Notes: generated from the sequence alone by a model not told the origin. Counted from the stretch's first letter, positions 1-43,763 are shown. The stretch is DNA of 43,763 nt from a candidate division CPR2 bacterium GW2011_GWC2_39_10 (GCA_000993275.1 LBVV01000017.1:1-43763); one strand, 5' to 3'. Made by a program: numbers and translations.

Positions 1-5
1 CTTTG

Positions 6-99
6 GGCATAATGGACTTACAGAAGATCATCTCTTCCAATTTATTTATTGGAAGGCATATTTTGACCTAAAGTAGCAACACTTTTTAAGCATTATGCC
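6..99. repeat. Inverted repeat with inner hairpin
   Basis: A 9-bp perfect inverted repeat (GGCATAATG at 6-14, CATTATGCC at 91-99) encloses a second hairpin with arms 34-41 and 48-55 (CTTCCAAT/ATTGGAAG, 6-nt loop). No gene is visible in 1-496. The structure could be a small non-autonomous element or the 3' end of a transcript entering from outside the window. Confidence 0.4.
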
Positions 100-173
100 T
101 GGAATGACACTGTAGTTACATAGAAATTTTACATAAAAATAGGGGTCTAGTGAGTAGATACATCTAAAAATCC

Positions 174-240
174 CTTAATCAACTAAACTTTGTCATTCCT
201 GCATAGGCAGGAATCCATGAAGTCTTGTGGGTTGATTAGG
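174..240. repeat. Small element with CATTCC/GGAATCC hairpin core
   Basis: The ends TAATCAAC (176-183) and GTTGATTA (231-238) are inverted. They enclose a hairpin with 8-bp arms (ATTCCTGC/GCAGGAAT). The same CATTCC...GGAATCC core occurs inside the elements at 4939-5127 and 17447-17572 and again near 31390. The following bases to about 296 contain a further GATCTCC/GGAG palindrome. This is probably a decayed miniature element. Confidence 0.4.
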
Positions 241-326
241 CATCTGGATCTCCGTTCTCCGATCGGAGTCGAGGACAAGCTTTACGGGGATGACGGAAAA
301 ATTGAGGGTGGCTCAGATTAAAAAAA

Positions 327-447
327 GTAACTACTCACAACCCTGCGTCTTTGCGAGTGAAACGAAGCAATCTTCTCTGCTTGAAACAGATTGCCGCACT
401 CTCCGGCGGCTGCCGGATCGTTCGCAAAGACGACTGTGAGCAGTTAC
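327..447. mobile_element. MITE, GTAACTGCTCAC family, copy A
   Basis: The left end GTAACTACTCACAACCC and right end (read inward) GTAACTGCTCACAG form terminal inverted repeats of a 121-bp element with no ORF. It is bordered on both sides by TAAAAAAA (319-326 and 448-455), a perfect 8-bp target duplication. The interior (GCGAGTGAAACGAAGCAATC ... GATTGCCGCACTC) is shared with copies at 6522 and 29499. The target is the T-tract side of the terminator of the gene at 497-889. GTAA ends with 8-bp duplications are typical of the IS66 family, so IS66-type mobilisation is inferred. Confidence 0.85.
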
Positions 448-448
448 T

Positions 449-474
449 AAAAAAAGTCTCATAAAATGAGGCTT
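449..474 (-). terminator. Intrinsic terminator of the 497-889 gene
   Basis: Arms at 455-462 and 466-473 (AGTCTCAT/ATGAGGCT, one G-U pair) form a hairpin followed on the minus strand by seven T. It lies just after the stop codon of the minus-strand gene. The adjacent MITE target duplication overlaps the T-tract. Confidence 0.7.
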
Positions 475-496
475 TATGTTGTTGTGGTGGTTTTAA

Positions 497-889
497 TTAA
501 AACTGAATGATTATCTTCTTTTTTGGTTTTTCGGTTAATTGGACGTTGTAGGTTGATATTGTATGATCGGACGCCGTAATGGGGCGCAAATCTTCCCGGT
601 CTAGAACGAGGGGAGAAATTTTTATTTCTGCTTGTTTTGGTACAAGCTGCTTAACAAATAAATTAAACATTAGAGCAAAACCGATGCTTGCCATAAGGAT
701 AAAGAAGTTTATAACTAAAAGAAATGTGCTATTGTCAATTGATGCCGGATCAATACTGGCGGCGTTAGCCAGAAAATTTTGAGTTAAGGGGAAGGCAACA
801 AAATATGTTAAAGCCAAAAGAAGATGAAAAGAAGAAACCAAAAAAAATCCTTTGAAAAACTTTCTAAAAACCATTTTGTAATATGTCAT
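497..889 (-). CDS. Small membrane protein, two TM segments
   Basis: This 130-residue protein has two hydrophobic segments (about residues 12-38 and 55-80) separated by a short polar loop (about 39-54). A hydrophilic C-terminal tail ends in a basic stretch (EKPKKKIIIQF). No family is recognised. The start is supported by an AGAGG Shine-Dalgarno 5 nt before ATG. The gene is monocistronic: it has its own promoter-like sequence (967-994), a terminator-like hairpin in its leader (900-930) and a terminator after its stop. Its likely location is the cytoplasmic membrane with a soluble C-terminal tail. Function unknown. Confidence 0.75.
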   Translation of the reverse strand: MTYYKMVFRKFFKGFFLVSSFHLLLALTYFVAFPLTQNFLANAASIDPASIDNSTFLLVINFFILMASIGFALMFNLFVKQLVPKQAEIKISPLVLDREDLRPITASDHTISTYNVQLTEKPKKKIIIQF

Positions 890-899
890 GTTACCTCTT

Positions 900-930
900 A
901 AAAAAGACCCGATGGCCGGCCCCGGGTCTT
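900..930 (-). terminator. Terminator-like hairpin in leader (possible attenuator)
   Basis: Arms 905-911 and 923-929 (AGACCCG/CGGGTCT) are followed on the minus strand by a run of T, then within a few bases by the AGAGG ribosome site of the 497-889 gene. No promoter fits between hairpin and start codon. The upstream leader contains GGCCCC (944-949 on the minus strand), which can pair with GGGGCC in the hairpin (918-923) as a possible antiterminator. Confidence 0.5.
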
Positions 931-966
931 GTTATAAATTTTGGGGGCCTTTGCAAACTTAATCTA

Positions 967-994
967 ATTTTAAACCAAGCGGTAACAAAGTCAA
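967..994 (-). promoter_or_regulatory. Sigma70-type promoter for the 497-889 gene
   Basis: On the minus strand, TTGACT (994-989), a 16-nt spacer and TAAAAT (972-967). Transcription would start near 960 and pass through the terminator-like hairpin before the start codon at 889. Confidence 0.55.
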
Positions 995-1111
995 TTCATT
1001 ATTTAAAAAATAAAATGCCTATACGAGGCGAAAAAAGAAAATTAAGTAATGATAAGCTGGTAGTATGAAAAATAAGCTATTGTGTATAAATTGGATGTCA
1101 AGAGGAAAAGC

Positions 1112-1279
1112 ACAAAAAATAAACAAAAAACAATAAGCAACTAAAAAATTTTAGAATTAAGAATAACGAATTATGAATTAAGTATAAGAATATAGAATAA
1201 GGAATAAAGCAAAAGAAAACTATATTCTAATATTCTATATTCCCATTCTTGGGGCTTTATACTTGATTCTTTATTCTTC
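1112..1279. repeat. Phase-locked degenerate heptamer array (24 units)
   Basis: The spacer after the Clp-like gene reads as 24 consecutive 7-bp units without losing phase. The first units are ACAAAAA/ATAAACA-like. A block of GAATTAA, GAATAAC, GAATTAT, GAATTAA follows, and then the opposed orientation (ATTCTAA, TATTCTA, TATTCCC, ATTCTTG, ATTCTTT). The array runs into the last codons of the Clp-like gene. The two arms are roughly reverse complements, so the array can fold into a long imperfect hairpin. Similar arrays lie at 14069, 31219 and 42955. Confidence 0.6.
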
Positions 1280-3748
1280 AATATCTCCCACATCAAACAC
1301 TATCGGCGTATCTTTGTCTTCTTCGTCTCCTAGAACTTTTTTGGCAATAAAGTTTTCCAATTGTTCTTGCATTACTCGGCGCATTTCTCTGGCGCCAAAT
1401 TGGGGGTTAAAACCGAGGGAGGCCAATTTTGTAACCGCTTGACTTGTAACTTCCAGCTTTCTATCTCTTTCGGTTAGCAGCTTTTTTTGGATTTCCTTAA
1501 TCATTAACTCGGCTATTTCTCTTATTTGAAACTCACTAAGAGGATCAAAGGTGATCATGCTATCAAAACGGTTAACAAACTCGGGCCTGAAGATGCCGTC
1601 TCTTAGCAGTTTGTCCAGCAAAATTTTAGCAAATTCTTTGTTAGAAGAGTTGCCCTCAGCTGCTCTTTCTCTAATTATTTCCGAGCCGGCATTTGAGGTG
1701 GCAATAATTATTGTATGAGTAAAATCAATGGTGCGTTCTAAGTTATCTGTAATTCGGCCGTCATCTAAAATTTGCAAAAATAAGTTTAAAATATCCGGAC
1801 TTGCTTTTTCTATTTCATCTAAGAGAACCAGGGAAAACGGTTTTTCTCGAATCGGTTTTGTTAAATAGCCGCCGGCATCATTATCGTTTCCGAGAAGCTT
1901 ATAGATGGCGTCGTCATTTTGATATTCGGACATATCAAGCCGGACCATATTTTGTTCGCTTCCAAAGTAACTTTCGGCTAGTGCTTTTGATAATTCCGTT
2001 TTACCTACCCCCGTAGGGCCTAGAAACAAAAATGAGGCAACGGGTCTTTTACCGCTTTCCAGACCTGCCCGTGCCCTTCGCATGGCGTTAGCTACGGCTT
2101 TTACGGCATCATCTTGGCCAACCACCCTTTGATGAAGGAAATTTTCCAAATTAAGCAGAACGTCCTTTTCATTTCCGGAGGCTTCCTGAACCGGAATGTT
2201 GGTATTTTGGGAAATTGTTTTTTGAATTATTTCCGGCGATAAAACTTTTAGTCCCATATTCTGCGCTTTGATGCAGGATTCTTCTAAAAGATCAATTGCT
2301 TTTGCCGGAAAAGCTTTGTAGGGAATATATTTCTTGGCATCCCTGTAGGCTTCTTTTAGGCTTTGGTAGGTGACGGTAATTTTGTATTTGTATTCAAACT
2401 GAAAACTCAAGTCTTGCAATATGCGAAGCGTTACATTTTCATCGCCCTCCGGAATAACAAGCTTGTTAAAATAATTATTAATTTTGGAGTTAGCGCAAAT
2501 TTTGTGCCATTTTTCCGGCGTGGTTGCCCCAATAAGTTGCAGGGCGCCGCTTTCTAAGTACGGAATTAAAACCTGGGCCGCATTAACCGAACCCTGACCT
2601 TCTTCCAATAAAAGAGCATCTATGTCGTCTATAAATAGGATGATGTTTCCTGCCCTGCAAGCGTCATCTAAAATGCTCTTAAATCTTAGTTCAACTTCAC
2701 CTTCTTTTTGACTTGCACCGGCCAGAAGAGCGCCCGTTTCCAGTTCCAAAATTCTTCTATACCTAAGGCTTGGCATAACTTTTCCGTAAAGTACCTGTTT
2801 TGCAAATTCCCGAACCAAGGACTTTTTCCCTACGCCCGCCTCCCCAACCATAATAAGATGGCTGTGATTTTTTGTAAGAATTGTTTGCATGGTATCAACT
2901 AATTCCATTCTGGAAATGACGGAGTAGCGGGCCAGTCCTTTGGCAATTATTTCTGTCATGTCTTTGGCATAAATGTCAAGATTTTGAGTGTAGCCCGCCG
3001 ACCAGCTTTTGCCGATGCCGCCGGTAGAAATCCAATGGTCGGGGTCTAAAAAGTGACGCTTTTTTTGTTCCTCGTCCCAGATTGTTTTTTCCCAGAAAAC
3101 AAGGTTGTAAACGTCATCTTCTTTTAAATTTCGATCGGCAAAAAACCTTCGCAAGTTGTTGGAGGTTTCGTAAAATCCCCAAAATAAATCGCTTGATCCA
3201 ATTAGTTTTTGCTCGAAACCGCCGGCCATTTTTGCTGACGAAAGAAAAACTTGGTCAATTGTAGTTGCCGTACTTACTCCAACCAATTCCTGAAGACTAA
3301 TCCCTGCCTTATAAAAAATGAACCTGACTTGACTGGTTTTGGAGAGGGCAATAAAAAATGAATCAGGATCGGAGAGATAAGCAGGTTTAAAAATTCGGCA
3401 AGTGTCGTAATCAAGAAGAGAACCAATTTCCGTCTGATTACCACTTTGTATATTCGATAATGTATTATTTATACTAACCACGGGAACATAGTTTTTTATT
3501 TTAAAGATATGATAAAGTTTTGCGTTTACAAAAAATAAATTTAGCGCCATGAGGTTAAAAAGCGCAAAGTAAATAGTAGGACTAAAGTGCAAGAAAAAAC
3601 TTGTCAAAAAAGTTATAAGCGTAACTAGTGTTAAGGGGAAAGCTAATGCATTTAGAATCTTCAAATTTAATATTCGATCTAGCTTGGCTAAAAAGAAATT
3701 AATGTTGGACGTATTAACTGTAACTTTGGTTCCAATCTGGCTGCTCAT
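1271..3748 (-). CDS. Membrane-anchored Clp-family AAA+ ATPase
   Basis: A two-AAA-domain HSP100 protein of 825 residues. The N terminus has two TM segments (about 31-52 and 55-76), then a region resembling a Clp N-domain and a GKSWSAGYTQNLD motif (about 246-258). AAA1 has a modified Walker A (GEAGVGKKS, 302-310) and Walker B (ILFIDDID, 370-377), but the position of the usual Arg fingers reads NNYFNK. AAA2 is canonical: GPTGVGKT (577-584), LVLLDE (640-645), TSNAG (684-688), NR (726-727). No M-domain is seen and no I/L-G-F ClpP-docking loop follows TSNAG. The ATG at 3748 overlaps the upstream stop as ATGA and has a GAGG site; longer in-frame starts lie inside the upstream gene. It probably unfolds or disaggregates proteins at the membrane. 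Confidence 0.9.
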   Translation of the reverse strand: MSSQIGTKVTVNTSNINFFLAKLDRILNLKILNALAFPLTLVTLITFLTSFFLHFSPTIYFALFNLMALNLFFVNAKLYHIFKIKNYVPVVSINNTLSNIQSGNQTEIGSLLDYDTCRIFKPAYLSDPDSFFIALSKTSQVRFIFYKAGISLQELVGVSTATTIDQVFLSSAKMAGGFEQKLIGSSDLFWGFYETSNNLRRFFADRNLKEDDVYNLVFWEKTIWDEEQKKRHFLDPDHWISTGGIGKSWSAGYTQNLDIYAKDMTEIIAKGLARYSVISRMELVDTMQTILTKNHSHLIMVGEAGVGKKSLVREFAKQVLYGKVMPSLRYRRILELETGALLAGASQKEGEVELRFKSILDDACRAGNIILFIDDIDALLLEEGQGSVNAAQVLIPYLESGALQLIGATTPEKWHKICANSKINNYFNKLVIPEGDENVTLRILQDLSFQFEYKYKITVTYQSLKEAYRDAKKYIPYKAFPAKAIDLLEESCIKAQNMGLKVLSPEIIQKTISQNTNIPVQEASGNEKDVLLNLENFLHQRVVGQDDAVKAVANAMRRARAGLESGKRPVASFLFLGPTGVGKTELSKALAESYFGSEQNMVRLDMSEYQNDDAIYKLLGNDNDAGGYLTKPIREKPFSLVLLDEIEKASPDILNLFLQILDDGRITDNLERTIDFTHTIIIATSNAGSEIIRERAAEGNSSNKEFAKILLDKLLRDGIFRPEFVNRFDSMITFDPLSEFQIREIAELMIKEIQKKLLTERDRKLEVTSQAVTKLASLGFNPQFGAREMRRVMQEQLENFIAKKVLGDEEDKDTPIVFDVGDIEE

Positions 3749-4134
3749 AGAAACCTCAAAGAATAAAGGCTCAGTATTAAAGGAAGGAAAGGGAAGATAA
3801 CCCATAAACAAACAGCAATAAGCCACAAAACCAAAAAGCCGAAAACAACTATTAAGGCCGCAATTAAAAGGCCAATACGCATCATAAAACCAACCAGCCG
3901 GGAAATAGCGTTAAAGGTGAATGCATCCCAACGGTCTTTTGGAGTACCCGATGCCGATTGTGCTTCAATGCGGCGCCATGGCGAAAACAAGGTGCGCATT
4001 ATTTGTCCCAAAGAAAAATTTGCTAAAATATTTCTTAAAATTAGCCTGGAAAGAGTAAAAAATTGTTTTGGAAATTCAATATACCACCAAACTAAAAACG
4101 ACAAAATAACTGTTTTTGTAAGTAATCCCTCCAT
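3745..4134 (-). CDS. Membrane protein coupled to Clp-like ATPase
   Basis: This 129-residue protein has a hydrophobic N terminus and one or two strong C-terminal TM segments (about 82-127). Between them is a basic loop with an SPWRR motif (about 51-55). No named family is recognised. Its stop overlaps the start of the Clp-like gene (ATGA), so the two are translationally coupled and probably act together at the membrane; this protein may be an adaptor or assembly partner of the ATPase. The start codon lies exactly 6 nt after TAAAAT (4146-4141 on the minus strand) with no ribosome site, which suggests a leaderless mRNA. Confidence 0.8.
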   Translation of the reverse strand: MEGLLTKTVILSFLVWWYIEFPKQFFTLSRLILRNILANFSLGQIMRTLFSPWRRIEAQSASGTPKDRWDAFTFNAISRLVGFMMRIGLLIAALIVVFGFLVLWLIAVCLWVIFPFLPLILSLYSLRFL

Positions 4135-4140
4135 AAATCT

Positions 4141-4146
4141 ATTTTA
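4141..4146 (-). promoter_or_regulatory. -10 element for leaderless start at 4134
   Basis: TAAAAT on the minus strand, 6 nt before ATG, inside TGTTAAAATAGATTTATG. The same spacing occurs before the genes starting at 14244, 17000, 26195 and 29696. Confidence 0.55.
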
Positions 4147-4235
4147 ACACAAAAATAAAATTAAGGGTGGAAAGATAAAAAAGAATTAGTCTTTTGTCTC
4201 TTAAAAAAAACTTTTAAAATACTATGCTTGTTTTA

Positions 4236-4388
4236 ATGCCAAAAGATATTGCTAAAAAAATAAGAAAATCCGGGCACAAAATCGGGCAAAAAATTAAAAA
4301 GCCGACGCTCGTCGGCTTTGATGAATTTGCTAAATTGACTAAAAAAAGTTGGCAGAAGCTTAAAGAAATCACCAGAACTAAGAAATAA
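4236..4388 (+). CDS. Small basic protein, 50 residues
   Basis: A short ORF reading MPKDIAKKIRKSGHK... and ending ...TRTKK, rich in Lys and with amphipathic helical spacing. An in-frame ATG at 4224 would add four residues. A TAAAAT hexamer at 4215-4220 fits transcription starting near 4227, which favours the ATG at 4236. The ORF ends one base before the stop of the convergent gene at 4389. It contains an internal hairpin (AAAGCCGAC/GTCGGCTTT, about 4298-4319). No family is recognised; a nucleic-acid-binding role is possible from its charge alone. Confidence 0.5.
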   Translation: MPKDIAKKIRKSGHKIGQKIKKPTLVGFDEFAKLTKKSWQKLKEITRTKK

Positions 4389-4880
4389 TTATTTTTTCTT
4401 TAGCTTTATTTTTAAATCGACCGGAAGCAAGAATAAAAGTCCGCCAATAGTAAGGATAAATATGGCAAGTGACGGCAAGCCAAGACCAAAAACGATAGCC
4501 GTATCCATGGCGCTTTCTGCGCCTAGAGCTTTTATGGGCCACAACATGAATAAAAGCAGGGTACATAAACTTAGGATAAATTGTTCCGCATTGATTTTAA
4601 TTTTTAGGTGCTTTAGTAAATTTATGTTTAAAACATAAAGGGTTAGAATAAACAAAGAGAACTTAATGAGTGAAAATGCGAACAATTCGGTTGTTGATCC
4701 TCTTGCATACATTTCGGTTGCGGTTAGCGTCTGGCTGTAATAGATGCTGGACATGAAAACAACACACATAGTTGCCAAAACTTCGGCAAATATTATAAAA
4801 ATCATGTTTAACAGGACAAATTGTAGGGTTGGTTCCATACGCTTCAGTTCCTGTATCTGTTTTTCGTTTTTATAAGACAT
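4389..4880 (-). CDS. Integral membrane protein, four TM segments
   Basis: A 163-residue protein with four hydrophobic helices (roughly 20-46, 67-90, 100-117 and 127-152) and a basic end (DLKIKLKKK). The ATG at 4880 was chosen because GGAGG (4886-4890) sits 5 nt upstream; the in-frame GTG at 4886 lies inside that ribosome site. No family is recognised. It is convergent with the small ORF at 4236. A MITE has inserted in its upstream region (4939-5127). Confidence 0.75.
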   Translation of the reverse strand: MSYKNEKQIQELKRMEPTLQFVLLNMIFIIFAEVLATMCVVFMSSIYYSQTLTATEMYARGSTTELFAFSLIKFSLFILTLYVLNINLLKHLKIKINAEQFILSLCTLLLFMLWPIKALGAESAMDTAIVFGLGLPSLAIFILTIGGLLFLLPVDLKIKLKKK

Positions 4881-4938
4881 AAACACCTCCTCATTAATAT
4901 GATCCTCTTTTACCGCTAAAAAATCAAGGGTTAAAAAA

Positions 4939-5127
4939 GTAACTGCTCACAACCCCCCCTTTTTTTGTCATTCCAGACCCGCCTTGATGAGCAAAGCGAG
5001 GCAGGCTTGAACTGGAATCCAGAAAGCTCGATATTCAACCGGACAAGTGGATCCCAAATCAAGTTTGGGATGACATGGATAAGTTAATACAATTTGAACT
5101 TAAAATACAGGGGTTGTGAGTAGTGAC
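4939..5127. mobile_element. MITE, GTAACTGCTCAC family, copy B
   Basis: A 189-bp element with ends GTAACTGCTCACAACCCC and, read inward from the right, GTCACTACTCACAACCCC. It is flanked by TTAAAAAA on both sides (4931-4938 and 5128-5135), a perfect 8-bp target duplication. The interior differs from copies A, C and D: it carries the GTCATTCCAG ... CTGGAATCC type core and ends in a TGGGATGACA motif. No ORF. It lies next to the terminator at 5143-5171. Confidence 0.85.
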
Positions 5128-5142
5128 TTAAAAAAGTAAATT

Positions 5143-5171
5143 AAAAAGAGCTACCTTGGGCAGCTCTTTTT
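5143..5171. terminator. Bidirectional intrinsic terminator
   Basis: AAAAAGAGCT (5143-5152) and AGCTCTTTTT (5162-5171) form a 10-bp stem with a 9-nt loop and T-runs on both strands. It lies directly after the stop of the minus-strand gene at 5182. Confidence 0.8.
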
Positions 5172-5181
5172 AAATGATAAC

Positions 5182-6102
5182 CTATACTTCCGGAGTGGGA
5201 GTAGCTGTTGGGGTTGCTTCAGGTGAAGTTTCCGGAGTTACGGAAGGTGTTAGGGTTGGGTTGTTGGCGGTTTTTAGGGCAACTATAATTTTGTGTAATT
5301 CGGTTGAAGCTGCCTTCAAGGATTCTCTTGCCTTTTGTAAATCCGCTTTTCCCTCTTCTCTTAGAACCTTGGCCTGTTCCGGATCACTGGCAGAAATTGA
5401 TTTGAATATTTCTTTGGCTTGCGCTGCATAGCTTTTTGCTTCGGCAATTTTTTCGTTAAACGTTGCAAGGCTTGCTTCTATTGCGTCCACATCCGCACCA
5501 TCAGCTTTTGCTTTTGCGAGTAAACGTTCAATCTTTTTTTCTAAATTTTCCAGTCTATTAGTAACACCCTGAATTCTTGCCACGGCCATTATCCCGATTT
5601 GTTTCGGTTTCATAACGGTAATAATTTTATAATCGTATAGTTTTTTAACCAGGGGTTTTATGGTGGTTAAATCAGTCGCGGCTTGTATCTCGGTGTTTAG
5701 ATCGGTTAACGCAGTGATTTGCGTATTAATCCCGTCTTTAATTGTTGCTTTGTCGGCGTCGGAAAGTCTAGTGTTGGCATCGACATTTTCAATTAACTGG
5801 TTTAAAACGTCTATTCTATGATCGGTTGCTTTCTGGGCGGCTTTTTTTAAGGATTCTATTTTTTTTGTCTGCCCTGTAGCTGTCCTATATTCCTTAAATG
5901 CATCTTCAGTATCTTTCTTGAAAGTGGCATCATCGATCCTTGGCATCGGAGGCACGGGCGTAATTGTTGTTCTTCGTACTGTTGGGGTGGGAGTAGTTGT
6001 TACAACTCTTTTTAACGAAGAATCTCCGGGCGTGTTTGCCAATGTTGCAGTCGGTAGCGCTACTAGTACTATTAAGCTTGTTGAAATTAGATATTTTTTC
6101 AT
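5182..6102 (-). CDS. Secreted helical protein with Thr/Pro linkers
   Basis: This 306-residue protein starts with a signal peptide (MKKYLIST..., hydrophobic core to about residue 22). A TTTPTPTVRRTT linker and then a long helical, Lys/Glu/Ala-rich region (about 55-275) follow, with coiled-coil character around LENLEKKIERLLAKAKA. It ends in a Thr/Pro/Glu-rich tail. AGGAGG lies 5 nt before ATG. The gene follows the single-TM protein at 6113 with a 10-bp gap, so the two form an operon. Its likely location is outside the membrane. No enzymatic motif is visible; a structural or envelope role is inferred. Confidence 0.8.
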   Translation of the reverse strand: MKKYLISTSLIVLVALPTATLANTPGDSSLKRVVTTTPTPTVRRTTITPVPPMPRIDDATFKKDTEDAFKEYRTATGQTKKIESLKKAAQKATDHRIDVLNQLIENVDANTRLSDADKATIKDGINTQITALTDLNTEIQAATDLTTIKPLVKKLYDYKIITVMKPKQIGIMAVARIQGVTNRLENLEKKIERLLAKAKADGADVDAIEASLATFNEKIAEAKSYAAQAKEIFKSISASDPEQAKVLREEGKADLQKARESLKAASTELHKIIVALKTANNPTLTPSVTPETSPEATPTATPTPEV

Positions 6103-6112
6103 TCTATCCTCC

Positions 6113-6448
6113 TTATATTGCAGGAACCACGTCTGAAGTGGTATCGGTGTTAGTTATGTCTGTTAATTCTTTATCCAGGCCAATAATGTCTGCATTTAAA
6201 TCAGTTTCCGCTTTCTCCGTGTCCTTTAAATCGGTCGATGCCGAAGGCGTTGGAGTGACATTTGCTTTAGAAGCTGTCGGTGTGGGGCCAGATTTTGTTG
6301 ACTCGGAAAAACTGTAATATGTTATTCCGGCAATGCCCGAGGCAATTAAAATTGCCGCTACATAGGCTAGCCAAAATTTTTTAAAATGCTTTTCCTTTCC
6401 GTCCTTTACAGCCTTGCCAGCTTCGTTTTGGTCATTTTGGTCGTTCAT
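6113..6448 (-). CDS. Single-pass membrane-anchored protein
   Basis: A 111-residue protein with a charged N terminus (about 1-24), one TM segment (FWLAYVAAILIASGIAGITY, about 26-45) and a Thr/Pro/Ser-rich, then acidic, extracellular tail. GAGGG lies 5 nt before ATG. Its stop overlaps the region upstream of the secreted coiled-coil gene at 6102, so the two are co-transcribed and probably both belong to the envelope. No known family. Confidence 0.75.
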   Translation of the reverse strand: MNDQNDQNEAGKAVKDGKEKHFKKFWLAYVAAILIASGIAGITYYSFSESTKSGPTPTASKANVTPTPSASTDLKDTEKAETDLNADIIGLDKELTDITNTDTTSDVVPAI

Positions 6449-6521
6449 TTTTCCCTCTTTTAAATTAATTGTTAATCATATTTTAAACCTATGATTATTC
6501 CTTGTCAAACCACAAGCGCAG

Positions 6522-6643
6522 GTAACTGCTCAAAATCGTTATTGCGAACGATCCGGCAGCCGCCGGAGAGTGCGGCAATCTTGTTTCAAGCAGAGGAGAT
6601 TGCTTCGTTTCACTCGCAATGACGCAGGGTTGTGAGCAGTTAC
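6522..6643. mobile_element. MITE, GTAACTGCTCAC family, copy C
   Basis: A 122-bp element with ends GTAACTGCTCA and, read inward from the right, GTAACTGCTCACAACCCTGCG. The interior is that of copies A and D in inverse orientation. AAGCGCAG flanks both ends (6514-6521 and 6644-6651), a perfect 8-bp target duplication in a GC-containing target, so the match cannot be a low-complexity accident. The right end provides the TAA stop of the FAD oxidoreductase gene. Confidence 0.9.
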
Positions 6644-8079
6644 AAGCGCAGGTGGGTTTTGATGATTTCGTTGGCTATGTTTCGCGCTTCTTTAATCGCA
6701 TAGTTTATGCCGCGATCAAACGGGTAGGTATGCGTCATCGAAGTTACGTATAATTTATTGTTGGTGGTGACGGCCGGTTTTTTAAAGCCCTTTTTGATGA
6801 TCGGCTGAGCATTTGAAACCCTATAAATTTTAGAACCCTTTAAATTATTTTCAATATCCGGAAAAATTTTCTTCAAGTGACGCAGATAATAAGACTCTAG
6901 CTCGTTGTCACTCATTTTAAAAAGTGGATCAGAGTTTTCTAAGTAGTGGCTAAGATAAACAATTGAACTACCGTAGTCAACATTTTTAATTAAATTTGTG
7001 TGTTCTATGATTCCCCCAAAAGGCAGATTGTCTAAAATGTTGGTCCAATAATATTGTGTAAGCGGTTTTTTAAAAAAGAAAACGGGACAAATTGCGCCCA
7101 GGTAATCTATACTGAACTTACGCAAACCTACCACACCTCCCAAACCAAACAAAGCGGCTGAAATCCCTTTTTCTCCTGTAAGCGTATCTACAAATATGCT
7201 TCCAGTAGAGAAAAGAGATTTTATCTCGCCTTTTTTCGGCTTGGATAGATGCGTCATTTTGCGTAAGTCCAGTATGTCTTTTATATTTGATTTTCCAAAA
7301 ATCTGTGTCCGGTCAGTTTCGGCAATGGTTGAAACTAAAATGTCATATTTTTTATTGTTTATAATGTAGCCATCATACGACTCTTTTATGTTTTCTATTT
7401 TAGTTTTTGTAAAAATATTTTTTTCGTTAATTTCGTTTTTTAAAGCGTCAATTAATATCTGGAAACTGGCGGTTGGATATAGCAAAATTTCCCGACCTTT
7501 TTTTCTTGTTCCCGACCTTTTTTTAAAGCGGTAAACAATCCATGTGGCGCTTATCATGTTTTTAAAACGGCCAAATTTGCCCTTCAGGAGCGGTTCCCAA
7601 ATAACCCTATAATTTTTTTTACCCATTGTAAGAATTAAAATTTTTTCGGCCGTTAAGTTTTTTATTAGTTTTTCCGGTAAAAATTTTAGGAAAATTCCGG
7701 CAAAAGCGAAGCGGATTTTTGAGCTAAAATTTAAGAAGGGGAGACTAAAAAAATCGATTGATTTGTTAAAGTCGTAGAATTTCCCATCTTTTAAAAAACC
7801 GACCTTACTTTGACGAGGTTCTAAACTATTTGCAATTCCCAGTTCTTTAAACAGATTAATTGCTTCTTTATCGTTTACGAAAACATGGTGGTATAATTTT
7901 TCTAATTTCAAGTTTTTGCCCGGAGAAAAAGTTGATATGAGACCGCCTAGAGATTCGTCTTTTTCAAAAACCGAAACTTTAAAACCGGCTTTAGTTAGAT
8001 AGTAGCCGCAAGATAGTCCGCAGATTCCGCCGCCAATAACGGCAATACTTTTACTCCTATTCCTTTTCGTCAAAGCCAA
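6640..8079 (-). CDS. FAD-dependent amine-oxidase-like oxidoreductase
   Basis: A 479-residue flavoprotein of the amine oxidase/protoporphyrinogen oxidase-like superfamily. The N-terminal Rossmann motif ([17 protein letters not shown], about 12-28) is followed by [13 protein letters not shown], and a C-terminal FAD-binding segment includes [11 protein letters not shown]. It overlaps the upstream GT2 gene by 23 bp and is probably co-translated; the pair likely modifies a lipid-linked or exported glycan. Two insertions are visible. A MITE with its target duplication supplies the stop codon and removes the last five ancestral residues, and residues about 269-323 are encoded by a second inverted-repeat element in frame. 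Whether the enzyme is active is uncertain. Confidence 0.85.
7109..7275. mobile_element. Inverted-repeat element in frame inside FAD gene
   Basis: ATACTGAACTTACGCAAA (7109-7126) and TTTGCGTAAGTCCAGTAT (7258-7275) are 18-bp terminal inverted repeats with one mismatch. The 167 bp lies in the coding region and leaves the frame open. It encodes the Leu-Arg-Lys ... Leu-Arg-Lys flanked segment rich in Gly and Ser. Related proteins, from memory of the family, pass from the region before this point straight into the Tyr-Leu-Gly-Ala motif that follows it. No clear target duplication is seen. Confidence 0.6.
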
Positions 8080-8974
8080 TTTCCTCGTCTACTAAATAAT
8101 GACCGCTGTTTCTAATATCTCGATATATTCTAATAATATATTCGCCAAGAACCGCAAAACCTAAAAACTGGATAGAAGACAAAAGCGCCACAAAAGAAAA
8201 AATATAATAGTTGTTTTGTTTTAATGCCATGGCCAAATAAAAGAAATATGCTGCCGCCAAAATTACGGCAAGAGAAAAAAAATAAAAAATTTTGACGGGA
8301 AAGGAAGAAAAATTTACGACGGCGTCTGTTGCCAGTTTTAGCATTTTTTTTAGACTGTAACCGGATTTACCATTTTTTCTGGCTTCCCTTTTTATGGGAA
8401 CGGTAATTTTTTTAAAACCAATTTGACTTAGATATCCTCGAATAAAGAAATGCTTCGTCTTCACTTTGCTTAGCTGCCGAACAATTTTTTGATCGATAAG
8501 AAAAAAATCTCCGCAGTCCGGCTCAATTCGCGGTTTAACGATTAAATTTAAGGTACGGTAAAAAATATAAGCGGTTATTTTTTTAAAAATGGTGTCTTTG
8601 CGTTTCCGTCTCTTACCGAGAACAATATTATAGCCTTCCTGCCATTTGGCAACAAAATCCTTTAAATATTGCGGCGGGTCTTGGAAGTCGGCGTCCATTA
8701 CAATGGCTGCTTTGCCTTCTGACTTAGAAAGTCCGGCCAGGATCGCTGCCTGCTGTCCGAAGTTTCTCGAGAGTTTAAGTACCTTAATATTAATATCTTT
8801 TGCTCTGATATTTTTTAATACGTTAAATGAATTATCGCTTGAACCGTCATCAACAAAAATTATTTCATGGGAAGTTGGGTAAAGATAGCGATGAATTTCT
8901 CTAGTTAAAACTTTTAAATTTGATTCTTCATTAAAAACCGGAACGATAACCGAAACTGTAATTTTTTGTTTCAT
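8057..8974 (-). CDS. Membrane GT2 glycosyltransferase, DPM1/GtrB-like
   Basis: This 305-residue family 2 glycosyltransferase has [11 protein letters not shown] near the N terminus, DDGSSDNS (UDP/GDP-sugar binding), DADFQDPP (metal-binding DxD type) and [12 protein letters not shown]. It ends with two TM helices (about 230-285), the layout of polyprenyl-phosphate sugar synthases. The ATG at 8974 has AGAAGG 5 nt upstream; the in-frame GTG at 8980 is within that spacer. It probably loads a sugar onto a lipid carrier at the inner membrane face. The overlapping FAD gene follows in the same transcript. Confidence 0.88.
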
Positions 8975-9003
8975 TAACACCTTCTCTCTTTTTTATGTAT
9001 AAT
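8974..9003 (+). promoter_or_regulatory. Promoter candidate for 9035 gene
   Basis: TTAACA (8974-8979), an 18-nt spacer and TATAAT (8998-9003) preceded by TG, an extended -10. Transcription would start near 9010, about 25 nt before the ATG at 9035. A divergent promoter for the GT2 gene must overlap this region. Confidence 0.45.
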
Positions 9004-9034
9004 ATTAAACAGAGAAGATTACAAGAATAAATCT

Positions 9035-11980
9035 ATGAGTGAGCAAGAAAAAAGATTTTATTTGTTGGACTTGCTGCGGGGCCTGGCCGTTTTCTTAATG
9101 GTGCTATCCCACACGGTCTACTTTTATCATAATGGCACCAGCCCATTTCTTTTGGGTTTGGAAAATTTTGGCAATACGGTTTGCTTCATTACTTTTTTGG
9201 TGGTTTCCGGTGCCGCTTCTTATCTTGCCTATTTTAAAGACGGCGTCTTTAAAAGGGAACGAAAAAATAAAATTGTAAAAAGGCTTAAAATGCTCGTTTT
9301 GTCTTACTGGGTTTTGGCCTTTTTTGTAACCGCCGATCAATTGGTTAAGGGTTTTGGCCTTGCCAAATGGAAAATAATATTAGATATCCTTACTTTCAGG
9401 AATTTGCCTTCTTATACCGAATATATCCCGCCTTTTATTATCTATACCCTTTTGTTGATATTGATGCCTTCATTTTTTGAGAAAATAGTAAGGAAAACGT
9501 CAAAGGTTTTATTGTATTCGGCCGTTTTTTATCTGGCCGGCTTTGTTTTATATTTGCTGCCTTCGGTGAGTTTTTTTGCTCCGTGGAAAGCTTTGCTTTC
9601 CGGTGCAAACGGCTTTTACAGATTCCCGATTTTTCAATATATGCCGGTTTTTCTATTGGGTTTATTTTGGGGTAAAAAAATCTCTGAAACTAAGGGACTG
9701 GTAAAAAAAGAACATTTTGTTTTAGCCACAATTTACTCGCTAATAATTTTAGAAGTGGTCTTAATTATTGCCGGCGCTTTTTTAAATGGCAATCTGGATT
9801 TTATTTTACTCAGATGGCCACCATCAATAACATTTTTAGGAATTGGACTAGGCTTTGCCTATCTTTCCGCCTTGGGTTTATACCGCGCTAGGCAACTTAC
9901 CGGTCATCCGATTTTGCGGGATTTTTTATTGGTTCTCGGACAAAATGCATTTGCGCTTTTTTGGACGCATATTTTTATTCTGCAGCTTTACCAAATGGCC
10001 GGCGGCGCTAAAGTTGATAATATTTTTGTCTTTTTCTTTTTAGTGCTGCTCACCTTTGTTTCGTCACTAGCGTTGGCAACATTTATACCGTTTAATTTTA
10101 AATTTAACCTTACCTTCATTAAGGGCTCTCATGAAGAACAAGAAGAACTTATAGAAAAAGAAACATTAATGAAATTAGGCGAAGAGGTATATGAGGAGAT
10201 TGTTTTTGAGGAAAACCGAATAAAAAACTTTTTCTTTCCGCATTCATCCAAAAATAAGGCAAGACAAAAATTGGTTAAAAAAAGACACATGATGGCAGGA
10301 AGTCTTGTTTTACTTCTTATCACTTTTGCCGTCTTCCCCAGTGTCTTAGAGGAAAGGGAAAAGGCGGTAAAAAGCGCTACTTCTTCGGTCTGGTTTAGCG
10401 ATGAGTTTGCTTACAGACAGAAAATTATCGTAAAAAACGGCGAATCTTTCGCAAGTTTGCTTAAAGGCAAAAACATTGGGGTCAATTTTGATCATGCTTC
10501 CCTCATAAAAGAAAAAAAATCTTTAAAAAATGGAACGGATTTGCGGTTGGTTTATTGGGATGGATCCAATTTTAACAATGTAATTTTTTGGCTAAACGGC
10601 CCTTTGGGTAGTTCTCAAGCGCCAATTATATTTGAAGTGGCAGAGAGTATTGCTCCGGGACAAGAAGACGGAAACTATTTTCTATACTATGGGAATGCAG
10701 TTGCCGAAAACCGGTTTAAAAATGATTCCAAAATAAAACGGTGGGAATCTAAATACGAAGTTAGCTTTGAACAAGAATCAAGTTATCCATTGTTAATGGT
10801 GGCGGAAAAAATTTGGAATCTAAAGGAAAAAGACAAAAATTTGACCCTGCCGGTTTCTCTAAAAACAGACCAGGAATTTTTAAATCCCGCCGTAACTTAC
10901 GAAATAATGGGTCAAGATATAAATGGTAAGTTTACTTTGGGGGAGAGGAATTTATTTCAAGAATCGGTAAATATATCAGAGCTTCTGCCGGGGAAATATC
11001 AGATAAGGGCAACTATTAAGGAGGCCGATAAAACTTATCTCAGTCAAAAATGCGGCTTTTATGTTTCCAGTCCCTTGTATGTTGCCTGGACCATAGATTG
11101 GGAAGGCTATGATGTTGCTGATACATATTTAAACGCTTTAGGTCACATTGCTGATAAGCATGACGCTAAACTTACCAATCTTTTTAATCCCAGAATCTAT
11201 ACCGCGTCATCGATAGCAGAAAACAGAAAAAACCACTTAACTAATTGGGTAAGAAGCAGAAATCAAAAAAAAGGCGATGAAATTGGACTTCATTTGCATA
11301 TGCATTACGATTTTGTTGCGGAGGCCGGCGTAGAGCCGAAACGTGCTGATAAATGGCCAAACTGGGGTGACATTTATAACGACGGCTATTCGGTTTTAAC
11401 GTCTAATTATACAAAAGATGAGCTGGTTAAAATTTATAAAAAGGCGTTTGAATATTTTGATAAAATGGGACTGGGCAGGCCAACAACTTACAGAGCCGGC
11501 GGGTGGTTCGCAAGCGGCGAAACATTAAAAGCGCTTGAGGAAGTGGGTATAAAAGCAGATACTTCCGGCAGGACAAAGTATGAATTCGGTTATGATGGTT
11601 ATAAAAAACAGCAAGGATTTTGGGATTTATCCGAAAGCGCCCAGCCTTATTTTCCATCCAAGACCGACCAAAATAAAACGGGAAGCGATAATTTAAATAT
11701 TTTGGAGGTTCCGAATAACGGCGCAGATTCTTTTTGGTTTAAAGCCGAGGACATGATCCGCAGATTTAACGAAAATTACAACGGTGGAATCCTAGACAAC
11801 ATAAAGCAAGTGACTTATCTTTCTCACCCGCAGTGGTTTAACAAAAGCGAACAAGAGCGAATGGACAAAGTTTTAACTTACGTCGATGATTTCAAAAATG
11901 ATACCGATGACGGCCCGGTTGTTTACGTAACCAGCAAAGACATATATACTGCCTGGTATACTGCCTGGGAGGGGCGATGA
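9035..11980 (+). CDS. Membrane acyltransferase fused to polysaccharide deacetylase
   Basis: A 981-residue fusion. Residues 1-360 form a multi-TM domain resembling the heparan-glucosaminide acetyltransferase/DUF1624 group (DLLRGLAVFLMVLSHT). A charged linker and another TM segment (about 421-437) follow. A DUF2341-like beta domain spans about 450-570 and an Ig-like region about 580-680. The C-terminal NodB-like deacetylase domain has TIDWEG (about 686), HLHMH (HxxxH metal site, about 752) and YRAGGW (about 818). The last domain is likely outside the cell. No clear ribosome site precedes ATG. The stop overlaps the next gene (ATGA). It probably edits acetyl groups on a cell-surface glycan. Confidence 0.85.
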   Translation: MSEQEKRFYLLDLLRGLAVFLMVLSHTVYFYHNGTSPFLLGLENFGNTVCFITFLVVSGAASYLAYFKDGVFKRERKNKIVKRLKMLVLSYWVLAFFVTADQLVKGFGLAKWKIILDILTFRNLPSYTEYIPPFIIYTLLLILMPSFFEKIVRKTSKVLLYSAVFYLAGFVLYLLPSVSFFAPWKALLSGANGFYRFPIFQYMPVFLLGLFWGKKISETKGLVKKEHFVLATIYSLIILEVVLIIAGAFLNGNLDFILLRWPPSITFLGIGLGFAYLSALGLYRARQLTGHPILRDFLLVLGQNAFALFWTHIFILQLYQMAGGAKVDNIFVFFFLVLLTFVSSLALATFIPFNFKFNLTFIKGSHEEQEELIEKETLMKLGEEVYEEIVFEENRIKNFFFPHSSKNKARQKLVKKRHMMAGSLVLLLITFAVFPSVLEEREKAVKSATSSVWFSDEFAYRQKIIVKNGESFASLLKGKNIGVNFDHASLIKEKKSLKNGTDLRLVYWDGSNFNNVIFWLNGPLGSSQAPIIFEVAESIAPGQEDGNYFLYYGNAVAENRFKNDSKIKRWESKYEVSFEQESSYPLLMVAEKIWNLKEKDKNLTLPVSLKTDQEFLNPAVTYEIMGQDINGKFTLGERNLFQESVNISELLPGKYQIRATIKEADKTYLSQKCGFYVSSPLYVAWTIDWEGYDVADTYLNALGHIADKHDAKLTNLFNPRIYTASSIAENRKNHLTNWVRSRNQKKGDEIGLHLHMHYDFVAEAGVEPKRADKWPNWGDIYNDGYSVLTSNYTKDELVKIYKKAFEYFDKMGLGRPTTYRAGGWFASGETLKALEEVGIKADTSGRTKYEFGYDGYKKQQGFWDLSESAQPYFPSKTDQNKTGSDNLNILEVPNNGADSFWFKAEDMIRRFNENYNGGILDNIKQVTYLSHPQWFNKSEQERMDKVLTYVDDFKNDTDDGPVVYVTSKDIYTAWYTAWEGR

Positions 11981-14061
11981 AAATTTTGCAAAACTTTATA
12001 TTAACATTGTCAGAACCATTAACGCTTAAGTTTTGTTTTTTTGTGCTTATGGGCATTTTTATTGCCTATAATATCATTCTTATCATAAAGCATTTTAGGG
12101 GCTGGCGTGTGCCCGAAAAGTTTGTGGGGCAAAGATGGTATCAAAATATTTTTCACTATATTAAAAGAGCAGGCTGGGGATTTTTACATCATAAAATAAT
12201 TTTTAATTTACTGCTTGTTGGTTCTGTCGGACTGGTGATTGCGGGATTTTATCTGCCGCTTCCTCATGTTATTTCTCCTTCTAATCCTTCCTTGGGGATC
12301 ACTGAAATATCGGATAAAAATCCGTTAATTGTTAAATTTGACAGAAGAGTAGACAAAGAAAATTTAAAATATGATTTATTTCCGGCTATAGAAGGAAATT
12401 GGGAATTTACGTCCGGCGTTACGGATTCTGATCTTAAGTTTGTCCCAAAAAAGACGCCGGAAGCGGAAACCAGATATACCATTTCTCTAAAAGGAATAAA
12501 AAATATTTTCGGGCGTAAGAGTGAAAATTATCTTTTTAGCTTTCAGACACCGCCGGCGCCAAAAATAGTTTCGGTAAGTCCGAGTGACGGTGACCAAGGG
12601 GTGTTGCCGAATCAGGAAATTATAGTCACTACCGACTTTCCCCATTTGTATACTGCCAAATTTACTTTTGATATTGAGCCGCCTGTAGAGCTGGATGTTA
12701 ATAATTTAGACGGTGTTAAATATTTATTTAAAGCCAAGGATAATTTTAAAAAGGGAACGGAATATAGTTTAAAAATATCAAGGATACTTACGACCTATAG
12801 CTACGAAACAAAAAAGACGGAAAATTTGGGAGAAGCAGAAGAGCTTTGGGCCGGTAAATTTAAAATTATTGAGGCCCCCGGTATAAAATCTTATACGCCC
12901 AATGGTTATGGAGCGCTAACGGATGCTTCAATAAGGATAGAATTTAGACAAGATATGAGTCAGGAAGAAACGGCCGCAGCTTTTTCCACGGATCCAAAAA
13001 TTGACGGTGATACTTCCTGGGAAAGCGCAAGGATGTTAGTTTTTAAGCCGAAAAGTCCTTTGAGTAAAAATACTAAGTACACGGTTGGTGTCTCCAAGTC
13101 GGCAAAAGCGGCAGATGACAGTAATTTCGAGGAAGCATTTTCCTATAGCTTTACCACTATCGGCCACGTTGCGGTTTCCGGCTTTTATCCGGGAAATGGG
13201 GCTCGAAATGTCGATTTAAATAGTCGGATTAATGTTACTTTTAATCAGGCAGTTGACCATGAAAGCGCGCAGGACAAATTTAGTATTTCGCCAACCGTTG
13301 AAGGCAGTTTTAGCTGGAATGGAAATACCATGGTTTTTGCTCCATCCGGTTTTGGGTACGGTAAAAGCTACGCAATAAACATTGCATCGGGTGTCAAAAC
13401 AATTAACGGTCTTGATTCTGTTAAAGGCTTTTCTTCCGGTTTCACAACAAGGCTGCAATCTGTCATGCTAAATATTCCTTCATGGAGGCAGACCTATATG
13501 TATACTTGTATGGCGGCAGCTTCCAGGCAGGCCTTGGCTTATAGGGGAATTACGGTGTCGGAATTGCACATTGTTGATTTAATGGGCTACGATCGCACAC
13601 CTTGGTCCGGAACATGGAGAGATTCAAACGCTGTTTGGGGGGATCCGAATGTAGGTTATATTGGTGATATTGACGGCAAATCGGCACCGGGCTGGGGATA
13701 CGGATCGCATTGGGATCCGGTGGTAAAGGCCTTGTCTAATTATCGCCCCGTTGAGCTTAAACGGAACTGGTCGGTTCAGGGAATTGCTCAGGAGCTCGCA
13801 AGCGGTAATCCGGTAATTGTTTGGTGGGTAAATGGTGTTTGGCCGGCTTACGAACTGTATTGGAAAAATAATGGCAAATCAATAAGAGCAGTCAATTCGG
13901 TGCACGTTCAGGTGGTAAAAGGGTTTACGGGTACGGTTGACAACCCCACTTCTTTTACCGTTAATGATTCCGGTTACGGTTATCCGGCAAGAACTTACGA
14001 CGTAGGAACCTTCCAGGCAAAATGGGGATGGTTTAGCAATACTGGGATAGTGGTTAAATAA
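11977..14061 (+). CDS. Surface protein: Ig-like repeats plus C39-like peptidase
   Basis: A 694-residue protein with two N-terminal hydrophobic segments (about 15-38 and 68-92). Four SbsA/Big_5-type Ig-like domains follow (about 100-195, 196-300, 303-395, 398-487), seen from repeated ITEISDKNP/VSVSPSDGDQGV-type starts. The C-terminal papain-like domain resembles Peptidase_C39_2, with Cys in YTCMAAASRQ (about 511), His in NSVHVQVVKG (about 643) and Asn/Asp in VNDSGYG (about 664). The ATGA overlap with the acyltransferase/deacetylase gene shows translational coupling. It is probably an anchored extracellular peptidase or peptide-crosslink enzyme. All three expected catalytic positions are present. 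Confidence 0.85.
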   Translation: MKILQNFILTLSEPLTLKFCFFVLMGIFIAYNIILIIKHFRGWRVPEKFVGQRWYQNIFHYIKRAGWGFLHHKIIFNLLLVGSVGLVIAGFYLPLPHVISPSNPSLGITEISDKNPLIVKFDRRVDKENLKYDLFPAIEGNWEFTSGVTDSDLKFVPKKTPEAETRYTISLKGIKNIFGRKSENYLFSFQTPPAPKIVSVSPSDGDQGVLPNQEIIVTTDFPHLYTAKFTFDIEPPVELDVNNLDGVKYLFKAKDNFKKGTEYSLKISRILTTYSYETKKTENLGEAEELWAGKFKIIEAPGIKSYTPNGYGALTDASIRIEFRQDMSQEETAAAFSTDPKIDGDTSWESARMLVFKPKSPLSKNTKYTVGVSKSAKAADDSNFEEAFSYSFTTIGHVAVSGFYPGNGARNVDLNSRINVTFNQAVDHESAQDKFSISPTVEGSFSWNGNTMVFAPSGFGYGKSYAINIASGVKTINGLDSVKGFSSGFTTRLQSVMLNIPSWRQTYMYTCMAAASRQALAYRGITVSELHIVDLMGYDRTPWSGTWRDSNAVWGDPNVGYIGDIDGKSAPGWGYGSHWDPVVKALSNYRPVELKRNWSVQGIAQELASGNPVIVWWVNGVWPAYELYWKNNGKSIRAVNSVHVQVVKGFTGTVDNPTSFTVNDSGYGYPARTYDVGTFQAKWGWFSNTGIVVK

Positions 14062-14068
14062 GAAGAAA

Positions 14069-14236
14069 GAATTTTGAATTTTGAACTTGGATGGTTGAAT
14101 TGGAATGGAGAATCTAGAATAGCGGGAAAACCCCCAAATTTAAAAATACCTAAATTTCATATTCCATATTCTGTTTCCTGGTTCCTGGTTCCTGGTTACT
14201 GTTTCTTGTTTACTGCTTCTTGTTTTTTGTTTATTA
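14069..14236. repeat. Phase-locked degenerate heptamer array (24 units)
   Basis: The spacer between two surface-protein genes splits into exactly 24 units of 7 bp. It begins GAATTTT, GAATTTT, GAACTTG, GATGGTT, GAATTGG. The right arm is opposed: TATTCCA, TATTCTG, TTTCCTG, GTTCCTG, GTTCCTG, GTTACTG, TTTCTTG, TTTACTG, CTTCTTG, TTTTTTG. Its length equals that of the array at 1112-1279. A 60-codon open frame across it is a by-product of the repeat. Confidence 0.65.
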
Positions 14237-14237
14237 T
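14232..14237 (+). promoter_or_regulatory. -10 element for leaderless start at 14244
   Basis: TATTAT, then ATTAAC (6 nt), then ATG. No ribosome site is present. The hexamer is formed by the last unit of the heptamer array. Confidence 0.5.
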
Positions 14238-14243
14238 ATTAAC

Positions 14244-15416
14244 ATGGGCATATTAACCAATCCCCAGATCCAAAACAAAAAAAATCAAAAAGGTTCTATT
14301 CTTTTATATTCCCTAATTATCTCCATGATTGTTTTATCAATCGGTCTTTCTATTGCTCAAATAGTGCTAACAGAAATTAAGGCCTCCGGCGATGCCACTA
14401 GTTCCCAGCAAGCTTACTTAGCGGCGGAAACGGGAATGGAAGAGGTAGCGCTTCTTTTGAAGAGTGGCAACCCTATTCCCACAGGCGAAATAGTTTTGGC
14501 CGGTGGTGGAAAATATTATGCTTCTTCTGGCAATGTATTTAAAAACAACATATGTTATCAACGATTAACAGTAAAGGGCGGGCACGGAGGCATTGTCAGG
14601 GAAATAATAAAAGATGATCCCACGGAGATCGATATTGTGATTACCGGTACTGTTATAATTAAAGATTTATATGAATTATCTAGTGTTTCCGGTGTTACTA
14701 TATGCGGCCAGGCAAATAAAGGTCTTGGGAATGGCGCTGGCACTTATAATCCTGATAGTGCCGATGGTACGGGTTATCCAGTAGCCAAAAATATAACCAT
14801 AAAGTCAACCGGTAATTTAACAACCACTGATCCCTCGGGTTTAAATCCTGGTCAAAAGCTTAGACTTGAGGCTAAAAACACCTTAACTATTGAAGACGGT
14901 GGCAAGATTGATGCTACGGGTAAGGGGTATCGTGGTGGATTTGGGCATTGTAGTAGCGCTATTGCCGGAGATTGTAACGGCAAGGGGCCGGGCGGCGGCA
15001 TTGGAAATCAATATGGTTGGGGCGGCGGGGTTATAATAATTCGGGTTGCTAATTTGGATATTAAAGGCACAAACCCGGCTTTTCCGGCTATAATTTCAAA
15101 TGGGATTAATGGTTCTAATGCTGTTTATGGCGCAGGTGGCGGCGGATCGGGTGGTTCAATTTACATAATAAGTCAAAGCGATATTGTAAGAGCGAATTTA
15201 ATTACAGCAAACGGTGGTGGACGTGGCAGGGGTTGTAATAGTGGTGGTGGTGGCGGCGGCGGCGGCGGGAGGATAAAAATTAAAGCACCTAATTCTGCCA
15301 GTTTAGTCCCCCTCCCCACACTTGATGGCGGCTTGGACAATAACGACGGTTACTCTTGCAATTATAGGCCCGCTAGCCCCGGCAATCCAGGTGTATATAC
15401 CCCAGAAAGCCCGTAA
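14244..15416 (+). CDS. Pilin-like (PilX-type) protein, Gly-rich C terminus
   Basis: A 390-residue protein with a type IV pilin/minor pilin-like N terminus: basic leader, then KGSILLYSLIISMIVLSIGL and QQAYLAAETGMEEVALLL. No clear prepilin peptidase site (G/A before F-x-x-x-E) is visible. The long C-terminal half is beta-rich with Gly runs (GGGGSGGSIYI, GGGGGGGGGRIKI) and repeated ITANGG/IISNG motifs, suggesting a beta-helix. The ATG at 14244 was chosen because TATTAT lies 6 nt upstream; an upstream in-frame start falls in the heptamer array. The Gly codon run at about 15241-15268 is a triplet repeat that could vary in length. Probably a secreted or surface structure. Confidence 0.75.
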   Translation: MGILTNPQIQNKKNQKGSILLYSLIISMIVLSIGLSIAQIVLTEIKASGDATSSQQAYLAAETGMEEVALLLKSGNPIPTGEIVLAGGGKYYASSGNVFKNNICYQRLTVKGGHGGIVREIIKDDPTEIDIVITGTVIIKDLYELSSVSGVTICGQANKGLGNGAGTYNPDSADGTGYPVAKNITIKSTGNLTTTDPSGLNPGQKLRLEAKNTLTIEDGGKIDATGKGYRGGFGHCSSAIAGDCNGKGPGGGIGNQYGWGGGVIIIRVANLDIKGTNPAFPAIISNGINGSNAVYGAGGGGSGGSIYIISQSDIVRANLITANGGGRGRGCNSGGGGGGGGGRIKIKAPNSASLVPLPTLDGGLDNNDGYSCNYRPASPGNPGVYTPESP

Positions 15417-15419
15417 TAG

Positions 15420-15655
15420 GACGGGAGTTAAAGATGGAGTATAAATAATATAAAGCTTGCTTTAATATTTAAAGAGAACCGCACACACCCGGTGTGTGCT
15501 GAATAGACACATCGGGATAATAGGAGGGAGTTCTTCACCCTACGTATGACAGGCTTTTAAGCACGGATTAGCTATTTTTATAACCAGCAGGGGCCAGAAA
15601 AACGGGGTGAGGCGGGAGTTAAAGATGGAGTATAAAAGCTTGTTCTAATATTTAA
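15420..15655. repeat. Direct repeat of about 45 bp around a 140-bp unknown segment
   Basis: GGGAGTTAAAGATGGAGTAT occurs at about 15423-15442 and again at 15614-15633. Both are followed by AAGCTTG and TAATATTTAA. The second copy contains the stop codon and last codons of the minus-strand glycosyltransferase, so the first copy is a duplicate of that gene's 3' end. The intervening DNA is GC-richer, holds the palindrome GCACACACCCGGTGTGTGC (15481-15499) and CACCC/GGGGTG pairs, and has no convincing ORF. It may be a structured RNA or an unrecognised element. Confidence 0.5.
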
Positions 15656-17000
15656 GCGCATATACTACCATCTCTAATTCCGGAAATTCTTTGATGATTT
15701 CATAATTTTTTAAAATATATGTTTGTAACTCTTTGGCGTAGGCAAAATCCTTGTTTTTAGTCCAAACAATGATTGTTTTTGGATTTTCTTTCAGATAGTT
15801 TAGAGTTTTTTCCTCTCCATTTTCGCTGTCGGTAATTTCCGTTAAATAAAGATATTTGTTAACCGGATTTTTGCCGGTTAAAAAGTAAAATGAAACAAAT
15901 TGATTTTCGGCAATCATTTGTTTCTCGGGCAGATTCTTTAAGAAGATGGTCGCCGCTTTTTCTTCTTTTAATTTTTTAATGTTAAAATTTGTGTCTTTAA
16001 AAAACCAAATCGAGGCAATAAATAGAGATAAGGCGGTTATAACTAAAAACAGATTAAAAATCTTTTTTTCATTATAAATTTTAGTTATGGCAAATGCGGC
16101 CGGTATTATGGCGAAAGGAATTATCTGTATCCAATAGTGAGGATAATGTCTGGTTAAAAAGAGCAGAGTAGGTGCAAAAAACATGGCGTAAAAAATAGTT
16201 AGTTTTCCTTCCCTTATTTTTTTCGTAAAGGACAGGATAAATAAAAACCAAAGAGGAAGTGTTTGTAAAAAAGTGAATGATAGTTTTTTAACCACGTAAA
16301 ATAATGGTTCTTTCGGATAGGCGGTAAAGTTTAAAACATAGGCTTGGTTAAAAAATGAAGACAAAATATCTATTTTGGCAAAATAAAGTATAAGCGCTAG
16401 AAGAGACGCTAAAAAGCCGGCCGAAAAGTCCAAAAAGGAACGCTTGTCTTTTTTAAAATAAAAAAAAGCAAGAACTGCAATATTGACAATAAAAGTTTGT
16501 TTGAATAGAAAGGCGATACAAGCCAACAACCCGGACAAAAATGGAGCGTATGTTAAAATATTATTTAAAAACAAATAAAGGCTTAAGAGTAAAAAAAAGA
16601 TTCCAAATGGCTCGGTTATTAGAAAGTTGCCTTCAAAAAAAGTAAAGGCAAGAAGCGACAAAAAAAGAGCGGGGTAAAAGGCTTTAGGGTTTATCTTGGA
16701 AGAAATTTTGGATATCAAAAAGATAGAGCATAAATTTGTTATAAGTAGGAAAATTTTAAGAGAAAGGGCACTTGTTGAAATTTTTAAAAAAACGGCAAAC
16801 AGATAATAAATGGCCGGATTTTTATGGTCGAAATAATTAAGGTAAGGTAATTGACCGTTATTTAAGCCACTGGCAATCTTTAAAAAAACACCCTCATCTT
16901 GCATTAAAGGTTTTAAAAATGACAATAAAAAAAGACCGGACGTAAATACTCCAAAAAATATAAAGACAATATAGGGCAGTCTTTTTCGGTTCTTTGTCAT
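15645..17000 (-). CDS. GT39/ArnT-like membrane glycosyltransferase
   Basis: This 451-residue polytopic protein has about ten TM segments. Its first large loop carries LMQDEGVFLKIASGLNNG and YLNYFDHKNPAIYYL, the acidic motif and topology of the GT-C (dolichyl-phosphate-mannose transferase/ArnT) superfamily. A soluble C-terminal domain of about 100 residues follows. It likely transfers a sugar from a polyprenyl-phosphate donor to a protein or lipid on the outer membrane face, which fits the GT2 enzyme at 8057. The start is 6 nt after TAAAAT (17012-17007 on the minus strand) with no ribosome site. That promoter overlaps the stop of the speH-like gene. Confidence 0.8.
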   Translation of the reverse strand: MTKNRKRLPYIVFIFFGVFTSGLFLLSFLKPLMQDEGVFLKIASGLNNGQLPYLNYFDHKNPAIYYLFAVFLKISTSALSLKIFLLITNLCSIFLISKISSKINPKAFYPALFLSLLAFTFFEGNFLITEPFGIFFLLLSLYLFLNNILTYAPFLSGLLACIAFLFKQTFIVNIAVLAFFYFKKDKRSFLDFSAGFLASLLALILYFAKIDILSSFFNQAYVLNFTAYPKEPLFYVVKKLSFTFLQTLPLWFLFILSFTKKIREGKLTIFYAMFFAPTLLFLTRHYPHYWIQIIPFAIIPAAFAITKIYNEKKIFNLFLVITALSLFIASIWFFKDTNFNIKKLKEEKAATIFLKNLPEKQMIAENQFVSFYFLTGKNPVNKYLYLTEITDSENGEEKTLNYLKENPKTIIVWTKNKDFAYAKELQTYILKNYEIIKEFPELEMVVYALKY

Positions 17001-17006
17001 GTAGTC

Positions 17007-17012
17007 ATTTTA
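17007..17012 (-). promoter_or_regulatory. -10 element for leaderless start at 17000
   Basis: On the minus strand TAAAAT, then GACTAC (6 nt), then ATG. The hexamer includes the TAA stop of the upstream AdoMet decarboxylase gene. Confidence 0.5.
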
Positions 17013-17357
17013 AGGGCTTTTTACAAAGTTTTTAATAACTTTTTCCGGTTTGAAGATAGCGGTTAATTCACTTTCAATTTTTTCCGGATCGTACGGTTGA
17101 CAGGAGAAAACGTCAATTAGAAGTTGCTTAGTCTCTGTAAAAGAGTGCAAGCTAATATGGGATGTCTCGATAACCACAAAGCCTGTTATGCCGGGATAAT
17201 AATCTCCCTTCATAAGATATGGCATCGTTAATTTTTTCATGCCGATTTTTTCCGGCAACTCATTAAGTAGGTCATAAAAAATATCCATGTCTGCAAGCGT
17301 ATTTTCATTGCAACCATGGAAGTCCAGGGTAAGATGATATCTTTTTACATTCTTCAT
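17010..17357 (-). CDS. speH: S-adenosylmethionine decarboxylase proenzyme-like (SpeH type)
   Basis: A 115-residue protein of the small bacterial/archaeal AdoMet decarboxylase family, which makes decarboxylated AdoMet for polyamine synthesis. YHLTLDFHGC near the start matches the family N terminus. The processing region reads IETSHISLHSFTE followed by LIDVFSCQPYD, keeping the Ser, His and Cys expected for self-cleavage and catalysis. The residue before the pyruvoyl-forming Ser is Thr, where most family members have Glu. The start at 17357 gives the normal N terminus and has GGAGG about 13 nt upstream; an in-frame ATG at 17408 would add 17 residues. Confidence 0.75.
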   Translation of the reverse strand: MKNVKRYHLTLDFHGCNENTLADMDIFYDLLNELPEKIGMKKLTMPYLMKGDYYPGITGFVVIETSHISLHSFTETKQLLIDVFSCQPYDPEKIESELTAIFKPEKVIKNFVKSP

Positions 17358-17446
17358 TGCTTCTCTAAGGCCTCCTTTTTTGGTTAATGCTAATTTTTCA
17401 ATAGACATAATAGTACTTTTTCGGAGAAAATTCAAGGATTAATTTC

Positions 17447-17572
17447 TAGCCCACGTGCACTTTTACAAACTCCTCATAAAATTGTTAAAAATTGACCTTA
17501 GATTTGTCATTCCAAACTCGATTTGGAATCCATACCCTCTGGATTCCCATAAAGAAAAGTGCACGTGGGTCA
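17447..17572. mobile_element. MITE with CCCACGTGCAC ends and 9-bp target duplication
   Basis: The ends TAGCCCACGTGCACTTTT and, read inward from the right, TGACCCACGTGCACTTTT are nearly identical over 18 bp. ATTAATTTC flanks both sides (17438-17446 and 17573-17581), a perfect 9-bp target duplication. The 126-bp element has no ORF. Its core contains TTGTCATTCC ... GGAATCC like copy B of the other family. It sits between trpS and the speH-like gene. Confidence 0.85.
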
Positions 17573-17615
17573 ATTAATTTCTTAGAGACCTCCCGCAATT
17601 CCTTAAAGAATGTGG

Positions 17616-18575
17616 CTATTTGAATATTTTTGGATAATAAATATGCATGGCTTCTTTGGCTTCTTGAAGAGTTTTTAGGGTAATTTCATTGGCTTTTTCG
17701 GTGCCGCGGACCAAAATATTCTTTACTTCTGCTTCGGTTACGCTTGCTCTTCTTTCTTGCATTACAGTCAGCTTTTTTATTATTTCTTCGGCTAGGGCAT
17801 CTTTAAAATCACTATAGCTTGCATCTTTAAATTCTTTTTCAATTTTTTGATAATTATCGCCGTTCATAAAAGAATAAATGGTCATAAGATTCGAAATTGC
17901 CGGTTTTCCGGCGGCATCAAATTTTATTTCCTTACCGGAATCCGTGACGGCTTTTTTAAGTTTTTTCCTTATTTCGTCCGGGGAATCGGAAAGCATGATG
18001 GTGTTTCCTAAAGACTTACTCATTTTGGCGTTGCCGTCTAGCCCCAAAACCCTAGGAGCGATAGACAAAAGGGCTTTAGGAATCGGAAAAATTTCTTTAA
18101 ATTCTTTATTAAAAGATCTGGCAATTTCCCTGGTTTGTTCAAGATGGGGAAGTTGATCTTCGCCCACCGGAACTAAATTGGCTTTAAATCCTGCAAACAT
18201 TGCAACAGACATGTTGCTTTCTTCTATACCGGCGCTGCGCAGTTCATCTTTAACGGTAGGGTTTCTCTTAACTCTTGCTATAGAGACAAGGCTAGAAAAC
18301 ATTTGGTATAGCTCGGATAAGGCAATAACTTTTGATTGCACAAAAATTGTAACTTTATTTGGATCCAGGCCGACTGCCAAATAGTCTTTGACAATTTCCA
18401 GAATGTTATCCTCAATTTTATCGTATTCCTTGCGGTCGGTCATGTACTGAAAATCGGCAATAATAATAAAAGTGTCATATTCGTCTTGAAGTTTGACCCT
18501 ATTATCCAGCGTGCCAATTAAATGGCCAATATGTAATTTGCCGGTTGGACGTTCGCCGGTTAGAATTCTTTTCAT
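17616..18575 (-). CDS. trpS: Tryptophanyl-tRNA synthetase
   Basis: A class I aminoacyl-tRNA synthetase of 319 residues that charges tRNA-Trp. It has the signature TGKLHIGHLIG at residues 11-21 (HIGH motif), GEDQLPHLEQTREIA in the Trp pocket region and the KMSKS motif in DGNAKMSKSLGN. The length is normal for bacterial TrpRS. GGGAG precedes ATG. It is divergent from the gene at 18685, with promoter-like sequences for both in the spacer. A MITE follows its 3' end. Confidence 0.97.
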   Translation of the reverse strand: MKRILTGERPTGKLHIGHLIGTLDNRVKLQDEYDTFIIIADFQYMTDRKEYDKIEDNILEIVKDYLAVGLDPNKVTIFVQSKVIALSELYQMFSSLVSIARVKRNPTVKDELRSAGIEESNMSVAMFAGFKANLVPVGEDQLPHLEQTREIARSFNKEFKEIFPIPKALLSIAPRVLGLDGNAKMSKSLGNTIMLSDSPDEIRKKLKKAVTDSGKEIKFDAAGKPAISNLMTIYSFMNGDNYQKIEKEFKDASYSDFKDALAEEIIKKLTVMQERRASVTEAEVKNILVRGTEKANEITLKTLQEAKEAMHIYYPKIFK

Positions 18576-18597
18576 TGTTTGCTCCCTATTTTCTTTG

Positions 18598-18625
18598 ATT
18601 ATACATCATTTTTTGTTAAATTAAA
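18598..18625 (-). promoter_or_regulatory. Promoter of trpS
   Basis: On the minus strand, TTTAAT (18625-18620), a 16-nt spacer and TATAAT (18603-18598), which is preceded by TG. It gives a short leader containing the GGGAG ribosome site. Confidence 0.55.
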
Positions 18626-18635
18626 GTTGCTTGAA

Positions 18636-18664
18636 TTGCAAAATTATTTAATGTTGTGTATTAT
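18636..18664 (+). promoter_or_regulatory. Promoter of the 18685 gene
   Basis: TTGCAA (18636-18641), a 17-nt spacer and TATTAT (18659-18664). A GAGGT ribosome site lies before the ATG at 18685. Confidence 0.6.
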
Positions 18665-18684
18665 TAGCATGTTAAGAGGTAGGT

Positions 18685-20781
18685 ATGAAGAAAAAATACC
18701 TCATACGGTCTGTAAAAATTCAGTCGTCACATAAAAAAAATGCCCCCGGTTTTGCTTACGCTTACGAATACCACCCCGAATTGGAGTCGGAAAAGGATAG
18801 CGGTAGCATCTTCGGTGTTATTGAAATTGTCGGGAATGCCGAAAGTTCGAAAGACATTGCCGAACTTATTCTAACGACACTAAAAGAGGCCTATTACGAT
18901 AACTCCAAAAAAGAAATTCTAGCCAAATTTGAAGGTGCTTTGGGCAGCGTTAATGAGGCCTTGGTTGCAGCGGCTGAAGACGGGAAAATTGCCTGGCTTG
19001 GCAAACTTCATGCAGTAATCGCCGTTTTAAAGGATAGCGAACTTCATATTACACAGGTGGGTTCGGCTGAAGGTTATTTGCTTCGAAAAAAAGCCCTGAC
19101 GCAAATAACAGAAGATCTTTCCCCGAAGGGCATGTCTCATCCGTTAAAAACTTTTGTCAATATCGCTTCCGGGCAGGTAGATAAGGGCGACAAAATTGTT
19201 TTCTTTACCCCAAGTCTTATTTTCAATATTTCCAAAGAAGAAATAAAAAGGGAATTAACGAATTATGCCAGTCCTGTGGCTTTCAATAAATTTTATCATG
19301 TTTTAGAAGACCTAAGGGTTCCAAACAGATTGTCTTTTATGGCCTTAGACATTATTGATCCTGAGGCTTTGGCAAATGACACATCCGATTATCCCGACGA
19401 GTATTGGCTGGATGAAGCCAAAAACGTTTCAGATAATTTTATTAATCAGGCATCACCGTTAATTGAAAAAGCGGCCGAAAGGTCTAAAGATGTTTTGGTT
19501 AAAGGTAAGAGCATAGGGGAAAAGCTGTTGCCCTATAAAAATTTGGCTGCTAAACATATATCAAAAATATTTTCTGCAATTAAATCTAAAGCAAATAAAG
19601 TGAAAAAGCCATCTAGGCGGCCGACCAAAAACATTCATCCATATAGGGCAAGAGGTACTAAAATTAAGCACGATATTTCTTTCAAGCGTTTTATGCCGGG
19701 GCTTAAATATATAAAAAAAGGTTACAAAATGGGCGTTATTGCCTTATCTCTTGTAGTGGTGTTGTTTGTCGGGGTAAAGCTTGCGGGAAACAAAAAAACC
19801 GATGATAATTTGCAAAAAATCGAGACCTATAATCAATATTTAAAGGATGCTTCGGTTTTGCAAACCGATGCTGTTTATAAAATTGCGGCGAACCAAAAAG
19901 ATGATGCCAAAAAAGATTTAGATAAAGCTAAAGATTTGGTGCTGCAGGTGGAAAATTCTAAATTCAAAGATGATTTAAAAGACAGTATCGCCACATTAAA
20001 AAGGAACATTTTAGAAACCTATGACCAGCTTGAAGGCATAATTAAAACGGATCCCGCGAAAGTAGTAGAATTAGAGAAAAGTTTTGATAAGTTTATTTAT
20101 GCTTCTAAGGGATTTAATTTATTCTCGAAAGATGGTTACGCCAAAGTTGACTTGGAGGGAAAAAATTACAAATTGGTAGAGAATGTAGCAACCGATGTTT
20201 TGGCTGGCGATGTTTTAGAAGACGGTACGTTTATTTTCCTCTCCGGCGAGCCAATGGTTTATTCGGCAACCAGCCTGGAAGTTAAAAGGCAAACTTTGTC
20301 GGTTGGAGATTGGTATAAAGCAAAAGATTTGGTAGCTTTTTATAATAAGATATTTATCTTGGATGATGACGGAAAAATACATAGGCACGAGCGCACTATT
20401 GAGGGTTTTACCAAAGCATCTTTATATTATGAAGATACTTTACTTCAAGATGCTGTTGGTCTTGCCGTAGACAGTTCGATATATGTTTTGAATAAAGACG
20501 GCAGTGTAATTAAACTTGGAAGCGGCAAAAAACAGGATTTTGCCTTAAAAAACAGTCCAATTCTCGGAGAACCCAGCTTAATTTATGCTTCTCAAGGTAC
20601 CGGCGAGTTATATATCTTTGATAATAAAAACGCCAAATTAGCAGTGTTTGATAAGACAACCGGAGAATTTAAAAAATTACTTTCTTCAGATAAGTTTAAC
20701 GGCCTTACTTCTATTACGGCTGATAGCAGCGGAAATGTTTATTTTCTAGCCGGAAAGTCCATTTATAAATTACCAAACTAG
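18685..20781 (+). CDS. Pseudo-PP2C domain, TM segment and beta-propeller protein
   Basis: A 698-residue membrane protein. Residues about 30-235 keep the order of a PPM/PP2C phosphatase fold (IFGVIEIVG, LHITQVGSAEGYLLRKK, GDKIVFFTPSLI). However, the metal-binding Asp residues normally in DGxGG, GDSR and SDGL are missing, so it is probably catalytically dead. A basic linker (KKPSRRPTKN) precedes one TM helix (about 350-367). A helical segment and a C-terminal domain of NHL/propeller-like repeats follow (about 480-698). It likely senses or scaffolds across the membrane, with the propeller outside. This family assignment rests on pattern reading alone. Confidence 0.75.
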   Translation: MKKKYLIRSVKIQSSHKKNAPGFAYAYEYHPELESEKDSGSIFGVIEIVGNAESSKDIAELILTTLKEAYYDNSKKEILAKFEGALGSVNEALVAAAEDGKIAWLGKLHAVIAVLKDSELHITQVGSAEGYLLRKKALTQITEDLSPKGMSHPLKTFVNIASGQVDKGDKIVFFTPSLIFNISKEEIKRELTNYASPVAFNKFYHVLEDLRVPNRLSFMALDIIDPEALANDTSDYPDEYWLDEAKNVSDNFINQASPLIEKAAERSKDVLVKGKSIGEKLLPYKNLAAKHISKIFSAIKSKANKVKKPSRRPTKNIHPYRARGTKIKHDISFKRFMPGLKYIKKGYKMGVIALSLVVVLFVGVKLAGNKKTDDNLQKIETYNQYLKDASVLQTDAVYKIAANQKDDAKKDLDKAKDLVLQVENSKFKDDLKDSIATLKRNILETYDQLEGIIKTDPAKVVELEKSFDKFIYASKGFNLFSKDGYAKVDLEGKNYKLVENVATDVLAGDVLEDGTFIFLSGEPMVYSATSLEVKRQTLSVGDWYKAKDLVAFYNKIFILDDDGKIHRHERTIEGFTKASLYYEDTLLQDAVGLAVDSSIYVLNKDGSVIKLGSGKKQDFALKNSPILGEPSLIYASQGTGELYIFDNKNAKLAVFDKTTGEFKKLLSSDKFNGLTSITADSSGNVYFLAGKSIYKLPN

Positions 20782-20831
20782 ATATTCATTATTACCTTTT
20801 TAAATTAGTCGAATTGCCATATAATATCACT

Positions 20832-20909
20832 GTGGATATTAGTCAATCTATTTTGGATTTGTCTCATTTAAATAAAGAGCAAAAGGAAGCGGTTCTTCAT
20901 GATAAGGGC
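20832..20909 (+). other. Out-of-frame N-terminal part of UvrD-like helicase
   Basis: From GTG at 20832 the sequence encodes VDISQSILDLSHLNKEQKEA followed by VLHDKG, the Q-motif start of UvrD/PcrA helicases. It is one base out of phase with the main ORF, which resumes at the Walker A segment (AGAGNGKTS) from 20911. Homologues have about five hydrophobic residues between these parts; here only one base lies between them. About 14 bp therefore appear to be deleted, either in the genome or in the assembly. Confidence 0.7.
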
Positions 20910-23790
20910 TGCCGGAGCGGGAAACGGCAAAACAAGCGTCATTACAAATAGAATCGCCTACCTAATTTCTAATAAAAAAGCAAAACCGGAGGAAATTTTG
21001 GCGCTTACCTTTACCGACAAGGCGGCTGCTGAGATGGAAGAAAGGGTAGATAAATTAGTGCCTTACGGTTTCGTGGATACCTGGATTTTAACTTTTCATG
21101 CATTTGGCGACCGCATTATTAGGGAAAACGCTTTAGATTTAGGCCTTCCCTCAAATTATAAAATACTTTCTAAACCCGAGCAGATTGTTTTTGTTGAGGA
21201 TAATTTAGAGGCTTTCGATTTAAAATATTATGCTCCGCTTTCAAACCCCACAAAACACATAGAGGCTTTAATATCCCATTTTTCCAAATTAAAGGATGAA
21301 ATGGTGGAGCCGGAAATTTACATTAGTCTGTGTCAAAAAAAATTGATTGAAGAAAAAGACGATGAGGGGAAAAAAGAATGGGAGAAACAGCTTGAGTTGG
21401 CCTCTTCTTATCAAAGATATCAGGAATTAATGGGACAAAATGGCTTCTTGGATTTTGGCGACCAAATTAATATTTGTTTAAAACTACTCAAAAACAATAA
21501 ACATATCTTAAAGAAATATCAAACACAATTTAAATATATTTTGGTAGACGAATTTCAAGATACAAACATGGCGCAAAACGAACTGGTAAAGATTTTAGCT
21601 GGCGAAAATGGAAATATAACGGTTGTTGGGGATGACAATCAGAGCATTTATAAATTTAGGGGAGCGGCAATTTCTAATATTTTGGATTTTAAACAAAGCT
21701 ATTTGGGAACAAAAGAAATTGTGCTTACCAAAAATTACAGGTCCACCCAGGAAATTTTGGATGCATCGTATAGGCTCATTAAGCACAACGATCCGAATAG
21801 TCTAGAATTTAAATTAAAGATTAATAAGAAACTTATTGCATTGTCGCATGGCCTAAAACCGGTGCATATTCATTGTGATAAGTTGACCTCGGAAGCAGAT
21901 AAAGTTGCAAGCATAATAAAAGAAAAGATAACAAGCGGCAAATGCAGCTTTAAAGATTTTGCCATTTTGGTTAGAAAAAATTCCGCGGCCCAAAGTTTTA
22001 TGCGGTCTCTTGCTTATTACGGTATTCCATATAAGTTTGACGGTTCGACAGGTCTTTATAGCAGGCCCGAAATTAGGTTGCTTATAAATTTTACAAAAAT
22101 AATTACCGACCCCAAAGACTCTATTTCCTTATTTCATCTTGCGTCCTCAGAGGTTTACAATATTTCGGTTTCCGACCTTTCGTATTTAAATACCTTCGCT
22201 GCCGGAAAGAAAAGGACTCTAGAATGGGCAATGAAAAATTGCGCTGAAATTGAGGAATTAAAGGACAATTTATTTGCCGCGCCCCAAGAGAAAACTAAAG
22301 AAATGCTTGCCGACCTCGACAAATACAGAGAGATGTCTAAGACAGATACGGCAGGCCAGCTTATGTATTCATTTTTAAAAGATAGCGGCTATTTGTCATC
22401 CCTAATTAGGGAAGCGGATAATGCTTTAAAAAGTGACGAAAAAGGTGGCAGCTTAGTTAAAATAGCCGAAGCGCAAGTTAAAATATCTAACATTGCAAAG
22501 TTTTTTGATCGAATTTCCCAGTTCGAACATGTAAGTCAAGACAAATCGATACTAAACTTCAAGCTGCATCTTTCGTCATTAATGGAGGCGGGGGAAGACC
22601 CATCTACGGCCGAGATAGATCCGGATTTGGAAGCGGTAAGCATCTTAACGGCGCATAAAGCTAAGGGGCTGGAATTTGAGGTTGTTTTTATTGCCAACTC
22701 GGTGGCCGGTTATTTCCCATCAACCAGGAGATCAGATCCGTTGGGAATTCCGAGCGAGCTGATTGGTGAAACTTTGCCGGAAGGCGATGAAAAAGAAATT
22801 CATTTGGAAGAGGAGAGAAGACTCTTTTATGTGGCTATGACCAGAGCCAAAAAAGAACTTTATCTAACTTCGGCGGAGGATTATGGCGGCCAGAGAGCAA
22901 GAAAAATATCGCCGTTTGTTTTAGAGGCATTAGATTTGCCAGCGGTTAACATGGAAAAAGTGAAACTGTCCGGAATTGAAGTTATAAAAAAATTTGAAAA
23001 GGGCAGTGGGGAAGTGCCCTTACCTAAAAAATTTTATGTTCAGGGAAAACTTACTTTAAGCCCTCATCAAGTTGACGATTATTTGTCATGTCCAAAGAAA
23101 TTTGAATTTATTCATGTATTAAGAGTTCCGGTTAAAACGTTTCATGCAGTTGTTTATGGCAGTGCAATCCATAAAGCTGTTGAGGATTATTTCTCGCGGA
23201 AGAAAGGCGGTTTTCCGGTAAAAGTGGAAGATTTACATAATGCCTTTGAATCAAATTGGCTAGATGAAGGATTTATTACGAGGGAACATGAAGAAAAAAG
23301 ATTTTTGACCGGCAAGAAAGCTTTAGAAAATTTTTACCAAAGAGAAGAGAAATTGCAGAGGTTCCCGTCTAGGATTGAGGAATGGTTTCTAGTAGATTTG
23401 CCCGATTTAGACGTAAAAATTAGAGGCCGCTACGATGCCATCTATGAAGATGGTGGTTTTGTGGAAATTAAAGACTTTAAGACTTCTAATGTTGAGAACA
23501 AGGAAAAGGCTGACGATAAGGCTAAAAAGAACAGGCAATTGTCAATTTACGCGCTTTCCTATTTGCATACCAAAAATAAACTTCCCGATAAACTAACCCT
23601 GGATTTTATTGATGTTGGTTTAATTGGGGAGTCCGAGCGAAGCGAGAAAGATATAAATAAAGTAGTGTCCGAAATTAAGACGGTTGCAGATGGGATAAAA
23701 GGATGTGATTATAAAGCTAGTCCTGGGTTTGGTGAGTGCGGATGGTGCGCCTTTACCGAAATATGCCCTTATACGATAAACGATATTTGA
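20899..23790 (+). CDS. UvrD/PcrA-like helicase fused to PD-(D/E)XK nuclease
   Basis: A 963-residue open frame for a superfamily 1A DNA helicase with a C-terminal nuclease. It has Walker A (AGAGNGKTS, near residue 5), Walker B (VDEFQD, about 217), GDDNQSIYKFRG (about 244), KNYRSTQEI, TAHKAKGLEFE (about 582) and RLFYVAMTRAKKEL. The nuclease domain has GRYDAI and VEIKDFK (about 844-860). Cys residues at about 731 and 946-957 (CxxC then C) match the AddB/Cas4-type iron-sulphur nuclease. It likely acts in double-strand break repair. The start given is the first in the long frame, but it omits the Q-motif encoded just upstream in another frame; a functional protein may not be made. Confidence 0.88.
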   Translation: MIRAAGAGNGKTSVITNRIAYLISNKKAKPEEILALTFTDKAAAEMEERVDKLVPYGFVDTWILTFHAFGDRIIRENALDLGLPSNYKILSKPEQIVFVEDNLEAFDLKYYAPLSNPTKHIEALISHFSKLKDEMVEPEIYISLCQKKLIEEKDDEGKKEWEKQLELASSYQRYQELMGQNGFLDFGDQINICLKLLKNNKHILKKYQTQFKYILVDEFQDTNMAQNELVKILAGENGNITVVGDDNQSIYKFRGAAISNILDFKQSYLGTKEIVLTKNYRSTQEILDASYRLIKHNDPNSLEFKLKINKKLIALSHGLKPVHIHCDKLTSEADKVASIIKEKITSGKCSFKDFAILVRKNSAAQSFMRSLAYYGIPYKFDGSTGLYSRPEIRLLINFTKIITDPKDSISLFHLASSEVYNISVSDLSYLNTFAAGKKRTLEWAMKNCAEIEELKDNLFAAPQEKTKEMLADLDKYREMSKTDTAGQLMYSFLKDSGYLSSLIREADNALKSDEKGGSLVKIAEAQVKISNIAKFFDRISQFEHVSQDKSILNFKLHLSSLMEAGEDPSTAEIDPDLEAVSILTAHKAKGLEFEVVFIANSVAGYFPSTRRSDPLGIPSELIGETLPEGDEKEIHLEEERRLFYVAMTRAKKELYLTSAEDYGGQRARKISPFVLEALDLPAVNMEKVKLSGIEVIKKFEKGSGEVPLPKKFYVQGKLTLSPHQVDDYLSCPKKFEFIHVLRVPVKTFHAVVYGSAIHKAVEDYFSRKKGGFPVKVEDLHNAFESNWLDEGFITREHEEKRFLTGKKALENFYQREEKLQRFPSRIEEWFLVDLPDLDVKIRGRYDAIYEDGGFVEIKDFKTSNVENKEKADDKAKKNRQLSIYALSYLHTKNKLPDKLTLDFIDVGLIGESERSEKDINKVVSEIKTVADGIKGCDYKASPGFGECGWCAFTEICPYTINDI

Positions 23791-23940
23791 GATTTGATTT
23801 TGCTTGCTTTAAATTTTTAATGCCCCAACTCGATGTCATTCCGGAAATTCATTTAGAAAATACAATCAGTTGATCCGGCCATACGGCTCGTCCAGACGAA
23901 TCCGTAGGGACATGAGAATCTATAAAGATTATCGAAGAAT

Positions 23941-24462
23941 TTATTGATGATTAAAGTTTTCTTCAATCAATAAAAGTAACTTACTTTTCGTCTCGTTGAA
24001 ATAATCTTCAGCAAAGTAAAGTTTATGGGGCTCGGTGGTTTTTTGTTTCCAATACTTTAAGATTAAATAAAAATTTACTATTTCCATTAAATTTTTTACG
24101 TCTTCTTCGGAAATGTTTGATAATAATTCAGGGGTTTTAAATTGGTCAACTGAATTATAAAAATCCAGAGACTTAATATTATATGCGGGCAATCGTCTTT
24201 CTATGGCGCCGGAACCAAATTGTTCTGTAAGAAAATATCCCAAAAAATACAGATATACTCTTGCTTCTTCAACTTTTATGAAGCATAAATTTAGTTCTTC
24301 GTGCCCCAAGTCTTTGGTGGTAAGCATGTTAACAAAATCTAAAATATTTAAATATCTGTAGTATAATTCTGAAATTAGTTGATTTAATCTGATCCAATCA
24401 AAAAGATAAGTTGCTTGCATTATCTTTGCCAAAAGGTCGTTGGTTATTTGTTTTTTTCTCAT
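23941..24462 (-). CDS. Hypothetical helical protein
   Basis: A 173-residue, mostly alpha-helical soluble protein with many aromatic residues (YYRYLNILDF, YLYFLGYF). No signal peptide, TM helix or known motif is visible. It lies 33 bp after the stop of the histidine-phosphatase-like gene, with a strong terminator between them and no obvious separate promoter, so expression may depend on read-through. Only a weak GAG ribosome site precedes ATG. Function unknown. Confidence 0.65.
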   Translation of the reverse strand: MRKKQITNDLLAKIMQATYLFDWIRLNQLISELYYRYLNILDFVNMLTTKDLGHEELNLCFIKVEEARVYLYFLGYFLTEQFGSGAIERRLPAYNIKSLDFYNSVDQFKTPELLSNISEEDVKNLMEIVNFYLILKYWKQKTTEPHKLYFAEDYFNETKSKLLLLIEENFNHQ

Positions 24463-24480
24463 TGCAAACTCTTTTTTTTA

Positions 24481-24505
24481 AAAAAACGCGCTTTTTTAGC
24501 GCGCT
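24481..24505 (-). terminator. Intrinsic terminator overlapping a stop codon
   Basis: On the minus strand GCGCGCTAAAAAAGCGCG is followed by seven T. The TAA stop of the phosphatase-like gene (24498-24496) lies in the loop, so termination and the end of translation coincide. Confidence 0.75.
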
Positions 24506-25173
24506 GTTTTGGGACTATTCAGGATATGTTGAATGTGGTTAATCTCTTCCGGTCTGAAAAGTTCTATTTTTCTCTCGAGTAAATGCGGCATGTAAGGACT
24601 GTCCGCGCAAAGATATCCGCAGCCAATTACTTGATGAATTACAAAGCCGTCAAGCTCGCGGCATCTTTTAAACGCCTTCCAATTACACTCATTGTCGGTT
24701 AGGGTGAGGAAGGCCACTTCGATTAGAGGGCTGCTAGTAACGATACATTTATTTTCTCTTAGACTTTCGAATGGGCCCAGCCTTTTTCCAAGCGGTAAAA
24801 AAATGTCTTCATAATGATTGGACTCAACAATAGCCTTGGTAAACGATCTTTCCCAAGGATGATCCACTTTTTGCGCCATCATTTCTTCCAGGGTATTCTG
24901 GATAATTCGAATGTAGCAAGGATCATCGGGTGGGTTTAGGTCTTCATTTCTCTCGATTATTTTTAAACCCAGAGCTTCGGCAGTTTGGATATGTCGTCCC
25001 AGAGTGCCGGCCATCGCTTTTTTCGGAAAATTGTCAACAATTTTTTCCTTAAGGCTTCGGCAAGCTGTCCGGCCATCCTCAGTTAATAAATCATTTTCAT
25101 GCTTGGCATGTCTCAAGACCAGAATATCCACTTCATGTACATCATCAAAACCAGAATATTTTTGGTCACGCAT
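24496..25173 (-). CDS. Divergent histidine phosphatase-like protein
   Basis: A 225-residue protein of the phosphoglycerate mutase/histidine phosphatase type. The N-terminal catalytic motif is LRHAKHE (about 20-26) and GRHIQTAEALG (about 59-69) resembles the second conserved segment. The usual C-terminal catalytic His (SHG) is replaced by TSSPLIEVAF, so activity is doubtful. GGGG precedes ATG. The substrate cannot be predicted; candidates include small phosphoesters or phosphoproteins. It has no operon partner except perhaps the hypothetical gene beyond the terminator. Confidence 0.7.
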   Translation of the reverse strand: MRDQKYSGFDDVHEVDILVLRHAKHENDLLTEDGRTACRSLKEKIVDNFPKKAMAGTLGRHIQTAEALGLKIIERNEDLNPPDDPCYIRIIQNTLEEMMAQKVDHPWERSFTKAIVESNHYEDIFLPLGKRLGPFESLRENKCIVTSSPLIEVAFLTLTDNECNWKAFKRCRELDGFVIHQVIGCGYLCADSPYMPHLLERKIELFRPEEINHIQHILNSPKTAR

Positions 25174-25460
25174 CTTTTAACCCCTTTCTTACAAATTTGG
25201 AAAGTACATTTGATTACATATTACCATTTAAAAAGTGCTTTTTTATACTTTCAGTTGTGCGACATAATCTTTTTAGCGGCTTAAAGCACAAAAACAAGTA
25301 AAAGATTTTTTAATATTCTTCCATAAAATAGAAATTCAAGTCAAGATTTATATAAAAATTAATGGCTTCAAGGATGAGTGTGCTGCTTCCTAATTTTTAT
25401 AATTCGAGATTGTCCACAAAACTCCCTAAAGCGTCATTTAATGGCCTCATGCACCCTATT
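25174..25460. other. Intergenic spacer without visible gene
   Basis: AT-rich spacer between divergent genes. No ORF with a ribosome site, no tRNA and no clear inverted repeat was seen. It must hold the promoter of the minus-strand phosphatase-like gene, but no convincing -35/-10 pair was identified there. Confidence 0.5.
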
Positions 25461-25489
25461 TTGAATAAAAGCGGGAGTTTTGATACAAT
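25461..25489 (+). promoter_or_regulatory. Promoter of the Nudix gene
   Basis: TTGAAT (25461-25466), a 17-nt spacer and TACAAT (25484-25489) with an extended TGA before it. The leader is about 57 nt and contains GGAAGGAG before the ATG at 25553. Confidence 0.65.
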
Positions 25490-25552
25490 GCTTATGAACA
25501 ATACAAATATGGTCTAAGGGGGGTTTTGTTTAAAGTGGAAGGAGTTTTATAA

Positions 25553-25990
25553 ATGAAAAAAGGTGTAGATTATACGGGTGTCGGCGTATGTACTGTAATT
25601 GTAAATAATAATGGTGAAATTTTCTTAGGTAAAAGAGGTCGGGATTCTCGAAATCAAATTGGTTTTTGGTCGATTCCGGGCGGCGGAGTTCGATTTGGTG
25701 AAAAATTGGCTGAGGCTATAACAAGAGAAGTTAAAGAAGAACATGATATAAGTATAGAGTTGTTAGAACAGTTGCCGGCCATTGATCATTTAATTCTATC
25801 CGAGAAACAGCATTGGGTTACGACCCCATTTGTGGCTAAAATTAAGAATGGTCAAACGCCAAAGATAATGGAGCAAAATAAATGTGATGAAATTGGATGG
25901 TTTACTTTAAACAACTTACCTAAACCTCATGGTGACGCTAGCGCAAACGCCATTAAAAATTATAAAAAGTACTATCTAAAAAATAATTAA
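25553..25990 (+). CDS. Nudix hydrolase
   Basis: A 145-residue Nudix protein. The box GGVRFGEKLAEAITREVKEE (about 44-63) followed by HDI matches GX5EX7REUXEEXGU, except that the final Gly is Asp. The preceding GKRGRDSRNQIGFWSIPGGG and a short length resemble the NUDT15/dNTP pyrophosphatase type. It likely hydrolyses a nucleoside diphosphate derivative such as an oxidised or non-canonical dNTP; the exact substrate is unknown. Clear ribosome site (GGAG) and promoter. Confidence 0.9.
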   Translation: MKKGVDYTGVGVCTVIVNNNGEIFLGKRGRDSRNQIGFWSIPGGGVRFGEKLAEAITREVKEEHDISIELLEQLPAIDHLILSEKQHWVTTPFVAKIKNGQTPKIMEQNKCDEIGWFTLNNLPKPHGDASANAIKNYKKYYLKNN

Positions 25991-26182
25991 GTTGATCTTT
26001 CTCCAATCTCTAGTATTCGCCGAATCTTCATTGCTTATAAGCCCGCGCCCGCGTTTTTAGGTAGTTTTGTTATGAAAAAAAGAAGGAAAAATAAGGGAAA
26101 ATAAGGATTGACAATGAGGAATTGCGGGAAAGGTTGTTTGGGGCATTTTTGCTTGATTGTTTGTTTTAGATAGAGAAAGTGA

Positions 26183-26188
26183 TAGAGT
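26183..26188 (+). promoter_or_regulatory. -10 element for leaderless start at 26195
   Basis: TAGAGT, then AGGAAT (6 nt), then ATG, with TGA before the hexamer. The AGGA could instead serve as a very close ribosome site. Confidence 0.4.
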
Positions 26189-26194
26189 AGGAAT

Positions 26195-26632
26195 ATGTTA
26201 ATTCCAACACATTTATTTGTTACCACATGCGTAGCTTTTGAACTGCACTTAACGGGCACCGAACTGATTACCGCATATATTTTCGGCGTACTGATAGACT
26301 TGGATCATCTTACAAAGATAAAAAGACTCAGGGAAAAAGATTTTTGGTTAGCTAAAGGAAAGTTTTGCGATCACACATGGCTTCATGAACCTCTAGGACT
26401 AATTGTTGTTATTCTGATATCGATAATTATACAAAGTAAAATTCCAGTTATTTTTTATTCGATCCATTTTTTTATGGATCATTTTCTTCTTAAGGCAAAA
26501 AGCATGCCGTTCCTACCATTTAGGCAGAAAGTATATTCTTGGGGTTTTATTCCTTCGGGATCAAAAGTGGAGTGGTTTTTAGCGCCCCTATTTATAATTA
26601 TTTCGATTTATTTGGCATGGAATTTATTTTAA
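26195..26632 (+). CDS. YdjM-like membrane metal-dependent hydrolase family
   Basis: A 145-residue membrane protein with about four TM segments and His/Asp motifs facing the membrane: IPTHLF at the start, VLIDLDHL (about 32-39), DHTWLHEP (about 59-66) and IHFFMDHF (about 89-96). These match the YdjM/DUF457 family of predicted membrane-bound metal-dependent hydrolases, whose reaction is unknown. The ORF overlaps the convergent transporter gene by 9 bp. The start is 6 nt after TAGAGT. Confidence 0.75.
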   Translation: MLIPTHLFVTTCVAFELHLTGTELITAYIFGVLIDLDHLTKIKRLREKDFWLAKGKFCDHTWLHEPLGLIVVILISIIIQSKIPVIFYSIHFFMDHFLLKAKSMPFLPFRQKVYSWGFIPSGSKVEWFLAPLFIIISIYLAWNLF

Positions 26633-27472
26633 AAGTAAAACGCCGATGAAGCCGAGAAAAACGGCGATCAATTTTTTAACCAAATCATCCCTCTCCTTTA
26701 AAAAGATAAAGGCAAAAATAACTGTAAGTATTGTTGCCACTTGAGTTAGCGGTGATATTTGGGATGCCTTGGCGCCCAACGTAAGGGCTGCGTAGTAACA
26801 TAAAATTGCTATTGATGTTAACATAGAAACAATTAAAATATTTAAAAATCGTTTACCCTTTAAATAAGTTTTCGTTGCGGCGATTTTTTTTGGATTTACG
26901 GCCGCCATAAATAATGCTGGAAATAAGAATGTTAAAGCACTATAGGTTGGAATATCAAACTTTCTAAGTATATATACATCGTTTAGAAAGGCAATACTAG
27001 CGATAGGAGCTGCTGCAAGAGCAAAAATTTCTTCTATTTTAAAGTTAAATTTGAAACCTTTGGCGGTTACGATAATGACACTTAAAATTATGAGAATTAT
27101 ACCTGCAAATTGCTCAAAAGTTACAGTTTCGTTTAAGAAAATGATAGCACCCAGAACTGTCCACAGAATTCCGGTTTGAAAAAGGATGGTAAATTTTGAA
27201 GCTTCAATTTTTTTTAGCGAATTAAGGCGAAAATAATTAAACAAATAGTAAGAGACAACCATGAGTAAAATATTTGGTAGGTAATTTTTTAATTCTGACG
27301 CATCAAATCCGCTGATTAAAGCATATATTAAAATAATAAAACCGGCGGTAAATTGAAAAACAATTGAGTAAGCGATTGGATCAGAGTCCTTGTCTTTTAG
27401 AGCAAGCCTGTGCCAAATAGTAATGGCAGTGGAGGCCGAGACACCAATTAAAATGAAAAATATCCAGTTCAT
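26624..27472 (-). CDS. EamA/DMT-family transporter
   Basis: A 282-residue protein with about ten TM helices arranged as two similar halves, the EamA (drug/metabolite transporter) layout. The second half contains SQISPLTQVATILTVIFAFI and FLKERDD, typical of the repeat end. It likely exports or imports a small metabolite; the substrate is unknown. It lies 27 bp after gpmI on the same strand and is probably co-transcribed. No good ribosome site is visible. Confidence 0.85.
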   Translation of the reverse strand: MNWIFFILIGVSASTAITIWHRLALKDKDSDPIAYSIVFQFTAGFIILIYALISGFDASELKNYLPNILLMVVSYYLFNYFRLNSLKKIEASKFTILFQTGILWTVLGAIIFLNETVTFEQFAGIILIILSVIIVTAKGFKFNFKIEEIFALAAAPIASIAFLNDVYILRKFDIPTYSALTFLFPALFMAAVNPKKIAATKTYLKGKRFLNILIVSMLTSIAILCYYAALTLGAKASQISPLTQVATILTVIFAFIFLKERDDLVKKLIAVFLGFIGVLLLK

Positions 27473-27499
27473 TCGTACGCTTTTTCCAGGGTAATTTTT

Positions 27500-29041
27500 T
27501 TATTCATTAATTAAATTTCTTCCGGTCATTTCTTCCGGTTTTTTTAAATCCATTAATTTAAGTAATGTTGGAGCTAAATCTGCAAGGCAACCATTTTCTT
27601 TTAAGGTGGCGTCTTTGTATTTATCGCTGATTAAAATTAGGGGTACAGGATTAGTGGTGTGGGCTGTATGAGGTTGACCTGTTTCGTAATCTATCATTTG
27701 TTCGGCATTTCCGTGGTCTGCCGTAATTAGCGCTTGGCCGCCATTTTCTAGTATTTTTTCAATAATTACGCCTAGACAATTATCAACAGTTTCTACAGCT
27801 TTAACGGCAGCGGGAATAATACCGGAGTGGCCGACCATATCGCAGTTAGCAAAATTTAAAATTATGATGTCTAAAATTCCGGAATCAATCCGTTTTAATG
27901 CTTCGGCCGTAACTTCATAAGCGCTCATTTCCGGTTTTAGATCGTAGGTGGCAACTTTGGGAGAAGCTATTAATGCCCTGTCCTCACCTTCAAAAACTTT
28001 TTCCCTGCCGCCGGAAAAAAAATAAGTGACGTGAGCATATTTTTCAGTTTCGGCAATTCTTAACTGTTTTTTGCCAAGTTTTGATAAATATTCGCCTAAA
28101 GTGTTAATGATTTCCTTATCTTCATAAGCAATATGAACGTTTTTTAACGTTTCATCGTAATTAGTCATTGTTATAAAATTGGTTTTAAAATAACCGCTTG
28201 GCCTATTTATTTCGGAAAAATCATTTTCCGTAAGTGTTCTGGTTAATTGTCTCGCCCTGTCCGGCCTAAAATTAAAAAAAATAACCGAATCATTTTCTTT
28301 TATGGTGGCTACCGGTTCATCATTTTCCACCATAACGGTTGGCAGGACAAATTCATCATTGATGTCTTGGAGGTAGGATTTTTCTATAGCTTCGATGGCA
28401 TCTGTTTCCCGATTTCCTTCACCTAAGAGTAAGGCGTCGTAGGATTTTTGAATTCTTTCCCATCTTTTATCTCTATCCATGGCGTAATATCTGCCGGAGA
28501 TCGAGGCAATTTTACCTATTCCTAATTCTTGCATCTTTTGTTGAAGCTCTTTTACATAGCCGGCGCCGCTAGTCGGGGGAGTATCTCTGCCATCCAAAAA
28601 GCAGTGGACGAAAACTTTGGATAGCCTTTTGTCTTTTGCCATTTTTAAAAGGGCATAAAGGTGAGAGTTATGACTATGGACTCCGCCATCAGAAACCAGC
28701 CCCATTAAATGAAGGGCTGAATTATTTTTTGTTGCTTCATCCATGGCTTTATTTAAAACAGGATTGTTATAAAACTTACCATTTTCGATAGCCTTGGAAA
28801 TTCTTAGCAAGTTTTGATAAACAACTCTACCGGCGCCAATGTTTAAATGGCCAACCTCGGAATTGCCCATTTGGTTTTTTGGAAGGCCGACATATTCGCC
28901 GCTCCCCATAATTTTGGTATGAGGATAAGTATTCCAATACTTATCAAAATTTGGCTTTTTGGCCATAAAAACGGCATTGCCTCCTTCTTTGTCATTTAGG
29001 CCAAAGCCATCTAAGATTATTAATGCGATTAATTTTTTCAT
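27500..29041 (-). CDS. gpmI: Phosphoglycerate mutase, cofactor-independent
   Basis: A 513-residue iPGM that interconverts 3- and 2-phosphoglycerate in glycolysis. It has LIILDGFGLND with a metal-binding Asp at the start, the active-site Ser in NQMGNSEVGHLNIGAGR (about 57-73), FLDGRDTPP, RYYAMDRDKRWER, NFRPDRARQ, and TADHGNAE with HTTNPVP near the C terminus. Length and motifs are complete. TAGAAT lies 8 nt before ATG (29055-29050 on the minus strand), so the mRNA may be nearly leaderless. It complements gap, pgk and tpiA at the other end of the window. Confidence 0.97.
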   Translation of the reverse strand: MKKLIALIILDGFGLNDKEGGNAVFMAKKPNFDKYWNTYPHTKIMGSGEYVGLPKNQMGNSEVGHLNIGAGRVVYQNLLRISKAIENGKFYNNPVLNKAMDEATKNNSALHLMGLVSDGGVHSHNSHLYALLKMAKDKRLSKVFVHCFLDGRDTPPTSGAGYVKELQQKMQELGIGKIASISGRYYAMDRDKRWERIQKSYDALLLGEGNRETDAIEAIEKSYLQDINDEFVLPTVMVENDEPVATIKENDSVIFFNFRPDRARQLTRTLTENDFSEINRPSGYFKTNFITMTNYDETLKNVHIAYEDKEIINTLGEYLSKLGKKQLRIAETEKYAHVTYFFSGGREKVFEGEDRALIASPKVATYDLKPEMSAYEVTAEALKRIDSGILDIIILNFANCDMVGHSGIIPAAVKAVETVDNCLGVIIEKILENGGQALITADHGNAEQMIDYETGQPHTAHTTNPVPLILISDKYKDATLKENGCLADLAPTLLKLMDLKKPEEMTGRNLINE

Positions 29042-29101
29042 ACCCTAGTATTCTAGCATTAATAGATTGTTTTAAAAATAAAAAAAGAGTTTACATTTTT
29101 T

Positions 29102-29130
29102 TTGACAAATATTAATGCTTCATTTAGTAT
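29102..29130 (+). promoter_or_regulatory. Consensus sigma70 promoter
   Basis: TTGACA (29102-29107), a 17-nt spacer and TAGTAT (29125-29130), the best promoter match in the window. It drives a leader with a 12-codon ORF at 29142 (MVKKALIALICG) and then the radical SAM fragment. Confidence 0.75.
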
Positions 29131-29197
29131 TGATTTATGTGATGGTTAAAAAAGCGCTAATTGCGCTGATTTGTGGTTAGCAAGGATAATAATATTT

Positions 29198-29356
29198 ATG
29201 GGTGTTAGAATAAAAATGGATAAGCCGAAAGTAATCAACTGGTTTCTCACGGGTAAATGCAACCTAAATTGCCAGTTTTGTTATGGGAAATTTAATGAAG
29301 ACTGCTTAACTTTGGAAAAAAATAAAAAGATTGTAGATAAGATTCTTCAAGTATAG
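29198..29356 (+). pseudogene. Radical SAM enzyme, N-terminal fragment
   Basis: About 52 residues remain. VINWFLTGKCNLNCQFCYG contains the CxxxCxxC cluster motif of radical SAM enzymes. The frame then ends at 29356, whereas such enzymes need 200 or more further residues (GGEP motif, barrel). The start is ATG 29198 with AGGA upstream, or ATG 29216. The fragment still has a consensus promoter. Its 3' end runs into the antisense of a small gene on the other strand, so a deletion has joined two broken genes near 29345. Confidence 0.75.
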
Positions 29357-29429
29357 CTGCCATTTCTTCGGGAGTCTTGGCAACAAACTCCTTGTCACCT
29401 TGTCCTTGCATAGTTTCTTCATTTGCCAT
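29292..29429 (-). CDS. Small ORF with strong ribosome site, probably truncated
   Basis: 45 residues starting MANEETMQGQGDKEFVAKTP and followed by EEMAAILEE. GGGAGG lies 5 nt before ATG, a very good ribosome site. After about residue 29 the frame reads antisense through the radical SAM fragment (Phe/Tyr-rich), which suggests the original C terminus was lost in the same deletion. It could be a small regulatory protein or, speculatively, a peptide substrate of a radical SAM enzyme. No family recognised. Confidence 0.5.
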   Translation of the reverse strand: MANEETMQGQGDKEFVAKTPEEMAAILEESYLQSFYFFPKLSSLH

Positions 29430-29498
29430 GAAAACCTCCCAATTTTAATATAAGGGTAGTATAAATTATATTTTAACGATAAATCAAGAACTAAATGT

Positions 29499-29596
29499 GT
29501 AACTGCTCACAACCCTGCGTCTTTGCGAGTGAAACGAAGCAATCTCCTCTGCTTGAAACAAGATTGCCGCACTCTCCGGCGGCTGCCGGATCGTTC
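29499..29596. mobile_element. MITE, GTAACTGCTCAC family, truncated copy D
   Basis: The left end GTAACTGCTCACAACCCTGCG and the interior of copies A and C are intact up to GGATCGTTC. The right inverted repeat is missing, and unrelated sequence starts at about 29597. This places a deletion breakpoint between the gene fragments on the left and the PEP-swivel gene on the right. Confidence 0.8.
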
Positions 29597-29683
29597 ATTT
29601 GCAGATTTAAGGGTATTGGTACAATTTTTAGAAAGTCTGTGTGTGAGGGATGGGGTCGATTTTCGTGAGTTCTTCCATTGTGT

Positions 29684-29689
29684 TAAAAT
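29684..29689 (+). promoter_or_regulatory. -10 element for leaderless start at 29696
   Basis: TAAAAT, then AGAGAT (6 nt), then ATG, within TGTTAAAATAGAGATATG. It closely resembles the sequence before the gene starting at 4134. Confidence 0.55.
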
Positions 29690-29695
29690 AGAGAT

Positions 29696-30793
29696 ATGAC
29701 AAAATTTAGTGAAATTAAGCCTGCACTTGAAGATTTCTCTTTTTCTAAAAACATCAGCTTTCCCAAAACTCCACTTTTATATTTTGAAGCAGCTTGCAGC
29801 TGCCATATTAATAATCCAGGTCAAGAATTTCTGGAGTTATCGAATTATCCCAACTTTATTGTTCTCCAAATTGATATTTATGAATCATGGCAGGACAAGT
29901 CTAAGAGGCCCGTCATTTCTGATCCTGGAATTATCCAAAGAATTATCGATGCAGCTTACGTGGAAATCAACCAAAACACCGAGTACCTTAAAAACCTTAC
30001 GAGAATCCATAATCTTGGAGATTATGAAATTATTGATTATTTAGCCAAAACCAATGTTTTGACTAAAAATATCTATGACTATTTTCTTTATTTGTCAGAT
30101 GAATGCTTTGCTACTGAAGATCCTTATTTTATCACTAAATTACCGCAAATTCGGGAAAATATTTCTTATGGTTATCTTGATCTCTTGTGGCAAGTTCACG
30201 AGCACATCTTGAATTTATTAGAAAAACAAAAGGGTTTGAGCCGCCAGCTTTCTGATCAAATGCTGATTTCGGAAATTATTGATTTTGTAAGAATGGGCGA
30301 GCTCCCCCGAAATCTAACAGCAAATCGACCAGTCGCTTTTATTTCTGTAGGTGAGGATCTTAAAATATTGTTTAATCAAGAAGTTCTAAGGCTTCAAAGT
30401 TACCTTTTAAAGCAGGATCCAGATAGAAAAGAAATTGAGGAGTTTAAGGAAACCAAAATCTTGAAAGGTATGGCTGCTAGCCATGGTCAAGCTAAGGGCC
30501 AAGTTATCAGAATAGACATTGAAGATTTTGATAGTTACGAAAAAGCCCTTGGAGGCAAAGAAAACTTTATTTTGGTTGCACCTTCAACTAGGCCTGAAAT
30601 TACACCTTATCTTAAAAGAGCTAAGGCAATTATCACTGATGAGGGTGGTGTCACTTGTCATGCCGCCATCGTTTCCAGAGAGCTCAATATCCCCAGTCTT
30701 GTAGGTACCAAAGTAGCCACCCAAGTTTTTGAAAATGGAGATTGGGTAGAATTAGATACCCGGAAGGGCATTGCAAGATTACTTAATTTTTAG
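29696..30793 (+). CDS. PEP-utilising swivel (phosphohistidine) domain protein
   Basis: A 365-residue protein whose C-terminal part (about 275-365) is a PEP-utilising enzyme mobile domain with the phosphohistidine motif TDEGGVTCHAAIVSREL and NIPSLVGT. The first 270 residues are helical and do not contain the ATP-grasp or TIM-barrel domains that partner the swivel in PEP synthase, PPDK or rifampin phosphotransferase. It may act as a carrier with partners elsewhere, or as a standalone family found in related genomes. No ribosome site; leaderless start. CCGG is nearly absent, as in the operon at 33.7 kb. Confidence 0.75.
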   Translation: MTKFSEIKPALEDFSFSKNISFPKTPLLYFEAACSCHINNPGQEFLELSNYPNFIVLQIDIYESWQDKSKRPVISDPGIIQRIIDAAYVEINQNTEYLKNLTRIHNLGDYEIIDYLAKTNVLTKNIYDYFLYLSDECFATEDPYFITKLPQIRENISYGYLDLLWQVHEHILNLLEKQKGLSRQLSDQMLISEIIDFVRMGELPRNLTANRPVAFISVGEDLKILFNQEVLRLQSYLLKQDPDRKEIEEFKETKILKGMAASHGQAKGQVIRIDIEDFDSYEKALGGKENFILVAPSTRPEITPYLKRAKAIITDEGGVTCHAAIVSRELNIPSLVGTKVATQVFENGDWVELDTRKGIARLLNF

Positions 30794-30898
30794 TCAGCTT
30801 GAGAAGTGACAGGACCAATCTCATAAAGAAGCTAAATTTCTATAATTTAGGGAAACTGTAAAATAAAAAACGGTCTCAAAAAGCCATTTTAAACTGTT

Positions 30899-31011
30899 AG
30901 CCCTTCGGCAGGCTCAGGGCATAGTTCGACAAATAAAAAAGAAGCTCTATGCTTCTTTTTACATCTTATTCTCGTAGTCAATTCTGCCAATAGTGAGCTT
31001 GTCGAACTATG
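30899..31011. repeat. Inverted-repeat element with CATAGTTCGACAA ends
   Basis: CATAGTTCGACAA (30920-30932) and TTGTCGAACTATG (30999-31011) are perfect 13-bp inverted repeats. Just left is a GCCCT ... AGGGC hairpin (30900-30920). The interior holds the terminator at 30936-30960. It is a small non-coding element, probably mobile in origin; no target duplication was recognised. Confidence 0.6.
30936..30960. terminator. Bidirectional intrinsic terminator
   Basis: AAAAAGAAGC (30936-30945) and GCTTCTTTTT (30951-30960) form a 10-bp stem with a 5-nt loop. It can end transcription of the swivel-domain gene from the left and of the tRNA region from the right. Confidence 0.75.
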
Positions 31012-31091
31012 GCAGCCCCGGCGGCCCGTCTTCGCTAAAGCTACGAGCGGGTAAAGATTCTCACCCGGGTTCGAATTCAACCAGAAACAAA

Positions 31092-31135
31092 CCAGGTCTC
31101 TGTTATCCACCTTGCGGTGAATTTCAGAGACCTGG
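31092..31135 (-). terminator. Hairpin overlapping the tRNA-Glu 3' end
   Basis: CCAGGTCTCTG (31092-31102) and CAGAGACCTGG (31125-31135) are perfect 11-bp arms around a 22-nt loop. On the minus strand the stem begins with the CCA of the tRNA and is followed by a T-rich stretch (TTTGTTT). It may be the tRNA terminator and must compete with CCA exposure in the precursor. Confidence 0.55.
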
Positions 31136-31209
31136 TAGCCCCGGCGGGATTCGAACCCGCGATCTTCAGGATGAAAACCTGATATCCTAGGCCTCTAGAC
31201 GACGGGGCC
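31133..31209 (-). tRNA. tRNA-Glu (anticodon TTC)
   Basis: The minus strand folds as a tRNA. The acceptor is GGCCCCG/CGGGGCT with a G-U first pair, discriminator A and encoded CCA. The D-arm follows GTCGTCTAGAGG. The anticodon stem TCAGG/CCTGA has loop TTTTCAT, giving TTC. The T-arm is GCGGGTTCGAATCCCGC. It reads GAA/GAG codons. It is the only tRNA seen in the window and lies inside the accessory region at 29-38 kb, between two repeat elements. Confidence 0.97.
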
Positions 31210-31218
31210 TCATTAGGT

Positions 31219-31288
31219 CAACAAACAAAAAACAATGAACAACCAGAAGAAACTGCTATATGTTCCTTATTTTTTGTTATTTGACTAC
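31219..31288. repeat. Heptamer array (10 units)
   Basis: Ten 7-bp units in phase. The left arm is CAACAAA, CAAAAAA, CAATGAA, CAACCAG; the right arm is opposed (TGTTCCT, TATTTTT, TGTTATT). It is the same two-arm design as the arrays at 1112, 14069 and 42955. It lies directly upstream of the tRNA-Glu gene. Confidence 0.55.
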
Positions 31289-31796
31289 AATAATTTAACA
31301 GATTATAGGCGTTTTGTAAACACACAATTTGATTTTTGATTTTTCACTGAACCAGCTTCGCTTCTTAAAAATAAATATTTTGCTTAATCGTCATTCCCGC
31401 AGAGACGGGAATCCAGAAGCTTGACTATTTGTTGCCTAAAATGATGGTAGACCTTAAAAAAGCGGCTATGGAGAAAATGGTCTGGCTTTACCTTTGCGAT
31501 TGCCATATAAATGCTGTTATAAATCTTGCCAATCTTCTTGGGAGGTTACTAACCGAAGAAGAGCTTCATGGCGGCGCATATCCATGTAACCTTCCATATA
31601 ACCTCAAGAGCTTATATGGAAGCCTTGCCTTTTGAAGTTTTTCTAGCAAACCTTAAAGAATGTCTAGAGACTCTGGTAAAAAAATGGGTTCTAATGGTTC
31701 GCAACTCAACAAGACGCTTGGTGGGTTGGGGGTGATTTTATTTTACTAGCTTCGCTTTAAACGTACACGCCGGCTAACGCCGGTGGTTTGTATGAT
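31289..31796. other. Spacer with repeat remnants, no convincing gene
   Basis: It contains a GTCATTCCCGC ... GGGAATCC hairpin (about 31390-31413) of the type found in MITE cores, an 11-bp inverted repeat CTTCCATATAA/TTATATGGAAG (31591-31601, 31612-31622), and a short CCGGC/GCCGG hairpin near 31769-31782. A 68-codon frame at 31429 has no ribosome site and overlaps these repeats, so it is not called. The region looks like accumulated element debris. Confidence 0.5.
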
Positions 31797-31827
31797 AAAA
31801 AAAAGCGGTTTGAGTATCAAACCGCTT
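31797..31827 (-). terminator. Intrinsic terminator of metG
   Basis: Arms AAGCGGTTTGA (31803-31813) and TCAAACCGCTT (31817-31827) with a 3-nt loop, followed on the minus strand by a run of T. It lies 18 bp after the metG stop. Confidence 0.85.
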
Positions 31828-31844
31828 GTGGCATGTAATGCCTT

Positions 31845-33503
31845 TTAGGTCGCTTTTTCTAGTTTTGCTATTTCTTCCTCGATAATCTTTTTATCTAGTC
31901 TTTGGAACAGAGGTTTCGGTTCTTTGAAGGTACTCCCTGCCGGAAGTTCCTCGAAACGCCATTCAATGTTCGATACCTTGATTGTTTCGAGAAGCACTTG
32001 AGAAGATCTCGGGATAAAGGGTTGGGTAAGTATCCCAAGGCTACGGATTACTTGAGCACAGACCCATAGGGTAGTTGCTGCTGCCTCTTGACTAACCTTG
32101 ATTTGTGACCAAGGAGCTTTTTTATCAACATATTGGTTGCCGAGGCGAGCGAGGCCTATGATTTCCTTAATGGCTGCTCTAAATTTTCCCTCAGAAATGA
32201 GCTGGCCAGCTGTCTTAAATGAATCTTTGGTAGCTTTGAGAATTTTCTTATCCTCTTCGTCGAAGTCGCCTGGAGTCGGTATTTTGTCACCAAAATTTTT
32301 GAAAATAAAGCTTAGGATTCGGTGAACAAAATTGCCATAGACGCCAACAAGATCGCCGTTGGTTCTCTCTAAGTATTCTTGCCAGGTAAAATCAGCATCT
32401 GAGGTCTCGGGTCCATTGTTGATAACATAGTATCGTAGAGTATCGGGATCGTAGTTCTCCAGGAAATTCGGTACCCACACTGCCCAATTTCTACTTGTGG
32501 AGAGTTGTTTGCGCTCCAAAGTTACATACTCAGTAGAAACAATTTGAGATGGCAGATTAAGGCCCCCTTTGGCCTTAAGAATGGCTGGCCATATTATGGT
32601 GTGGAAAGGAATATTATCCTTACCGTGAGCATAAATATTCTTGGCGCCATTTGTCCAGAAGGGAATCCAGGCGTCTGGATTATCTTGAGCATTAGCCCAT
32701 TCGATGCTGGCAGAGACGTAGCCAATAACCGCTTCAAACCAAACGTAGATTCGTTTGTCATCATAGCCTTCTATTGGGATTTTGATGCCCCATTGGGTAT
32801 CTCTGGTAATCGGTCTATCTTTGAGACCTTTCTTCAGAAGACCGCGGGTAAAGTTTGCAGCGTTTTGGCGCCATCCTTTTTGCTTGGGTACCCATTCCTT
32901 CAAAAAGTCTTCAAAGTGACTTAGTTTCAAGAAGAAATGTTCGCTTTCTCGAAACTCTGGAGTGGTGCCACAAATCTTGCATTGCGGGTTTAACAGCTCT
33001 GTCGTATCAAGCAGGGATCCGCATTCGTCACATTGGTCGCCTCTAGCTCCAGGTGTCTTGCACACCGGACAAATCCCTTCGACATATCGATCAGGTAAGA
33101 ACCTTCGGCAGTTCGGGCAGTGTGGTAGGGTTTGAGATTTAGCATAGATCAGACCTTTATTATGGAGCGATAAGAAGAAATCTTGAACGACTTTCTCGTG
33201 ATTATCTGTGGTTGTTTTTGTGTAGAGGTCGTAACTAAAACCCAATTCAGTAAAGTCGCGAACGAACTCGCGATGGTAACGATCTGCTATCTTGCTTGGT
33301 GGAACGCCTTCTTTTTCTGCACGAACGGCAATAGGTGTGCCGTGTTGATCCGAGCCGGAGACATAAAGAACGTCATTGCCAGATAGCCGGTAATAACGTG
33401 CTAGGATATCTCCTCCAATAAGGGCAGCAACATGACCAATGTGAAGAGAGCCATTTGCGTATGGCCAAGCTCCACCAATCAAAATTTTCTGTTTATCTGT
33501 CAT
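31845..33503 (-). CDS. metG: Methionyl-tRNA synthetase
   Basis: A class I synthetase of 552 residues that charges tRNA-Met. It has the HIGH motif in GSLHIGHVAAL (about 18-28), SGSDQHGTPI, and two zinc-knuckle Cys clusters (CPNC...CPVC and CDEC...CKIC, about 130-180). The KMSKS loop is KQLSTSRNWAVW, a variant in which Lys is replaced by Thr, of the kind seen in archaeal/actinobacterial-type MetRS. A C-terminal anticodon-binding helical domain is present and no EMAP tail. The ATG at 33503 has TGGAGG 8 nt upstream; the in-frame TTG at 33518 is part of that site. It may have been acquired horizontally. Confidence 0.96.
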   Translation of the reverse strand: MTDKQKILIGGAWPYANGSLHIGHVAALIGGDILARYYRLSGNDVLYVSGSDQHGTPIAVRAEKEGVPPSKIADRYHREFVRDFTELGFSYDLYTKTTTDNHEKVVQDFFLSLHNKGLIYAKSQTLPHCPNCRRFLPDRYVEGICPVCKTPGARGDQCDECGSLLDTTELLNPQCKICGTTPEFRESEHFFLKLSHFEDFLKEWVPKQKGWRQNAANFTRGLLKKGLKDRPITRDTQWGIKIPIEGYDDKRIYVWFEAVIGYVSASIEWANAQDNPDAWIPFWTNGAKNIYAHGKDNIPFHTIIWPAILKAKGGLNLPSQIVSTEYVTLERKQLSTSRNWAVWVPNFLENYDPDTLRYYVINNGPETSDADFTWQEYLERTNGDLVGVYGNFVHRILSFIFKNFGDKIPTPGDFDEEDKKILKATKDSFKTAGQLISEGKFRAAIKEIIGLARLGNQYVDKKAPWSQIKVSQEAAATTLWVCAQVIRSLGILTQPFIPRSSQVLLETIKVSNIEWRFEELPAGSTFKEPKPLFQRLDKKIIEEEIAKLEKAT

Positions 33504-33670
33504 TTTTATCGCCTCCAAATCTTTGAATATACATCTTATACCATAAAGCGGCCATTTTTTGAGCTCTGATTTTCAATGAACGTTAGATAATTGTAAGCTA
33601 AAATCCAGTTTTTGTCAACAAAATTGTGACTCAAAATTGTGGTCTCCCCGTATCAAATAATACGAAATCA

Positions 33671-33698
33671 TTGAAAAATATGTATAAATATGTATAAT
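33671..33698 (+). promoter_or_regulatory. Promoter of the five-gene operon
   Basis: TTGAAA (33671-33676), a 16-nt spacer and TATAAT (33693-33698). Transcription would start near 33705, about 20 nt before the first gene. No operator-like repeat was recognised, apart from a duplicated ATATGTATAA motif in the spacer. Confidence 0.7.
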
Positions 33699-33724
33699 TA
33701 TATAAACATTTTTAACTTAGGTCT

Positions 33725-35323
33725 ATGAAAAACGAAGATGAACTAAATAGTTTGGCCAGCGAATATTTTATCTCTAGCTCTAATCTTAATCAGTGTAGGG
33801 ATATTTTGACTAGAGCAGTTGAAATTGGGTTAGATTTTAAAACAAAAGAAGATCATGGAAGCGCCGTGGTAAATTACAAGGGCCAGGATCAAATTATGAA
33901 AGACCTACTTGAGCCGGTTCCGGAGGAAGGTAAAAATCTAATTGATGTTATAGAAGAGTTTAAAGAGAAGATAATGAATGGCTCCGTGAACTTTAGTAGC
34001 GCACATTTTCTTGCTTTTCCTGATTGCGGCAATTCTTTAGCGGCTATGACTGGCCATATACTATATGGTATGCTAAATCAGAATTTGATCAATTCAATTC
34101 ACACCTCCCCTACTGCCACTTTTGCAGAAATGTCGGTTATAAACTGGCTTAGGGAAATTGTCGGTTACAATATTACGATGAAACCTGAGGCTATAGCTGA
34201 TGTTGGTGGTATTTGTGTAACTGGTGGCGTCTCAGCAAATATGGTTGGCTTGCTTCTGGCGCGGGAAAATAGGCTTCCTGGAACAATTAACACTGGTATT
34301 CAATGTGATTCTCGTAAAATAAAAGTCTTTATACCCAAAGGGATTGGACATTATTCAATTAAGGCTGCTTTGGGCTGGATGGGATTAGGCAAGGATAACG
34401 CTGTTGAGGTAGAAATTACACAAAACTTTACTATTGATCAGAATGATCTATTGAAAAAGATTAAATCATGTAATAGTGATGATATTCTCTTGGCTTTAGT
34501 GGCTTATACTGGGGATTCGAGGACAATGGCCGTTGATGACTTTGAGGGTCTATATAAAATTGCAAAACAATATGGAATGTGGTTTCATGTAGACGCTTGT
34601 CACGGTTTATCTTTGTGTTTTAGCGATAAGCTTAAAGGTAAGATAAAAGGCATAGAGCTCGCAGACTCATTAACTATAGATCCTCATAAGGTTTTGTTTG
34701 TTCCTTATACATTAAGTTTTGTTTTAGTTAAAGATCCAACAAAGTTTGAGCTCGTTTCTGGCATTGGTGATCTTATCACTAAGGAGCCCTATTCGTTTGG
34801 CCAAATTACACCACTATTTGGCAGCCGATCATTTGATAGCCTAAAGTTGTGGTTTCTAATTAAAAACCTCGGGAAAAAGAATATTGGTAAATTAATTGAG
34901 CAAAGACATGAAATGGTAAAATATTTTGCTTCTCTAATAAATGATAGAGAGGATTTTTATATGATGAATGAAGTTATAATTAATAGTGCTGCTTATATAT
35001 ATTTACCCAAAAAGTTTAAAGAACAGCTGGATGCTAATAAGCCCGATAAGAGTAAAAAAGACTGGATTGTTAAAAAAATTAATAAGCTTAATAAAAATAT
35101 CCAATACAGAATGTTCCGGGAAGGCCAGTATTACGTACACACTTTTCAGTTAAATGATTTTCGTAATGTTTTGGGGGCTGGTCGTGATACCGTTTTTCAA
35201 ATGCAAAGGTTGATGTTGGGAAATCCCCTAACCACACCAGCGGTGCTCCAAGATTTTATGGATTATTTGGAAAAAGTTGCTAAAGAGGAGGTAGCTAAAA
35301 TTGAAGGAAGGGCTGCAATATAA
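33725..35323 (+). CDS. PLP-dependent group II amino acid decarboxylase
   Basis: A 532-residue fold-type I enzyme of the glutamate/aromatic/diaminobutyrate decarboxylase group. It has SSAHFLAFPDCGNSLAA and TSPTATFAEMSVI in the substrate region, VTGGVSANMVGLLLAR, WFHVDACHG (PLP-stacking region, about 285-293) and DPHK with the PLP lysine (about 319-322). It is the first gene of a tight operon with an APS-kinase-like enzyme, a propeller protein, a nucleotidyltransferase-like protein and a CobD-like aminotransferase. The substrate cannot be read from sequence. CCGG is very rare here, unlike core genes, which suggests transfer. Confidence 0.9.
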   Translation: MKNEDELNSLASEYFISSSNLNQCRDILTRAVEIGLDFKTKEDHGSAVVNYKGQDQIMKDLLEPVPEEGKNLIDVIEEFKEKIMNGSVNFSSAHFLAFPDCGNSLAAMTGHILYGMLNQNLINSIHTSPTATFAEMSVINWLREIVGYNITMKPEAIADVGGICVTGGVSANMVGLLLARENRLPGTINTGIQCDSRKIKVFIPKGIGHYSIKAALGWMGLGKDNAVEVEITQNFTIDQNDLLKKIKSCNSDDILLALVAYTGDSRTMAVDDFEGLYKIAKQYGMWFHVDACHGLSLCFSDKLKGKIKGIELADSLTIDPHKVLFVPYTLSFVLVKDPTKFELVSGIGDLITKEPYSFGQITPLFGSRSFDSLKLWFLIKNLGKKNIGKLIEQRHEMVKYFASLINDREDFYMMNEVIINSAAYIYLPKKFKEQLDANKPDKSKKDWIVKKINKLNKNIQYRMFREGQYYVHTFQLNDFRNVLGAGRDTVFQMQRLMLGNPLTTPAVLQDFMDYLEKVAKEEVAKIEGRAAI

Positions 35324-35340
35324 TACATCTTGGAGCGTTT

Positions 35341-35862
35341 ATGAACAAATCTAAGGGAGTGACGGTTTGGCTTACGGGATTATCTGGCTCTGGCAAGACA
35401 ACAATTGCAACAGAACTCGAGAGCCTTTTCAAGGAGAAGGGATTTAAGGTAGAGAAAATAGACGGTGATGTCTTAAGGGAAACGTTGTCTAAAGATTTGG
35501 GTTTTTCCAAAGAGGATAGAGATACAAATGTTGAGAGGTCAGCGTTTCTGGCAAAAACTCTAAACAATCATGGCGTAGTTGCAATCGTTTCACTTATATC
35601 CCCGTATCGAGAAAAAAGAGACTGGGCCAGAAATTATATAGAAAATTTTTTTGAGGTTTATGTAAATTGTCCCCTAGGAGCTTGTGAAGAAAGAGATGCC
35701 AAGGGGTTGTATATTAGGGCGCGAAAGGGAGAAATTCCAGATTTCACAGGAATTTCAGATAGGTATGAGGAACCAGTTAATCCAGAATTAACGCTTGATA
35801 CGAAACTTCTAGAACCAAAGGAATGTGCTTTAAGGATAGTAAAAGCGTTAAAAATAATTTAA
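35341..35862 (+). CDS. cysC: Adenylylsulfate kinase-like protein
   Basis: A 173-residue protein with all APS kinase landmarks: P-loop WLTGLSGSGKTT (about 10-21), IDGDVLRETLSKDLGFS, DRDTNVER, SPYREKRDWAR, and the lid ARKGEIPDFTGISDRYEEP (about 122-140). The known reaction is ATP + APS to PAPS. No ATP sulfurylase, PAPS reductase or typical sulfotransferase is visible in the window, and it sits between amino-acid enzymes. A kinase acting on another small hydroxyl compound is therefore an alternative. GGAG precedes ATG; 17 bp after the decarboxylase gene. Confidence 0.88.
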   Translation: MNKSKGVTVWLTGLSGSGKTTIATELESLFKEKGFKVEKIDGDVLRETLSKDLGFSKEDRDTNVERSAFLAKTLNNHGVVAIVSLISPYREKRDWARNYIENFFEVYVNCPLGACEERDAKGLYIRARKGEIPDFTGISDRYEEPVNPELTLDTKLLEPKECALRIVKALKII

Positions 35863-35880
35863 ATGGCAGAGGAAAAATAA

Positions 35881-36789
35881 ATGGAAATATTAGTCAGCTA
35901 CTTTACTACTAAATTCGATCTCATGAAAGAGCATTGGGCCAAGCACTCGGCCCTTAAAGATAAAGAGGTGATGGGAACTAATAAGGCATTCGACCAAGAC
36001 CTAGGAGGTTTAGTTAGAAGAATTGATTGGTCAACAAAAAAGGTTATTAGTGATTACGATATAAAAGTTCCAACTGGAATAACTAAAGGCTTTGGTAAGA
36101 CATTTATTGTTTCTGAGGAGAACAAAATTCTTGTTTTTGCGAATGACTTTGAGCTCGAAGGAATAATTACTTCCCCATTACTTAATTGCACTCATAGTAT
36201 TTCTGTTACTGATAAGGGCTTGCTTTGTGCATCAACTGGACTTGATGCTTTGGTTGAATTGGATTTAAACTCGAACATTCTTTTTGAATGGTTCGCAACT
36301 GAGAATGGATACGATACAGCGCCACAGGGTGTTAAGCGTGAGATCGATAAGAAAAAAGATCATCGAAATGTTACTTATACCACCCTCGAACAGACGACTC
36401 ATGTTAACTCAGCTATTAAAGTTGGGGATTATTTATTGGCAACTTTTTTTCATCAAGGATATTTAGTGAAAATAAACACTTGGGATAGTTCTCATGAGGT
36501 TGTGCTACAGGGCCTTAAAAATCCTCATTCCATTTATCCTTATAAGGAAGGTTTTATGCTATCGGATACCTCGCATAACCAGGTATGTATCTTAGACAAA
36601 AATTATAAGATTATCATAGAGGTTCGCAATCAATTTAATTGGGTTCAGGATGCTGTTCCATTTGGAAATAATTTCTTGATTGCTGATTCAAATAATCATC
36701 GCATTGTTGAGATTAATGAGGCTGGTAAAATTCTCGATGAGTATAGATTTAGTGAGAAACTAAAGATATATCAAATTTTGGCGGTATAG
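35881..36789 (+). CDS. Cytoplasmic beta-propeller (NHL/ASST-like) protein
   Basis: A 302-residue protein built of repeated beta-blade motifs (GGLVRRIDWSTKKVI, LKNPHSIYPYKEGFMLSDTS, FLIADSNNHRIVEINEAG). No signal peptide is present, so it is likely cytoplasmic. The PHS and NHR motifs recall NHL and arylsulfotransferase-type propellers, but conserved catalytic His residues cannot be assigned with confidence. It has an AGAGGA ribosome site and lies 18 bp after the kinase gene. In this operon it may bind or modify the pathway product. Confidence 0.7.
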   Translation: MEILVSYFTTKFDLMKEHWAKHSALKDKEVMGTNKAFDQDLGGLVRRIDWSTKKVISDYDIKVPTGITKGFGKTFIVSEENKILVFANDFELEGIITSPLLNCTHSISVTDKGLLCASTGLDALVELDLNSNILFEWFATENGYDTAPQGVKREIDKKKDHRNVTYTTLEQTTHVNSAIKVGDYLLATFFHQGYLVKINTWDSSHEVVLQGLKNPHSIYPYKEGFMLSDTSHNQVCILDKNYKIIIEVRNQFNWVQDAVPFGNNFLIADSNNHRIVEINEAGKILDEYRFSEKLKIYQILAV

Positions 36790-36790
36790 C

Positions 36791-37531
36791 ATGTATAGAA
36801 AAGAAAACAATTTTAAGGCTATGATTAGTGAACTAAAAGACTTTTTTTCGCGTCAGTTTGGGGATGATCATTTTACAATTATTTATGGATCTAATGCCTA
36901 CAAGACAAACACTTCGAGCTCTGATTTAGATTTTGTGACTGCTTGCAAGCATTTTCACGATTCGCATCTTCAAGAAGTTTTAAAATTCGCGTTTGATCTT
37001 TATGAAAGATATGGCTTGATGATTGATGATGAAGTGCCGCATGAAAAGAAGATATTAATATCTTATGAAACGGTTAATAGGGCTATAAATGGTCATGGTT
37101 TTGAGCGTAAGGTTGATAGCATACATGTGCCCCCAGTTGTTAAAACGCCAGGGTTTCTTTCTTCTGACGAGATTGTTATGAGACTATCTCTAAATGCACT
37201 TACCGGTAAAAGTGTTTTTGTTTCAGGCAATAGGCAGTATTATTTGAAAATGCGACGTAAGGCTTTGGAAAACCTTGTTAAATTTAATTTTTTAATAAAC
37301 AATGTAAACTCTTTTACTGTTGCTGAGTTTACTGATTCGTTAATAGGTACCCCAGAAAGAAATAGTGAAATGTATTTGGGATATAAAGACAATCCGAAAG
37401 TTAAGAAACACTTATCAAAAACTTTTTTGACGCAATTTGAGAGACTCAGTAAAAGGCAAATATTAAAATACACCGAAAAAACTGGTCGGTATTGTTTGGT
37501 AGACAAAAAATGGTTGAAGGAAGTAAGTTAG
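36791..37531 (+). CDS. Nucleotidyltransferase-fold protein
   Basis: A 246-residue protein with the Pol-beta/MNT-type motif IIYGSNAYKTNTSSSDLDF (GS then DxD, about 29-47). An acidic segment (MIDDEVPHEKK) could give the third carboxylate, and a helical C-terminal half follows. Such domains transfer NMP groups to small molecules or proteins. It starts 1 bp after the propeller gene stop and its own stop is 1 bp before the next start, so translation is coupled. The substrate is unknown. Confidence 0.75.
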   Translation: MYRKENNFKAMISELKDFFSRQFGDDHFTIIYGSNAYKTNTSSSDLDFVTACKHFHDSHLQEVLKFAFDLYERYGLMIDDEVPHEKKILISYETVNRAINGHGFERKVDSIHVPPVVKTPGFLSSDEIVMRLSLNALTGKSVFVSGNRQYYLKMRRKALENLVKFNFLINNVNSFTVAEFTDSLIGTPERNSEMYLGYKDNPKVKKHLSKTFLTQFERLSKRQILKYTEKTGRYCLVDKKWLKEVS

Positions 37532-37532
37532 C

Positions 37533-38579
37533 ATGAAAGGCGGTTATTTAGACTTTAGTGTGAATTTAAATCCTGTTCCGCTTAGCACGGAACTGTTAAA
37601 GCGCATCAATAAAGAAATGAATTCTTTGCTTTCTTGTTATCCAAATGAAGAAGATGCCCTAAATTTCCTTGCTGATTACTACAGCATCCCAGTAGGAAAT
37701 ATTGTTATTGGCAACGGATCGACTGAAATTTTTTTTATTTTGCCAGATGCTTTATGTTTTAAAGGGGCGATTGTAGTGATGCCTACCTTTTGGGAGTATA
37801 CTATTTCGTTAGAAAGGTCAAATAGCAAGGTTATACCATTCTATGTAGAAGAAAAAGATAATTTTAATTTGGATATCATAGCTCTGGAGCGGTTTGTTGG
37901 ACAGAAAGTTAAAGAAGAAGACATAGGCGCGGTATATTTATGTAATCCCAACAATCCGACATCAACTTTAGTGAGAGGCAAAGAAGTTATTCGGTTATGC
38001 AACAAATTTCCAAAAATTAAATTTGTTGTGGACGAAACTTATCTTCTTTTTGACAAGGACTATCGTCAGCTTAGTTTGATTAGTACCGCAATTAGCCGTC
38101 AGAATCTAGTTGTTGTTTTTTCTTTTTCAAAGTTTTTTAACATTCCTGGTGCTAGAATTGGGGTGTGTGTCGCAAGCAATGAAGACATTAAATCCATTAA
38201 AAGCCAAAGAGTTCCATATGGCCTAAATGGAGTTGGTTTAAAAATGATACCAATGATTTTGCGCGATAAGAAGTATGCAGAATTTTCTAGAGATTTAATA
38301 AGTTCTCAAAGACAAAGGCTCTATAAGCGTTTAAGCGAAATTCCTTATCTAAAAGTTTTTGAGCCCAGGGCAAACTATATTTTAGTGAAAATAGTCAACG
38401 CTAAAAAAGGGGATGCAACTGATCTTTGTAATTTTCTTGATAAGGAGGGTATTATCGCAAGGCATGGAGCTAATCTTGGTCTTGGTGGTAGGTATGTTAG
38501 ATTTACCGTTAGAACTATAGAAGAAAATGATTTTTTAATAAAAGTTATTAAAAAATCATTTGAACAATTCAGATCATGA
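37533..38579 (+). CDS. CobD/HisC-like PLP aminotransferase or decarboxylase
   Basis: A 348-residue fold-type I PLP enzyme. The start, LDFSVNLNPVPLS, matches threonine-phosphate decarboxylase (CobD) and histidinol-phosphate aminotransferase. Further motifs are GNGSTEIFF, YLCNPNNPTSTL (about 133-144), VVDETYLLF and the PLP lysine in FSFSKFFNIPGARIG (about 198). CobD decarboxylates O-phospho-amino acids, so with the kinase and nucleotidyltransferase in this operon a phospho-amino-alcohol product is a reasonable guess. No cobamide genes are visible. It is the last gene of the operon, and a MITE-like element follows at 38600. Confidence 0.87.
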   Translation: MKGGYLDFSVNLNPVPLSTELLKRINKEMNSLLSCYPNEEDALNFLADYYSIPVGNIVIGNGSTEIFFILPDALCFKGAIVVMPTFWEYTISLERSNSKVIPFYVEEKDNFNLDIIALERFVGQKVKEEDIGAVYLCNPNNPTSTLVRGKEVIRLCNKFPKIKFVVDETYLLFDKDYRQLSLISTAISRQNLVVVFSFSKFFNIPGARIGVCVASNEDIKSIKSQRVPYGLNGVGLKMIPMILRDKKYAEFSRDLISSQRQRLYKRLSEIPYLKVFEPRANYILVKIVNAKKGDATDLCNFLDKEGIIARHGANLGLGGRYVRFTVRTIEENDFLIKVIKKSFEQFRS

Positions 38580-38599
38580 TCTGTCCTAGCATAAGAGTT

Positions 38600-38730
38600 G
38601 AGACCGTTGAAAAACGTTTTTTAGAGTGTCATTGCGAGGAACGAAGCAATCTCCCTACACTCGAAACAAGATTGCCGCACTCCCTCCGGTCGCTCGCAAT
38701 GACGATTTTGGAGAGATTTTCAATAGTCGC
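38600..38730. mobile_element. MITE-like element, GACYRTTGAAAA ends
   Basis: GAGACCGTTGAAAA (38600-38613) and TTTTCAATAGTCGC (38717-38730) are inverted with three mismatches. The interior (CATTGCGAGGAACGAAGCA ... GATTGCCGCACTC ... CTCGCAATGACG) is the same type of core as in copies A, C and D of the GTAACTGCTCAC family, but with different ends. No clear target duplication. It marks the right edge of the CCGG-poor region. Confidence 0.65.
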
Positions 38731-38780
38731 TTTGCGGTAAAATTATTTTTTTGGGGTTTACCTTATAGCTTATTTTTTGA

Positions 38781-38786
38781 TATACT
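38781..38786 (+). promoter_or_regulatory. -10 element of the 38795 gene
   Basis: Extended -10 TGATATACT with ATG 8 nt after the hexamer and no ribosome site. A TTTACC hexamer lies about 18 nt upstream. A leaderless or nearly leaderless mRNA is expected. Confidence 0.5.
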
Positions 38787-38794
38787 TTTAATGC

Positions 38795-39817
38795 ATGAGG
38801 ATTCTAAAAGTTATTCTTTCCGTGTTAATCATTATTTTCTCGGTCGCATTTGGGGCTTTTTTGGGTGTAACCAAATATCAGCAAAAAATTTCTGCTGAAA
38901 GCGAGAAACCGGAAGAAAAATTTATTGTATATCCGCTTCCGCAAATTATTTCTCCTAAATCCGGTATTGAAGTTTCCGGCAAGCAAAATGTTTTAGTTGC
39001 CGCTCCGGGAGCAAAAGCTTTGTATCTTTCCGGAAAAAACGAATCAGGTGAAACACTAAACGAGGGCGAAGCAGAAATAGTGAGCGGGCTTGGTGAATTT
39101 GAATGGGATACTACCAGCTATAAAGACGATAGTTATAATGTTTATGTTACGGCTTATTATCAAACAGGCGCACCGTCAAAAGTAGGAATCAGCTTAGATG
39201 TTAAAAATAGCGATAAATCCGGAATTATCGGGGAAGAATTAAAATCCTCTTCCAATACCGCTTATCAGTCCGACAAAATTGATTCAGATTCTGCTTTAAC
39301 CCGGAATGAGGATCAAACCAAAAAAGAGTTAAATGCATTAGAAATTGATCAAAACCTTCTTATTGAAAAATTGGAAGTAATTCAAAGTGATGATAAGTTT
39401 AAAGTAACAATAAGCGGTTTGGCTAAAGATTATCAAAAAATAAACATCAACACATTCTCGTCTCATAAAAAAAAGGAAGTTAGTATTGATCCAAACGGGG
39501 CTTTTAAGACGGAAATAGTGTTATCCGTGGGGCGTCACGAAATTTATGCAGATTCAGGCGGAAAAAGAAGTCCGGTTGCCGAAGTTTATTTAAGTTCCCA
39601 AACCTCTCAAAAACCATTGGCCATGGTTAACGATTTAAAAAAGGAAGTTATAACTTACGGATCATATACCGGAGGACCGGCGATACTTCTGGTTTTGTTT
39701 GGCTGGTTTTTGCCGTTGGCAAAGCAAGCAAAGCCTTGCTCGGATAATGCCAAAGAGTTAAACTTAAAGCATGGAAGAGAAGAGCGAAGTACTGGATCAG
39801 CTCGAAAAAATAAATAA
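38795..39817 (+). CDS. Membrane-anchored Ig-like surface protein
   Basis: A 340-residue protein with an N-terminal TM or signal anchor (about 5-25). Two beta-sandwich-like regions (about 45-135 and 190-275, with PKSGIEVSGKQNVLVAAPG and DPNGAFKTEIVLSVGRHEIY) flank a Ser/Asp-rich linker. A C-terminal TM segment (about 292-312) precedes a basic tail. It probably displays Ig-like domains outside the membrane. Its 3' end overlaps a possible small ORF at 39771. Confidence 0.75.
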   Translation: MRILKVILSVLIIIFSVAFGAFLGVTKYQQKISAESEKPEEKFIVYPLPQIISPKSGIEVSGKQNVLVAAPGAKALYLSGKNESGETLNEGEAEIVSGLGEFEWDTTSYKDDSYNVYVTAYYQTGAPSKVGISLDVKNSDKSGIIGEELKSSSNTAYQSDKIDSDSALTRNEDQTKKELNALEIDQNLLIEKLEVIQSDDKFKVTISGLAKDYQKININTFSSHKKKEVSIDPNGAFKTEIVLSVGRHEIYADSGGKRSPVAEVYLSSQTSQKPLAMVNDLKKEVITYGSYTGGPAILLVLFGWFLPLAKQAKPCSDNAKELNLKHGREERSTGSARKNK

Positions 39818-39887
39818 AAAAATTGACAGTCCAAATCCCGAACTCAAAAGAGGGAAATATTTGTTTTATTGCGACAGAACTATATGA
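39771..39887 (+). CDS. Possible small coupled ORF, 38 residues
   Basis: It reads MEEKSEVLDQLEKINKKIDS and continues to DRTI; charged and helical. It overlaps the previous gene by 47 bp in another frame and ends in ATGA with the start of the next gene at 39884, so it could couple translation between them. The ribosome site is weak. Uncertain. Confidence 0.35.
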   Translation: MEEKSEVLDQLEKINKKIDSPNPELKRGKYLFYCDRTI

Positions 39888-40570
39888 AAAAGGTGGAAAA
39901 AATATTATTTGTAAGAGCATTAATTATTTTGCTTTTATTTTTGTTGCTACTGTTATTTTTGACTTACGGTTTAAAAAAATATGAGAATGAACGTCGTCAG
40001 GTTACTATTACAACAACACCGTATATAACCAGATATCCGACACCAACTGCCCCTGCAAATTATGAGGTTCATTACGCCATGGTGGTCAATGCAAGCAGCG
40101 GCTATATTGTTGTGTTCGATGAAAAAATAGGTAGCGAAAGAACAATCAGGGATTCGGGTCGTATAATAAAAGTAAGGAAATTTACGTATACGGATTGTGC
40201 TGGTACGGAAACTATTGATTGTCTAGGCGAGGGTGAAATTTATGGCACCGGTGATATCTCTTCACTAAAAAGGGGTGATAATGTTGATTTAATTATTAAT
40301 TCCCGTTCTGAAGTTTCAAAAATTCTTGCAGGAAAAACTATTAGCAATACAACTACTCCGACTTTCTCTAATTATGAATTTGGTTATGCGTCAATGAACT
40401 ATAATTATATTGCTTTCAGACGAGATAACTATTCGAAAGCCTTTTTAGTTGACAGTAAAACGCAGTATTTAATGGATGGTGCTAGTGGGAATATAAATAG
40501 TTTTAAAGATGGTGATATTTGCACTGTTATGGTTGCGGAAAATCTTATCACTAAACTGGAAACTCGATGA
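39884..40570 (+). CDS. Membrane-anchored protein with two beta domains
   Basis: A 228-residue protein with an N-terminal TM anchor (ILFVRALIILLLFLLLLLFL), a Thr/Pro linker (PTPTAP) and two similar beta-rich segments (about 55-140 and 155-225), each with a VVFDE/AFLVDS and GDxVDLII/GDICTVMV pattern. The ATG at 39884 is preferred over an in-frame TTG at 39869 because it forms an ATGA overlap with the small ORF upstream. Likely extracellular. Function unknown. Confidence 0.7.
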   Translation: MKKVEKILFVRALIILLLFLLLLLFLTYGLKKYENERRQVTITTTPYITRYPTPTAPANYEVHYAMVVNASSGYIVVFDEKIGSERTIRDSGRIIKVRKFTYTDCAGTETIDCLGEGEIYGTGDISSLKRGDNVDLIINSRSEVSKILAGKTISNTTTPTFSNYEFGYASMNYNYIAFRRDNYSKAFLVDSKTQYLMDGASGNINSFKDGDICTVMVAENLITKLETR

Positions 40571-40618
40571 TTATATTGCAACAGAAGTAATAATGCATTA
40601 AGCTATGTGTAGGGATAA

Positions 40619-41638
<1,020 letters not shown>

Positions 41639-41642
41639 TTTG

Positions 41643-41754
41643 AGTCTTCTCTCCTATATTTTCCGAATAGAGGGTCTAACCCTTTTAGATCATAATACCT
41701 TCTCTTGGGTTAATATTATTGGTAATATGTTTAGAGGAAGACTTTAAATAGGAG
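41643..41754 (+). promoter_or_regulatory. Structured gap-pgk spacer, possible leader RNA
   Basis: AGTCTTCTCT (41643-41652) can pair with AGAGGAAGACT (41733-41743, one bulged G), closing a domain that holds the hairpin GGGTCTAACCC (41672-41682) and an alternative partner GGGTT (about 41707-41711). The GGAG ribosome site of pgk follows at once (41751-41754). No known riboswitch class was recognised. Confidence 0.35.
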
Positions 41755-41760
41755 ATTTTA

Positions 41761-42939
41761 ATGAAGGTTATTTCAGACATTAAAGATTATGATTTAAAAA
41801 ATGCTAAGGTTTTAGTAAGGGTTGATTATGACGTAAAGATGGAAAACGGCAAAGTAATTAGCGATAACAGAATGAAGGCGAGCCTAGATACAATTAAATA
41901 TTTAAGAGAAAAAGGAGCAAAACTAATTTTAATGTCGCATCTTGGTCGGCCGGACGGAAAAGCAGTTAAAGAAATGTCTTTGCTGCCGGTTGCCGAGCAT
42001 TTGGCGGAAATTTTGGGGGTTAACGTATCTTTTGCGCCTGATATTATGTCGGAGCAGACGAAGAAAATGATTGACGTTTTGGATAACGGTGATATTTTAC
42101 TGCTGGAAAATTTAAGATACTATGCCGGTGAAGAGGGAAATGATGAAGAATTTGCCAAGAGGTTATCGTCATTTGCCAACATCTATGTTAACGATGCTTT
42201 TGCCACTTCGCACAGGGCTCATGCCTCCATGGATGCCGTGCCGCGTATTTTAGACAACAGTTATGCCGGTTTTCAGCTTCAGCGTGAGGTTGAAAATTTA
42301 TCCAAAATAACCGATAACCCCAAAAGACCGCTTGTTGCTATTATCGGCGGCAAAAAAGTTTCGGATAAAGTGAAAGTTTTAGAAAACTTCTTAAAATTTG
42401 TGGATATTATTTTAGTGGGAGGCGGAGCCGCTAATGTATTTTTAGCTTCTCAAGATTATGAAATTGGCGATTCTTTTGTGGAAGATGATTTATTAGATTT
42501 TGCCGATGATTTGCTTTCGAAAGCTGAAAGTATGGGAGTGCAAATAATAATTCCAAGTGATGTTGTTGTTGCTAAAAAAGTTGATAACGGTCAAAAAACA
42601 GAAACAAAAGATGTGGTTGAAGTTGATAAGGATGACATTATTGTAGACATAGGACCGGAAACAGTAGAAAGTTTTAAAGAGCCAATTGAATTTGCCGGCA
42701 CAATCGTTTGGAACGGTCCTTTAGGTATTTTTGAGTTTGAAAATTTTAAAAAAGGCAATGATTCCGTGGCTGAGCTAATAGCGGATTCCGGCGCATTTAC
42801 CTTAATTGGTGGCGGTGACACTATTGCCGGTCTGCCCAAAGGCCTAAAAGAAAAGTATAGCTACATGTCTACAGCCGGAGGGGCAACTTTAGACTTTCTG
42901 GCCGGAAAAAAACTGCCGGGAATAGAAGCAGTGAAATAA
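41761..42939 (+). CDS. pgk: Phosphoglycerate kinase
   Basis: A 392-residue PGK that makes ATP from 1,3-bisphosphoglycerate. It has VLVRVDYDVKMENGKV and SDNRMKASLDTI at the substrate site, LMSHLGRPDG (about 59-68), LLENLRYYAGEE, YVNDAFATSHRAHAS (about 142-156), VAIIGGKKVSDK, and the C-terminal GGGDTIAGLPK and STAGGATLDFLAGK. All usual motifs are present. AGGAG precedes ATG. It lies between gap and tpiA. Confidence 0.98.
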   Translation: MKVISDIKDYDLKNAKVLVRVDYDVKMENGKVISDNRMKASLDTIKYLREKGAKLILMSHLGRPDGKAVKEMSLLPVAEHLAEILGVNVSFAPDIMSEQTKKMIDVLDNGDILLLENLRYYAGEEGNDEEFAKRLSSFANIYVNDAFATSHRAHASMDAVPRILDNSYAGFQLQREVENLSKITDNPKRPLVAIIGGKKVSDKVKVLENFLKFVDIILVGGGAANVFLASQDYEIGDSFVEDDLLDFADDLLSKAESMGVQIIIPSDVVVAKKVDNGQKTETKDVVEVDKDDIIVDIGPETVESFKEPIEFAGTIVWNGPLGIFEFENFKKGNDSVAELIADSGAFTLIGGGDTIAGLPKGLKEKYSYMSTAGGATLDFLAGKKLPGIEAVK

Positions 42940-42954
42940 TTTCCTAAGGAAATT

Positions 42955-43024
42955 ATAAATAACGATAAACAAATAACAAAAAACAGTTTTTATTGCTTAT
43001 TGTTCATTGTTTTTTGTTTATTAA
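42955..43024. repeat. Heptamer array (10 units) between pgk and tpiA
   Basis: Ten 7-bp units in phase: ATAAATA, ACGATAA, ACAAATA, ACAAAAA, ACAGTTT, then the opposed arm TTATTGC, TTATTGT, TCATTGT, TTTTTGT, TTATTAA. The arms are approximate reverse complements around 42988. The tpiA promoter (TACTAT near 43035-43040) begins directly after it. Confidence 0.6.
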
Positions 43025-43068
43025 ATGAGTGATATACTATTTATAGAATATAACTTGTGAGGGTCATT

Positions 43069-43763
43069 ATGAAACATAAACTTATTGTTGGTAATTGGAA
43101 GATGCACGGAATAATTCCCGAGGCATCTATAATGATCGAAAAGCTAAAAAAAGAGCTGGGCGAGGTTAAAAAAACAGAAGTCGTTATTTGTCCGCCTTTT
43201 GTAGATCTTATGTCGGCTGACGAATCCGTAAAGGGAACAAATTTAAAGCTGGGTGCTCAAAATGTTTTTTGGGAAGAAGAAGGACCATATACAGGCGAAA
43301 TTTCTCCATTAATGCTAAAAGGGCTGTGCAAATACGTTATTGTTGGTCATTCCGAGCGAAGAATATATTTAGGCGAGACTGATAAAATGATAGCTAAAAA
43401 AGCGGCTGCATGTGTTAGACACGAACTAACTCCAATTCTTTGTGTTGGGGATTCCTTGCAAGATTTTGCGGAGGGTTTTTCTAAAGTAACCATACTTTCA
43501 CAGTTGCAGGCCGGAGTGAACCTGCTTACCGCCGACGAAGTGAGGAAGATTGTCATTGCTTATGAACCTGTTTGGGCAATTGGAACGGGTAAAAGCTGCA
43601 CGCCTCATAAAGCGGCGGAGGTTGTAAGAGACATAAAACACACTATCGGCGAAATGTTTGGCAAAGAAGCGTCAGACAAAATTAGGGTACTTTACGGCGG
43701 AAGCGTTAAAGCTAAAAATTCCAACGATTATTTTGAATTTCCGGAAGTTGACGGCTTGCTGGT
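43069..43763 (+). CDS. tpiA: Triosephosphate isomerase (partial, runs off window)
   Basis: The first 231 codons of TIM, which interconverts dihydroxyacetone phosphate and glyceraldehyde-3-phosphate. It has LIVGNWKMH (Lys at the active site), LGAQNVFWEEEGPYTGEIS, the catalytic His in VIVGHSERR (about 97), ILCVGDSL, the catalytic Glu in IAYEPVWAIGTGK (about 167) and LYGGSVKAKN. Bacterial TIM is about 250 residues, so some 20 residues lie beyond the window. GAGGG precedes ATG. It completes the gap-pgk-tpiA cluster. Confidence 0.97.
   Translation, partial: MKHKLIVGNWKMHGIIPEASIMIEKLKKELGEVKKTEVVICPPFVDLMSADESVKGTNLKLGAQNVFWEEEGPYTGEISPLMLKGLCKYVIVGHSERRIYLGETDKMIAKKAAACVRHELTPILCVGDSLQDFAEGFSKVTILSQLQAGVNLLTADEVRKIVIAYEPVWAIGTGKSCTPHKAAEVVRDIKHTIGEMFGKEASDKIRVLYGGSVKAKNSNDYFEFPEVDGLL

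Follow-up and report, generated by a model that had tools for sequence, protein, structure and literature searches.

Among bacteria, repeats of seven nucleotides are over-represented; slippage tied to the length of DNA held by the polymerase has been suggested as their origin, as mentioned in PMC4692102 with reference to Mrazek 2007. The known system that comes closest to the arrays described here, alike in both placement and pairing, is that of the GGGAATC repeats of Xanthomonas. These lie between aligned genes and are rare between divergent ones; the sense-strand arm is found 0-50 bp from stop codons, some copies overlapping them, the antisense arm lies upstream of the next gene, and 70-75 inverted pairs occur per genome (PMC4692102). 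At a given gene pair, their length and sequence vary from one species to another (PMC4692102). Another heptamer, GGGGA(T/C)T, is repeated in Nostoc (Rehm et al. 2015, PMC4692102). Abundant intergenic heptamer arrays are also formed by the TAACTGA repeats of Beggiatoaceae, cyanobacteria and Bacteroidetes, and in cyanobacteria, Calothrix among them, heptanucleotide short tandem repeats are likewise intergenic (MacGregor 2015, PMC4679880; the latter as summarized in PMC4692102).

The window analyzed in this study is a stretch of 43,763 nucleotides, contig 17 of the genome of the candidate division CPR2 bacterium GW2011_GWC2_39_10 (1.10 Mb in 34 contigs, 38% GC). An earlier note on this DNA had described four of its intergenic spacers as unusual arrays of degenerate heptamers in two opposed arms, akin in kind to the heptamer repeats of cyanobacteria, and our analysis bears this description out. 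The same note did not recognize the palindromic form from any known system; the paired inverted repeats of Xanthomonas, with their like placement, provide a precedent (PMC4692102). The 7-nt period, the position between aligned genes, the sense arm at the stop codon, the antisense arm ahead of the next gene and the inverted pairing of the Xanthomonas and Nostoc repeats were all found here. Whereas those repeats consist of one G-rich, quadruplex-capable unit, the present arrays comprise many degenerate A/T-rich, G-poor families whose arms switch together. Since the units are A/T-rich and G-poor, quadruplexes cannot be the general explanation; judging from the unit sequences, their formation is impossible for most of them. 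The arrays likewise differ from the TAACTGA repeats, which have a fixed unit, are direct (one being indirect) and lie just upstream of start codons (PMC4679880), in being degenerate, paired and located at stop codons. The Calothrix-type repeats are described as near-perfect and single-armed, and PMC4692102, where it deals with them, does not describe paired arms or unit switching, both of which were observed here. The features of the window are collected in Table 1.

Table 1. Heptamer arrays of the window and the genes next to them.
Feature	Position	Strand	Description
Array 1, outer arm	1112..1152	(-)	AAACAAN/TTGTTTN-type heptamers, assigned on sequence; type common to many arrays
Array 1, core	1153..1278	(-)	GAATNNN heptamers forming an imperfect palindrome, which overlaps the clp-type stop codon
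Gene upstream of array 1	1271..3826	(-)	Clp/ClpB-type AAA+ ATPase; TAA stop within the first heptamers
Array 2, purine/A-rich arm	14062..14125	(+)	GAATTTT, GAATTGG, AATGGAG ...; directly 3' of the TAA at 14059-14061
Array 2, middle/loop	14126..14160	(+)	Kept in the sister species: GGGAAAACCCCCAAATTTAAAAATACCTAAAT
Array 2, T-rich arm	14161..14236	(+)	CTGGTTC, TTGTTTN ...; 5 units shorter in the sister species
tRNA-Glu(ttc)	31133..31209	(-)	Adjoins array 3
Array 3	31219..31288	(-)	Short heptamer hairpin with two arms of AACAAA/TTGTT type; lies upstream of tRNA-Glu at a distance of 10 bp
Gene upstream of array 4	41761..42939	(+)	Phosphoglycerate kinase; matches the Pgk half of a Pgk/Tpi model
Array 4, A-rich arm	42955..42985	(+)	ATAAACAAATAACAAAAAAC; 15 bp past the phosphoglycerate kinase stop codon
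Array 4, T-rich arm	42989..43024	(+)	TTATTGT TCATTGT TTTTTGT TTATTAA; reverse complement of the array 4 A-rich arm

Self-similarity at lag 7 far exceeded that of composition-matched shuffles in array 1 (1112-1279; z = 5.8), array 2 (14069-14236; z = 7.8) and array 4 (42955-43024; z = 4.1). The excess in array 3 (31219-31288) was also present, but modest (z = 2.9), and lag 3 scored about equally there, making it the weakest of the four. Two details of the first description did not hold. The heptamers had been said to run without phase loss; around the centers of arrays 1, 2 and 3 the best local lag is no longer 7, and array 1 contains a 6-bp unit. The shared length of 168 bp for arrays 1 and 2 had been thought striking; it arises because both were trimmed to multiples of 7, and the two arrays are not homologous. 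The claim that each left arm is approximately the reverse complement of the right is correct for the array 1 core, array 3 and array 4, which fold, and in part for array 2, in which the left arm consists mainly of GAATNNN and the right mainly of CTGGTTC/TTGTTTN units; it fails for the outer piece of array 1, a distal T-rich arm when read in the clp direction, without a partner opposite. Arrays 1, 2 and 4 follow the plan of stop codon, A-rich arm, loop and T-rich arm found genome-wide (see below). Array 3 is situated between metG and tRNA-Glu, distant from the metG stop codon. An Rfam search of the window returned the tRNA as its sole match.

The earlier note had proposed scanning this genome and its relatives at lag 7. 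We read all of the window's genome (G000), 762 kb of a same-genus sister (G001) and, from a genome of the same family (G002), 399 kb, part of it masked; the public genome set contained one close match only, with a GAPDH 96% identical. Counting as a peak any 56-bp stretch with at least 62% identity at the lag in question, we found 67 lag-7 peaks throughout G000; the multiples 14 and 21 gave 22 and 11, and lags outside this series 0-8. Intergenic runs numbered 173 at lag 7 and 4-23 at the other lags between 5 and 13. In the sister genome, lag 7 gave 49 peaks and lags other than its multiples 0-8, and the signal was present in the same-family genome as well. Contigs of mixed other phyla, used for comparison, showed no lag-7 excess, with about 2 above the masked-run baseline. 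For the distant relatives G028, G035 and G037, the data consist of pattern counts and a few loci, one of which, a 3-kb G028 locus, has the layout of A-rich arm, loop and T-rich arm. The heptamer arrays are thus real and genome-wide. In the tests that follow, gene ends are those of ORFs of at least 70 codons rather than calls of a trained gene finder, the arm thresholds were fixed once and left untuned, and several tests share the same three related genomes; the cases are not all independent, because copies of the array 1 element feed some of the counts. Loss of MutS (mismatch repair), SbcD (a hairpin nuclease) or Rho as a permissive factor was also considered and was rejected: none of the three had a match above the cut-off in this genome, but no correlation with the number of heptamers was seen over 97 relatives.

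Many unit words coexist in this one genome, among them GAATTNN, TTGTTTN/AAGCAAT, TCAAATN, TTCAAAA, CTAAATC, GATTCCT, AATTGNN and AACAGTN; the unit families that are unrelated to one another number at least seven. The most frequent units, such as AAATGTC, AAACAAT and AAAATTC, are not of the G-rich, quadruplex-forming kind. Similarity between units decays with the distance separating them, from 0.62 for neighbors (a value due partly to selection) through 0.52, 0.46 and 0.40 to 0.36 for units five apart, the last being about the level of A-rich composition alone. Such decay is what local duplication and drift predict, rather than a fixed binding site. Perfect arrays of at least 10 units also exist. 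Many arrays are one-armed and cannot fold, which speaks against the hairpin reading given below. As a separate observation, the two most variable columns of the unit were adjacent in 51% of cases versus 33% expected by chance, an excess that we set aside because composition could produce it.

The arrays have a consistent anatomy, in which an A-rich arm just after or overlapping a stop codon is followed by a loop, an inverted T-rich arm of the same family and the next co-directional gene. Over the three genomes, 68 of 125 coding-strand A-rich arms start between -60 and 0 from the stop codon, almost all of the 68 from -30 onward, and the first units of the arm often contain the stop codon. T-rich arms lie farther downstream (Mann-Whitney p = 3e-17, three genomes), about 90 bp after the A-rich arms and about 50 bp ahead of the next gene. 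Adjacent arm pairs were ordered A-then-T in 26 of 27 cases, with a single T-then-A pair, and hairpins overlapping heptamers had an A-rich 5' arm in 59 of 62 cases and a T-rich one in three. By contrast, GC-richer inverted repeats devoid of heptamers, which served as a control, had A-rich and T-rich 5' arms in a ratio of 12:14. Arrays occupied 15 of 168 divergent gaps versus 153 of 560 co-directional ones (p = 1e-7; p = 1e-5 with length matching).

The two arms of an array also match one another. When each A-rich arm was compared with inverted downstream sequence, the mean score was 25.5 for its own gap and 20.1 for other gaps (z = 6.8; 0 of 5000 permutations); a direct-orientation control was also raised, but less so (z = 3.5). 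In all nine two-arm cases folded, the real order of units gave a more stable structure than a shuffled order (z from -0.4 to -2.7). The guess in the earlier note that the repeats might be structural agrees with such paired arms.

Comparison of orthologous gene ends revealed that arrays persist while their words change. The sister genome had an array at 25 of the 39 ends at which G000 has one, and at 10 of the 99 at which it does not (p = 4e-10); for G000 and G002 the same comparison involved too few cases to reveal this by itself (p = 0.3). Fourteen of the 25 retained ends carried dissimilar A-rich arms, far more than a background of 10% would give (p = 1e-7); some of these dissimilar arms may nevertheless belong to one family and have diverged by drift. 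Among 20 switched ortholog pairs, those from G002 included, an arm paired better with its own partner than with that of the other species in 15 (Wilcoxon p = 0.0008); hence both arms tend to change together. At the gene end encoding ...DDIPF*, for instance, the arms are CAATAAA/TTTATTG in G000 and G001 and AGGAAACAG/CTATTTCCTAG in G002. In the sister, the array 4 site carries the family AAATATC AAATGTC AAATAAC in place of AAACAAN, and the array 1 site a small hairpin followed by TCAAATN units. The note had suggested that alignments be inspected for turnover in steps of 7, and array 2 exhibits exactly this: its flanks and loop are conserved in an independent genome, and its T-rich arm has nine full units here and four in the sister, a difference of exactly 35 bp. 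Clean 7-bp indels made up 5 of 15 indels within arrays and 1 of 34 elsewhere (p = 0.008).

Together, the fixed order of the arms, their position at stop codons and their concerted change suggest that a folded pair is kept at 3' ends. The paired arrays may well be 3'-end hairpins grown by duplication of 7 nt, acting as intrinsic, often two-way, terminators or as 3' stabilizers, a reading that we judge to stand at an even chance. Arms lengthen and shorten by whole 7-nt units, as seen at array 2 and in several ortholog comparisons, and drift by point mutation, which would explain why neighboring units are alike and distant ones are not; we infer replication slippage as the cause of the steps. Once transcribed, a pair of arms would be expected to fold into a long A-U hairpin, A-rich on its 5' side and U-rich on its 3' side whichever strand is read. 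The folded hairpin would be the property retained, serving at transcript 3' ends between co-directional genes, and the unit word would be free to change provided that both arms changed jointly.

The arrays have the layout of an intrinsic terminator, A-rich 5', U-rich 3' and downstream of genes, and resemble bidirectional intrinsic terminators in having a hairpin that follows a stop codon and lies between genes that are co-directional or converge. Those terminators possess a short GC stem and a U-run, whereas the stems here are long A-U heptamer stems and their role is a predicted one. In favor of the reading, no match to Rho above the cut-off was found in this genome; against it, the presence of Rho was uncorrelated with the number of heptamers over 97 relatives. 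Direct checks gave a terminator role no support. Base-pair covariation was not found in the array 1 element. Ordinary terminators were scarcer in gaps with arrays (p = 0.002), but this scarcity disappeared once the space occupied by the array was allowed for; nor were orthologs without an array richer in ordinary terminators (3/24 vs. 24/178). Furthermore, a few A-rich arms run straight into an ordinary terminator, as at the groEL-type end, and the arm itself is therefore not always the terminator. It is because these checks gave no support that we go no further than an even chance for the hairpin, and give functionless hot spots, in which the arms are born paired, a lesser but real chance.

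Under that alternative, slippage by 7 nt and templating of one arm on the other through a hairpin would occur wherever insertions are tolerated, mainly after stop codons. The indels of whole units, the decay of similarity with distance and the perfect long arrays are all consistent with such a process, as they are with the suggestion in the earlier note of a polymerase-made repeat, which fits the origin of the arrays; slippage by the length of DNA held by the polymerase has, moreover, already been proposed for bacterial heptamers (Mrazek 2007, as mentioned in PMC4692102). The match between arms could likewise arise by one being copied from the other, and the array 1 element, the sole family with enough copies, yielded no usable base-pair covariation. 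A strand-blind process, however, would be expected to give neither the A-then-T order (26:1 for arm pairs, 59:3 for hairpins) nor the depletion between divergent genes, and retention at the same ends with different unit families would require the extra assumption that hot spots persist.

Mobile palindromic elements of the MITE or REP type, inserting after stop codons, would account for the array 1 core, which is a dispersed palindrome of about 125 bp (27 or more copies across G000 and the sister, 71-93% alike), and for C4:35741 and C4:39372, a pair of another copied element. Most arrays have a heptamer type in common rather than an element sequence. Near-identical dispersed copies were found for the array 1 core only, with varying ends, and copying would explain the spread of one family but not the 7-bp period or the arm polarity across families. 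Like REP/REPIN sequences, the arrays include dispersed intergenic palindromes in a genome with RAYT-type genes; unlike them, they do not flank these genes, for both Y1 (RAYT-type) transposase genes have GC-rich inverted repeats of another kind on either side. As these flanking repeats are unrelated to the arrays, we rejected a RAYT/REP link, and mobility as the general explanation is improbable.

A sequence-specific protein-binding array with 7-bp spacing, another of the guesses in the earlier note, might explain the regular spacing, the long arrays and the adjacency of variable columns, whose excess composition may account for; with seven or more unit families, none related to another, in a single genome, unit words replaced at orthologous sites and units five apart no more alike than A-rich composition makes them, it is very improbable. 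For a chance period in AT-rich DNA, or an artefact of assembly, only array 3 might speak, which taken by itself is just modestly above chance. Such an origin is refuted for arrays 1, 2 and 4 and is hardly credible in general, given the control lags, the shuffles, the mixed-phylum contigs, the three separate assemblies and the flanks and loop of array 2 kept in an independent genome.

A bolder version of the 3'-end hairpin reading is more speculative, and we regard it as rather unlikely. It holds that the 7-nt period, the purine-first/pyrimidine-last order and the site at the stop codon would be the selected traits of a class of 3'-end elements occurring in unrelated phyla, with the word left free; the arms might be rewritten jointly, for example by hairpin-templated copying of 7 nt, while the fold is kept.

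Heptamers have been noted as over-represented since 2007, yet no reason for this has won acceptance, and G-quadruplexes were invoked for the case studied best. Here, in an unrelated lineage, placement and pairing are the same although the units are A/T-rich, G-poor and of many families, which sets the architecture apart from the sequence. The concerted switching of arms at orthologous ends offers a route to ask whether the fold is selected or whether only the process by which the arms are born is a paired one. Finally, long A-U hairpins after stop codons would form a class overlooked, in small genomes lacking Rho, by terminator finders that search for stems rich in GC.

The core of array 1 (1153-1278) is a dispersed imperfect palindrome of ~125 bp (GAATTAAGAATAAY... 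/ ...CCCATTCTTGGGGCTTTATACTTGATTCTTTATTCTT), at least 27 copies of which, 71-93% alike, occur across the genome containing the window (G000) and its same-genus sister (G001). It is possibly a mobile element. In the G001 ortholog of array 2 (C40:12780-13052 and C39:1-60; contig:position), an insertion-sequence-like element with ends CTGTCTAAAAA / TTTTTAGACAGCC lies in the gap at the contig ends, with the A-rich heptamer arm on one side and the inverted T-rich arm on the other. Separately, two Y1/RAYT-type transposase genes in G000 have GC-rich inverted repeats on either side, a different one for each gene (AAAGGGTTAGACCC...; CACACACCCGGTGTGTAC...).

Near array 3, a short tandem of TTTGATT occupies 31328-31344. 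Elsewhere in G000, two perfect heptamer arrays, each of at least 10 units, suggest recent expansion; another array (AAGAAACAAGAAACAAAAAGCAATAAAC) lies within an open reading frame (C9:75140-75239) and encodes a lysine/glutamine-rich stretch.

Positions of palindrome copies, perfect arrays and transposase genes
Feature	Genome	Position	Unit
Array-1 palindrome, example copies	G000	C6:52638, C6:39924, C12:13853, C20:644	
Array-1 palindrome, example copies	G001	C53:3029, C9:12755	
Perfect array	G000	C1:1377-1527	GATTCCT
Perfect array	G000	C28:3954-4093	AAGCAAT
Transposase gene L077	G000	C18:3158-3385	
Transposase gene L078	G000	C6:33847-34077	

At groEL-type gene ends (G000 C23:21895 and, in a same-family genome, G002 C2:139966), and likewise at G000 C9:4337 and C23:14325, an ordinary terminator with a GC stem comes immediately after the A-rich heptamer arm, which in these places looks like a spacer separating that terminator from the stop codon.
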